Positions 1 through 64,000 of a stretch of DNA of 64,000 bases are shown here, one piece after another. Made by a program: the position numbers and the translations under genes. The notes under the pieces are model-generated. The model was not told the origin of the DNA. It worked only from the letters and a program-made list of their open reading frames with translations, and ran no database searches. Within the stretch, counting starts at the first letter, position 1. Each line of letters starts with the position of its first letter. The stretch is taken from positions 151,737,001 through 151,801,000 of the forward strand of contig NC_133026.1 in assembly GCF_048771995.1 (NCBI RefSeq), read 5' to 3'. The DNA is from Taeniopygia guttata (taxonomy: Eukaryota > Chordata > Aves > Passeriformes > Estrildidae).

Positions 1-75
1 GGAATATTCCCAAAAAAATCCCCTCCCCGTTCCCGTTTTTCCCATTTTTCCTGAAAATCCATTGGGAATTCCCAC

Positions 76-198
76 CTTGAAGATGCTGAACAAGCCCTGG
101 GATTTCCTGCAGACGTCGGATTTCTCAAATTCCTCCAATTTTTCCAAAGTTTCTTCCAGGTGATTCCGGGCGCAGATCCCGAAGCAGGAAGCCAGACC
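76..198 (-). CDS. MROH1: MROH1 coding exon 20
   Basis: Residues 678-718 of the assembled product, 41 codons, phase 0 at both ends. Acceptor is tctctgcAG and donor is AAG/gtggga. The peptide starts [10 protein letters not shown] and ends GLFSIFK; it matches the family block that follows the EAEREG-type junction. It is the most 3' exon in the window. Confidence 0.93.
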
Positions 199-3100
199 CT
201 GCAGAGAATTCCCGAATTTTTTTCCCAAGGTTCATTCCCAACTCCTGGGCTGTGCCAAGGGAATTCCCACTTGGAATTCCAGGATTTTTTGGCAGGAATT
301 CCTGCCTAGGAAGGGCTGGGATGGAATTCCCAAGGAATTTTGGCAGCATTCCATGGAATTCCAGTATTTTTGTTGGAATTCCCACAGAATTCCAGGATTT
401 TAGAAGAGGATCCATGGAATTCCATTTTTTTTTAGTGGGAATTCCATGGAATTCCAGGATTTGAGCTGGAATTCCAAGATTTTAGTCTGAGTTCCTTGGA
501 ATTCCAGGATTTTTATCAGGGATCCCACGGAATTACAGGATTTTAGAGAGATTCCTTGGAATTCCACTAGTTTAATTGTGATCCCAAAGAATTCCAGGAT
601 TTTATGTGGGATTCCAGGATTTTATTTGGGGTTCCAGGATTTTAGTCAGGATTCCTTGAAATTCCAGGATTTTAGTAGGGATTCCCCAGAATTCCAGAAC
701 TTTAGTAAGAATTCCCTTGGAATTCCAGGATTTTATCCACCATTTCTCCGGAATTCCATTCTTATATCCACAATTTCCCTGGAATTCCATTACTTTATCC
801 ACAATTTCCCTGGAATTCCATAATTTTATCCACCATTTCACCAGAATTCCATAATTTTATCCACCATTTCCCTGGAATTCCAGGATTTTATCCACCATTT
901 CACCAGAATTCCATAATTTTATCTGCCACCATTTCCCTGGAATTCCATTCTTTTATCCACAATTTCCCTGGAATTCCATTCTTTTATCCACCATTTCCCT
1001 GGAATTCCAGGATTTTATCCACCATTTCCCCGGAATTCCATTATTTTATCCACCATTTCCCCGGAATTCCATAATTTTATCCACGATTTCCCCTGGAATT
1101 CCATTATTTTATCCACCATTTCCCCAGAATTCCATTCTTTTATCCATCATTTCCCTGGAATTCCAGGATTTTATCCACCATTTCCCCAGAATTCCATTCT
1201 TTTATCCACCATTTCCCTGGAATTCCAGGATTTTATCCACCATTTCCCCAGAATTCCATAATTTTATCCACAATTTCCCTGGAATTCCATTATTTTATCC
1301 ACCATTTCCTCATAATTCCATAATTTTATCCACAATTTCCCCAGAATTCCAGGATTTTATCCACAATTTCCCCGGAATTCCATGATTTTATCCACTATTT
1401 CCCTTGGAATTCCATGATTTTATCCACCATTTCCCGTAATTCCATTATTTTATCCACCATTTCACCAGAATTCCATTCTTTTACCCACCATTTCCCTGGA
1501 ATTCCATAATTTTATCCATGATTCCTTGGAATTCCATTATTTTATCCACCATTTCCTCATAATTCCATAATTTTATCCACAATTTCCCCAGAATTCCAGG
1601 ATTTTATCCACAATTTCCCCGGAATTCCATGATTTTATCCACTATTTCCCTTGGAATTCCATGATTTTATCCACCATTTCCCGTAATTCCATTATTTTAT
1701 CCACCATTTCACCAGAATTCCATTCTTTTACCCACCATTTCCCTGGAATTCCATAATTTTATCCATGATTCCTTAGAATTCCATTATTTTATCCACCATT
1801 TCCCTGGAATTCCATTATTTTATCCACCATTTCACCGGAATTCCATAATTTTATCCACCATTTCCCTGGAATTCCATAATTTTATCCACCATTTCCCCGG
1901 AATTCCATAATTTTATCCACCATTTCCCTGGAATTCCAGGATTTTATCCACAATTTCCCTGGAATTCCATAATTTTATCCACCATTTCCCCAGAATTCCA
2001 GGATTTTATCCACAATTTCCCTGGAATTCCATTCTTTTATCCACCATTTCCCTTGGAATTCCATTCTTTTATCCAAAATTTCCCCAGAATTCCATTATTT
2101 TATCCACAATTTCCCTGGAATTCCATTATTTTATCCAAAATTTCCCCAGAATTCCATGATTTTATCCACAATTTCCCCGGAATTCCATAATTTTATCCAA
2201 AATTTCCCCAGAATTCCATTCTTTTATCCACCATTTCCCCAGAATTCCATTCTTTTATCCACCATTTCCCTTGGAATTCCATAATTTTATCCACTATTTC
2301 CCCGGAATTCCATTCTTTTATCCACAATTTCCCCGAAATTCCATGATTTTATCCACCATTTCCCTTGGAATTCCATTATTTTATCCCCCATTTCCCCGTA
2401 ATTCCATTCTTTTATCCACAATTTCCCCGGAATTCCATTATTTTATCCACCATTTCCCTGGAATTCCAGGATTTTATCCACAATTTCCCTGGAATTCCAT
2501 AATTTTATCCACCATTTCCCCAGAATTCCAGGATTTTATCCACAATTTCCCTGGAATTCCATTCTTTTATCCACCATTTCCCTTGGAATTCCATTCTTTT
2601 ATCCACCATTTCCCCGGAATTCCGTAATTTTATCCACCATTTCCCTGGAATTCCAGGATTTCATCCACAATTTCACCAGAATTCCATGATTTTATCCATG
2701 ATTCTCTTGGAATTCCATAATTTTATCCACCATTTCACCAGAATTCCATAATTTTATCCACAATTTCCCCGGAATTCCAGGATTTTATCCACCATTTCCC
2801 CGGAATTCCATGATTTTATCCACCATTTCCCCGGAATTCCATAATTTTATCCACTAGTTCCCTAGGAATTCCATTATTTTATCCACCATTTCCCAGGAAT
2901 TCCATTCTTTTTATCCACCATTTCCCTGGAATTCCATTCTTTTATCCACAATTTCCCTGTAATTCCATTATTTTATCCACCATTTCCCCAGAATTCCATT
3001 ATTTTATCCACAATTTCCCTGGAATTCCATTCTTTTATCCACCATTTCCCCGGAATTCCATATTTTTATCCACAATTTCCCTGAAATTCCATTCTTTTAT

Positions 3101-6100
3101 CCACAATTTCCCTGGAATTCCATTATTTTATCCACCATTTCCTTGGAATTCCATTATTTTATCCACGATTTCCCTGGAATTCCATTCTTTTATCCACCAT
3201 TTCCCTGGAATTCCATGATTTTATCCACCATTTCCCCGGAATTCCATTCTTTTATCCACCATTTCCCTTGAAATTCCATTATTTTATCCAAAATTTCCCT
3301 GGAATTCCATTCTTTTATCCAAAATTTTCCCAGAATTCCATAATTTTATCCACAATTTCCCCGGAATTCCACACTTCCCCCCCATCCCCCCAGAAAATCC
3401 CAACCCCAGCCCACTCCCAACCCCGAAATTCCCAGGAATTCCCGGGAAGAGCAGCCCCACCCCTTTTCCGGGATGAAAACACCCCAAAATTCCCGAAATT
3501 CCCGGAGGATTTTCCACGGATCGCTCACCTCCCGCTCCGTCTCTTCCTGGTACCGCGCGTTTTCCAGGAGCTCCTGGAGCTGCTTCCGGACCTGCTCCTT
3601 CCCGGGACACAGCCCCAGCGCCGTTCCCATGTATCTGTACAGGAAATTCTGGGAAAAAAATCCGGGAATTCCAGCGGGAAAAGCCCGGCAGCAGGCGGGA
3701 AACATTCCCGGATTTTCCTCGGTCTCACCTTTTCCGCCGGGAATCCGTCGGCGTCGCGGAGCTGCCGGAACGTCTCCGACACCAAGGGGCAGATCCAGGA
3801 TTTATCCGGGATGGAGCTCAGGGATTCCCGGAGAAACTGGGATGGGGAACGGGGGGTTGGGAATTCCAGATGGGAATTCCAGACGGGAATTCCAGCCGGG
3901 AATCCCGAGCCCCCAGGTCCCCATGGAAAAGCAACGGCCCTTTGGAATGTTGGGTTTCCGTCCCAAATTCCCCTGGAAAAGCCCTTTGGAATTCTGGTTT
4001 TCCATTCCCCAAAATCCCTTTGGAATTCTGGTTTTCCATCCCAAATTCTCATGGAATTCTAAGGAACATTTGGAATTCTGGTTTTCCATTCCCAAAAATC
4101 CCTTGGGAATTCTGGTTTTCCATCCCAGATTTGGTTTCCCATCCCCAAATTCCCATGGAATACTCAGGACCCTTTGGAATTCTGGTTTTCCATCCCAAAT
4201 TCCCAAGGAATGCTCACGATCCTCTGGAATTCCGTTTTTCCACCTTGGATTCCTTTGGAATTCTGGTTTCCCATCCCAAATTCCCATGGAAAAGCCCTTT
4301 GGAATCTGGTTTTCCACCCCAAAATCCCTTTGGAATTCTGGTTTCCCATCCCAAATTCCCATGGAATTATCAGGACCCTTTGGAATTCTGTTTTTCCACC
4401 CCAAAATCCCTCTGGAATTCTGGTTTCCCACCCCAAATTCCCATGGAATGCTCAGGACCCTTTGGAATGACAAATTCCCACCCCAAATTTCTTTGGAGTT
4501 CTAAGGACCCTTTGGAATTCTGGTTTTTCAACCTGGATCCCTTTGGAATTCTGGTTTTTCCGTCCCAAATTCTCATGGAATTCTAAAAACCCGTTGGAAT
4601 TCTGGTTTTCCACCTTGGATTCCTTTGGAATTCTGGTTTTCCACCCCAAAATCCCATGGAAAAGCCCTTTGGAATTCTGGTTTCCCATCCCAAATTCCCA
4701 TGGAATTCCATGGACCCTTTGGAATTCTGTGTTTCCGTCCCAAATTTCCCTGGAAAAGCCCTCTGGAATTCTGGTTTTCCATTCCCAAAAATCCCTTGGG
4801 AATTCTGGTTTCCCATCCCAGATTTGGTTTCCATCCCCAAATTCCCATGGAATGCTCAGGACCCTTTGGAATTCTGGTTTTCCATCCCAAAATCCCACGG
4901 AATTCTAAAAATCCTTTGGAATTCTGGTTTTCCACCTTGGATTCCTTTGGAATTCTGGTTTCCCATCCCAAATTCCCATGGAATTCCGTGGACCCTCTGG
5001 AATTCTGTGTTTCCGCCCCAAATTCCCCTGGAAAAGCCCTTTGGAATTCTGGTTTTCCATCCCAAATTCCCATGGAATTATCAGGATCCTCTGGAATTCT
5101 GGTTTTCCACCCCAAAATCCCTTGGGAATTCTGGTTTTCCATCCCAAATTCCCCTGGAAAAGCCCTTTGGAATTCTGGTTTTCCATCCCAAAATCCCTTG
5201 GGAATTCTGGTTTTCCATCCCAAATTCTTGTGGAATTCTAAGGAACCTTTGGAATTCTGGTTTTTCATCCCAAATTCCCATGGAATTCCATGGACCCTCT
5301 GGAATTCTGTGTTTCCATCCCAAATTTCCCTGGAAAAGCCCTTTGGAATTCTGGGTTTCCATCCCAAAAATCCCTTGGGAATTCTGGTTTTCTATCCCAG
5401 ATTTGGTTTCCCATCCCAAATTCCCATGGAATTCTAAGGAACCTTTGGAATTCTGGTTTTCCATTCCCAAAATCCCACGGAATTCTAAAAACCCTTTGGA
5501 ATTCTGGTTTTTCATCCCAAATTCCCATGGAAAAACCCTTTGGAATTCTGGTTTTCCATTCCCAAAAATCCCTTTGGAATTCTGGTTTCCCATCCCAAAT
5601 TCCCCTGGAATTCCGTGGAGCCTCTGGAATTCTGTGTTTCCATCCCAAATTCCCCTGGAAAAGCCCTTTGGAATTCTGGTTTCCCATCCCAAAATCCCTT
5701 TGGAATTCTGGTTTCCCATCCCAAATTCCCCTGGAAAAGCCCTTTGGAATTCTGGTTTTCCATTCCCAAAAATCCCTTGGGAATTCTGGTTTTCCATCCC
5801 AGATTTGGTTTCCCATCCCCAAATTCCCATGGGATACTCAGGACCCTTTGGAATTCTGGTTTTCCATCCCAGATCCCATTGGAATTCTGGTTTCCCATCC
5901 CAAAATCCCTTTGGAATTCTGGTTTCCCATCCCAAATTCCCATGGAATTCCATGGACCCTCTGGAATTCTGTGTTTCCATCCCAAATTCCCATGGAAAAG
6001 CCCTTTGGAATTCTGATTTTCCTTTCCCAAAAATCCCTTGGGAATTCTGGTTTTCCATCCCAGATTTGGTTTCCTATCCCCAAATTCCCATGGAATGCTC

Positions 6101-9100
6101 AGGACCCTTTGGAATTCTGGTTTTCCATCCCAAATTCCCCTGGAAAATCTCTTTGGAATTCTGGTTTTCCATCCCAAATTCTCATGGAATTCTAAAAACC
6201 CGTTGGAATTCTGGTTTTCCACCTTGGATTCCTTTGGAATTCTGGTTTTCCATCCCAAATTCTCATGGAATTCTAAAAACCCTTTGGAATTCTGGTTTTC
6301 TATCCCAAAATCCTTTTGGAATTCTGGTTTCCCATCCCAAAATCCCTTTGGGAATCCCAAATTCCCAGGAAACGCCGCCCTGGCCCCTTTTCCCTCGGGA
6401 TCCCGATCCCGGATTTCCCGCAGCTCCGAAGGCTCCTCCCTCCTCAATTCCATGGGGAAAATTCCCTGGATTTGAGTTTTTCCCGCCCTTTTCCCAATCC
6501 ATGATCCCTTTTCCAGAGCCAAAATCCCGGGAAAACCTTCCCGGAATTCCCGGATCCGCACCTGGAGCAGCTTCTCCTCCCACTCCTGCTGGTCCAGGGA
6601 ATCCTCGGTGTTCTCTGGGGGAAAAAATCGGGATTTTGGGAATTCCGAGGGATCCGGGAATGTGGGAATGGAGAATTCCCCAGGGAAAAGGTCCCATCCC
6701 ATAAATCCCATCATCCCATAAATCCCACAAACCCCATAAATCCCAAAAATTCCATGGATCCCACCCCCTTATCCCACAAATCCCATGGATTCCATTAATC
6801 CCACAAATCCCATTAATCCCACAAATCCCATTATCCCATAAATCCCATAAATCCCATATTCCCATGGCATGGATCCCAAAAATCCTATAAATCCCACAAA
6901 TCCCATTTTCCCTTAGATCCCATCCCATAAATCCCATAATCCCATAAATCCCATTTTCCCAATGGATTTTATCCCATAATTCCTATAAATCCCAAAAATC
7001 CCATGGATCCCATAAATCCCATTATCCCATAAATCCCATAAATCCCATTATCCCATTTTCCCATAGATCCCATCCCATAAATCCCATAATCCCATAAATC
7101 CTACAGATCCCATCCCAAAAATCCCATAAATCCCATTATCCCATAAATCCCATAAATCCCATTTTCCCATAGATCCCATCCCATAAATCCCACAAATCCC
7201 ATAAATCCAATTTTCCCAATGGATCTTATCCCATAATTCCTATAAATCCCATAAATCCCATGGATCCCAAAAATCCCACAAATCCAATAAATCCCACAAA
7301 TCCCATTATCCGATTTTCCCATGGATCCCATCCAAAAAATGGGATTTATAAATCCCGTAATTCCCATTTTCCCATAAATCCCATTTTCCCATGTCTCCCA
7401 TCCAAAAATCCCACAAATCCCATGAACCCCATTTTCCAATGGTTCCCATCCCAAAAACCCCATAATCCCATAAATCCCATAATTCCTAAAACCCCATAAA
7501 TATCATAAATCCCACTGATCCCACCAATCCCATAATCCCTAAAATCCCATACTCCTGTAAATCCCACAGATCCCAAAAATCCCATAAATCCCACGGATCC
7601 TAAAAATTCCATAAATCCCATAAACCCCCAAAAATCCCATAAATCTCATAAATCCCACGGATCCCAAAAATCCCATAAATCCCATAATCCCTAAAATCCA
7701 AAAATCCTGTAAATATCATTGATCCCAAAAATCCCATAAATCCCACGGATCCTAAAAATTCCATAAATCCCATAATCCCTAAAATCCCATAATCCTGTAA
7801 ATCCCACGGATCCCAAAATCCCATCAATATCATAAATCCCACGGATCCCAAAAATCCCATAAATCCCATAAACCCCTAAAATCCCATAATCCTGTAAATC
7901 TCACAGATCCCAAAAATCCCATAAATCCCACGGATCCAAAAAGTCCCATAAATCCCATAATCCCTAAAATCCCATCGATCCCCAAAATCCCATAAATCTC
8001 ATAAATCCCACGGATCCTAAAAATTCCATAAATCTCATAATCCCTAAAATCCCACAAATCCCATAAATCCTACGGATCCTAAAAATTCCATAAATCCCAT
8101 AATCCCTAAAATCCCATAATCCTGTAAATCTCATCGATCCCAAAATTCCCATAAATCTCATAATCCCATACATCCCATAATCCTGTAAATCCCACAAATC
8201 CCAAAAATCCCATAAATCCCACGGATCCCAAAAATCCCATAAATCCCATAATCCCTAAAATCCCATAATCCTGTAAATTCCATGGATCCAAAAATCCCCA
8301 AAATCCCATAAATCCCATAAATCCCATTCCCCCAACCCCAAAATCCGGGCGAACCTCCCCGAAATCCCCATCCCGAATTCTCCCCTTCCGGGCTTTTTTT
8401 TCGGGAATTTTTTGGGGCCCTTTTGGGTTTTCCGACCTTCCAGGAGCCGCAGGAGTTTGGGAATTTCAGCGTCCCAGGATTTTTCCAGCTCGGGGAGGAT
8501 CCGGAGCTCCCGGAGCAGACGAAGCGCCGGAGCCCCGCGGCCACCGCACGACCACGGCTGCGAGGAGACGGCCTGGCGGGAAAATGGGGTGAGAAACGGG
8601 AAAAACGGGAAAATCGGGAATAAGGGCTGGAAAAACGGGGTGAGAAACGGGAATAACGGGAAAATCGGGAATAACAGCGGGAAAACGGGAATAACGGGAA
8701 AATCGGGAAAACGGGGTGAGAAACGGGAATAACGGGAAAATCGGGAATAACGGACGGAAAAACGGGGTGAGAAACGGGAAAAACGGGAAAATTGGGAATG
8801 AAAATGGAAATAAAACCCCCCTGGGAATAACGGCAGGAAAAACGGGGTGAGAAACGGGAATAACGGGAAAATCGGGAATAACGGCAGGAAAAACGGGGTG
8901 AGAAACGGGAATAACGGGAAAATCGGGAATGACAGGGTGAGAAACGGGAATAACGGGAATAACAGACGGAAAAACGGGGTGAGAAACGGGAAAAACGGGA
9001 AAATCGGGAATGAAAATGGAAATAAAACCCCCCTGGGAATAACGGCAGGAAAAACGGGGTGAGAAACGGGAATAACGGGAAAATCGGGAATGACGGCCGG

Positions 9101-12100
9101 AAAAACGGGGTGAGAAACGGAAATAACGGGAAAATCAGGAAAAACGGGCTGAGAAATGGGAAAATCGGGAAAAACGGGGTGAGAAACGGGAATAACGGGA
9201 AAATCGGGAATAACGGGGTGAGAAACGGGAATAATGGGAAAATCGGGAATAACGGGGTGAGAAACGGGAAAAACGGGAAAATCGGGAATAACGGGGTGAG
9301 AAATGGGAATAACGGGAAAATCGGGAATAATGGGAATGAAACCCACCTGGGAATAACGGTGGGAAAAATGGGAATGAAAACCGGGAAAAAATGGGAAAAT
9401 CAGGAATAACAGGAATAAAACCCACCTGGGAATAACAGCGGGAAAAACAGGGTGAAAAACGGGAATAATGGGAATGAAACCCGCCTGGGAATGACGGCCG
9501 GAAAAACGGGGTTAAAAACGGGAATAACGGGAAAATCGGGAATAACGGCCGGAAAAACGGGAATGACATTGGGAAAAAATGGGAAAATCAGGAATAATGG
9601 AAATGAAACCTGCCTGGGAATAACGGTGGGAAAAACGGGAAAAAATGGGAAAATCGGGAATGAAAATGGGAATAACGGGAATAAAAACTGCCTGGGAATA
9701 GCGGCGGGAAAAACGGGAGTGAAAACTGGGAAAAAACGGGAAAATTGGGACAATCAGTAATGAAAATGGGAAAATCAGGAATGAAAACTGCCTGGGAACG
9801 GTGAGGAAAGCGGGAGTGAAAAATGGGAATAACGGGAAAAACAGGAATGATAAATGGGAATAACGGGAATGACATCGGGAAAAAATGGGAAAATCAGGAA
9901 TGAAAACAGGAAAATCGGGAATGAAAACCACCTGGGAACAGCGGGAAAAACCTGTAAAATTCCCACAAAAGTTCCTGATAATTCCTGTGAAATTCCTGTA
10001 AAATTCCTATAAAATTCTGGGAAAATTCTCAGGAAAGTCCCATAAAATTCCATTAAAATTCACCCAAAAAATTCCCATAAAAATTCCCAAGAACTCACCA
10101 GGAGCCTCACGGTCAGGGCTTGCGGGGAAGGGAGATTTCCTGGGAAAAGAAGAAAAACAGGGAAAAAAATCAATCCTGGGATATTCCCAACCCCATTCCC
10201 AAATTCTTGGGGATTTTCCAAGGAATTCCCAAGGATTTCCTGTTGATTTCCCAGGGATTTCCTGAGTTTTTGCTGGGATTTCCCAGGGATTTCCTGAACT
10301 TTCTCACAACTTCCCGAGCTTTTCCCAGGATTTCCTGGGGATTTCCTGGGAATTTCTGGGGCTATCCCGAGCTTTTCTCAAGCTTTTCCTGGGATTTCCT
10401 GAGGATTTCCTGAGGATTTCCTGAGGATTTCCTGAGCTTTTCCTGGGAATTTCCTGGGGATTTCCCAGGGATTTCCAGAGCTTTTCCCGGGATATCCCAG
10501 GGATTTCCTGAGCTTTTCCTGGCATTTCCTTGGGATTTCCCAACCTTTTCCTGGGGATTTCCCATTGATTTCCCAGGGATTTCCCAAGTTTTTCCCAGGG
10601 ATTTCCTGAGCTTTTCCTGGGGATTTCCTGGGGATTCCCCAGGGATTTCCCAAGTTTTTCCCAGGGATTTCCCGTTGATTTCCCAGGATTTCCCGAGCTT
10701 TTCCTGGGGATTTCCTGAGAATTTAGCAGGATTTCCCTGGAATTTCCCGTTGCTTTCCCAGGGATTCCCCAGAGATTTCCCAAGCTTTTCCCAGGATTTC
10801 CTGGGGATTTCCCAAGAATTTCTGGGGCTATCCCGAGCTTTTCTCAAGCATTTTCTGGGGATTTCCCGGGGATTTCCCGAGCTTTTCCTGGGGATTTCCC
10901 AGAGATTTCCCAGGATTTCCCAGGGATTTCTCAAGCTTTTCCTGGGGATTTCCTGTTGCTTTCCCAGGCATTTCCTGAGCTTTTCCCAGGATTTCCCAGG
11001 GATTTCCCAGGATTTCCTGAGCTTTCCCCGAGCTTTTCCTGGGGATTTCATGGGGATTTCCTGAGCTTTTCCCAGGATTTCCCAGGGATTTCCCAAGAAT
11101 TTCTGGGACTATCCTGAGCTTTTCTCAAGCTTTTCCTGGGATTTCCTGAGGATTTCCTGAGGATTTCCTGAGGATTTCCTGAGCTTTTCCTGGGAATTTC
11201 CTGGGGATTTCCCAGGGATTTCCAGAGCTTTTCCCGGGATATCCCAGGGATTTCCTGAGCTTTTCCTGGCATTTCCTTGGGATTTCCCAACCTTTTCCTG
11301 GGGATTTCCCATTGATTTCCCAGGGATTTCCCAAGTTTTTCCCAGGGATTTCCTGAGCTTTTCCTGGGGATTTCCTGGGGATTCCCCAGGGATTTCCCAA
11401 GTTTTTCCCAGGGATTTCCCGTTGATTTCCCAGGATTTCCCGAGCTTTTCCTGGGGATTTCCTGAGAATTTAGCAGGATTTCCCTGGAATTTCCCGTTGC
11501 TTTCCCAGGGATTCCCCAGAGATTTCCCAAGCTTTTCCCAGGATTTCCTGGGGATTTCCCAAGAATTTCTGGGGCTATCCCGAGCTTTTCTCAAGCATTT
11601 TCTGGGGATTTCCCGGGGATTTCCCGAGCTTTTCCTGGGGATTTCCCAGAGATTTCCCAGGATTTCCCAGGGATTTCTCAAGCTTTTCCTGGGGATTTCC
11701 TGTTGCTTTCCCAGGCATTTCCTGAGCTTTTCCCAGGATTTCCCAGGGATTTCCCAGGATTTCCTGAGCTTTCCCCGAGCTTTTCCTGGGGATTTCATGG
11801 GGATTTCCTGAGCTTTTCCCAGGATTTCCCAGGGATTTCCCAAGAATTTCTGGGACTATCCTGAGCTTTTCTCAAGCTTTTCCTGGGGATTTCCCAGGGA
11901 TTTCCCAGAGATTTCCCGAGTTTTCCTGGGATTTCCTGGGGATTTCCCAAGCTTTTCCTGGGATTTCCTGGAGATTTCCTGAGCTTTTCCGGGGGATTTC
12001 CCAAGCTTTTCCGGGGGATTTCCCAAGCTTTTCCCGGGGATTTCCTGAGTTTTCCCAGGATTTCCTGGGATTTTCCCGAGCTTTTCCTGGGGATTTCCCA

Positions 12101-15100
12101 GGGATTTCCTGAGCTTTTTCATGATTTCCTGAGGATTTCCTGGGAATTTCCTGGGGATTTCCCAAGCTTTTCCTGGGATTTCCTGGAGATTTCCTGAGCT
12201 TTTCCCGGGGATTTCCCGAGTTTTTTCCGAGTTTTCCCGGGATTTCCTGTTGATTTCCCAAGTTTTCCCAAGCTTTTCCTGGGATTTCCCAGAGATTTCC
12301 TGAGCTTTTCCGGGGGATTTCCCGAGCTTTTCCGGGAGATTTCCCGAGCTTTTCCCGAGCTTTTCCTGGGGATTTCCTGAAGATTTCCTGGGGATTTCCT
12401 GAGCTTTTCTCAAGCATTTTCTGGGGTTTCCCGATCTTTTCCCGAGCTTTTCTTGGGGATTTCCCGGGGATTTCCCGAGCTTTTCCCAGGGATTTCCCAG
12501 GGATTTCCCGAGTTTTTCCCGCCTTTTCCCGGGATTTCCGGTATCCCGGCCTTACCGTGCTGGTCGGGGCGGTGCCGCTGTGCCAGGCCGGCCAGGCTGC
12601 GGCAGAGCGGGACCAGCGCCGGGCGCAGCCGCGGCCGCAGCAGCAGCGGCAGCAGGAACGGCCACAGCACCTGCGCATGGGAAAAGAGGGATGGTACCAC
12701 CGGGAATCACCGGGAATCACGGGGGAATTGCGGGGGAATAGCGGGGGAATTAAGGGGGAATTACGGGGAAATTATGGGGAAAAAATTGGAAAAAAATATA
12801 GGGGAAAAAAGGGGAAAATGAAGGAAAATAATTGGGAAAAATGGGGAGAAAATGAGGAAATAAAGGGGAAATAATTGGGGAAAAATGGGGAAAAATGGGG
12901 AAAAATTAGGAAATAATTGGGAAATTGTGGGGAAATAACAGGGAAATTGTGGGGAAATAATGGGGGAAAAGGGGGAATAATGGGGAAAAAATAGGGGGAA
13001 ATGGAGAAATAAAGGGGAAAATAATGGGGAATTAATGGAGGAATAATGGGGAAATAATGGGGAAATAATGGGAAAATAATGGGAAAATAATGGGGAATCA
13101 TTAGGGGGAAAATGGGGAAAAATGGGGAAAAAATTGGGAAAAATAGGGGAAAAAAGGGAAAAATGAAGGAAAACAATTGGGAAAAATGGGGAGAAAATGG
13201 AGAAATAATGGGGAAATTATGGGGAAATTATGGGGAAAATGATTGGGAAAAATGGGGAGAAAATGGGGAAATAATGGGAGGAAAATGGGGAAAAAATGAG
13301 GAAATAATGGGGAAATTATGGCGGGGGGGGGGAAGGGAAAAACAGAGCAAAATAATTGGGAAAAAATGGGGGAAATAATTGGGGAAAACAATTGCGAAAG
13401 TGGGGAAAAGCTGTGACGGGAAATGGGGAAATAATCGGGGAAAATGGGAAAAATCCCGAGGAAAATCCCTCAGGATTGGGAATTTGGGGGTTCGGAATTT
13501 GGAGATTGGGAATTTTGGGATAAAATCTCTCGGGATTGGGAATTTTGGGAACAAAAATTCTGAGGATTGGGAATTTTGGGGATTGGGAATTTCGGAATAA
13601 AAATCCCTCAGGATTGGGAATTTTGGGATGAAATTTCTCAAGACTGGGGATTTTGGGATTGGGAATTTTGGGGATTGGGAATTTTGGAATGAAATCCCTC
13701 GGGTTTGGGAATTTTGGGATGAAATCCCTCAGGATTGGGAATTTTGGGATTTAAGTCCTTTGGGATTGGGAATTTTGGGATGAAATCCCTCGGGTTTGGG
13801 AATTTTGGGATTTTCCCTGTTGGGAATTTCCGGAATTTTTGTTTTTCGGGAATCTCCCGTGGCCGAGGCGGGGCACGGTGCTGCTGAGCAGGAGCAGGAA
13901 ACCCTCCGGACTGGGAATTTTGGGATGAAATCCCTCAGGAATGGGAATTTTGGGATAAAATCCCTTGGGTTTGGGAATTTTGGGATAAAATCCCTTGGGA
14001 TTGGGAATTTTGGGATAAAATCCCTCAGGATTGGGAATTTTGGGATTGAAGTCCCACAGGATTGGGAATTTTGGGAACAAAATATATCGAGATTGGGAAT
14101 TTATGGGATTGGGAATTTTGGGGATTGGGAATTTTTGGGATTGGGAATTTTTGGGATTTTTGCAGTTGGGAATTCCCGGAATTTTGATTTTTTGGGAATT
14201 TTTTGGGAATCTCACGTGTCCGAGGCGGGGCACGGTGCTGCTGAGCAGGAGCAGGAAACCCTCAGGGCTGGGAATTTTGGGATAAAATCCGTTGGGACTG
14301 GGAATTTTGGGATAAAATCCCTTGGGATTGGGAATTTTGGGATGAAATCCCTCGGGATTGGGAATTTTGGGATAAAATCCGTTGGGATTGGGAATTTTGG
14401 GATAAAAATCCCTCAGGATTGGGAATTTTGGGATTGAAGTCCCACAGGATTGGGAATTTTGGGAACAAAATATATCGAGATTGGGAATTTATAGGATTGG
14501 GAGTTTTGGGGATTGGGAATTTTGGGGACTGGGAATTTTTGGGGTTGGGAATTTTGGGATTTTCCCTGTTGGGAATTCCCGGAATTTTGATTTTTTGGGA
14601 ATTTTTCAGGAATCTCCCGTGGCCGAGGCGGGGCACGGTGCTGCTGAGCAGGAGCAGGAAACCCTCGGGACTGGGAATTTTGGGATAAAATCCCTCAGGA
14701 TTGGGAATTTTGGGATGAAATCCCTCAGGATTGGGAATTTTGGGATTTTTGCTGTTGGGAATTCCCGGAATTTTGGGAATTTTTCGGGAATCTCCCGTGG
14801 CCGAGGCGGGGCACGGTGCTGCTGAGCAGGAGCAGGAAACCCTCGGGACTGGGAATTTTGGGATGAAATCCCTCAGGATTGGGAATTTTGGGATGAAATC
14901 CCTCGGGTTTGGGAATTTGGGGATTTAAGTCCTTTGGGATTGGGAATTTTGGGATAAAAATCCCTCAGGATTGGGAATTTTGGGATAAAATCCGTTGGGA
15001 TTGGGAATTTTGGGATAAAATCCCTCAGGATTGGGAATTTTGGGATTGAAGTCCCACAGGATTGGGAATTTTGGGAACAAAATATATTGAGATTGGGAAT

Positions 15101-18100
15101 TTATGGGATTGGGAGTTTTGGGGATTGGGAATTTTTGGGATTGGAAATTTTGGGATTTTTCCTGTTGGGAATTCCCGGAATTTTTCTTTTTTGGGAATTT
15201 TTTGGGAATCTCACGTGTCCGAGGCGGGGCACGGTGCTGCTGAGCAGGAGCAGGAAACCCTCGGGGCTGGGAATTTTGGGATGAAATCCCTCAGGATTGG
15301 GAATTTTGGGATGAAATCCCTCGGGTTTGGGAATTTTGGGATTTAAATCCTTTGGGATTGGGAATTTTAGGATAAAAATCCCTCAGGTTTGGGAATTTGG
15401 GGATTTAAGTCCTTTGGGATTGGGAATTTTGGGATTGAAGTCCCACAGGATTGGGAATTTTGGGAACAAAATTTATTGGGATTGGGAATTTTGGGATTGG
15501 GAATTTTTGGGATTGGGAATTTTGGGATTTTCGCTGTTGTGAATTCCCGGAATTTTTGTTTTTTGGGAATTTTTTGGGAATCTCCCGTGGCCGAGGCGGG
15601 GCACGGTGCTGCTGAGCAGGAGCAGGAAACCCTCAGGAATGGGAATTTTGGGATTTAAGTCCTTTGGGATTGGGAATTTTGGGATTTTTGCAGGTGGGAA
15701 TTCCCGGAATTTCTCTTTTTTGGGAATTTTTCGGGAATCTCCCGTGGCCGAGGCGGGGCACGGTGCTGCTGAGCAGGAGCAGGAAACCCTCGGGGCTGGG
15801 AATTTTGGGATAAAATCACTCAGGATTGGGAATTTTGGGATGAAATCCCTCAGGAATGGGAATTTTGAGATTTTTGCAGTTAGGAATTCCCGGAATTTTT
15901 CTTTTTTTGGAATTTTTTGGGAATCTCACGTGTCCGAGGCGGGGCACGGTGCTGCTGAGCAGGAGCAGGAAACCCTCGGGACTGGGAATTTGGGAATTGG
16001 GAATTTTGGGATGAAATCCCTCAGGATTGGGAATTTTGGGATTTTTGCAGTTGGGAATTCCCGGAATTTTGATTTTTTGGGAATTTTTCGGGAATCTCAC
16101 GTGGCCGAGGCGGGGCACGGTGCTGCTGAGCAGGAGCAGGAAACCCTCGGGACTGGGAATTTTGGGGATAAAATCCCTCAGGAATGAGAATTTTGGGATA
16201 AAATCCCTCGGGTTTGGGAATTTTGGGATTTTCCCAGTTGGGAATTCCCGGAATTTTGATTTTTTGGGAATTTTTTGGGAATCTCACGTGGCCGAGGCGG
16301 GGCACGGTGCTGCTGAGCAGGAGCAGGGTGCTGACGCTGACGCTCCGGACGTCGGCGCTCGTCGGATCCTCGGGATTTTCCTCTGGAATTCCGGCGGGCT
16401 GGGGGAAAACAGGGAGGAATTCCCAAAAAAAGTTGGGAAAAGGATGGGAAAAAGGATGGGAAAAGTGTGGGAAAAGTTGGGGAAAACATCTGGAAAAATT
16501 GGGAAGAAATGGGAAAAATTTGGTAAAGGGATGGGAAAATGGGGAAAAGGTTGGGAAAAGTTGGGAAAAGGATGGGAAAATTGGGGAAATGAGGAAAAAT
16601 TGGGAGAAGGGTGGGAAAAGGGTGGGAAAAGCTGGAAAAGTTGGGGAAAAATGGGGAAAATGGGGAAAAGGAGGGGAAAAATTGGGAAAATGGAGAAAAT
16701 TGTGGGAGAGGTTGGAAAAAGGGTGGGAAAAGTTAGGAAAATATTGGGAAAAATTGGGGAAAAATGGGGAAAAGGTTGGGAAAAGTTGGGAAAAGTCGGG
16801 AAAAGTTGGGAAAAGTTGGGGAAACATTGGGAAAAATGGGGAAAAATGGGGAAGAGGTTGGAAAAAGTTGGGAAAATTTAGGAAAATTTGGGAAAAGGGT
16901 GGGAAAAGTTGGGAAAAAATGGGGAAAAGGTTGGGAAAACTTGGGAAAAGGGTGGGAAAAGTTGGGAACAGTTGCGAAATCATTGGGGAAAATGGGGAAA
17001 AATGGGGAAAATTGAGAAAATAATGGGGAAATTGGGAAAATACTGGGGAAAGTTGGGAAAATATTGGGGAAATGTGAGGAAAAGGTTGGGAAAAGTTAGG
17101 AAAAGAATGGGAAAAGTTGGGAAAACATGGGGAAAATGGGGAAAAGGTTGGGAAAACTTGGGGAAAGGGTGGGAAAAGTTGGGAAAAGTCGGGAAAAGTT
17201 TGGGAATTTGGGGCAAAGGTTTGGAAAACTTGGGAAAAGGATGGGAAAAGTTGGGAAAAGGATGGGAAAAGGATGGGAGAAGTTGGGAAAACATTGGGAG
17301 AAACTGGGAAGAAATGGGGAAAATGGAGAAAATAATGGGAACATTGGGAAAATTATGGGAAAAGTTGGGAAAAATATTGGGAAAAATGATGGGAAAATGG
17401 GAAAAGGTTGGGAAAAGTTTAGGAAAAGAGTGGGAAAAGGGTGGGAAAAGTTGGAAAAATGATGGGAAACATTGGAAAAAATGGGGAAAATGGAGAAAAA
17501 TAATGGGAAAATTGGGAAAATGATGGGAAAAGTTGGGAAAATATTGGGAAAAATGGGGAAAATGGGAAAAGGCTGGGAAAAGTTTAGGAAAAGAATGGGA
17601 AAAGTTGGGAAAAGTTGGAGAAAATAATGGGAAAAATGGGAAAATTATGGGAAAAGTTGGGGAAAGTTTAGGAAAATTTGGGAAAAGGGTGGGAGAAGTT
17701 GGAAAAATCATGGGAAAATGTTGGGAAAAGTTGGGAAAAGGGTGGGAGAAGGATGGGAAAAGTTGGGGAAAACATTGGGAAAAATTGGGAAGAAATTGGG
17801 AAAATGGAGAAAATAATGGGGAAATTGGGAAAATACTGGGAAAAGTTGGGAAAATATTGGGGAAATGTGAGGAAAATGGGGAAAAGGTTGGGAAAACTTG
17901 GGAAAAGTTGGGAAAAGTTTAGGAAAATTTGGGAAAAGGTTAGGAAAAGTTGGGAAAACATGGGGAAAAAATGGGGAAAATGGGGAAAAGGTTGGGAAAA
18001 GTTAGGAGAAGAACGGGGAAAAGGTTGGGAAAAGAATGGGAAAAGGGTGGGAGAACTTGGGAAAAGCTGGGAAAATAATGGGAAAAAAATGGGGAAAATG

Positions 18101-21100
18101 GAGAAAATGTCGGAAAAAGTTGGGGAAGGATGGGAGAAGTTGGATAAAGAGTGGAAAAGTTGGAGAAAGGATGGGAAAAAATGGGGAAAATGGGGAAAAG
18201 GTTGGGAAAACTTGGGAAAAGTTGGGAAAAGGCTGGGAAATTTGGAAAAGATTATGAGAAATTGGGAAAAAATGGGGAAAACTTGAGAGGCGGACAGGGA
18301 AAAATGGGAAAAGGCTGTGGAAAAGTTGGAAAAGGGTGGAAAAAGTTGGAAAAAGTTGGGAAAAGTTGGGGAAAAGGCTGGGAAAAGGGTGAGAAAAGTT
18401 GGAATAATGATGGGAAAAGTTGGGAAAACATGGGGAAAAATGGGGAAAATAGGGAAAAGGTTGAGAAAAGTTAGGAAAAGAATGGGAAAAGGGTGGGAAA
18501 AGAATGGGAAAAGGGTGGGAGAAGTTGGGAAAAGCTGGGAAAATATTGGGAAAAAGGGGGAAAATGGGGAAAAGGTTGGGAAAACTTTAGGAAAATTTGG
18601 GAAAAGGGTGGGAGAAGTTGGAAAAATCATGGGAAAAGGGTGGGTAAAGTTGGGAAAAGGGTGGGAGAAGGATGGTAAAAGTTGGGAAAACATTGGGAAA
18701 ACATTGGGAGGAACTGGGAAGAAATGGGGAAAATGGAGAAAATAATGGGAAAATTGGGAAAATATTGGGAAAAAGTGGGGAAAATGGGGAAAAGGTTGGG
18801 AAAAGGTTGGGAAAAGTTGGGAAAAGTTGGAAAAAGTTGGGAAAAGTATGGGAAAATGATGGGAAAAGTTGGGAAAAGTCGGGAAAAGTTGGGAAAAGGT
18901 TGGGAAAAGTTGGGAAAAGGGTGGGAGAAGGATGGGAAAAGTTGGGAAAAACATTGGAAAAACATAGGGAAAAATTGGGAAGAAATTGGGAAAATGGAGA
19001 AAATAATGGGGAAATTGGGAAAATACTGGGGAAAGTTGGGAAAATATTGGGGAAATGTGAGGAAAATGGGGAAAAGGTTGGGAAAAGTTAGGAAAAGAAT
19101 GGGAAAAGTTGGGAAAAAATGGGGAAAATGGGGAAAAGGTTGGGAAAACTTGGGAAAAGGATGGGAAAAGTTGGGAAAAGTCGGGAAAAGCCGGGGAATT
19201 TGGGAATTCTCACCGGCTCAGCGGGCAGGGCGCACTGCTCCACCAGGAATTCCAGCAGCGCCTCCGCCCCCGGCTGCTCCAGGAAACCGTGGTGGGCCAG
19301 GGCAGAGATCAGCTGCACCAGGGCGCACTTCACCTGGGGAAAAACGGGAAAAACGGGAAAAATCGGGAATTCTGGGGGAGAAACGGTGGAAAAATGGGGA
19401 AAAACGGGGAAAAAATGGGAAAAAACAGGGAAAAAATGGGGGAAATGTGGGGGAAAATGGGAAATTGGGAGTCAGGAGCAGAGATCAGCTGCACCAGGGC
19501 GCACTTCACCTGGGGAAAAAACGGGAAAAACGGGAAAAATCGGGAATTCTGGGGGAGAAACGGTGAAAAAATGGGGAATAAATGAAGGAAAATGGTGAAA
19601 AAATGGTGAAAATGGGGGGGGGGAAATGGGGAAAAACCAGGGAAAAAATAGAGAAAAGAGAGGGAGAAACAGGAAAAAAATGGAATTCTGAGGAAAATGG
19701 GGGAAAACGGGGGGGAAATGGGGGAAATGTGGGAAAAAATGGGAGAAATGGGGGGAAAATGGTGAAAAAATGGGGAAAAATGTAGGGAAACAGTTAAAAA
19801 AAATGGGGAAATTATGGGGGAAAATGGGACAAAATGTGGGGGGAAATGGGACAAAAAGGGGATAAAAATGGGCAAAAAAGAGGAAGAAACAGGGAAAAAT
19901 CGGAATTCTGGGGGAAATGGTGAAAAAATTGGGAAAATTGAGGGGAAAATGGGGGAAATGAAGAAAAAATGGGGGAAATGGGGAAATTTTGGGGAAATGG
20001 GAAATTGGGAGTCAGGAGCAGGGATCAGCTGCACCAGGGCACACTTTTCTTTGGGGAAAAAAATGGGGAAAATGGGTAAAATTGGGAATTCTGGGGGAGA
20101 AATGGTGAAAAAATGGGGAAAAACAGTGAAAAAATGGGGAGAAATGGTGAAAAAATGGTGAAAAAATGGTGAAAATGGGGGGGGAAATGGGGAAAAAACA
20201 GGGGAAAAAATAGAGAAAAGAGAGGGAGAAACAGGAAAAAAATGGAATTCTGAGGAAAATGGGGAAAAATGGGGGAAAACGGGGGAAAATGTGGGAAAAA
20301 ATGGGAGAAATGGGGGGAAAATGGTGAAAAAATGGGGAAAAAATGTAGGGAAACAGTGAAAAAAAATGGGGAAAATATGGGGGAAAATGGGACAAAATGT
20401 GGGGGGAAATGGGAGGAAAAGGGGATAAAAATGGGCAAAAAAGAGGAAGAAACAAGGAAAAATCGGAATTCTGGGGGAAATGGTGAAAAAATTGGGAAAA
20501 TTGAGGGAAAAATGGGGGGAAATGAAGAATAAATGGGGGAAATGGGGAAATTTTGGGGAAATGGGAAATTGGGAATGAGGAGCAGGGATCAGCTGCACCA
20601 GGGCACACTTTTCTTTGGGGAAAAACGGGAAAAACGGGAAAATCGGGAATTCTGGGGGAGAAACGGTGAAAAAATGGGGAAAAACGGGGAAAAAATGGGG
20701 AAAAACGGGGAAAAAATGGGGAAAAACAGGGAAAAAATGGGGAATAATGGGGAAAAAATGGGGGGAAATGGTGAAAAAATTGGGGAAATGGTGTAAAAAT
20801 GGGGGAAAAAGAGAGGAAGAAACAGGAAAAAATTGGAATTCCATGAAAAAATGGAAAAATGGGAAGAAATGGGAAATAAATGGGGGAAATGGGGAATAAA
20901 TGAAGGAAAATGGTGAAAAAATGGGGGAAATGGGGGAAAATGGGAAATTGGGAGTCAGGAGCAGAGATCAGCTGCACCAGGGCGCACTTCACCTGGGGAA
21001 AAACGGGAAAAACGGGAAAAATCGGGAATTCTGGGGGAGAAACGGTGGAAAAATGGGGAATAAATGAAGGAAAATGGTGAAAAAATGGTGAAAATGGGGG

Positions 21101-24100
21101 GGGAAATGGGGAAAAAACAGGGAAAAAATAGAGAAAAGAGAGGCAGAAACAGGAAAAAAATGGAATTCTGAGGAAAATGGGGAAAAATGGGGGGAAACGG
21201 GGGGAAAATGGGGGAAAAAATGGGAGAAATGGGGGGGAAATGGTGAAAAAATGGGGAAAAATGTAGGGAAACAGTGAAAAAAAATGGGGAAAATATGGGG
21301 GAAAATGGGGGAAATGTGGGGGGGAATGGGAGGAAAAGGGGATAAAAATGGGCAAAAAAGAGGAAGAAACAGGAAAAAATTGGAATTCTGGGGGAAATGG
21401 TGAAAAAATTGGGAAAATTGAGGGAAAATGGGGGAAATTAAGAAAATATGGGGGAAATGGGGAAATTTTGGGGAAATGGGAAATTGGGAGTCAGGAGCAG
21501 AGATCAGCTGCACCAGGGCGCACTTCACCTGGGGAAAAAAAATGGGAAAAACGGGAAAAATCGGGAATTCTGGGGGAGAAATGGTGGGAAAATGGGGAGA
21601 AACGGGGAAAAAATGGGGAGAAATGGTGAAAAAATGGGGGGAAACGGGGAAAAAATGGGGAGAAATGGTGAAAAAATTGGGGAAATGGTGTAAAAATGGG
21701 GGAAAAAGAGAGGAAGAAACAGGAAAAAATTGGAATTCCATGAAAAAATGGAAAAATGGGAAGAAATGGGAAATAAATGGGGGGAAATGGGGAATAAATG
21801 AAGGAAAATGGTGAAAAAATGGGGAAAATTGTGAAAAAATGGGTGAAATTGGGGAAAAAAGGGTAAAAATGGGGAAGAGAGGGAGAAAGGAAAAAAATTG
21901 GAATTCTAGGTAAAAATGGGGGAAAATGGGGGAAAAACGGGGAAAAAATTGAGGGAAAAAAGCAGGGGAAAACAGTGAAAAAATGGGGGAAATGTGGGGG
22001 GAAAATGGGGGGAAAAATGGTAAAACTGGTAAAAAGAGAGAGAGAAAGGAAGAAATTGGAATTCTGGGTAAAAATGGGGGAAAATGGGGAAAAATTGAGG
22101 GAAAATGAGGGAAAAACAGTGAAAAAATGGGGAAATATGGGGGGAAAATGGGGGGGAAAATGGTAAAAATGGGAAAAAGAGAGGGAGAAAGGAAAAAAAA
22201 TTGGAATTCTGGGTAAAAATGGGGGGAAAATGGGGAAAAATTGAGGGAAAATGAGGGAAAAACAGTGAAAAATGGGGGAAATGTGGGGGAAAATGGGGAA
22301 AAAATGGGGGGAAAACAGAGTAAAAATGGGAAAAAGTGGGAGAAACAGGAAAAACTTGGAATTCCATGAAAAATTGAAAAAATGGGAAGAAATGGGAAAA
22401 AAATTGGCTGGAAAACGGGGAAAAAATGTCGGGAAATGGGGAAAAAATGGGGGAAAGAGTGAAAAAATGTCGGAAAAATGGGGGAAAATTGGGAAAATTG
22501 GGGAAAACCAGGAATTCCTGGAAAAAATGGGAATTTTAGGGGGAAAAAATGGGGGGGAAAATGGGAAAAAAGGGATTCCAGCCCCCGTGGCGCCCCCTAG
22601 AGGTGGGGAAGGGCAGCGGGGTTTGGGATTTTCGGGAATTCCAGAATTTTTTGGGAATTTTGGGAAATTTCTGGGAATTTTGGGAATTTTCCGGGAATTT
22701 TGGGAATACCTTGTTGCTCGGGTCCTGCAGAGGGACTTTAAGGGCAGAGAGGATGGAAACTTTCTGCATTTCCATCTGGGAAGCTGCAAAAAAACGGGAA
22801 TTTGGGATGGGGAAAATCCCCCGAGAAATCAACGAAGAATTCCGCAAAAAATCCCAAAATAATCCCAGAAAATCCCCATGAAATTCCCAATAAAATTCCC
22901 ATAAAATCTCCATGAAATCCCAAAATAATCCCAGAAAATCCCCATAAAATCCCCAACAAAATTCCCATGAAATCCCAAAATAATCCCAGAAAATCCCCAT
23001 GAAATTCCCAATAAAATCCCCATGAAATGACCAATAAATCCCCAAACAATTCTTTAATAAATCCCAAAATAATCGTATAAAATCTCCCAATAAATCCCAT
23101 TAACAAATGCCAATAAATCCCCAATAAACCCCATTTAAAAATCCCATAAAATCCCCCAATAAATCCCATAAAATCCCCATTAAAAACCCCATTAAACCCC
23201 ATTAAAAACCCCATTAAAACCCCATTAAAAACCCCATTAAAAACTCCATTAAAAACCCCATTAAAAACTCCATTAAAAACCCCATTAAAAACCCTATAAA
23301 TCCCAAAAAAATCCCCAATAAACCCCCAATAAACCCCAATAAATCCCCAATAAACCCCAATTAAACCCAAATATATCCCTAATAAACCAAATAAATCCCC
23401 AATAAATCCCATAAAAAACCCCAATAAATCCCCAATAAACTCCAAAAAACCCCAATGTCCTATAAATCCTCAATAAATCTCCAATAAATCCCCAATAAAC
23501 TGCCAATAAATCCCCTAAAAAACCGAAAAAAAACCCCATAAAATTCACTAAGAAATCCTCAAAATACTCCATAAAAAACCCAAAAAACCCCCATTAAACC
23601 CCATAAAATCCCCCCAAAAACCCCATTGACCCCCATTGATCCCCATTGATCCCCATTGATCCCCATTGATCCCCATTGATCCCCATCAATCCCCATTGAT
23701 CCCCCTTGATCCCCACTGACCCCCATTGACCCTGATCAATCCCCATTGACCACGATCAATCCCCATTGATCCCCATTGATCCCCATTGACCCCGATCAAT
23801 CCCCATTGACCCTCATTGACCCCGATTGACCCTGATTGATCCCCATTGATCCCCAATTGATCGCTGTGGCTCACGGGCGCTGTTGAGGAGGTGCCGCAGC
23901 AGCCGCAGCGCCCCATTGATCCCCATCGATCCCCATTGATCCCCATTGATCCCCATTGATCCCCATTGATCCCTATTGATCCCCATTGATCCCCATTGAC
24001 CCCCATCGACTCTGATTGATCCCCATTGACCCCGATTGATCCCCGATTGATCCCCGTGGCTCACGGGCGCTGTTGAGGAGGTGTCTCAGCAGCCGCAGCG

Positions 24101-27100
24101 CCCCATTGATCCCCATTGATCCCCATTGACCCCCATTGATCCCCATTGATCCCCATTGATCCCCATTGATCCCTATTGACCCCCATTGACTCTGATCAAT
24201 CCCTATTGACCCCGATTGATCCCAATCAATCCCGATTGATCCCCATTGATCCCCTCAGCTCACGGGCGCTGTTGAGGAGGTGCCGCAGCAGCCGCAGCGT
24301 CCCCTCGATCCCCATTGATCCCCATTGACCCTGATCAATCCCCATTGATCCCCATTGACCGCCATTGATCCCCAATGATCCTGATCAATCCCCATTGACC
24401 CCGATCAATCCCCAATAACCCCGATTGATCCCCATTGATCCCCTCAGCTCACGGGCGCTGTTGAGGAGGTGTCTCAGCAGCCGCAGCGCCCCATTGATCC
24501 CCATTGATCCCCATTGATCCCCATTGATCCCCATTGATCCCCATTGACTCTGATCAATCCCCATTGACCCCGATCGATCCCAATGGACCCCGATTGATCC
24601 CGATTGATCCCCATTGATCCCTTCAGCTCACGGGCGCTGTTGAGGAGGTGCCGCAGCAGCCGCAGCGCCCCCTCGATCCCCATTGATCCCCATTGATCCC
24701 CATTGATCCCGATTGACCCTGATCAATCCCCAATAACCCTGATTGATCCCCATTGATCCCCAATCGATCGCTGTGGCTCACGGGCGCTGTTGAGGAGGTG
24801 CCGCAGCAGCCGCAGCGCCCCATCGACCCCCATCGATCCCCATTGACCCCCATTGATCCCCATCGATCCCCATTGATCCCCATTGATCCCAATCAATCCC
24901 GATCAATCCCGATCAATCCCAATTAACCCTGATTGATCCCCTCAGCTCACGGGCGCTGTTGAGGAGGTGCCGCAGCAGCCGCAGCGCCCCCTCGATCCCC
25001 ATTGATCCCCATTAACCCCGATTGACCCCGATTGATCCCCATTGACCCCGATTGATCCCAATCAATCCCAATTAACCCTGATTGATCCCGGTGGCTCACG
25101 GGCGCTGTTGAGGAGGTGCCGCAGCAGCCGCAGCGCCCCCTCGATCCCCATTGATCCCCATCGATCCCCATTGACCCCAATCAATCCCCATTGACTCTGA
25201 TCAATCCCCATTGATCCCGATTGACCCTGATTGACCCCGATCGACCCCGATTGATCCCCGATCGATCACCGCTGCTCACGGGCGCTGTTGAGGAGGTGTC
25301 TCAGCAGCCGCAGCGCCCCGTGCCGGTGCCGCTCGGAGCCGCTCTCCAGCCGCGGCAGCAGCCAGGCCAGGAGCCGCGCCGGGAACGGCGCCGCTGCCAC
25401 GGGAACGGGGCGAAAATCGGGGATTTTGGGAAAAAACAGAATTTAATGGGGTTTAATGGGGTTTAATGGGGTGTTTAATGGGGTTTAATGGGGTTTAATG
25501 GGGTTTTTAATGGGGTTTAATGGGGTTTTTAATGGGGTTTAATGGGGCTTAATGGGGGTTTTATTTGGTTTAATGGGGTTTTTAATGGGGTTTTTAATGG
25601 GGTTTAATAATGGGGTTTAATGGGGCCTAATGGGGATTTTAGTGTGGTTTTAATGGGGTTTTTAATGGGGTTTTTAATGGGGTTTAATGGGATTTAATGG
25701 GTTTTTTTTTGGGGTTTAATGGGGTTTTGAATGGGGTTTAATGGGGTTTAATGGGGTTTAATGGGGTTAAATGAGGTTTTTAATGGGGTTTAATGGGGTT
25801 TAATGGGGTTTAATGGGGTTTAATGGGGTTCAATGGGGCTTTTAATGGGGTGCAATGGGGGTTTTATTTGGTTTAATGGGGTTCAATGGGGTTTAATGGG
25901 GTGCAACGGGGGTTTTATTGGGTTTAATGGGGTTTAATGGGGTGTTTAATGGGGTTTTTAATGGAGTTTAATGGGGTGTTTAATGGGGTTTTGAATGGGG
26001 TTTAATGGGGTTTTTTTGGGGTTATTAATGGGGTTTAATGGGGTTTTTAATGGGGTTTAATGGAGTTCAATGGTGTGTAATGGGGTTTAATGGGGTTTTT
26101 AATGGGGTTTATTGGGGTTTTTAATGGGGTTTAATGGGGTTCAATGGGGTTTTTAATGGGGTTTAATGGGGTTCAATGGGGTTTTTAATGGGGTTTAACG
26201 GGGTTCAATGGGGTTTTTAATGGGGTTTAACGGGGTTTTTAATGGGGTTTAATGGGGTTTTTAATGGGGTTTAATGGGGTTCAATGGGGATTTTATTGGG
26301 TTTAATGGGGTTTTTAATGGGGTTATTAATGGGGTTTAATGGGGTTTTTAAACGGGTTTAATGGGGTGTTTAATGGGGTTTTTAATGGGGTTTAATGGGG
26401 TTTAATGGGGTTTTTTATGGGGTTTAATGGGGTTTTTAATGGGGTTTAATGAGGTTTAATGGGGTTTAATGGGGTTTTTAATGGGGTTTAATGAGGTTTA
26501 ATGGGGTTTAATGGGGTTTTTAATGGGGTTTAATGGGGTTTAATGGTGTTTAATGGGGTTTAATGGGGTTTAATGGGGTTTTTAATGGGGTTTAATGGGG
26601 TTTAATGGGGTTTTTAATGGGGTTCAATGGTGTTTAATGCGGATTTTAATGGGGTTTAATGGGGATTTTAATGGGGTTTAATGGGGTTTTTAATGGGGTT
26701 TAATGGGGTTTTTAATGGGGTGTAATGGGCAAAATTCCAGAATTTTTGTTTAAAATCAGGAAATTTGGGGGGAATTTTTGGAATGTCGGGAACACCGGGT
26801 ACTTTGAGAACGTTGGGAACTTCGGGGACGTTGGGAATTTTGGGAAAGCTGGGAACGTTGGGAATTCTGTAGGGAATTTGTGGAATTTTGGAGGAAATTT
26901 GTGGAATTTTGGGCAAAATCACAGAATTTTGAGAGAGAATTTCAGAATTTCGGGGGGGGGAAATTTTAAACGAAAATCAGGGAATTTGCGGGCGGGAATT
27001 TCGGGAATTTTGGGAATTTTGGGAATCTCACCCAGGACGGAGAAGCAGCGCAGCAGCTCCGCCTGGTTCTTGCTGCTCGTGGGGACGTTGGGATCGGCCG

Positions 27101-30100
27101 GAGCCACCAGCTGAGGGAAAAAAGATGGAAAAATCCTGGAAAAATCCTGGAAAAGTCACGGGAATATCCTGGGAAACTACCGGGAAAATCCCAGGAAAAT
27201 CCTGAGAAAATTCCGGATAAATCCTGGGAAAATTACTGGGAAAGTCTGGGAAAATCCCTGGAAAATCCCAGAAAAATCTGGGGAAAATCCTGAAAATTTT
27301 TGGGGACTATCTGGGCGAAATCCAGGACAATTCCTGGAAAATTCCAGGGGAAAATGCAGGAAGTATCCTGGAAAAATCTGGGAAAATCCTGGGGAAAATC
27401 CTATAAATAAATCCAGGAAAAATCCAGGAAAATCCTGGGAATTACCTGGAACAATCCCAGAAAAATCCAGGAAAAATTGCTCAAAAATTTATGAAAAAAT
27501 CAGGGAAAAAGCCTGGAAATCCAGGGAAAATGCAGGAAAAATCTGGGAATTACCTGGAACAATCCCAGAAAAATCCAGGAAAAATTCCTTGAAAATTTAT
27601 GAAAAAATCAGGGAAAACGCCTGGAAATCCAGGCAGGAAGTATCCTGGAAAAATCTGGGGAAATCATGGGGAAAATCAGGGAAAAAAATCCAAGAAAAAT
27701 CTGGGAATTTCCTGGAAAAAATCCTGAGAAAACCTGGGAATTTCCTGATATAATCTGGGAATTTCCCGGAAAAAATCCAGGAAAAAATCTGGGGATTTCC
27801 TGGAAAAATCCCAGAAAAAGTCTGGAAAAATCGCGGGGAAAATCGCAGAAAAATTCTGGAAAATTTTAAGAAAAATTCCAGAAAAATCTGGGGGAAATTC
27901 TGAAAAAATTTGGGAAATATCCAGGAAGAAACTGGGAATTTTCTGGAAAAAATCCAGGAAAAATCTGGGTATTTCCTGGGAAAAATCTGGGAATTTCCTG
28001 GTACAATCTGGGACTTTCCTGGAACTATCCCAGAAAAATTCTGGAAATTTTCAAGTAAAATCCCAGAAAAATCTGGGAAAAATCCTGAAAAAACTCAGGA
28101 AAATCCAGAAAAAAATCAAAAAATAATCTGGGAATTTCCTGGAATAATCTGGGAATATCATGGAAAAAAATCCAGGAAAAATCTGGGAATTTCCTGGAAA
28201 AATCCTGGGAAAATGGCAGAAAAATGTCAAGAAATATCGCAGAAAAACGTCTTTAAAAATCATGAAAAAATTCTGGAAAAACACGGGATAAATCCAGAAT
28301 AATTCCAGGAAAATTTCAGGGGTTTGGGGGGGTTCGGAATTCCGAAAGGGCGGAAAATTCCGGTTGGGAATTCCCGACCTGAGCCAGCAGCGCCGCCAGG
28401 AGCGGCTCCAGCTGCGCCTCCAAACTGCGGCTGCCCAGCGCCACGGAAGCTTCCAGAAGCTGGCACAGGCTCTGGAAAAGAGAGGGAAATTGGGAAAAAT
28501 TCGGGAAAAGCTGGGGGAATTTGGGGAGAAATTGGGGGAAATTTGGGGGGAATTGGGGGGAAATTTGGGGGAAAATTGGGGGAAATTTGGGAAAAGCTGG
28601 GGGGAAATTGGGTGGAAACTTGGGGAAAATTGGGGGGAAGTCCAGGGAAAATTGGGGGGAAATTTGGGAAAATTTTGGGGGAAATTTGGGGAAAGTTGGG
28701 GAGACATTTGGGAAAAATTTGAGAAAAATTGAGGGAAATTGGGTGGAAAGTTGGGGAGAAATTGGGGGAAATTTAGGGAAAGTTTGGGAGAAATTTGGGA
28801 AAATTTGGGAAAAATCTGGGAAAAATTTGGGAAAAATTGAGGGAAATTGAAAGGAAATTGGGGAAAAGTTGGGGGAAATTTGGGAAAAGTTGGGAGAAAA
28901 TTGGGGAGAAATTAGGGAAAAGTTGGGGAGAAATTTGGGAAAAATTTGGGAAAAATTGAGGGAAATTGGGTGGAAATTTGGGGAAAACTGGGGGGAAATT
29001 TGGGAAAATTGGAGGGAAGTCCAGGGAAAATCGTGGAGAAATTTGGGGAAAATTGGGGGGGGGAAATACAGGGAAAATTCAGGAAAAATTTGGGGGAAAT
29101 TAGGGAGAAAATCATGGGAACGCTCTGGAAAAATCCAGGAGAATAAATTTGGGGAAAAATCCGGGAAAATCGGGAATTTTGGGCACCTTGGAGATGGGGA
29201 AGGGCTCCGGGTGTTTGCGGTAGAGGCCGAGGACGGTCGGGAGGAGCTTCGGGAGCTGCTCCTCCAACTGCTCCCCCGGGATCAGCGAGCTCAGGGGGCC
29301 CAGAGCCTCCAGAGCGGCCAGGCGGACCTGAAATCCCGGAAAAAATGGGAAAATCCTGGAATTCCAGAGGAAAATCCCAGAATTCTGACAGGAAATCCCG
29401 GAATTCTGACAGGAAATCCCCAAATTCTGACAGGAAAATAAAGAAAACAGCAGGAAAATCCCAATCAGGGAGCTCAGGGGCCCAGCGCCACCAGGCGGAT
29501 CAGGAATCCTGGAAAAAATGGGAAAATCCTGGAATTCCAGAGGGAAATCCCGGAATTCTGACGGGAAATCCCCGAATTCTGACAGGAAAATAGAGAAAAC
29601 AGCAGGAAAATCCCAAATTCCAGAGGGAAATCCTGATTAGGGAGCTCAGGGGGCCCAGAGCCTCCAGCGCCGCCAGGCGGACCTGAAATCCCGGAAAAAA
29701 TGGGAAAATCCCGGAATTCCAGAGGGAAATCCCAGAATTCTGACAGGAAATCCCAGAATTCTGACAGAAAATCCTGGAATTCCAGCAGGAAAATAGAGAA
29801 AACAGCGGGAAAATCCCGATCGGGGAGCTCAGGGGGCCCAGCGCCTCCAGCGCAGCCAGGCGGACTTGAAATCCCAAAAAAAATGGGAAAATCCCGGAAT
29901 TCCAGAGGGAAATCCCAGAATTCTGACAGGAATTCCCAGAATTGCAATGGGAAATCCCGGAGAACAGTGGGAAACTCCCGGAAAACAGTGGGAAAATGCC
30001 AGAAAAGAGCAGGAAAATGCTGGAATTCCAACAGGAAAATGCCAGAATTCCAATGGGGAGATCCCAGAAAAGAGTGGGAAAATCCCAATATCCCAATATC

Positions 30101-33100
30101 CCAATGTCCCAATATCCCAATATCCCAATGTCCCAATATCCCAATATCCCAATGTCCCAATATCCCAATATCCCAATATCCCAATATCCCAATATCCCAA
30201 TGTCCCAATGTCCCAATGTCCCAATGTCCCAATATCCCAATATCCCAATATCCCAATATTCCAATGTCCCAATGTCCCAATGTCCCAATGTCCCAATGTC
30301 CCAACCCCAAATCCCAAACCCCAAACCCCAAACCCCAAACCCCAAACCCCAAACCCCAATTCCCAAATCCCAAACCCCAAACCCCAATTCCCAAACCCCA
30401 ATTCCCAAATCCCAAACCCCAAATCCCCCAATTCCCAAACCCCAATCCCAATGTCCCAAATCCCAAACCCCAAATCCCCCAATCCCAAATTCCCAATCCC
30501 AAACCCAAACCCCAAACCCCAAATCCCAAACCCCAAACCCCAAACCCCAAACCCCAAACCCCAAACCCCAAACCCCCCAAATCTCAATTCCCAAACCCCA
30601 AACCCCAAACCCCAAATCCCAAATCCCAAACCCCAATTCCCAAAATCCCAATCCCAAACCCCAAACCCCAAACCCCAAACCCCAAACCCCAAATCCCCCA
30701 AACCCCAAACCCCAAACCGCAAACCCCAGACCCCAAACCCCAAACCCCCCAAACTCCAAACCCCAAACCCCAAATCCCCCAAACCCCAAATCCCCCAAAC
30801 CCTGACCCCAATCCCCAATCCCAATCTCAATCCCAATCCCCAAATCCCCCAAACCCCAAATCCCAACCCCAAATCCCCCAAACCCCAAACCCCAAATCCC
30901 AAATCCCAAATCCCAAACCCCAAATCCCCCAATCCCAATCCCAAACCCCAAATCCCAAACCCCAAATCCCAAACCCCAAATCCCCCAATCCCAACCCCAA
31001 ACCCACAACCCCAAAATCCCAAATCCCAAACCCCAAAATCCCAAACCCAAACCCCAAACCCCAAACCCCAAACCCAACCCTAATCCCAAACCCCAACCCC
31101 CAACCCCCAAATAAACCCCAAACCCCAAACCCAAACCCCAAACCCCAAACCCCAAACCCCAAACCCCAAATAAACCCCAAACCCCAAATAAACCCCAAAC
31201 CCCAAACCCCAAACCCCAAATCCCAAACCCCAAATCCCAAACCCCAAATCCCCCAAACCCCAAATCCCAATCCCAACCCCAAACCCCAAACCCCAAACCC
31301 CAAATCCCAATCCCAACCCCAAACCCCAAACCCCAAACCCCAAATCCCAAACCCCAAACCCCAAATCCCAAACCCCAAACCCCAAACCCCAAATCCCAAA
31401 CCCCAAACCCCAAACCCCAAATCCCAAACCCCAAACCCCCCAAACCCCAAACCCCAAACCCCAAACCCCAAACCCCAAACCCCAATTCCCAAACCCCAAA
31501 CCCCAAAATCCCAAACCCCAAATCCCAAACCCCAAATCCCAAATCCCAAACCCCAAATCCCAAATCCCAAACCCCAAACCCCAAACCCCAAACCCCAAAT
31601 TACCCCAAACCCCAAATCCCCCAAACCCCAATCCCAAATCCCAAAACCCAAACCCCAAACCCCAAACCCCAAACCCCAAACCCCAAACCCCAAATCCCAA
31701 TTCCCAAACCCCAAACCCCAAACCCCAAACCCCAAATCCCAAACCCCAAAATCCCAAACCCCAAATCCCAAACCCCAAATCCCAAATCCCAAATCCCAAA
31801 CCCCAAATCCCAAACCCCAAATCCCAAAATCCCAAACCCCAAACCCCAAACCCCAAATCCCAAAATCCCAAATCCCCCAAATCCCAAACCCCAAACCCCA
31901 AACCCCAAACCCCCAAACCCCAATTCCCAAACCCCAAACCCCAAACCCCAAATCCCAAAATCCCAAATCCCAAAATCCCAAATCCGAAACCCCAAACCCC
32001 AAACCCCAAATCCCAACCCCCAAACCCCAAACCCCAAACCCCAAATCCCCCAAATCCCAAACCCCAAATCCCAAACCCCAATCCCAAACCCCAAACCCCA
32101 AACCCCAAATCCCAAATCCCCCAAACCCCAAATCCCCCAAATCCCAAATCCCAAACCCCAAACCCCAAATTCCCCAAACCCCAAACCCCAAACCCCCCAA
32201 ACCCCAAACCCCAAAATCCCAAACCCAAATCCCCCAAATCCCAAACCCCAAACCCAAACCCCAAATCCCAAAATCCCAAATCCCAAAATCCCAAATCCCA
32301 AATCCCAAACCCCAAAATCCCAAACCCCAAACCCCAAACCCCAAATCCCAAACCCCAAAATCCCAAATCCCAAAATCCCAAATCCCAAATCCCAATCCCA
32401 CCTTCCCGTCCCGGGCCTGCATCCAGCCGTGGCTGAGGATGTCGAAGGCGGCTCCGAGCTCGAGGCCGAAGGCGTCGGATCGAACCGTCGGATCCGGAGC
32501 CTCCGCCCGCCCCGCCACGTACTCCTGGATGCTCTCGCCGAAACGCTGCAGGGCTGGGGGAATTTTGGGGATTTTGGGAATTTTGGGAATTTTTTGGGAT
32601 TTTTTTGGAATTTTTTTGGAATTTTTGGGTTTTTTTTTTAATTTTTTGGGAATTTTTTTGGGATTTTTTTTGATTTTTGTATTATTTTTGGGGGATTTTT
32701 GTGGAATTTTTTTGAAATCTTCATAGAATTTTGGGGGTATTTTTGGGATGTTTGGGAATTTTTTGGGAATTTTGGGAATTTTTTGGGAATTTTTTTTTAT
32801 TTTTTGGGGTTTTTTGGGGGTTTTTTGGGGATTTCAGGGGATTTTTTAGGATTTTTTGATTATTTTTGCAGATTTTTTTGAGATATTTGAGAAATTTTTT
32901 GGAAATCTTCATAGAATTTTTGGGATATTTTAGGGATGTTTGGGAATTCTTTGGGAATTTTTTGGGAAGTTTTAGGATTTTTTTGGGTTATTCTGGGGAT
33001 TTCAGGGGATTTTTTTTGGTTTTTTTAAGATTTTTGGGTATTTTTTGGACGAATTTTTTGGAAATTCTCATAGAATTTTGGGGATATTTCAGGGATATTT

Positions 33101-36100
33101 GGGAATTTTTTGGGAATTTTCTGGGGGATTTTTGAGGGTTTTTTTTGATTTTTTGGCGATTTTTTGGGGGATTTTCTGAGGATTTTGGTCCGGGGCCTGC
33201 GCCAGCCCCGCCACGTACTCCTGGATGCTCTCGCTGAAACACTGCAGGGCTGCCGAATTCCGGGAATTTTGGGGAATTTTGGGAATTTTTAGGGAATTTT
33301 TAGGAATTTTTTTGGATTTTTTTGGCGATTTTTTGGTGATTTTTTGGGGGATTTTCTGAGAATTTTGGTCGGGACCCTGCGCCCACCCCATCTAGACGCT
33401 CTCGCTGAAGCACTGCAGGGTTGCAGAATTTTGGGGAATTTTTTGGGAATTTTTTGGGAATTTTTTTTGGAATTTTTCATGAATTTTTAATGAATTTGAT
33501 TTTTTAGAGAATTTTTGGGGGATGTCGCTCAGGGCCTGCACCCGCCCCGCCACGTACTCCTGGATGCTCTCGCCGAAGCGCTGCAGGGCTGGGGGAATTT
33601 TGGGAATTTTGGGAATTTTGGGAATTTTTTGGGAATTTTTTGGGAATTTTTTGGGAATTTTTTAGGATTTTTTGTGGAATTTTTTGGGGATTTTTTGGCG
33701 ATTTCAGGGGATTTTTTAAGACTTTTTGAAGATTTTTGGTGGAATTTTTTGGAAATCTTCATAGAATTTTGGAGTTATTTTTGAGATATTTGGGAATTTT
33801 TCGGGATTTTTTGGGAATTTTTTAGAAATTTTTTGGGAATTTTTTGGGATTTTTTTGGGGATTTTTTGGCGATTTTTTGTGGGATTTCCTGAGGATTTCG
33901 GTTGGGACCCTGTGCCCGCCCCATCTGGATGCTCTCGCCGAAGCGCTGCAGGGCTGCCGAATTTTGGGAATTTTGGGGAATTTTTTAGGAATTTTTTTGA
34001 ACTTTTTAGGAATTTTGTGGGAATTTTTGGGATTTTTTTTGTAATTTTGTGCGAATTTTTGTGAATTTTTTTGGGGTTTTTTTTGATTTTTGTATTATTT
34101 TTGGGGGATTTTTGGGGAATTTTTTTTTAAATCTTCATAGAATTCTGGGGATATTTTAGGGATGTTTGGGAATTTTTTGGGAATTTTTGGGGAATTTTTT
34201 TGGATTTTTGGGGTTTTTTGGGGTTTTTTTGGGGATTTCAGGGGATTTTTTTAGGATTTTTTGATTATTTTTGGGGATTTTTTTGGGGATTTTTTGAGAA
34301 ATTTTTTTGAAATCTTCATAGAATTTTGAGGATATTTTAGGGATGTTTGGGAATTCTTTGGAAATATTGGGGAATTTTTTTGGAATTTTTAGGATTTTTT
34401 TTGGTTATTCTGGGGATTTCAGGGGATTTTTTTAGGACTTTTTGAAGATTTTTGGAGGAATTTTTTTTAAATCTTCATAGAATTTTGGAGTTATTTTTGA
34501 GATATTTGGGAATTTTTCGGGATTTTTTGGGAATTTTTTTGGAATTTTTTTGGGTTTTTTTGGTGATTTTTTGGCGATTTTTTGGGGGATTTTCTGAGGA
34601 TTTTGGTCCAGGCCCTGGCGTCCGCCCCATCTGGATGCTCTCGCTGAAGCGCTGCAGGGCTGCAGAATTCCGGGAATTTCGAGAATTTTTGGGGAATTTT
34701 TTGGGAATTTTTTTTGGGAATTTTGGGTGGTTTTTTGGGTATTTTTTGGGAATTTTTTCGGATTTTTTTGAGGTTCTTTTTAGGGATTTTTTTGAGATTT
34801 TTTTCGGATTTTTTGGGATTCTTTTTGTGGTTTTTGAGGGAATTTTTTTGGGATTTTTTGGGATTCTTTTTGGGGTTCTTCCCAGGGTTTTTTTTGGGAT
34901 CTTCCCGGAGTTTTTGGGATTTTTTTCCAGGACTTTTTTGGGATTTTTCCAGGTTTTTTGGAAATTTTTGGGGATTTTTGTGGGATTTTTCCCAGGGTTT
35001 TTTGGGGGGGATTCTTCCAGGTTTTTTGGGGAATTTTGGGGATCCTTTTTGGGAGTTTTTTGGGGGTTTTTCCCAGAGTTTTTTGGCATTTCCCCGGGGT
35101 TTTTGGGGAGATTTTCCTGGGGTTTTTTTTGGGATTTTTCCGGGTTTTTTGGGAGATTTTTCCAGGGTTTTTTTGGGATTTTTCCGTGTTTTTTTGGGAA
35201 TTTTTACCGTAGCAGAGCGTGCATTTCATGGAATCCGTGCGGGCCGTTCCCAGCAGGGGCACGAGCGTGGCCAGGATGGAGCTCAGGAACGGAACCATCC
35301 CGAAAACTTGGGAAAAACAACGGGAAAAGGTCACGGACACGGAATTCCCCCCTGGAAAAAATTCCCGACGGAATTCCGGCCCCAAATCCCCAAATTCCAG
35401 CCTCAAATCCCCAAATTCCAGCCCCAAATCTCAAAATTGCAGCCTCAAATCCCCAAATTCCAGCATCAAATCCTGAAATTCCAGCCCTAAATCCCAAAAT
35501 TCCAGCCCCAAATCCCTAAATCCCAAAATTCCTGCTCCGAATCTGAAATTCCAGCAGCAAATCCTGAAATTCCACACCTAAATCCCAAAATTCCAGCCCC
35601 AAATCCTGAAATTCTACACCTAAATCCCAAAATTCCAGCCCCAATCCCAAAATTCCAGCAGCAAATCCTGAAATTCCACACCTAAATCCCAAAATTCCAG
35701 CTCCAAATCCCAAAATCCCACGCCTCAATCCCAACATTTCAGCCCCAAAATTCCAATTCGAAATTCCAAAATTCCAGCCCCAAGTCCCCAAATTCCCGCC
35801 TTTTCCCAGCATTATTCCCGGATTTTTTCCTGCTTTTCCCAGACAAATTCCTGGATTTTTTTCCCCGCTTTTCCTGCATTATTCCTGGATTTTTCCAGCA
35901 GAATTCCTGGATTTTTCCCCCTTTTCCTGGATTTTTTCCTGCTGTTCCCAGCAGAATTCCCAGATTTTCCTCACTTTTCCCAGCAGAATTCCCCGATTAA
36001 TTCCCTCCTTTTCCCAGGATTATTCCTGGATTTTTCTCAGCAGAATTCCCGGATTTTTCCAGCCAAATTCCCGGATTTCCTGGCCGAATTCCCAGATTTT

Positions 36101-39100
36101 TTCCTGCATTACTCTGAATCTTTTCCCCCTTTTTCTGGCCGAATTCACGGATTTTCTGGCAGAATTCCCATTTTCCTGGCAGAATTCCTGGTTTTCTGGC
36201 AGAATTCCCAGATTTTCTGGCAGAATTCCTAGATTTCCAGCCGAATTCCCATTTTCCCAGCCAAATTCCCATTTTTCCATCAGAACTCCCATTTTCCCCG
36301 CAGAATTCCCGGATTTCCCATTAGAATTCACATTTTCCCGACAGAATTCTCAGATTTCCCGACAGAATTCCCAGTTTTCTGGCAGAATTCCCATTTTCCC
36401 GTCAGAATTCCCAGATTTCCAGCCGAATTCCCGGATTTCCCAGCAGAATCCCCATTTTCCCGTCAGAATTCCCATTTTCCCGTCAGAATTCCATTTTCCC
36501 ATCAGAATTCCCAGATTTCCCAGCAGATTTCCCATTTTCCCGTCAGAATTCCCATTTTCCCATCAGAATTCCATTTTCCCATCAGAATTTCCATTTCCCG
36601 TCAGAATTCCTGGATTCCCATCAGAATTCCCAATTTTCCCAGCCGAATTTCCATTTTCCAGCAGAATTCTCATTTTCCCAGCCAATTTCCCATTTTCCCG
36701 TCAGTATTCCCAGATTTCCCAGCTGAATTCCCATTTTCCCGGCAGAATTCCTGGATTTTCCAGCCAAATTCCCAGATTTCCTGGCCAAATTCCAGGTTTC
36801 TTGACAGAATTCCCAGTTTCCTGTCAGAATTCCCATTTTCCCGTCAGAATTCCCGGATTTCCCATCAGAATTCCCATTTTCCCGTCAGAACTCCCATTTT
36901 CCCATCAGAATTCCCGGATTTCCCATCAGAATTCCCATTTTCCCGTCAGAACTCCCATTTTCCCATCAGAATTCCCGGATTTCCCATCAGAATTCCCGTT
37001 TTCCCGTGGAATTCCCGGCCCCGCTCACCGTTGGCGGCCGCCAGGTCGGCGAGGGTGCGGATGGGGCCGGGCGGGGGCAGAATTCCGGGCGGGAATTTCC
37101 GCAGCAGCTCCTCCAGCACCGGGCCCAGGAAGCGCCGGCCCAGCTCCACCAGCACCGCCCCGGCCGCCTCCTGACGCTCCGGGTCCTGAATTCCCAAAAA
37201 AAATAACCGGGAATTACCGCGGGGAGGGAAGCAGGGGGGGGAATCGAAAGGGGGAATCCCAGGGAAAATTCCCAGGGAAAAATTCAGAGGGAAAATTCCC
37301 AGGGAAAAATTCCCAGGGGAAAATCCCCGGGAAAGATCCCAGGGAAAAAAATTGGGATTTGGGAATTCCGGGATTTGGGAACTCTGGGATTTGAGAATTG
37401 TGGGATTTGGGAATTGTGGGATTTGGGATTGGGAATTTGGGAATTCTGGGATTTGGGGTGGGATTTGGGATTTGGGCTTTGGGGATTCTGGGCATTGGGA
37501 TTCAGGAATTGGGTATTCTGGGATTTGGGAATTCTGGGATCTAGGATTGGGAATTTGGGAATTCTGGTATTTGGGGATTCTGGGATTTGGGATGGCATTT
37601 GGGATTCAGGATATGGGAATTTTGGGATTTGGGAACTGGGAATTCTGGGATTTGGGAATTCCAGGATTTGAGATTTAGGATTTGGGAATTGTGGGATTTA
37701 GGAATTGTGGGCTCTGGGAATTCCAGCATTTTGGGAATTCTGGGATTTGGGGATTCTGGGATTTGGGAACCCTGGGAATTGGGATGGCATCTGGGATTGG
37801 GAATTTGGGAATGATGGGATTTGGGATTTGAGCTTTGGGAATTCTGGGCATTGGGATTCAGGAATTGGGAATTCTGGGATTTAGGAACTCTGGGATTTGG
37901 GAACTCTGGGGATTGGGAATTCTGAGATTTGGAATGGCATTTGGGATTCAGGATTTGGGAATTTTGGGATTTGGGAATTCCAGGATTTGGGAATTCCAGG
38001 ATTTGGGATTTAGGACTTGGGAATTGTGGAATTTAGGAATTGTGGGCTTTGGGAATTCTGGGCTTTGGGATTCAGGAATTGGTAATTCCGGCATTTGGGA
38101 TGGGATCTGGGATTGGGGATTTGGAAATTCTGGGATCTGGGATTTGGGATAGCATTTGGGAATTGTGGGATTTGGGAATTCTGGGATTTGGGAATTCTGG
38201 GATTTAGGAATTCTGGGATTTGGGATTTAGGATTTGGGAATTTTGGGATTTGGGAATTCTGGGATTTAAGAATTCTGGGATTTGGGAACTCTGGGAATTG
38301 GGAATTCCGGGATTTGGGGATTCTGGGATTTGGGAATTGTGGGATTTGGGATTGGGAATTTGGGACTTCTGGGATTTGGGAATTCCGGGATTTGGATTTC
38401 CAGGGATTTGGGAACTCTGGGAATTGGGATGGCATCTGGGATTGGGAATTTGGGAATTCTGGGAATTGGGACTTCTGGGATTTGGGAACTCTGGGACTTG
38501 GGATTGGGAATTTGGGAATTCTGGGAATTGGGAATTCCGGGATTTGGGACTTCTGGGATTTGGGAATTGTGGGACATAGGAATTGTGGGATTTGGGATGG
38601 CATTTGGGATTCAGGATATGGGAATTTTGGGATTTGGGAATTCCAGGATTTGGGATTCCGGACTTGGGAATTCTGGGATTTAGGAATTGTGGGCTCTTGG
38701 AATTCTGGGAATTTGGGAATTCTGGGAATTGGGAATTTGGGAATTCCGGGAATTGGGAATTCCAGGATTTGGGAACTCTGGGAATTGGGGATTCAGGGAA
38801 TTGGGATGGCATCTGGGATTGGGAATTTGGGAATTCTGGGATTCAGGATGGGATCTGGGATTTAGGATTTGAGAATTGGGAATTGTGGGATCTGGGATGG
38901 GATCTGGGATTGGGGATTTGGGAATTCTGGGATCTGGGATTTGGGATGGGATTTGGGGATTCTGGGATTTGGGAATTCTGGGATTTGGGGTTTGGGATCT
39001 GGGATGGGATTTGGGAATTCCGGGAAATGGGAACTCTGGGATGGGATTTGGGAATCGAGAATTCCGGGATTTGGGAATCGGGAATTTGGGAATCGGGAAT

Positions 39101-42100
39101 TGCGGGTCTGACCTTGCTCCGGCCCATCTCCTGCGCCGCCAGCGCGACGGGATTTGGGAATTCCGGGGTTTGGGAATTCCAGGATGGGATTTGGGATTTC
39201 TGGGATGGGAACTGGGAATTCCGGGATTTGGGATTTGGGAATTCCGGGATTTGGGAATCAGGAATTCCGGGAATGTCCTGGGTCTGACCTTGCTCCGGCC
39301 CATCTCCTGCGCCGCCAGCGCGACGGCGGCCGAGGCAGCGCCGGCCCCGAGCTCCGGGAGGCGGCTCCGGATCACCGCGGCCACCGCGGCCAGAACCTGC
39401 TCCCGCCACGGCCAGGGCAGCTGGGAACGGGAAAAATGGGAAAATTGGGATAAATCTGGGAATTCCAGATGGGAAATGGGGCTCAGGACCTGCTCCCGCC
39501 ACGGCCAGGGCAGCTGCAATCCCAAAAAAACGGGAATTTGGGATAAATCCAGGAATTTTGGATGGGAAATGGAAACACCCACCAGGGCCAGGGCAGCTGC
39601 AATCCCAAAAAAACGGGAATTTGGGATAAATCCAGGAATTTTGGATGGGAAATGGAAACACCCACCAGGGCCAGGGCAGCTGCAATCCCAAAAAAACGGG
39701 AAAAATGGGAATTACAGAATGGGAAAATGGGAAATGGGGCCCAGGACCTGCTCCCGCCACGGCCACGGCAGCTGGGAACGGGAAAAACGGGAAAAATTGG
39801 GAAAATTGGGAATGGGAAATGGGGCTCAGGACCTGCTCCCGCCACGGCCAGGGCAGCTGCAATCCCAGAAAAACGGGAAAATTGGGAAAAATTGGGAATT
39901 TGGGATGGGAAATGGGGTCAGGACCTGCTCCCGCCAGGGCCACGGCAGCTGCAATCCCAAAAAAATGGGAAAATTGGGAAAAATCGGGAATTATTGATGG
40001 GAAATGGGGCTCAGGAGCTGCGCCCGCCACGGCCAGGGCAGCTGGGAATGGGAAAAACGGGAAAATTGGGAAAAATTGGGAATTATCAATGGGAAATGGG
40101 GCTCAGGACCTGCTCCCGCCACGGCCAGGGGAGCTGCAATCCCAAAAAAACGGGAATTTGGGAAAAATCTGGGAATTATCGATGGGAAATGGGGCTCAGG
40201 ACCTGCTCCCGCCACGGCCAGGGCAGCTGCAATCCCAAAAAAACGGGAATTGGGGATTTGGGAATGGGAAATGGGCCTCAGGACCTGCTCCCGCCATGGC
40301 CAGGGCAGCTGCAATCCCAAAAAAACGGGAATTTGGGAATTTGGGAATGGGAAATATGGCTCAGGACCTGCGCCCGCCACGGCCAGGGCAGCTGGGAACG
40401 GGAAAAATGGGAAAAATCGGGAAAAATCCGGGAATTTGGGATGGGAAATGGGGCTCAGGACCTGCTCCCGCCACGGCCAGGGCAGCTGCAATCCCAAAAA
40501 AACGGGAAAATTGGGAAAAATTGGGAATTTGGGATGGGAAATGGGGCTCAGGACCTGCGCCCGCCACGGCCACGGCAGCTGGGAACGGGAAAATCCCCAA
40601 TAATCCCCAAAAAAATTTACCAAAAATTGCCCCAAACCCCCAAAAATTCCCCAAAATTCCTGAAAAATCCCCCAAAATGGCCCAAAAAATCCCCAGTAAT
40701 CCCCAAAAAATCCTAAAAATCCCAAAAAAATCCCCCAAAATCCCCCAAAATTCCCCAATAATCCCCAAAAAAATCCCAAAATGCCCCCAAAACCCCCAAA
40801 AATTCCTGAAAAATCCCCCAAAACCCCCAAAAAATCCCCAATAATCCCCCAAAAAATCCTAAAAATCCCCTAAAATAATCCCCCAAACCCCCCAAAATTC
40901 CCCGAAACCCCCAAAATTCCTGAAAAATCCCCCAAAATGCCCCAAAAATCCCCCCCAAAAAATCCCCAAAATTCCCCCAAAACCCCCCAAACCCCCCAAA
41001 CCCCCCGATGCACTCACCTCCTGGCGCTGCTGCAGGAACTGGGCGACGCTCCCCAGCAGCTCCTCGGGCTCCGCGTCCCCCAGCGCCGCCAGCGCCGAGC
41101 GCAGCTGCAGCCGCAGCGCCGCAGCCTCGGGTGGGCACAGGGACGGATCCGCTCCCGCCTCCAGCAGCGCCAGCGCCAGCCCTGGAACGTTCCAGAAATG
41201 TGGAATTATCCCCTGGAGGCTCCCACAACTGCCTCCCAAATTTTACCCATTTTTTCCCAAATTTTCCCATTTTTTCTGCCAATTTTTCCATTTTTTCCCG
41301 CCATTTTTTCCTTTTTTTCCCATTTTTCCCACCATTTTTTCCTTTTTTCCCCCATTTTTTCCTCAATTTTTTCCTTTTTTTCCCCATTTTTCCTCCATTT
41401 CTTTCCTATTTTCCCCCAATTTTTTCTTCCATTTTTTTCCATTTTTTCCCCATTTTTTTGCCATTTTTTCCCAAATTTTCCCCATTTTTCCCCATTTTCC
41501 CCAAATTTTCCCCATTTTTTCCCCATTTTATCCCAACTTTTCCTCCATCTTTTCCCATTTTTTCTGCCATTTTTCCACCATTTGTTCCTTTTTTTCCCAT
41601 TTTTTTCCGCCAATTTTTTCTTTTTTTTCCCCAATTTTTTTCCTCCATTTATTCCTTTTTTCCCAATTTTTTCCACTATTTCCCCCCTTTCTTTTCCATT
41701 TATCCCCCTTTTCCCCACTTTTTTCCCAATTTCCCCCCTTTTTTTCCAAATCTTTCCCCCATTTTTCCCAGTATATCCTCAATTTTTCACAATTTTTCCA
41801 CCATTTTTCCCAATTTTTTCTCCATTTTCCCCAATTCTTCCCTCCATTTTCCCCGTCTTTCCCCAATTTCCCCCATTTTTTCCCAGTTTCCCCCGGAACC
41901 GGATCCGCTCCCGCCTCCAGCAGCGCCAGCCCTGGAATGTTCCGGAAATGCGGAATTATCCCCCGCACGCTCCCACAGCTGCCTCCCAAATTTTCCCACT
42001 TTTTCCCCATTTTTTCCCCATTTTTTCCCTTTTTCCCCAATTTTCCATTCTTTCCCTCCCTTTTCTTTTTTTCCCCATTTTTCTTCCATTTCCCCCCTTA

Positions 42101-43081
42101 ATTCCCAATTTTTCCTCAAATTTTTCCCTTCTTTATTCAAATTTTTCCCAATTTCCCCTTTTTTCCTTATTTTTTGTCCTTTTAACCCATTTTCCCCCAA
42201 TTTTCCCAATTTTCCCTTTTTTCTCCATTTCCCGCACTCCCATTTTCCCACTTTTTTCCAGTTTCCCCCATTTTCCCCCATTTTCCCCAATTTTTCCCAA
42301 TTTTTCCCTCCATTTTCCCTTTTTTTACAAATTTTCCTTCTGTTTTCCCAACTTTTTCCTCAATTTTTCCCTTTTCCCCCAATTTTCTCATCCATTCCCA
42401 CCCTTTTCCCAACTTTTCTCCACTTTTTCCCATTTCCCCCCATTTTCCCCAATTTTTCCCAGTTTTTCCTCCATTTTCCCCTTTTTTCCCCGATTTTTTT
42501 CCACCATTTTTCCTTGTGGGAAAACCCGTCTGGAAATGCCGGAATTCCAGGCTGGAAATGTGGGAATTCCCAATTCCTGCAGGAAAACCGGGCTGGAAAT
42601 GTAGGAAAATTGGGTTGGAAATGTGGGAAATCCAGGCTGGAAATGTGGGAATTCTGGGCTGGAAACGTGGGAATTCTGGGCTGGAAATTTGGGAATTCCC
42701 AATTCCTGCAGGAAAATCTGGGCTGGAAATGTGGGAATTGCCAATGCAATGGGAATTGCAGGCTGGAATTCGGGAATTCTGGGCTGGAAATTTGGGAATT
42801 CCCAATTCCTGCACGAAAACCGGGCTGGAAATTTGGGAAAACTAGGCTGGAAAAATTTGGGAATTCTGGCCTGGAAATGTGTGGATTCTGGGCTGGAAAT
42901 TTGGGAATTCCCAATTCCTGCAGGAAAATCTGGGTTGGAAATTTGGGAAATCCGGGCTGGAAATTTGGGAATTGCCAATGCCACGGGAATTCCGGTCTGG
43001 AATGTTGGGAATTCCCATCTGGAATTTCGGGAATTCCCGTTGGGAATGGGGGCACTCACGGCGGACGCGCGACTCCACCAT
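76..43081 (-). CDS. MROH1: MROH1, maestro HEAT-like repeat family member 1 (5' half, 20 coding exons, 3' end outside window)
   Basis: Twenty exons, each bounded by AG acceptors and GT donors, join without a phase break into 718 codons: 43060-43081, 41018-41181, 39289-39420, 37029-37185, 35208-35306, 32402-32553, 29187-29327, 28379-28471, 27032-27110, 25280-25393, 22710-22783, 19214-19333, 16288-16398, 12556-12670, 10099-10139, 8437-8572, 6562-6614, 3729-3836, 3529-3648 and 76-198. The order of conserved blocks follows mammalian MROH1 from its N terminus to roughly the middle of the about 1640-residue protein. Recognisable blocks include [52 protein letters not shown] and QQEWEEKLL. The protein is a helical HEAT-repeat solenoid, and the family has been linked to RAB7-dependent lysosome fission. 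No transmembrane segment or signal peptide is visible. The last exon ends in a normal donor, so the gene continues beyond base 1. Introns are almost pure tandem repeat. Confidence 0.95.
199..3528 (-). repeat. MROH1 intron 19-20: about 3 kb minisatellite, 30-bp unit
   Basis: From about 240 to 3370 the intron is a tandem array. The left part (240-740) has units of the form ggaattccaggattttagt; from about 740 the unit is ggaattccattattttatcc followed by accatttcccc, about 30-31 bp and roughly 85 copies. Each unit carries a GGAATTCC palindrome. A block of about 242 bp is duplicated nearly perfectly (about 1301-1530 and 1543-1772). Short open frames here are repeat artefacts. Confidence 0.9.
3529..3648 (-). 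CDS. MROH1: MROH1 coding exon 19
   Basis: Residues 638-677, 40 codons, phase 0 at both ends. Acceptor tttcccAG, donor GAG/gtgagc. The peptide begins [12 protein letters not shown] and ends QEETERE, with [13 protein letters not shown] in the middle, a strong match to the MROH1 family. It is separated from coding exon 18 by an 80-bp intron, the only short MROH1 intron here. Confidence 0.95.
3729..3836 (-). CDS. MROH1: MROH1 coding exon 18
   Basis: Residues 602-637, 36 codons, phase 0 at both ends. Acceptor ccatcccAG, donor AAG/gtgaga. Peptide starts [18 protein letters not shown] and contains FRQL, matching the family segment that follows EEWEEKLL. The downstream intron is only 80 bp (3649-3728). 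Confidence 0.94.
3837..6561 (-). repeat. MROH1 intron 17-18: minisatellite of about 50-bp units
   Basis: From about 3930 to 6360 the intron is an array built on ggaattctggttttccatcc alternating with caaattcccatggaaaagcc. Units are 35-60 bp and are arranged in irregular higher-order blocks of a few hundred bases. The repeat is open in several frames on both strands, including a 682-codon plus-strand frame (4656-6704), but none has gene-like composition. From 6361 to 6561 the sequence is mostly non-repetitive intron. Confidence 0.88.
6562..6614 (-). CDS. MROH1: MROH1 coding exon 17
   Basis: Completes codon 584 and encodes residues 585-601 in 53 nt. Acceptor ttcccccAG, donor CAG/gtgcgg, which is weak. 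The peptide [17 protein letters not shown] matches the highly conserved family block ending EEWEEKLL. The first two bases complete a glutamate codon begun in coding exon 16. Confidence 0.93.
6615..8436 (-). repeat. MROH1 intron 16-17: ATAAATCCC-type array
   Basis: From about 6695 to 8330 the intron consists of 9-bp-based repeats (ataaatccc, acaaatccc, aaaaatccc) with interspersed ggatcc. After 7480 these form a higher-order unit of roughly 60-130 bp with aatccctaaaatcccataatcc. No exon copies were seen. Confidence 0.88.
8437..8572 (-). CDS. MROH1: MROH1 coding exon 16
   Basis: Residues 539-583 plus the first base of codon 584; 136 nt. Acceptor cccgccAG, donor AAG/gtcgga (non-canonical after GT). 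The peptide begins [17 protein letters not shown] and ends LLRLLE. The [10 protein letters not shown] block aligns with GRGAAALRLL of the family. Confidence 0.93.
8573..10098 (-). repeat. MROH1 intron 15-16: GGGAATAACGGGAAAATC array
   Basis: From about 8575 to 9950 the array is built on gggaataacgggaaaatcgg with a recurring ggggtgagaaac segment, unit about 39 bp. It degenerates toward 9950, where it changes to short aaaattcctgt repeats (9950-10090) just before coding exon 15. The long open frames on both strands are repeat-derived. Confidence 0.87.
10099..10139 (-). CDS. MROH1: MROH1 coding exon 15 (41-nt small exon)
   Basis: Completes codon 525 (glycine) and encodes residues 526-538, [13 protein letters not shown], which aligns with the family block SLPSPYAVTGRLLV. 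Acceptor ttttcccAG, donor CTG/gtgagt. At 41 nt it is too short to stand out in an ORF scan. It was placed because it restores both phase and homology between coding exons 14 and 16. Confidence 0.88.
10140..12555 (-). repeat. MROH1 intron 14-15: GATTTCCTGGG array with a 747-bp tandem duplication
   Basis: The array is built on ggatttcccagggatttcct and gagcttttcctgg. A block of 747 bp is present twice in tandem: about 10367-11113 is repeated at 11114-11860 and into the following bases. Peptide frames 10378-10653 and 11125-11400 are identical, as are 10675-11064 and 11422-11811. The remainder, to 12540, is an irregular version of the same repeat. Confidence 0.9.
12556..12670 (-). CDS. MROH1: MROH1 coding exon 14
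   Basis: Residues 487-524 and the first base of codon 525. Acceptor atgcgcAG, donor ACG/gtaagg. The peptide begins [11 protein letters not shown] and contains [15 protein letters not shown], a close match to VLWPYLLQ and TPLCRSLVHLAQ of the family. Very GC- and arginine-rich compared with its human counterpart. Confidence 0.94.
12671..13455 (-). repeat. MROH1 intron 13-14, part: GGGGAAAA purine tract
   Basis: Plus strand is almost pure purine plus T, built on ggggaaataatggggaaa. The transcript strand is correspondingly pyrimidine-rich. It includes a 10-G run at about 13324. It grades into the next array at about 13450. Confidence 0.85.
13456..16287 (-). repeat. MROH1: MROH1 intron 13-14, part: GGGAATTTTGGGAT array carrying nine copies of the exon 13 donor edge
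   Basis: The unit is gggaattttgggataaaatccctcaggatt, about 31 bp. It is interrupted by nine copies of the last 38-40 nt of coding exon 13 plus adjoining intron, near 13858, 14217, 14618, 14797, 15215, 15577, 15744, 15930 and 16099. In four copies (14217, 15215, 15930, 16099) the minus strand still reads CAC/GTGAGA; in the other five the donor is changed to GGGAGA. Confidence 0.9.
16288..16398 (-). CDS. MROH1: MROH1 coding exon 13
   Basis: Residues 450-486, 37 codons, phase 0 at both ends. Acceptor ttcccccAG, donor CAC/gtgaga. The first half is a low-conservation linker ([17 protein letters not shown]), the second half [19 protein letters not shown] aligns with the family block VRAISVRTLYLVSTTVDRM. 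The 3' edge is copied nine times in the downstream intron. Confidence 0.92.
16399..19213 (-). repeat. MROH1 intron 12-13: GTTGGGAAAAG purine array
   Basis: About 2.75 kb of gttgggaaaagttgggaaaag and gggtgggaaaag units, 10-12 bp base period with higher-order blocks of about 250-350 bp. The plus strand is nearly all G, A and T; the transcript therefore carries a giant CU-rich tract (cttttcccaac) leading up to coding exon 13. Long frames here are artefacts. Confidence 0.9.
19214..19333 (-). CDS. MROH1: MROH1 coding exon 12
   Basis: Residues 410-449, 40 codons, phase 0 at both ends. Acceptor ttccccAG, donor CCG/gtgaga. Peptide starts [20 protein letters not shown] and ends CALPAEP. This is one of the most conserved MROH1 blocks and fixes the gene identity. 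The acceptor edge is copied five times upstream. Confidence 0.96.
19334..22709 (-). repeat. MROH1: MROH1 intron 11-12: higher-order purine array with five copies of the exon 12 acceptor edge
   Basis: Units of aatggggaaaaa are organised into higher-order repeats of about 375-570 bp that start with a copy of the first 25-30 nt of coding exon 12 plus its acceptor. Copies lie near 19481-19515, 20022-20056, 20580-20620, 20965-20998 and 21500-21534. Three keep ccccAG/GTGAAG; two (20.02 and 20.58 kb) have an altered junction. The part from 21.8 to 22.56 kb has no exon copies. The final 150 bp are non-repetitive. Confidence 0.9.
22710..22783 (-). CDS. MROH1: MROH1 coding exon 11
   Basis: Completes codon 385 (proline) and encodes residues 386-409. 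Acceptor tttttgcAG, donor AAG/gtattc. The peptide [18 protein letters not shown] ends DPSNK and aligns with AQMEDKKPFILSS and LDTNNK of the family. Donor is weak; the intron repeat core (attcccaaaattcccg) begins within three bases of GT. Confidence 0.94.
22784..23630 (-). repeat. MROH1 intron 10-11, left part: AAATCCCCATGAAATTCCC and CCCCATTAAAAA arrays
   Basis: From 22810 to 23110 units read aatcccagaaaatccccatg. From 23120 to 23300 the unit is ccccattaaaaa (10-12 bp), followed by ccccaataaatcc to 23600. The 23120-23300 array is the reverse complement of the TTTAATGGGG array at 25440-26730 on the other side of coding exon 10. Confidence 0.88.
23625..25279 (-). repeat. MROH1: MROH1 intron 10-11, right part: CCCCATTGAT array with eight copies of the exon 10 donor edge
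   Basis: Units of ccccattgatccccattgac are interrupted at intervals of about 150-200 bp by the last 40 nt of coding exon 10 and its donor. Copies begin at 23875, 24065, 24264, 24453, 24632, 24782, 24951 and 25100. All eight keep the GCCC/GTGAGC donor. Two copies (24065, 24453) share the gtctcag variant with the genuine exon; the others have ccgcag. Confidence 0.92.
25280..25393 (-). CDS. MROH1: MROH1 coding exon 10
   Basis: Completes codon 347 (alanine), encodes residues 348-384 and the first base of codon 385. Acceptor cgtggcAG, donor CCC/gtgagc. Peptide [17 protein letters not shown] and then [13 protein letters not shown], matching RLLAFLLPRLD and TLQVVRHVINSA of the family. It is the only full-length copy among nine related segments. 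Confidence 0.95.
25394..27031 (-). repeat. MROH1 intron 9-10: TTTAATGGGG array
   Basis: From 25440 to 26730 the plus strand is ggggtttaatggggtttttaat, 10-12 bp units, over 100 copies. Regularly spaced GGGG runs make the plus strand (template for MROH1) quadruplex-prone. 26730-27031 is a short gggaattttgg-type tract. The array is reverse-complementary to 23120-23300. Confidence 0.9.
27032..27110 (-). CDS. MROH1: MROH1 coding exon 9
   Basis: Residues 321-346 and the first base of codon 347. Acceptor ttccctcAG, donor TGG/gtgaga. Peptide begins [16 protein letters not shown] and ends LLRCFSVL, aligning with SNQKEVLRCFTVLA of the family. Confidence 0.93.
27111..28378 (-). repeat. MROH1 intron 8-9: GGAAAATCCTGG array
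   Basis: Irregular array of tcctggaaaaatccaggaaa and ctgggaatttcctgg units across the whole intron, with a 28-bp-scale period and short local duplications (for example 27430-27530 against 27540-27620). No exon copies were seen. Confidence 0.85.
28379..28471 (-). CDS. MROH1: MROH1 coding exon 8
   Basis: Residues 290-320, 31 codons, phase 0. Acceptor ttttccAG, donor CAG/gtcggg. Peptide [20 protein letters not shown] followed by [11 protein letters not shown] matches the family block SLGQILEAAVSVGSRTLETQ. Confidence 0.95.
28472..29186 (-). repeat. MROH1 intron 7-8: GGGGGAAATTTGGGG array
   Basis: Units of attgggggaaatttgggg and gggaaaaattgaggg, about 15-25 bp, purine-rich on the plus strand and pyrimidine-rich in the transcript. 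It extends from 28490 to about 29170 without exon copies. Confidence 0.87.
29187..29327 (-). CDS. MROH1: MROH1 coding exon 7
   Basis: Residues 243-289, 47 codons, phase 0. Acceptor gatttcAG, donor AAG/gtgccc (weak). Contains [28 protein letters not shown] and GLYRKH, one of the best conserved MROH1 blocks. Its acceptor edge is copied three times upstream. Confidence 0.96.
29328..30060 (-). repeat. MROH1: MROH1 intron 6-7, left part: array carrying three copies of the exon 7 acceptor edge
   Basis: Units contain ggaaatcccagaattctgac and copies of the first 38-45 nt of coding exon 7 near 29465-29505, 29638-29681 and 29821-29866. The 29638 copy keeps the tttcAG/GTCC acceptor, the 29465 copy has lost it, and the 29821 copy has AA in place of AG (gacttg on the plus strand). 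Confidence 0.88.
30061..32401 (-). repeat. MROH1 intron 6-7, right part: TCCCAATA and CCCCAAA arrays (G4T3-like on the transcript strand)
   Basis: From 30085 to 30305 the unit is tcccaata or tcccaatg (8 bp). From 30303 to 32400 the sequence is almost only ccccaaa and tcccaaa heptamers. On the transcribed sense strand this reads tttggggtttgggat, about 2.1 kb of closely spaced G runs. Plus- and minus-strand open frames of up to 1008 and 694 codons are artefacts. Confidence 0.93.
32402..32553 (-). CDS. MROH1: MROH1 coding exon 6
   Basis: Completes codon 192 (alanine) and encodes residues 193-242. Acceptor tcccccAG, donor AAG/gtggga. Peptide starts [20 protein letters not shown] and ends [18 protein letters not shown] and DAF are shared with the family. 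The acceptor edge is copied five times upstream. Confidence 0.95.
32554..35207 (-). repeat. MROH1: MROH1 intron 5-6: GGGAATTTTTTGGG array with five copies of the exon 6 acceptor edge
   Basis: T- and G-rich array (gggaattttttgggattttt) interrupted by copies of the first 40-60 nt of coding exon 6 near 33195-33253, 33375-33421, 33532-33591, 33908-33955 and 34611-34661. Four keep the AG/CCCTGC acceptor; the 33375 copy reads AA/CCCTGC. The copies retain up to 16 codons of exon sequence ([11 protein letters not shown]). Confidence 0.9.
35208..35306 (-). CDS. MROH1: MROH1 coding exon 5
   Basis: Completes codon 159 (valine), encodes residues 160-191 and the first base of codon 192. Acceptor ttcccaAG, donor ACG/gtaaaa. 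Peptide [19 protein letters not shown] matches FGVVPFLPSVLSSLLPVLG of the family. Confidence 0.94.
35307..37028 (-). repeat. MROH1 intron 4-5: AAATTCCAGC and CAGAATTCCCATTTTCC arrays
   Basis: From 35380 to 35800 units read aaattccagccccaaatccc (about 21 bp). From about 35810 to 37010 they read cagaattcccattttcccgt, about 20-25 bp. No exon copies were seen. Confidence 0.88.
37029..37185 (-). CDS. MROH1: MROH1 coding exon 4
   Basis: Residues 107-158 and the first base of codon 159. Acceptor ggaattcAG, donor ACG/gtgagc. Peptide contains [20 protein letters not shown] and ADLAAAN, aligning with SGVLVAVGRQFISKVMEELL and LASLSVAN of the family. Strongly GC-rich. Confidence 0.95.
37186..39288 (-). 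repeat. MROH1: MROH1 intron 3-4: GGGAATTCTGGGATTT array, with one copy of the exon 3 donor edge
   Basis: From 37350 to 39095 the unit is ggaattctgggatttgggat (about 20 bp), with variants. At about 39106-39150 there is a copy of the last 36-40 nt of coding exon 3, including the AAG/gtcaga donor, separated from the genuine exon by about 140 bp of repeat. Confidence 0.9.
39289..39420 (-). CDS. MROH1: MROH1 coding exon 3
   Basis: Residues 63-106, 44 codons, phase 0 at both ends. Acceptor gttcccAG, donor AAG/gtcaga. Peptide begins [16 protein letters not shown] and ends AAQEMGRSK, aligning with LAHPHRAAVLQAMERV and SSEMTKTK of the family. Both edges of this exon are duplicated in the flanking introns. 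Confidence 0.93.
39421..41017 (-). repeat. MROH1: MROH1 intron 2-3: array with thirteen copies of the exon 3 acceptor edge, then CCCCAAAAATTCC array
   Basis: From 39421 to about 40590 the unit of about 85-95 bp is the first 30 nt of coding exon 3 with its acceptor, then gggaaatggg-type intron and aaaaacgggaaaattggg. Acceptor AG/CT junctions lie near 39510, 39596, 39677, 39770, 39857, 39947, 40040, 40132, 40227, 40308, 40390, 40487 and 40577. From 40590 to 41000 the repeat is ccccaaaattcctgaaaaat. Confidence 0.91.
41018..41181 (-). CDS. MROH1: MROH1 coding exon 2
   Basis: Completes codon 8 (arginine) and encodes residues 9-62. Acceptor acgttccAG, donor GAG/gtgagt. Peptide starts [16 protein letters not shown] and contains [13 protein letters not shown], aligning with LAALLEAITDRDP and LCALGEVRPEEAL near the family N terminus. 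The acceptor edge recurs once upstream, near 41.9 kb. Confidence 0.94.
41182..43059 (-). repeat. MROH1: MROH1 intron 1-2 (coding numbering): TTTTCCCCA array, one exon 2 edge copy, GGCTGGAAATTTGGG array
   Basis: From 41240 to 42510 the plus strand is pyrimidine-rich (ttttcccccattttttccc), so the transcript is purine-rich. It is broken at about 41900-41985 by a copy of the exon 2 acceptor edge with about 60 bp of adjoining intron. From 42515 to 43040 the unit is ggctggaaatttgggaattc, with caattcctgcaggaaaa. Confidence 0.9.
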
Positions 43082-43115
43082 GCTGCGGCTGCGGCTGCGG
43101 CTGCGCGGCTCCAGC
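43060..43115 (-). CDS. MROH1: MROH1 coding exon 1 (start codon exon)
   Basis: ATG at 43081-43079; 22 coding bases read MVESRVR plus one base, ending in donor GCC/gtgagt. They join in phase to coding exon 2 to give the start [17 protein letters not shown], which parallels the family start of eight residues followed by LAALLEA. Upstream, 34 bases of possible 5' untranslated sequence (GGAGCCGCGCAGCC and CAGCCG repeats) reach a candidate acceptor ccggccAG. The acceptor is less certain than the donor. Confidence 0.83.
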
Positions 43116-44061
43116 CTGGCCGGCACCGGCGGCAGAATTCCAGGGAAAAGCGGGAATTCCCCAATGATCCCGGCGGGAATTCGCTGATCCAGGTGGGAAT
43201 TCTCTGCTCCAAGTGGGAATTCTCTGATCCCGGTGGGAATTCTCTAATCCAGGTGGGAATTTTCTGATCCCAGCGGGAATTCAATGGGAATTCTCTGATC
43301 CCAGCAGGAATTCTCTGCTCCAGGTGAGAATTCCCCGATCCCAGTGGGAATTCGATGGGAATTCTCTGCTCCAGGTGGGAATTCAATGGGAATTCCCTGA
43401 TCCAGGTGGGAATTCTTTGATCCTGGCAGGAATTCCCTGATTCCAGTGGAAATTCAATGGGAATTCTCTGATCCCGGTGGGAATTCTCTGCTCCAGGCTG
43501 GAATTCCCTAATCCAGGTGGGAATTCAGTGGGAATTCTCCACTCCAGGTGGGAATTTGATGGGAATTCCCTGATCCAGGTGGGAATTCTCTGCTCCAGGT
43601 GGGAATTCTCTGATCCCAGTGGGAATTTGATGGGAATTCCCTGATCCAGGTGGGAATTCAGCGGGAATTCTCTGCTCCAGGCAGGAATTAAACGGGAATT
43701 CTCTGATCCCACTGGGAATTCTGTGGGAATTCTCTGATCTCACTGGGAATTCTCTGCTCCAGGCGGGAATTTGGTGGGAATTCCCTGATCTCAGTTGGAA
43801 TTCAATGGGAATTATCTGATCTCACTGGGAATTCTCTGCTCCAGGTGGGAATTCCCTGATCCAGGTGGAAATTCTGTGGGAATTCTCTGATCCAGGCAGG
43901 AATTAAATGGGAATTCTCTGATCCCACTGGGAATTCTCTAATCCAGGTGGGAATTCTCTGATCCTGGCAGGAATTCCCTCATCCCAGCGGGAATTCAATG
44001 GGAATTCTCTGATCCTGGTGGGAATTCCGTGGGAATTCTCCGCTCCAGCCCCAGGAGGGAT
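43116..44061 (-). repeat. MROH1 5' intron: GGTGGGAATTCTCTGATCC minisatellite
   Basis: Array of about 20-bp units, gtgggaattctctgctccag and gtgggaattctctgatccca, from 43160 to 44040. Both strands are open for short stretches. No exon copies were seen. Confidence 0.88.
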
Positions 44062-44220
44062 TCAGGCTCCCGGTGCCGGGAATTCCGGGCGCCGCCAGTC
44101 CAGGAAAAATCCCGGAATTCCAGAAGCTTCCATGGGATCCGGCCTCATCCAGGCGGGAGCCGCCTCATCCCAGGATTCCTCCTCCTCCTCCTCCTCCTCC
44201 TCCTCCTCTTCCCGAGGATC
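44062..44220 (-). other. Exon-like island with poly-glutamate, function unknown
   Basis: Non-repetitive island inside the MROH1 5' region. A strong acceptor (cttttcccctttcAG) opens a 52-codon frame that starts DPR, runs through about twelve glutamates encoded by GAG triplets, continues SWDEAAPAWMRPDP and ends in TGA at 44064-44062. No donor is present before the stop, so it resembles a terminal coding exon or an untranslated alternative exon. It does not fit the MROH1 reading frame and no family was recognised. It could also be chance sequence around a GAG microsatellite. Confidence 0.35.
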
Positions 44221-45270
44221 CTGAAAGGGGAAAAGATCAGAAATCCCAAAAATTCCCAGAAATCCCAACCCCATCCCCCCTCTGCAATCCCAAATCCCAA
44301 TCCCAGATTTTTCTGGAATTCCAATTTCCCCCCCTGGAATTCCAGTCCCCAATTTTTTTTTTTCCCTCCCTGGAATCTCAATCCCAAATTTTTCTGGAAT
44401 TTGAATCCCAGGGTTTTTACCCCCTTCTGGAATTCCAGATTTTTCTGGAATTCCAATCCCAGTTTTTCCCTCCCCTCTGCAATTTCAATCCCAAATATTT
44501 CCCCCCCGTGAAATCCCAATCCCAGATTTTTCTGGAATTCCAATTCCAGTTTTTCCCCCATCTCTGCAATTTCAATCCCAAATTTTTCTCCCCCCATGGA
44601 ATCCCAATCCCAAAATTGTCTGGAATTCCAATTCCATTTCCCCCCCCCCCCCTCTGGAATTCCAATCCCAGAATTTTTTTCCTCCCTGGACTCTCAATCC
44701 CAAATTTTTCTGGAATTCCAATCCCAGATTTTTCCCTCTCTGGACTCCCAATCCCAAATTTTTCTGGAATTTGAAGCCCAGTTTTTCCTCCCCCCCTGGA
44801 ATCCCAATCCCAGAATTTTTCCCCCTCTGGAATCTGGAAAAAATTCCTGGAATTCCAAATTTTTCTGGAATTCCAATTCCAATCCCCCCACCCCGAATCC
44901 AACTTCCAGATTTTTCTGGAATCCCAATTCCAATTTTTTTTCCCCCTCTGGAATTCCAATTCCAGATTTTTTTTCCTCCCTGGAATCCCAATCCCAAATT
45001 TTTTCCCCTCTAGAATTCCAATTTGTTTGGAATTGGGTTTTCTTTTTTTTTTGCTTTTTTGGGTTTTTTTTGGGGTTTTTTTTGTTTTGTTTGGTTTTTT
45101 TCCCTCTGGAATTTCAATCCCAGTTTATTTTGCATCTCAAATCTCAATCCCAGATTTTTTTTTTTTTTCCACCTCTCCGGAATCCCAATCCCAAATTTTC
45201 TCCCTCTGGAATCCCAATCCCAGATTTCCCCGTCCCCTCTGGAATTCCGGTGTCCCATTAATCCCATCCC
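44221..45270 (-). repeat. MROH1 5' intron: TCTGGAATTCCAATCCCAGATTTTTC array
   Basis: Tandem units of about 26-35 bp (tctggaattccaatcccaga, ttttttcctccc) from about 44310 to 45255. It includes long T runs and a homopolymer run of about 12 C near 44640. No exon copies were seen. Confidence 0.87.
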
Positions 45271-45943
45271 AAACTCCAGGGCCTTGTCCCAAATATTCGG
45301 CCCTAAAACCCGGGAATTTTTTCCAGGGAAAAAAAAAAAAGAAAATAAAAAAAAAAGGGAAAAACCGGAAAAACCGGGAAGAAAAATCCTGGAATTTGGG
45401 AGAGGAAGAGCAAAAATTTTAAAAAAAAAGGGATTTTCAGATTTAAAAAAAAATCCCATCCCGGGGACGACATTCCAGACTTTTCCAGGATCGTTCCCTG
45501 CCCTTGTCCGAGGACATTCCCGAGGAATTCCCGAGGGAATTTGGGAAAGAATTCCCAAAAAAATTCCCAAAAAAATTCCTAAAAAATTCCCATTCCAGGG
45601 GGAAAATTCCCGTTCCAGGGGGGGAGGTCTCGATCCTAAAAATTCCCGTCCCTGGGGGGTTCCCGATCCTAAAAATTCCCATCCCGGGGGGGTCCCGGTG
45701 TCCCAAATTTGGGGTTTTCATCCCAAATTTTGGAATTTTCCCTCCGGGAATGGGGGAAGGAGGGGCCGGGAGGTCCCTGAGGGGGTGGGGGGAGGTCCCG
45801 CCCAGGCCTCGGAGTTTCCCGGCAGTTTTCCCTTCCCCCATCCTCCTCCGCCGCCTCCCGCACCCCAAATATTCCCAAATATTCCCAAATTTTCCCGAAT
45901 TTTCCCAAATTTCGCCTCCCCCCCCCCCCCCCCCAGCGCTCAC
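45271..45943 (-). other. MROH1 first intron, low-complexity sequence without a gene
   Basis: Holds an A-rich stretch (45325-45460), short repeats of aattcccaaaaa and cccgatcctaaaaattcccg, and a pyrimidine-rich segment. A run of 17 C at 45918-45934 sits directly downstream of the first-exon donor, giving G17 on the transcript strand. Confidence 0.7.
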
Positions 45944-46020
45944 CGCGACGCGCCCGGCGCCGCTTCCGGGTGCGGCGGCCACGCCCACTCCAGGCCACGC
46001 CCACCCCAATGGAAGTGTAT
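45944..46020 (-). other. MROH1: MROH1 non-coding exon 1 (5' end approximate)
   Basis: A clear donor at 45943 (minus strand CGTCGCG/gtgagcgct) ends a GC-rich stretch with no MROH1 start codon in phase, consistent with a 5' untranslated first exon. The right boundary, the transcription start, cannot be seen and is set from the promoter motifs. Splicing to the ATG exon at 43115 would leave an intron of about 2.8 kb. Confidence 0.6.
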
Positions 46021-46110
46021 TGTGTGAGGCCACGCCCCCGCGCTCTGATTGGCTGCGCGGGGAAGGGGCGGGGCCTGTGAGCCCCGCGGTGCTGCGCCCC
46101 CTGGCGGGGC
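45955..46110 (-). promoter_or_regulatory. MROH1: MROH1 CpG-rich promoter with ETS, CCAAT and GC-box motifs
   Basis: Only non-repetitive CpG-rich island between the two genes. Visible motifs, on the minus strand: CCGGAAGCGG (ETS type, 45960-45969), ATTGG at 46006-46010, AGCCAATCAG (CCAAT box, 46045-46054) and CCCCGCCCC (GC box, around 46065-46073). Several GGGCGTGGCC elements lie between. No TATA box is apparent. The arrangement suits a housekeeping-type promoter reading into MROH1. Confidence 0.75.
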
Positions 46111-46119
46111 GGGAGGGGA

Positions 46120-46800
46120 ACGGCGCCGGTGTCCCCAAAATGTCCCAAAATGTCCCCAAAGTGTCCCAAATGTCCCCAAAATGTCCCAAAAATGTCCCCA
46201 AATCCCCCCCAGTGTCCCCAAATCCCCCAAAATGTCCCCAAATCCCCCCCAAAATGTCCCCAAATCCCTCCCAGTGTACCCAGATCCCCCCAAATGTCCC
46301 TAAATCCCCCCAAAAATGTCCCCAAATCACCCCCAAGTGTCCCCAAATCCCCCCAAGTGTCCCCAAATCCCCCCAAAATGTCCCCAAATCCCTCCCAGTG
46401 GCCCCAGATCCCCCCAAATGTCCTCAAATCCCCCCAAAATGTCCCCAAATCCCTCCCGGTGTCCCCAAATTTGTTCCAAATGTCCCCAAATCCCCCAAAG
46501 TGTCCAAACCCCCCCCCCGGTGTCCCCAAATTTGTCCCAAGTGTCCCCAAATCCCCCCCGGTGTTCCCAAATCCCCCCCACTGTCCCCAAATCCAGTCCC
46601 ATTGTCCTCACATCCCCAGATTTGGTCTCAGTCTCCCCAAATCCCCCCCACTGTCCCCAAATTCTGACCCATTGTCCCCAAATCCCCCCTAGTGTCCCTA
46701 AATGTCCCCAAACCCCCCCAATGTCCCCAAATTCTGCCCCCAAATGTCCCTAAACCCCCCCAATGTCCCCAAAGGTCTCAGTTGTCCCCAAGCCCAGGAG
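46120..46800. repeat. Intergenic TGTCCCCAAATCCCCCC minisatellite
   Basis: Array of about 17-19-bp units (gtccccaaatcccccc with aatgtcccc and agtgtcccc variants) between the MROH1 promoter and the candidate HGH1 polyadenylation region. No gene was recognised. Confidence 0.9.
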
Positions 46801-46826
46801 GTCACAGCAGCTTTGGGGTGAAATCC

Positions 46827-46832
46827 TTTAAT
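46827..46832 (-). terminator. HGH1: Candidate HGH1 polyadenylation signal (ATTAAA)
   Basis: The short unique segment 46795-46880 contains, on the minus strand, AATTAAAGGATTTC followed by GU-rich sequence (GCTGCTGTGACC). It is the only plausible poly(A) signal noticed between the HGH1 stop codon and the MROH1 promoter. If used, the HGH1 3' untranslated region is about 3.65 kb and mostly minisatellite. Confidence 0.4.
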
Positions 46833-46879
46833 TGGGCGACTCTGGGACACCCCGGGGGCTCCTTGGGGACATCCCGGTG

Positions 46880-49800
46880 TCACCCCCATGGTGGCCCTGA
46901 GGTCACTCTGGTGTCACCCCCATGGTGGCCCTTGGGGACATCCTGGTGTCACCAGGGTGGCTCCTGGTGACCTCTTGGTGACCTTCTGGTGGCAGACGTC
47001 ACCGTGGTGGTGGCTTTTTGGGGACACCACACTGTCACCGTGGTGGCTTTTTTAGGGACATCGTCCCATTGCCACCACTTGGCGCTTGAGAACATCTCAT
47101 TGTCACCACGGTGGCCCTTGGGGACACCCCATTGTCACCACGATGACCCTCAGGGCCACCCCATTGTCACCACGGTGGCCCTTGGGGACACCCCGCTGTC
47201 ACCGCGGTGGCTTTTTGGGGACATTGTCCCATTGCCACCACTCGGCCCTTGAGAACTTCTCATGGTCACCACGGTGGCCCTTGGGGACACCACATTGTCA
47301 CCGTGGTGGCTTTTTGGGGACACCGTCCCATTGCCACCACGATGACCTTGAGAACATCTCATGGTCACCATGGTGGCGTTTTAGGGACATCATCTCATGG
47401 TCACTGTGGTGGCTTTTTGGGGACACCCCATTGTCCCCAAGGTGGTTCTTTATGGACACCCCATTGTCACCGCGGTGGCTTTTTGGGGACACCGTCCCAT
47501 CGCCACCACTTGGCGCTTGAGAACATCCCATGGTCACTGTGGTGGCCTTTGGGGACACCCCACTGTCACCACGATGGCTCTCAGGGCCACAGCAGCTTTT
47601 TGGGGACATCGTCCCATTGCCACCACTCGGTCCTTGAGAACATCTCATTGTCACCACGGTGGCCCTTGGGGACACCCCATTGTCACCCCGGTGGCTTTTT
47701 GGGGACACCATCCCATTGTCACCACAATGACTTTCATGGCCATCCAATTGTCACCGCGGTGGCTTTCTGGGGACATCTCAGTGTCACCACAGCGGCTTTT
47801 TGGGGACACCGTCCCATTGTCACCATGATGACCCTCAGGGCCACCCCATTGTCACCTCGAGGACACTCCAGTGTCACCACGGTGGCTTTTTGGGGACACC
47901 CCATTGTCACCAAAATGGTTCTTTCTGGACACCCCATTGTCACCCCGGTGGCTTTTGGGGACACTGTCCCAATGTCACCACAATGACCTTCACAGTCATC
48001 CAATTGTCACCAAAATGGTTCTTTATGGACACCCCATTGTCACCGTGGTGGCTTTTGGGGACATCGTCCCATTGTCACCGTTTGGTCCTTGAGAACATCT
48101 CATGGTCACCGTGGTGGCCCTTGGGGACATCCCGGTGTCACCTCCATGGTGGCCCTTGGGGACACCCCATTGTCACCACATCGGCTTTTTGGGGACACCG
48201 TCCCATTGCCACCACGATGACCCTCAGGGCCACCCCGTTGTCACCATGGTGGTGTTCTAGGGACATCATCTCATGGTCACCATGGTGGCTTTTTGGTGAC
48301 ACCCCATTGTCACCAAAATGGTTCTTTTTGTGTCCATCCAATTGTCACCGCGGTGGCTTTTTGGGGACATCCTCCCATTGCCACCACTCGGCACTTGAGA
48401 ACATCTCATGGTCACCACGGTGGCCCTTGGGGACACCCCATTGTCCCCAAGGTGGTTCTTTATGGACACCCCATTGTCACCGCGGTGGCTTTTTGGGGAC
48501 ATCTCACTGTCACCATGGTGGCTTTTTGGGGACACCACGTTGTCCCCGTGGTGGTTCTTTATGGACACCCCATTGTCACTGCAGTGGCTTTTTGGGGACA
48601 TCGTCCCATTGCCACCACTTGGCCCTTGAGAACTTCTCATGGTCACCTTGGTGGCCCTTGGGGACATCTCACTGCCACCATGGTGGCTTTTTGGGGACAC
48701 CGTCCCATTGCCACCTCAATGACCCTCAGGGCCACCCCATTGTCACCTCGGTGGCTTTTTGGGGACATCTCACTGTCACCACAGTGGCTTTTTGGGGACA
48801 CCCTGTTGTCACCAAAATGGTTCTTTTTGTGTCCATCCAATTGTCACCGTGGTGGCTTTTTGGGGACATCCTCCCATTGCCACCACTCGGCACTTGAGAA
48901 CATCTCATGGTCAGGTCACCATGGTGGCTTTTTGGGGACACCCCATTGTTCCCAAGGTGGTTCTTTATGGACAACACGTTGTCACCGCGGTGGCTTTTTG
49001 GGGACATCGTCCCATTGTCACCATTTGGTCCTTGAGAACATCTCATGGTCACCACGGTGGCCCTTGGGGACACTCCATTGTCACCCTGGTGGCTTTTTGG
49101 GGACACCGTCCCATTGTCACCACAATGACTTTCACGGCCACCCCATTGTCACCGCGGTGGCTTTTTGGGGACATCTCATTGTCACTGTGGTGGCTTTTTG
49201 GGGACATCTCACTGTCACCACAGTGGCTTTTTGAGGACACCGTCCCATTGTCACCGCGATGACCCTCGGGGCCACCCCATTGTCACCTCGAGGACACTCC
49301 AGTGTCACCACGGTGGCTTTTTGGGGACACCCCATTGTCCCCAAGGTGGTTCTTTATGGACACCCCATTGTCACCGCGGTGGCTTTTTGGGGACATCGTC
49401 CCATTGTCACCACAATGACCCTCAGGGCCACCCCATTGTCACCTCGGTGGCTTTTTGGGGACATCGTCCTATTGCCACCACTCGGCTCTTGAGAACATCT
49501 CATGGTCACCACGGTGGCCCTTGGGGACACCCCATTGTCCCCAAGGTGGTTCTTTATGGACACCCCATTGTCACCGCGGTGGCTTTTGGGGACATCGTCC
49601 CATTGTCACCACGATGACCTTCACAGTCATCCAATTGTCACCAAAATGGTTCTTTATGGACACCCAATTGTCACCGCGGTGGCTTTTTGGGGACACTGTC
49701 CCATTGTCACCACTTGGTCCTTGAGAACATCTCATGGTCACCGTGGTGGCCCTTGGGGACACCCCGCTGTCACCCTGGTGGCTTTTTGGGGACACGGTCC

Positions 49801-50430
49801 CATTATCACCACAATGACTTTCACGGCCATCCAATTGTCACCACGGTGGCTTTTTGGGGACATCTCACTGTCACCATGGTGGCTTTTTGGGGACACCCCA
49901 TTGTCACCGCAATGGTTCTTTATGGACACCCCATTGTCACCGCGGTGGCTTTTTGGGGACACCATCCCATTGCCACCACGATGACCTTGAGAACATCTCA
50001 TTGTCACCACGGTGGCCCTTGGGGACACCCAATAGTCCCCAAGGTGGTTCTTTATGGACACCCCATTGTCACCGCGGTGGCTTTTGGAGACATCGTCCCA
50101 TTGTCACCACGATGACCTTCACAGTCATCCAATTGTCACCAAAATGGTTCTTTATGGACACCCCATTGTCACCGCGGTGGCTTTTTGGGGACACTGTCCC
50201 ATTGTCACCACGATGACTTTCATGGCCATCCAATTGTCACCGCAGTGGCTTTTTGGGGACATCTCACTGCCACCATGGTGGCTTTTTGGGGACACCCCAT
50301 TGTTCCCAAGATGGTTCTTTATGGACACCACGTTGTCACCGCGATGGCCCTTGGAGACACCGCGTCATTGCCACACCAAGGCCACCCCGTTGTCCCTCTC
50401 GGTGACGCTCTGGTGACGTTCCGGTGATGC
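46880..50430. repeat. 3.5-kb minisatellite, about 33-37-bp units, probably HGH1 3' UTR
   Basis: About 100 units of the type ggacaccccattgtcaccgc followed by ggtggctttttggg, with variants such as ggttctttatggacacccc and acttggtccttgagaacatc, forming higher-order blocks of about 200-300 bp. Open frames up to 365 codons exist in all phases because the units lack stops; they read as repetitive histidine- and tryptophan-rich peptide and are not considered genes. Confidence 0.92.
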
Positions 50431-50478
50431 TCCGGTGACGTTCCGGTGTCCCCCGGTGTCCCCCGGTGTCCCCCGGTG

Positions 50479-50622
50479 TCACGCGGCCGTCTCCATCTGC
50501 TCCTTCCTCCTCTGCTCCTCCTCCTCGGCGTCCATCTGGGCGAGGCGCCGCTGCAGCTCCGGTGGGATCGTCACCTCCAGGAGGTTCTGCATGGCCGCCT
50601 CCGGCTCGTCCCCGATCAGCAC
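50479..50622 (-). CDS. HGH1: HGH1 exon 6 (last coding exon)
   Basis: Residues 312-358 and the TGA stop at 50481-50479. Acceptor gtcccgcAG. Peptide starts VLIGDEPEAAMQNLLEV and ends in a charged helix DAEEEEQRRKEQMETAA. The family ends with a similar Glu/Gln-rich helix. Confidence 0.96.
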   Translation of the reverse strand: MLIGDEPEAAMQNLLEVTIPPELQRRLAQMDAEEEEQRRKEQMETAA

Positions 50623-53600
50623 CTGCGGGACACCGACAACCGTCCGGAACTGCGCCGGGAACGTGCCGGAACTGCGCTGGGAATGTGCCGGAACCGCGCT
50701 GGGAATGTGCCGGAACCACGTCGGGAATGTTCCTGAACTGCGTCGGGAATGTGCCGGGACCGCGCTGGGAATGTTCCGAAACTATTCCGGGAACATTCTG
50801 GAACTGCACCAGGAATGTTCCAGAACCGCACTAGGAACGCCACAACCGCACCGGGAACACCAGAACCGTGCCACAAACGTTCCGGAATCACACCGGGAAC
50901 GCCGGAACCGCACCGGGAATGTTCTGGAACCACGCCAGGAACGTTCTGGAATCACACTGGGAATGTTCTGGAACCGTGCTGGGAATGTTCCAGAACTGCA
51001 CCGGGAATGTGCCAGAACCACGCCGGGAACGTGCCGGAACTGTGCCAGCCATGCTGGAACCACACCGGGAATGTTCCGGAACCGTGCCGGGAACACCGGA
51101 ACCACACTGGGAATGTTCTGGAACCGTGCTGGGAACGCCAGAACCACACCGGGAATGTTCCAGAACTGCGCTGAGAATGTTCCTGAACCGCGCCAGGAAC
51201 GTTCCGGAACCGTGCCGGGAACGCCAGAACCACACCAGGAATGTTCTGGAACTGTGCTGGGAATGGCGGAACCACGCCAGGAATGTTCCGGAACCACACT
51301 GGGAACACCAGAACCACACTGGGAACACCGGAACCGCGCCACAAACTTCCTGGAACCACGCCAGGAACGTTCTGGAACTGCACCAGGAACGCCAGAACCA
51401 CACCGGGAATGTTCTGGAACTGTGCTGGGAATGTTCCGGAACTGCACCAGGAATGTGCCAGAACTGCGCTGGGAATGTTCTGGAACTGCGCTGGGAACAC
51501 CGGAACCGCGCCAGGAATGTTCTGGAACCGCACCGGGAATGTTCCAGAACCGCACCGGGAACACCGGAACCGTGCCATAAACGTGCTGGAACCGCGCCGG
51601 GAACATTTTGGAACTGCGCCGGGAACGTTCCGGAATCGCACCAGGAACGCTGGAACCACACTGGGAATGTTCCAGAACCGCGCTGGAAATGTTCCGGAAC
51701 TGCACCGGGAATGTGCCAGAACCGCGCCAGGAACGTGCTGGAACCGCGCCGGGAATGTTCCGGAACAGCGCCGGGAACGTTCTGGAACTGCACCAGGAAC
51801 GCTGGAACCACACTGGGAATGTTCTGGAACCACACTGGGAATGTTCTGGAACCACACTGGGAACGCCAGAACCGGACCGGGGACACCGGAACCGTGCCAC
51901 AAACGTGCCGAAACCATGCCATGAACTTTCCAGAATCGCACCAGGAACGCTGGAACCACACCGGGAATGTTCTGGAACTGCACTGGGAATGTGCTGGAAC
52001 CGTGCCGGGAATGTTCCAGAACCGCGCTGGGAACGTTCCAGAACCGTGCCAGGAACGTTTCAGAACCACACTGGTCACACTGGAACCGCGCCAGGAACAT
52101 TCCGGAACCACCCCGACAGCCCCGGCACAGCCCCGGCAGCGCCGGAACCGCGTCTCACCTGGATCAGCTTCTGGCAGGCGCCGAGCACCTCGGGGTGCCG
52201 CTCCCAGCCGTGCAGCTCCCGCAGGACCAGGTAGGAACCGCGGCGCCGCAGCTGCTGCCGCCCCGCCTTGGTGGCCGCCAGCTGCTCCAAGAGAAAATTC
52301 GGGAATTCTTTGGGATCCCCGCGGTTGTTGGAAGCCAAAATGCCGCAAAGAACCCAAAAAAATCCGGGCTTGGAGGCGAAATTTGGGGTCAAAAGGTCGG
52401 AATTGTTGGGGGAACACCGAGAAGTTTGAAATGTCAGCGAGGAAACCCAAAAATCCTCAGGGATCCCCCAAAATTCCTGAAGGAACCCCGAAATTTCTCA
52501 TCTAATCCCCAAAATTCCTCAAGGAAACCCAAAAATCCTCAGGGAATGCCCAAAATTCCTGAAGGAACCCCAAAATTTCTCCAAGAAGCCAAAAATTCTT
52601 AATGGGATCCCAAAATTCCTCAAGAAAACCCAGAATTCCTCAAGGAAACCCAAAAATCCTCAGGGATCCCCCAAATTCCTCATCAAACCCCAGAAATTCC
52701 TCAAGGAACTCCCAAAAACCCCAAAATTGCTCAAGGAACCCCCGAAATAATCCTCAGGAAGCCCCAAAATTCCTCACAGAACCCCCAAAATTCCTGAAGA
52801 ACTCCAAAATTCCTCATGGAACCCAAAGAATTCCTCAAGGAACTCCCAAAATTCCTCAAGAAACCCCAAAAATCCTCAAGAAAGCCCAAAAATCCTCATG
52901 GGACCTCCAAAATTCCTCACCAAACCCCAGAAATTCCTCAAGGAACTCCCAAAACCCCCAAAATTGCTCAAAAAACCCCCAAAATTCCTGAAGGAACCCC
53001 AAAATTGCTCACCAAACCCCCAAAATTCCTCAAGGATCCCCAAAATTCCTCATCAAACCCCCCAAATTACTCAAGGAACTCCCAAAATTCCTCAGGAACC
53101 CCCAAAATTTCTCATTGATCCCTCAAAATTGCTCTGAGAACTCCAAAATTTCTCATGGGACCCCAAAATTCCTCATGGAACCCCAAAAATCCTCATGGAA
53201 CCCCGAAAATCCTCATCAAACCCCCAAAATTTCTCATGGGACCCCAAAATTCCTCATGGAACCCCAAAATTCCTCATCAAACCCCAGAAATTCCTCAAGG
53301 AACTCCCAAAAACCCCAAAATTGCTCAAGGAACCCCCAAAATAATCCTCAGGAACCCCCAAAATTCCTCATAGAACCCCCGAAATTCCTCAAAGAACTCC
53401 CAAAATTCCTCATGTAACCCAAAGAATTCCTCAAGAACTCCCAAAAATCCTCAAGAAAGCCCAAAAATCCTCATGGAACCCCCAAAATCCTCGTCAAACC
53501 CCCAATATTCCTCTAAGAACCCCAAAAATCCTCATCAAACCCCCCAAATTACTCAAGGAACTCCCAAAATTCCTGAAGGAACTCTCAAAACCCCCAAAAT

Positions 53601-56600
53601 TCCTCATCAAACCCCCGAAATTCCTGCAGGAACCCCAAAACGCCCCACCAGCATCAGCGTCTCCAGCAGCATCTTGCGGATCTCGGGCTCCTCTTCGCGC
53701 CGGTGCTCCGGGGGGAGGTACTGCAGGTCCACGGGAAGTTCTGGAACGGGACAAACCCCTCAGGAAATTTGGGAATATTCAGGAAATTCCCAAAAAAAAC
53801 CCCGGGAAAAGCCACTCACGCTCCATCTCCTCCTCGGGGAGCTCCTCGGGGCCGGCCAGCGGCAGCAGCAGCAGCGGCAGCGCGTCCAGCTCGGGGCTCA
53901 GCAGCCGCTCGTGGTTCTCTGGGAATTCCGGGAATTCTCTGGGAATTCTCCGGGAATCTCATCCCGACATTTGGGAAGAGCCCCCAGGCGGAGCAGGAAT
54001 GGGACCGAGGTGGATTCCCCCCAAAATTTGGGGCTTTTCCCCCCATTTCTGCTTTTCTCCCGCCTTATCCTCCCGGAATTTTGGGAATCTTTGGGTTCTC
54101 CCATCCCACAGCCGCAGGGATGGGAATTCCAGCCGGGAATTTCATAAATTCTCAAGGGAATATTCCCAAAAATTCCCAACACGAGGCCATTCCTTCTTCT
54201 ACCATCCAGGATCCCACGGAATTCCAGGATTTTTAAGAGGATTCCATGGAATTCCAGGATTTTAGTTGGGATTTCAATGGAATTCCAGGATTTTAGTTGG
54301 GATTCCATGGAATTCCAGGATTTTAGATGGGATTTCAATGGAATTCCAGAATTTTAGTCAGGATCCCACGTAATTCCAGGATTTTTAAGAGGATTCCACG
54401 GAATTCCAGGATTTAAGTTGGGATTCCGACAAATTACGGGATTTCAGTCGGGATTCCATGGAATTCCAGGTAGATGGGATTTCAATGGAATTCCAGAATT
54501 TTAGTCAGGATTCCATGGAATTCCAGGATTTTTAGTAGGATTCTCTGCAATTCCAGGATTTCAGCTGGGATTTCAATGAAATTCCAGGATTTCAGTTGGG
54601 ATTCCAAAGAATTCCAGGATTTTTAATAGAATTTTTGGGAATTTCAAGATTTTAGATGGGATTCCAAGGAATTCCAGGGTTTTTAATAGGATTCTCTGTA
54701 ATTCCAGGATTTTTAGTAGGATTCCAAGAAATTCCAGCATTTTAGATGGGATTTCAGCCTGAATTCCATGGAATTACAAAATTTTAGCTGGGATTTTAAT
54801 GAAATTCCAGGATTTCAGTTGGGATTCCAAGAAATTCCTGGATTTTTAACAGGATTCCAAAAATTCCTGGATTTTAGATGGGATTTCAATGAAATTCCCT
54901 TATTTTAGTCAGGATTCCAAAAAATTCCTGGATTTTAGCCTGGATTTCAATGGAATTCCATTATTTTAGTCAGGATTCCACAGATTTCCAGGATTTTAGT
55001 TGGGATTCTCTGGAATTCCAGGATTTTTAACAGGATTCCATGAAATCCCAGGATTTTAGTCGGGATTCCATGGAATTCCAGGATTTTTAACAGGATTCCA
55101 CAAAATTCCAAGATTTTTAACCACAAACCCAAAAAATTCTCAAAAAAATCCCTCAAAAATCCCAAAATATTCCCAAAAAACCCCAAAAATCCCCAAACAA
55201 ACCAACAAATACCACAACCCCAAAAATTCTCTAAATATTATCAAAAAAATCCCCCCAAAAGATCACAAAATACTCACAAAAAATAATAAAATAATCACAA
55301 AAAAAGCACAAAATATTCACAAAAAATTCACCAAAAATCTCGGGAAAAATCCCAAACCCAAACAAAAAAAAATTCCCCAAAAATTCCTAAAAAAAATCCT
55401 AAAAATTTGAGGCAAAGGCCCGGAATTTTGGATTTTTACCGTGCTGGAAGCAGCAGTTCCTGAGCGCTCCCACGGCTCCTCTGCGCAGCGACGCCGAGTT
55501 CGGGTTCCTAACCAGGGCCAGGAGCCGCCGCAGCGCCCACCTGGAACACCCAAAAACACCCAAAATTACCCCAAAATTCTTAACAATCCACCAAAAAAAC
55601 AGCCCCCAAAAATCACCAAAAAATCATAAAATTACCAATATTATGTTACATTATTTTATATTGTGTTACATTATATCGTATTATGTTACATATTATATTA
55701 TATTATATTATATTATATTATATTATATTATATTATATTATGTTATATTATATTATATTATATTATATTATATTATATTATATTATATTATATTATATTA
55801 TATTATATTATATTATATTATATTATAGTATACTATATTATAGTATACTATATTACATTATATTGTATTATATTACATTATATTATATTTTGTACTATAC
55901 TATATCATATTGTATTATATTACATTATATTATATTATTTTATATATTATGTTACATTACATTATATTAATTATATTTATTATGTGACACTATATCATAT
56001 TACATTATATTATATATTATATTATATATTATGTTATATTATATTGTGTTACATTATATATTAAATTATATAATATGTTATATTATATTGTATTATATTA
56101 TATATTAAATTATATCATATTATATTATATTACATTATATAATATTTATTATATATTATATTATATTATATTACATTACGTTACGTTACGTTACGTTATA
56201 TTATATTATATTATATTACATTATATTATATTATATTATATTATAATTATATTATATTATATTATATTATATTATATTATATTATATTATATTATATTAT
56301 ATTATAATATATTATATTATATTACATTAATTACATTATATTATATTATATTATATTATATTAGATTAGATGATAATTCTATTCTATTCTATTCTATTCT
56401 ATTCTATTCTATTCTATTCTATTCTATTCTATTCTATTCTATTCTATTCTATTCTATTCTATTCTATTCTATTCTATTCTATTCTATTCTATTCTATTCT
56501 ATTCTATTCCAAATAAATCCCCCCAAAATCCCATTTATCTCACCCCGATGGCTCCAGCAGCGCTGCCCGTCCCTCGGGGTCCATCCTGAGGCTGCAGAGC

Positions 56601-58297
56601 AGCGCCCCCAAACCCCATAAAACACCCCCAAAACCCCCCAAAACCCCATAAATCACCCCAAAATCCCCATAAAACCCCCCAAAACCCCATAAAACACCCC
56701 AAAACCCCCAAAAATCCCCCCAAAATCTCACCCCTATGGCTCCAGCAGCGCTGCCCGTCCCTCCGGGGCCCGGCTGAGGTTGCAGAGCAGCGCCCCCAAA
56801 CCCCATAAATCACCCCAAAATCCCCATAAAACACCCCATAAAACACCCCAAAACCCCCATAAAACTCCCCAAAATCCCAATAAAACACCCCAAAAATCCC
56901 AATAAAACACCCCAAAACCCCCATAAATCCCCCCAAAATCTCATCCCAAGGGCTCCAGCAGCGCTCTCCGCCCCTCCGGGGCCCGGCTGATGTTGCAGAG
57001 CAGCGCCCCTCAAACCCCCAAACCCCATAAAACACCCCAAAAATCCCCAAAAACCCCATAAATCCCATTTATCTCACCCCGAGGGCTCCAGCAGCGCGGC
57101 CCGTCCCTCCGGGGCCCGGCTGAGGTTGCAGAGAAGCGCCCCCAAACCCCATAAAACACCCCAAAAACCCCATAAATCACCCCAAAAATCATCATAAAAC
57201 ACCCCAAAACCCCAAAATCCCCATAAATCCCCCCAAAATCTCACCCCGATGGCTCCAGCAGCGCTCTCCGCCCCTCCGGGGCCCGGCTGAGGCTGCAGAG
57301 CAGCGCCCCCAAACCCCATAAAACCCCCCAAAAACCCCATAAAACACCCCCAAAACCCCATAAAATCTCCATAAAATACCCCAAAATCCCAATAAAACAC
57401 CCCAAAATCCCAATAAAACACCCCAAAACCCCCATAAATCACCCCAAAAACCCCATAAATCCCCCCAAAATCTCACCCCGAGGGCTCCAGCAGCGCGGCC
57501 CGTCCCTCCGGGGCCCGGCTGAGGTTGCAGAGCAGCGCCCCCAAACCCCATAAAACACCCCAAAAATCCCCATAAACCCCATAAATCACCCCAAAACCCC
57601 CATAAATCCCCCCAAAATCTCACCCCGATGGCTCCAGCAGCGCGGCCCGTCCCTCTCGCACCCGGCTGATGTTGCAGAGCAGCGCCCCCAGACCCCATAA
57701 AACACCCCAAAAATCCCCCCAAAACCCCATAAAACCCCCCAAAATCCCATAAATCCCCCCCAAATCCCATTTATCTCACCCCGATGGCTCCAGCAGCGCG
57801 GCCCGTCCCTCTCGCACCCGGCTGATGTTGCAGAGCAGCGCCCCGAGCTCCTCCGGCGGCCGCTCCGCGCTCAGCGCCCGCAGCAGCGGCCCCGCGCCGG
57901 GGCCCAACGCCCGCAGCACCCGCGGCGCCGCCGCCTCGTCCCGGCTGAGGTTGGCCAGCACCCCGCAGGCCGCCCCGGAGCTGGGCAGCAGCTCGGCGAG
58001 CGAAGGAACGGCGGGGAGCAGCGGCTCCAGCGCGGCGGGCTCCGAGGACGCGTTCACCAGCGCGGCCAAGGCGGGCTGCGATCCACGCGAGGCCGAGGCG
58101 GCAAGGCCGCACAAGGCCGCTAAGGCCGCGGGGTGTCCCGCCAGCAGCGCCCGGCCCGAGGCGCTGCCCGACAGCGCCAGGGCGGCCTCGGCTGCTCCGG
58201 GAGCGGCGGGGGAGGACGGGGAGAGCAGCGCCGTCAGCTCCGACAGCGCCGCGGATGCCGCGGCATCATCGCTGTCGGCCTCCTCCATCGCCGCCAT
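50479..58297 (-). CDS. HGH1: HGH1 homologue (eEF2 folding chaperone, ARM repeats), complete, six exons
   Basis: Exons 57780-58297, 55440-55540, 53820-53918, 53649-53740, 52159-52281 and 50479-50622 join in phase to give 358 codons plus stop (the human protein is 390). The N-terminal 172 residues are an Ala/Leu-rich ARM-repeat domain with GRALLAGHPAAL and CGVLANLSRDE. Conserved C-terminal blocks are RRGAVGALRNCCF, LPLLLLPLAGPEELPEEEME, LPVDLQYLP, IRKMLLETLML, YLVLRELHGWE, KLIQVLIGDEPE and NLLEV. Yeast Hgh1 works with the TRiC chaperonin to fold elongation factor 2, in the cytosol. The gene lies head-to-tail upstream of MROH1, as in mammals. All introns except the 79-bp third are arrays. Confidence 0.96.
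50623..52158 (-). repeat. HGH1 intron 5: GGAACCGCGCCGGGAATGTTCC minisatellite
   Basis: About 1.45 kb of 15- to 21-bp units (ccgggaatgttccggaaccg with many CpG to TpG or CpA variants). Because most units are multiples of three, both strands stay open for up to 545 codons. The pairs of related CG and TG/CA forms suggest methylation-driven decay of a CpG-rich repeat. Confidence 0.92.
52159..52281 (-). CDS. HGH1: HGH1 exon 5
   Basis: Residues 271-311, 41 codons, phase 0. Acceptor ttggagcAG, donor CAG/gtgaga. Peptide LAATKAGRQQLRRRGSYLVL followed by RELHGWE and ending ACQKLIQ. A competing AG lies 3 bases upstream; the chosen one restores homology to LTATAPGRQQ. Confidence 0.95.
52282..53648 (-). 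repeat. HGH1 intron 4: CCCAAAATTCCTCAAGGAACC array
   Basis: From about 52440 to 53640 the unit is aaaattcctcaaggaaccccc (about 20 bp) with longer-range duplication: for example, about 52680-52790 resembles 53275-53380. No exon copies were seen. Confidence 0.88.
53649..53740 (-). CDS. HGH1: HGH1 exon 4
   Basis: Completes codon 240 and encodes residues 241-270. Acceptor cgttccAG, donor CTG/gtgggg. Peptide LPVDLQYLPPEHRREEEPEI followed by RKMLLETLML, strongly conserved in the HGH1 family. Confidence 0.96.
53820..53918 (-). CDS. HGH1: HGH1 exon 3
   Basis: Completes codon 207, encodes residues 208-239 and starts codon 240. Acceptor aattcccAG, donor AGC/gtgagt. Peptide NHERLLSPELDALPLLLLPL followed by AGPEELPEEEME. 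It is separated from exon 4 by a 79-bp intron (53741-53819), the only short HGH1 intron. Confidence 0.95.
53919..55439 (-). repeat. HGH1 intron 2: GGAATTCCAGGATTTTAGTTGGGATT array, then A-rich sequence
   Basis: From 54210 to about 55120 units of about 30 bp (ggaattccaggattttagtt) match the repeat family at the left end of the window (470-740) in MROH1. From 55120 to 55430 the sequence is A-rich with aaaatcccc and cacaaaa motifs and no gene. Confidence 0.88.
55440..55540 (-). CDS. HGH1: HGH1 exon 2
   Basis: Completes codon 173 (glycine), encodes residues 174-206 and starts codon 207. Acceptor tgttccAG, donor ACG/gtaaaa. Peptide WALRRLLALVRNPNSASL followed by RRGAVGALRNCCFQH. The RNCCF block is diagnostic for HGH1. 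Confidence 0.96.
55630..56375. repeat. TATTA pentanucleotide microsatellite in HGH1 intron 1
   Basis: About 745 bp of tatta repeats with interruptions (tgtta, tacta, acgtt). Both strands are open in short frames of Tyr/Ile/Leu codons; these are artefacts. Confidence 0.95.
56376..56508. repeat. (ATTCT)n pentanucleotide tract in HGH1 intron 1
   Basis: About 26 uninterrupted attct units directly after the TATTA tract, ending in attcc. The same plus-strand motif expands in human ATXN10; here the HGH1 transcript carries the complement, AGAAU. Confidence 0.96.
56530..57779 (-). repeat. HGH1: HGH1 intron 1: array with seven copies of the exon 1 donor edge
   Basis: Units of 133-232 bp, each holding the last 64-66 nt of exon 1 (peptide ALLCNLSRAPEGRAALLEPSG-like) and its donor, spaced by ccccataaaacaccccaaaa repeats. 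Copies begin at 56544, 56732, 56945, 57078, 57245, 57477 and 57624. Six keep GTGAGA; the 56945 copy has ATGAGA. The copy nearest the genuine exon (57624) shares its ctctcgcacccggctgat variant exactly, so it is the youngest. Confidence 0.93.
57780..58297 (-). CDS. HGH1: HGH1 exon 1
   Basis: ATG at 58297-58295 in good context (GCGGCCATGG); 172 codons plus two bases, donor TCGGG/gtgaga. The peptide starts MAAMEEADSDDAAASAAL. A second ATG three codons on is an alternative start. CpG-rich and Ala/Leu-rich; contains GSASGRALLAGHPAALAALC, GVLANLSRDE and LGALLCNISR, characteristic of the HGH1 ARM domain. Confidence 0.95.
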
Positions 58298-58800
58298 GGC
58301 CGCGTTGCTTAGCAACGGCGAGGCGGGAAGGTGTGACGGCCAATCAGCGCCGCGGAAACTGGGAGGTGGGGAGGGTTAGCCAATGGGGTGCGGGTACGCT
58401 GCCGGGAAGGGAGGGTTGTACGGAAAAGCGCCGTACGGGCTCCCACACGCGGAGCCAGTGAGGTCACGGAACCGGTCAGGCCACGAAACGTGCACCGAGC
58501 CGGTGCCGCCGAGGCCGTGTGCGCTCCCGTGGCATCCGCCGCCACCGGCACCGATTTCAGCGCTGGCTCTGTCTTCTCCTCCTGCGCCGCCATGGTCGGG
58601 ACACAAAAATGTCGGCGTCGCCTGGCAACCGCCGTGATTGACAGGCCGAGCAGCCAATCAGCGCCGCGAAGCGTGGGGCGGTAAAGATCTAAACCAATGG
58701 GGTGCGGCTAAAATGCCGGAAGGGGAGGGGCCGTGGCAGACAGGCATTGTGGGAAAGGGGCGGTGCGGCCCCTCAGGCAGGGCCCCGCTGAGGCCCGAAC
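58298..58800 (-). promoter_or_regulatory. HGH1: HGH1 CpG-island promoter, internally duplicated, with X-box and CCAAT motifs
   Basis: Contains gttgcttagcaac (58304-58316), a perfect palindromic X-box (RFX-type), gccaatcagcgccgcg (58339-58354) and ccaatggggtgcgg at about 58380. A diverged copy follows about 310 bp further: gtcgcctggcaac (58617-58629), the identical gccaatcagcgccgcg (58653-58668) and ccaatggggtgcgg near 58695. A gccggaagggg (ETS type) and, on the minus strand, TTTCCCACAATGCC (similar to a ZNF143 site) lie at 58712-58757. No TATA box. Confidence 0.8.
58309..58593 (-). other. Open frame in duplicated HGH1 promoter copy, uncertain
   Basis: Begins ATG at 58593-58591 in the context ACCATGGCGG and reads MAAQEEKTEPALKSVPVAAD, 94 codons to a stop. 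The first codons resemble the HGH1 start (ATGGCGGCGNNGGAGGAG) and the position corresponds to the HGH1 ATG in the promoter duplication. It overlaps the genuine promoter and has no strong donor. It is either a decayed copy of the HGH1 5' end, an upstream alternative first exon, or chance. Confidence 0.3.
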
Positions 58801-58873
58801 CACAAAACCGGCCCCGGGGCCTCTCTGAAACTCTTAAATCCGGCCTAAATCCTGGAAATCATTGATTAGAATA

Positions 58874-59998
58874 TTCCTTTATTTATGGCGAAAATTCCTT
58901 TATCCATTGTAATATCCCTTTATCCATGAGAATATCCCTTTATCCATGGGAAAAATCCCTTTATCCATGGCAAAAATCCCTTTATCCATGGGAAAAATTC
59001 CTTTATCCATGGCAAAATCAATTTTTCCATTGGAATATCCCTTTTCCATGGGAAAAATCCATTTATCCCTGGGAATGTCCCTTTATGCATGGGAAAAATC
59101 CCTTTATCCATTGGAATATCCCTTTATCCATGGGAAAAATCCCTTTATCCATGGGAATATCCCTTTATCCATTGGGAAAATCCCTTTATTGAGTGGAATA
59201 TTCCTTTATTTATGGCGAAATTTCCTTTGTCCATTGTAATATCCCTTTATCCATGAGAATATTCTTTTATCCATGGGAAAAATCCCTTTATCCATGGCAA
59301 TATTCCTTTATCCATGGGAATATCCCTTTATCCATGGGGAAAATCCCTTTATCCATGGCAAAATCAAGGGATTGTTCCCATGGATAAAGGAATATTCCCA
59401 TGGATAAAGGGATTTTTCCCATGGAAAAGGGATATTCTAATGGAAAAATTGATTTTGCCACGGATAAAGGAATTCCCATGGATAAAGGGATTTTCCCCAT
59501 AAATAAAGGGATTTTTCCAATGGATAAAGGGATATTACAATGGATAAAGGAATTTTCCTCATAAATAAAGGAATATTCCAATCCATAAAGGGATTTTTCC
59601 AATGGATAAAGGAATATTCCAATGGATAAAGGAATTTTCCCCATAAATAAAGGGACATTCCCACGGATAAATGGATTTTTCCCATGGAAAAGGGATATTC
59701 TAATGGAAAAATTGATTTTGCCATGGATAAAGGGATTTTTCCCATGGATAAAGGAATATTCTCATGGATAAAGGGATTTTTCCTATGGATAAAGGGATAT
59801 TCCCATGGATAAAGGGGTATTCCCGTGGATAAAGGGATATTCCCATGGATAAAGGAATATTTCCCATAAATAAAAGGATATTCCAATGGATAAAGGGACT
59901 TTTCCAACGAATAAAGGGATATTCTAACGGATAAAATGATTTTCCAAAGCATAAAAGGATTTTCCCAATAAATAAAGAGATTTTCCAATGGATAAAGT
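58874..59998. repeat. Large inverted repeat of TTTATCCATGGGAATATCCC units
   Basis: From 58874 to about 59364 units of about 20 bp read ccctttatccatgggaatat; from about 59366 to 59998 the same units occur in reverse complement (atattcccatggataaaggg). The two arms of about 490 and 630 bp meet near 59365 with almost no spacer and could fold into a long hairpin. Confidence 0.93.
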
Positions 59999-60119
59999 CG
60001 GGTTGGGAGTCCCAACCCCTGCGGGAACGGCGACATCCCAGGGGGATCCCCCCGGAATTGGGGGCAAATCCCAGGAATCCTTTACTGGGAGTGGAATTCC
60101 AACCCCAGATTTTTCCTGA

Positions 60120-63100
60120 TCCAGATCCCAAGGGAGGCACAGGTGGCACCCCCTGATCCAGATCCCAGATCCCAAGGGAGGCACAGGTGGGACCCCCTGA
60201 TCCAGATCCCAGATCCCAAGGGAGGCGCAGGTGGGACCCCTGATCCAGATCCCAGATCCCAAGGGAGGCACAGGTGGGACCCCCTGATCCAGATCCCAGA
60301 TCCCAAGGGAGGCACAGGTGGGACCCCCTGATCCAGATCCCAGATCCCAAGGGAGGCACAGGTGGGACCCCCTGATCCAGATCCCAGATCCCAAGGGAGG
60401 CACAGGTGGGACCCCCTGATCCAGATCCCAGATCCCAAGGGAGGCGCAGGTGGGACCCCCTGATCCAGATCCCAGATCCCAAGGGAGGCACAGGTGGGAC
60501 CCCCAGATCCAGATCCCAAGGGAGGCACAGGTGGGACCCCCTGATCCAGATCCCAGATCCCAAGGGAGGCACAGGTGGGACCCCTCTGATCCAGATCCCA
60601 AAGGGAGGCACAGGTGGGACCCCCTGATCCAGATCCCAAGGGAGGCACAGGTGGGACCCCCTGATCCAGATCCCAGATCCCAAGGGAGGCACAGGTGGGA
60701 CCCCCTGATCCAGATCCCAGATCCCAAGGGAGGCACAGGTGGGACCCCTCTGATCCAGATCCCAGATCCCAGATCCCAAGGGAGGCACAGGTGGGACCCC
60801 CTGATCCAGATCCCAGACCCCAAGGGAGACACAGGTGGGACCCCCAGATCCAGATCCCAAGGGAGGCACAGGTGGGACCCCCTGATCCAGATCCCAGATC
60901 CCAAGGGAGGCACAGGTGGGACCCCCTGATCCAGATCCCAAGGGAGGCACAGGTGGGACCCCCCGATCCAGATCCCAAGGGAGGCACAGGTGGGACCCCC
61001 TGATCCAGATCCCAGATCCCAAGGGAGGCACAGGTGGGACCCCCTGATCCAGATCCCAGATCCCAGATCCCAAGGGAGGCACAGGTGGGACCCCCGATCC
61101 AGATCCCAGATCCCAAGGGAGGCACAGGTGGGACCCCCTGATCCAGATCCCAGATCCCAAGGGAGGCACAGGTGGGACCCCTGATCCAGATCCCAGATCC
61201 CAGATCCCAAGGGAGGCACAGGTGGGACCCCCTGATCCAGATCCCAGATCCCAGATCCCAAGGGAGGCACAGGTGGCACCCCCTGATCCAGATCCCAGAT
61301 CCCAAGGGAGGCACAGGTGGGACCCCCTGATCCAGATCCCAGATCCCAAGGGAGGCACAGGTGGGACCCCCTGATCCAGATCCCAGATCCCAAGGGAGGC
61401 ACAGGTGGGACCCCCAGATCCAGATCCCAGATCCCAGATCCCAAGGGAGGCACAGGTGGGACCCCCAGATCCCAGATCCCAAGGGAGGCACAGGTGGGAC
61501 CCCCTGATCCAGATCCCAAGGGAGGCACAGGTGGGATCCCTCTGATCCAGATCCCAGATCCCAAGGGAGGCACAGGTGGGACCCCCTGATCCAGATCCCA
61601 GATCCCAAGGGAGGCACAGGTGGGACCCCCAGATCCAGATCCCAAGGGAGGCGCAGGTGGGACCCCCTGATCCAGATCCCAGATCCCAGATCCCAAGGGA
61701 GGCACAGGTGGGACCCCCTGATCCAGATCCCAGATCCCAAGGGAGGCACAGGTGGGACCCCCAGATCCCAGATCCCAGATCCCAAGGGAGGCACAGGTGG
61801 GACCCCCTGATCCAGATCCCAGATCCCAAGGGAGGCACAGGTGGGACCCCCTGATCCAGATCCTAAGGGAGGCACAGGTGGGACCCCCTGATCCAGATCC
61901 CAAGGGAGGCACAGGTGGGACCCCTGATCCAGATCCCAAGGGAGGCACAGGTGGGACCCCCTGATCCAGATCCCAGATCCCAAGGGAGGCACAGGTGGGA
62001 CCCCCTGATCCAGATCCTAAGGGAGGCACAGGTGGGACCCCCTGATCCAGATCCCAGATCCCAAGGGAGGCACAGGTGGGACCCCCTGATCCAGATCCCA
62101 GATCCCAGATCCCAAGGGAGGCACAGGTGGGACCCCCTGATCCAGATCCCAGATCCCAAGGGAGGCACAGGTGGGACCCCCTGATCCAGATCCCAGATCC
62201 CAGATCCCAAGGGAGGCACAGGTGGGACCCCTGATCCAGATCCCAAGGGAGGCACAGGTGGGATCCCCTGATCCAGATCCCAAGGGAGGCGCAGGTGGGA
62301 CCCCCTGATCCAGATCCCAGATCCCAAGGGAGGTGCAGGTGGGACCCCCAGATCCCAGATCCCAGATCCCAAGGGAGGCACAGGTGGGACCCCCTGATCC
62401 AGATCCCAGATCCCAGATCCCAAGGGAGGCACAGGTGGGACCCCCAGATCCCAGATCCCAAGGGAGGCACAGGTAGGACCCCCTGATCCAGATCCCAAGG
62501 GAGGCACAGGTGGGACCCCCTGATCCAGAGCCCAGATCCCAAGGGAGGCACAGGTGGGACCCCCTGATCCAGATCCCAGATCCCAGATCCCAAGGGAGGC
62601 ACAGGTGGGACCCCCAGATCCCAGATCCCAAGGGAGGCACAGGTAGGACCCCCTGATCCAGATCCCAAGGGAGGCACAGGTGGGACCCCCAGATCCCAGA
62701 TCCCAAGGGCGGCACAGGTGGGACCCCCAGATCCCAGATCCCAAGGGAGGCACAGGTGGGACCCCCCGATCCAGATCCCAGATCCCAAGGGAGGCACAGG
62801 TGGGACCCCCTGATCCAGATCCCAAGGGAGGCACAGGTGGGACCCCCTGATCCAGATCCCAAGGGAGGCACAGGTGGGACCCCCTGATCCAGATCCCAAG
62901 GGAGGCACAGGTGGGACCCCCTGATCCAGATCCCAAGGGAGGCACAGGTGACCCCCTGATCCAGATCCCAGATCCCAAGGGAGGCACAGGTGGGTCCCCC
63001 AGATCCAGATCCCAAGGGAGGCACAGGTGGGACCCCTGATCCAGATCCCAGATCCCAGATCCCAAGGGAGGCACAGGTGGGACCCCTCTGATCCAGATCC

Positions 63101-63306
63101 CAGATCCCAAGGGAGGCACAGGTGGGACCCCTGATCCAGATCCCAGATCCCAAGGGAGGCACAGGTGGGACCCCCTGATCCAGATCCCAGATCCCAGATC
63201 CCAAGGGAGGCACAGGTGGGACCCCCTGATCCAGATCCCAGATCCCAAGGGAGGCACAGGTGGGACCCCCTGATCCAGATCCCAGATCCCAAGGGAGGCA
63301 CAGGTG
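60120..63306. repeat. 3.2-kb minisatellite, 37-51-bp units, each with CAGGTG
   Basis: About 70-75 units of the form gatccagatccc, then zero to two extra agatccc, then aagggaggcacaggtgggac and cccct. Unit length therefore varies in steps of 7 bp (37, 44, 51). Every unit has the E-box CAGGTG. Open frames of up to 1125 codons on the minus strand are artefacts of stop-free units. Confidence 0.95.
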
Positions 63307-63715
63307 CCCCCCAGCCTCAGGCCCAGGGCTCACCTGGCCCAGGTGAGATCCCAGCAGGAAAAGCAGAGCCGCAGCAGACGGAGAGCAAAGCCAAACTCTT
63401 GAAACACACGGACTCGGGATGGGGGGCAGGGGGGCAGTTCCTGGGCGGGGGATTTGGGGTTTTCCCCCGGGCAGGGCCGGGATGGACGGACGGAGCCCCT
63501 CAGGAGCCCGGGCAGGCGGGACGGGGATCAGTGCAGCCGAAGGCAGGAGCCATAAAGTGCAGCGAAGCTTCCGGAGCTCCCGGCGCGGCTCCGGCAGCGG
63601 CTCCGGAGCTCCGGGATTCCTGGGGGGCTCCGGTGTCCGGGGGGAACACGGGGACACCGTGGCACCAGGGTGGGACACGGCTCAGGAAGGACCAGCGGCG
63701 CTGGGACAGGGCCGG
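63307..63715. other. GC-rich unique sequence, no gene identified
   Basis: The array ends in non-repetitive CpG-containing sequence. On the minus strand an exon-like segment ends in a donor-like CCTGGGCCAG/gtgagccc at about 63333. On either strand nothing recognisable is encoded. Confidence 0.5.
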
Positions 63716-64000
63716 GTCCTCTCCCGGTTCCATTGCTGGTTTGGTTGCCAGTCCTGGCTCCGTTCCTGGTTCCTTTCCTGGTGCCGGTTCTGTTCCTGGT
63801 TCCGTTCCCAGTTCCGGTTCTATTCCTGGTTCCATTCCCAGTTCTGGTTCTATTCCTGGTTCCGTTCCCAGTCCCGGTGCTGGTTTGGCTCCCAGTCCCG
63901 TTCCCGGTGCTGGTTCCGTTCCTAGTCCCGGTGCTGGTTCCATTCCCAGTCCCGGTGCTGGTTCGGTTCCCAGTCCCATTCCCGGTGCTGGTTCCGTTCC
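63500..64000 (-). other. Possible partial open frame running off the right edge, uncertain
   Basis: A minus-strand frame open at the window edge reads repeated GTEPAPGLG and GIEPELG motifs, then a non-repetitive tail (QRRWSFLSRVPPWCHG to CTDPRPACPGS) and stops at 63502-63500. The repeated part is the minisatellite 63715-64000, which is also open on the plus strand, so coding status is doubtful. In mammals the gene upstream of HGH1 is WDR97; no WD-repeat sequence is visible here. Confidence 0.2.
63715..64000. repeat. GGTTCCGTTCCCAGTCCCGGTGCT minisatellite, continues beyond window
   Basis: Units of 18-30 bp (ggttccgttcccagtcccgg and gtgctggttc) reach the last base of the window. Confidence 0.88.

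Follow-up and report, generated by a model that had tools for sequence, protein, structure and literature searches.

The analysed window, a stretch of 64,000 nt, contains two adjacent genes, HGH1 and MROH1, both encoded on the minus strand. Exons were modelled from GT-AG boundaries, open reading frames and Pfam matches. The latter identify HGH1 through DUF383 (1.3e-35) and DUF384 (8.7e-18), and MROH1 through HEAT_Maestro_2 (8e-127) and HEAT_MROH2B_1st (2.4e-12). Gene content and anatomy together point to a bird dot chromosome as the likely location of the window.

58297..50479, minus strand: HGH1, six exons
43115 downward, continuing past the window, minus strand: MROH1 coding exons c1 to c19
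45997..45944 (approximate), minus strand: MROH1 exon 0, a probable untranslated exon placed by guesswork

The models of MROH1 c15 and c16 are weakly supported, and neither exon bears on the copy arrays described below. Exon c19, which belongs to no array, was modelled from position 3634; the reading frame places its acceptor ~14 bases upstream, and because of this offset the end of the MROH1 translation is out of frame.

The introns are rich in local simple repeats. Tandem Repeats Finder returns 331 rows at a score of at least 80 over the window, and the introns display short-period autocorrelation. The MROH1 intron c14-c15 harbors an exact tandem duplication (10369-11887) with an offset of 747 bp and an exact run of 772 bases, which is either very recent or a duplication of the assembly.

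Exon-edge copies in adjoining introns

A profile search (E<1e-7) revealed 52 truncated extra copies that derive from nine edges of eight exons. All 52 lie in direct orientation in the intron adjoining their source, 25 donor-edge copies downstream and 27 acceptor-edge copies upstream, and all can be placed across the exon-intron boundary. The eight exons, their edges and sides and a total of about 52 had been put forward in the preliminary description of this DNA, and the profile search recovered the same set. The side rule formulated there (donor copies downstream, acceptor copies upstream) holds without exception, and the tandem duplication across an exon-intron boundary proposed there as its origin is supported by copies that are direct, adjoining and boundary-spanning. 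The source exons and their copies are as follows.

57780..58297, minus strand: HGH1 exon 1, source of a donor-edge array; donor boundary at 57780/57779
56544..57688, minus strand: seven copies of the HGH1 exon 1 donor edge (BLAST and profile), ~65 nt of exon plus the donor, GT intact in 6/7; first intron bases at 57623, 57476, 57244, 57077, 56944 (GT lost), 56731 and 56543
41018..41181, minus strand: MROH1 coding exon 2 (c2), source
41900..41931, minus strand: one copy of the c2 acceptor edge with adjoining upstream intron (BLAST and profile), AG intact in 1/1
39289..39420, minus strand: MROH1 coding exon 3 (c3), source for copies of both edges
39488..40578, minus strand: thirteen copies of the c3 acceptor edge, ~26 nt of exon, AG intact in 13/13
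39113..39150, minus strand: one copy of the c3 donor edge, 38 nt, 100% identical, GT intact in 1/1
32402..32553, minus strand: MROH1 coding exon 6 (c6), source
33189..34659, minus strand: five copies of the c6 acceptor edge, AG intact in 4/5
29187..29327, minus strand: MROH1 coding exon 7 (c7), source
29467..29865, minus strand: three copies of the c7 acceptor edge, AG intact in 1/3
25280..25393, minus strand: MROH1 coding exon 10 (c10), source
23875..25139, minus strand: eight copies of the c10 donor edge, 40 nt of exon, GT intact in 8/8
19214..19333, minus strand: MROH1 coding exon 12 (c12), source
19478..21528, minus strand: five copies of the c12 acceptor edge, 32 nt of exon, AG intact in 3/5
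16288..16398, minus strand: MROH1 coding exon 13 (c13), source
13859..16140, minus strand: nine copies of the c13 donor edge, 40 nt of exon, GT intact in 4/9, with GG in the other five

Seven of the nine edges have between 3 and 13 copies, and two (the c2 acceptor and the c3 donor) have a single copy each. The thirteen c3 acceptor copies are spaced by 82-94 bp, with two of them leaving the exon match earlier. Spacing is wider at the c10 donor edge (149-199 bp), where an array of GATCAATGGG type lies between the copies. The limits given in the preliminary description, 13858 and 57779, correspond to the outermost c13 copy and to the HGH1 exon 1 donor, in each case to the first base on the intron side. 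Within HGH1 intron 1 (55640-56510), the G-rich array of exon copies gives way to long AT-rich repeats of AGAAT type and TAATA type.

The window was also screened with blastn-short (dust off, length of at least 20), the settings published for exon stuttering by Hron et al. 2026 (Genome Biol Evol, Feb 2026; PMC12954441). Twenty-six exons were compared with 27 non-exonic stretches: the sequence between the two genes, both ends of the window and the 24 introns that are complete. The screen yielded 56 matches, 49 of them in the adjacent stretch, and 45 of these reach at least 42.1 bits and are spread over 9 introns. These 45 confident matches consist of 25 donor-edge copies downstream and 20 acceptor-edge copies upstream, with no antisense match. 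The last exon base is reached by 36 of the 45, and the other nine end 3-37 nt short of it.

Several controls define the background of these searches. Of the seven distal BLAST matches, a single one, antisense and 21 nt long, attains 42.1 bits. Twenty sets of mononucleotide-shuffled introns produced five matches in total, all distal and none above the threshold (best 34.2 bits); this control preserves base composition only, and the seven distal matches in the real introns provide a fairer background. Probes of 30 nt taken from the middle of each exon (26 probes, at least 36 bits) found no intronic copy and a single match, located in another exon. The corresponding 52 edge probes at the same score gave 51 matches, of which 47 come from the nine edges and four are antisense matches for the c13 acceptor edge. 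The count of 52 leaves out weaker profile matches (E ~0.0002 to 1), part of which lay in other introns or in antisense orientation; most arose from the two-sequence c2 model.

Splice sites carried by the copies

The splice dinucleotide (GT or AG) is kept in 41 of the 52 copies, in line with the earlier view that the decoy sites are mostly intact. The sites were also scored with matrices derived from our own gene models (25 donors, 24 acceptors), omitting the source site. Of the 25 donor copies, 19 equal or exceed the median real donor, versus 5 of 1,159 other intronic GTs (47,103 bp, 24 introns). Among acceptor copies, 16 of 27 equal or exceed the median real acceptor, versus 192 of 1,478 other intronic AGs. 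The copies thus make up most of the strong donor-like sites in the intron sequence (19 of 24) and a minority of the acceptor-like ones.

Use of these sites would rarely preserve the protein. A single decoy of the 52 (39513, +93 nt), used on its own, would give an in-frame, stop-free extension of the exon with an intact site; four further decoys are stop-free and shift the frame, and all seven HGH1 decoys lead to a stop at codon 174. Protein-coding use of these sites is therefore unlikely, and near-silence is expected. This creates a puzzle for splicing: 19 strong donor-like decoys are set against 25 modelled real donors and must be ignored, since splicing at almost any of them would disrupt the protein.

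Copies kept as a device to regulate splicing, for instance by competing with the true sites, could account for the intact dinucleotides, for site scores that reach the real median far more often than those of other intronic GTs and AGs, and for an exonic part that, in five of the seven multi-copy arrays, has diverged less than the intron next to it (in the other two it has diverged more). We nonetheless consider such a function highly improbable: the frame is so seldom preserved, five of the nine c13 donors read GG, and tandem duplication by itself suffices to produce the side and orientation of the copies. The decoys look like by-products, given that just one in 52 offers an intact site together with an open, in-frame extension.

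Breakpoints, mosaics and intron periodicity

For the majority of arrays, the exonic part of most copies stops at one common point within the exon. Among confident BLAST matches, the inner breakpoint is common to 6/7 at HGH1 exon 1 (position 454), 7/8 at c10 (position 75), 5/5 at c12 (position 32) and 9/9 at c13 (position 72). It is likewise common to 7/8 at the c3 acceptor edge (position 26), where 8 of the 13 copies reach the score, and to 2/2 at c7 (position 41), where 2 of the 3 copies do. Past this point, profile alignment rows reveal foreign sequence that is also common to most copies. The c6 array is less regular, with BLAST matches of 29, 29, 48 and 61 nt and short copies that, judged by eye, contain an internal deletion.

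Because the inner breakpoint is common to the copies in most arrays, we favor a single founding event and later amplification of the array over repeated copying out of the exon. Repeated independent copying, by templated insertions that lack a single founder and subsequent amplification, would fit the variable divergence from the source (84.6-100% identity among the HGH1 exon 1 matches) and the variable lengths of the c6 matches. Separate events would scatter their breakpoints, and in six of the seven multi-copy arrays most copies have the same breakpoint and the same foreign sequence beyond it; we regard this explanation as less probable still than a regulatory function. A common breakpoint could also result from homogenisation of several founders instead of one, and a single founder is less clear for the c6 array. 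The founder reading is drawn from this one sequence, which accommodates slippage and meiotic unequal exchange alike.

Within the modelled exons, the 10-mer GGGGCGCTGC is confined to 57844 (HGH1 exon 1) and 25319 (MROH1 c10), both inner breakpoints of separate donor-edge arrays. We rejected it as proof of a sequence-specific break, as the probability of chance sharing among nine random exon positions is ~0.011, and keep it as a hint; GGGG microhomology with the G-rich introns is an alternative explanation for the sharing.

The units within an array are mosaics of each other. In the five of seven multi-copy arrays subjected to a four-gamete test, with the source included, all four combinations are present in 59 of 136 informative site pairs at HGH1 exon 1, 4 of 6 at c10, 12 of 105 at c3, 28 of 78 at c12 and 1 of 3 at c13, counts that are not independent since many sites are linked in blocks. 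Because the variant sites form linked blocks, recurrent mutation is unlikely to be the sole cause of the mosaics.

One such block is found in HGH1 exon 1 and in its nearest copy and is absent from the other six copies, while the flanks of the nearest copy are of array type. This suggests a short-tract exchange involving exon-type sequence, in either direction. Pfam scores separate the two versions by 0.3 bits (121 for the exon version and 121.3 for the copy version). Yeast HGH1 (6hb1) reads DISR at the variant site, closer to the exon version. The human HGH1 sequence at the same site presumably points in the opposite direction to yeast as to which version is older.

Exon stuttering, with one founding boundary duplication per array and subsequent amplification, very probably explains the copies. 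For each array, a single tandem duplication across the exon-intron boundary would have made the genuine exon edge the outermost unit of the repeat. The short intronic repeats would then amplify by replication slippage, template switching or unequal exchange, carrying the slice of exon edge with them, and continued swapping of short tracts between units would produce the mosaic. Because selection would preserve the coding copy and its position, the array could grow only on the intron side, and the side rule would follow. The decoy splice sites would be by-products of this process and no regulatory device. Least probable among the explanations weighed is an artefact of assembly or consensus, with copies arising from collapsed or misjoined repeats: introns of this sort are hard to sequence (PMC6792250) and the 772-base exact run in c14-c15 could be a duplicated piece of contig, but the copies differ from one another in sequence, spacing and mosaic pattern, and raw nanopore data are reported to confirm the general repeat structure for chicken PHF8 (PMC12954441).

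A second property common to most introns is a period close to one turn of the DNA helix. Twenty-three intron stretches measure at least 300 bp, namely 22 complete introns and one truncated by the window start. In 18 of the 23, the strongest autocorrelation at lags from 5 to 40 bp lies within 10-11, 20-22 or 30-33 bp. This set comprises 9 of 36 lags (binomial P 1.3e-7, against a crude null, tandem arrays favoring short lags). The mean autocorrelation peak lies at 10.6 bp (bootstrap 10.1-11.1), and 15 of the 23 stretches individually peak at 10.0-10.9 bp. About one turn of B-DNA corresponds to ~10.5 bp. The pooled A/T spectrum (952 windows of 147 bp) likewise peaks at 10.5 bp, with a value of 8.3 versus 1.1 in shuffles; taken singly, 18 of 23 stretches peak at 9.9-11.1 bp and the other five at 6.3-8.8 bp. 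Exons of at least 148 bp (42 windows), a weak control, peak at 11.0 with a value of 2.4. The most frequent 10-mers differ between introns, and several motifs are alike (GGAATTCC-like), so that the introns are not fully independent. The repetitive sequence upstream of HGH1 (58298-64000) lies outside the helical series, with best lags of 44 and 81 bp and an A/T peak at 6.8 bp.

A dinucleotide periodicity of 10.4 bases is described as a hallmark of nucleosome positioning (PMC3117857). We tentatively raise the possibility, which we hold to be rather doubtful, that stuttering is paced by the DNA helix. In most introns, whatever the motif, repeat units would measure one, two or three turns, with runs of A/T and G/C alternating every ~10.5 bp, and the exon edge would be an end unit that exchanges tracts with the array, making coding edges rewritable, as the block common to HGH1 exon 1 and its nearest copy would illustrate. 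If so, a slippage or selection step would act on DNA that is wrapped in nucleosomes or helically phased.

Quadruplex motifs are abundant in many introns, for example 77 on the gene strand of MROH1 c6-c7 versus 4.95 in shuffles. They do not fully track the repeats, because none were found in some introns, such as c14-c15 and HGH1 introns 2-5. The c6-c7 intron (29328-32401) contains a GGGGTTT-type array and is extremely asymmetric between strands, with a GC skew of -0.92 in the interval 30001-32000.

Relation to known systems

Whole-exon tandem duplication duplicates complete exons together with both splice sites and thereby adds splice sites inside a gene. The arrays described here have in common with it extra splice sites from tandem duplication, and they differ in that the copying is restricted to a single edge and often repeated many times. 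No duplicate of a whole exon with both splice sites was found in the window, the 45 confident matches being truncated edges throughout. A closer likeness is to the GC-rich 'hidden' avian genes (Beauclair et al. 2019, PMC6792250), whose introns also contain short tandem repeats with G-quadruplex motifs; a word search of that paper gave no passage on copied exon edges such as those of HGH1 and MROH1.

The closest counterpart already has a name. The preliminary description had known of no named system of this kind, a statement that does not hold, as Hron et al. describe it on chicken dot chromosomes under the terms 'sequence stuttering' and 'exon stuttering', splice sites included (PMC12954441). 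A literature search for the two terms led to that paper only, and a search combining MROH1, HGH1 and chicken gave no title bearing on birds. As in the chicken, the adjacent intron is filled with local repeats and carries direct tandem copies, imperfect in sequence, of a lateral exon part together with its donor or acceptor, while the coding exon stays intact (PMC12954441). Four hallmarks of exon stuttering are present: direct adjacent copies of at least 20 nt and at least 42.1 bits, a copied part that begins no more than 1 base from the exon border and runs on into the intron, imperfect clusters, and local repeats in the introns.

According to the main text of PMC12954441, exon stuttering in the chicken affects 115 genes and 236 introns with 1,345 confident hits; the exon part measures 20-187 bp (median 36) and the copies number 1-44 (median 4), ranges that include all nine edges of HGH1 and MROH1. 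Dot chromosomes hold 190 of the 236 introns, and intron length is reported to vary between birds. As to mechanism, its authors name replication stress, G-quadruplexes or meiotic gene conversion and state that only speculation is possible. A word search of that main text found neither HGH1 nor MROH1 by name, nor the words 'breakpoint', 'microhomology', 'period', 'helical' or 'nucleosome', and a literature search on the helical period gave no title on periods in avian introns.

The copies in HGH1 and MROH1 are exon stuttering, already named, in a new and unusually dense case: nine of 24 complete introns are affected, versus 190 of 5,572 annotated introns on chicken dot chromosomes (3.4%; PMC12954441), a contrast biased upward by the choice of a striking window. 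These two adjacent genes provide a compact example with three testable clues to the mechanism, namely inner breakpoints common to most copies of an array, mosaic units, and a repeat period that, irrespective of motif, is close to one turn of the helix in most introns.
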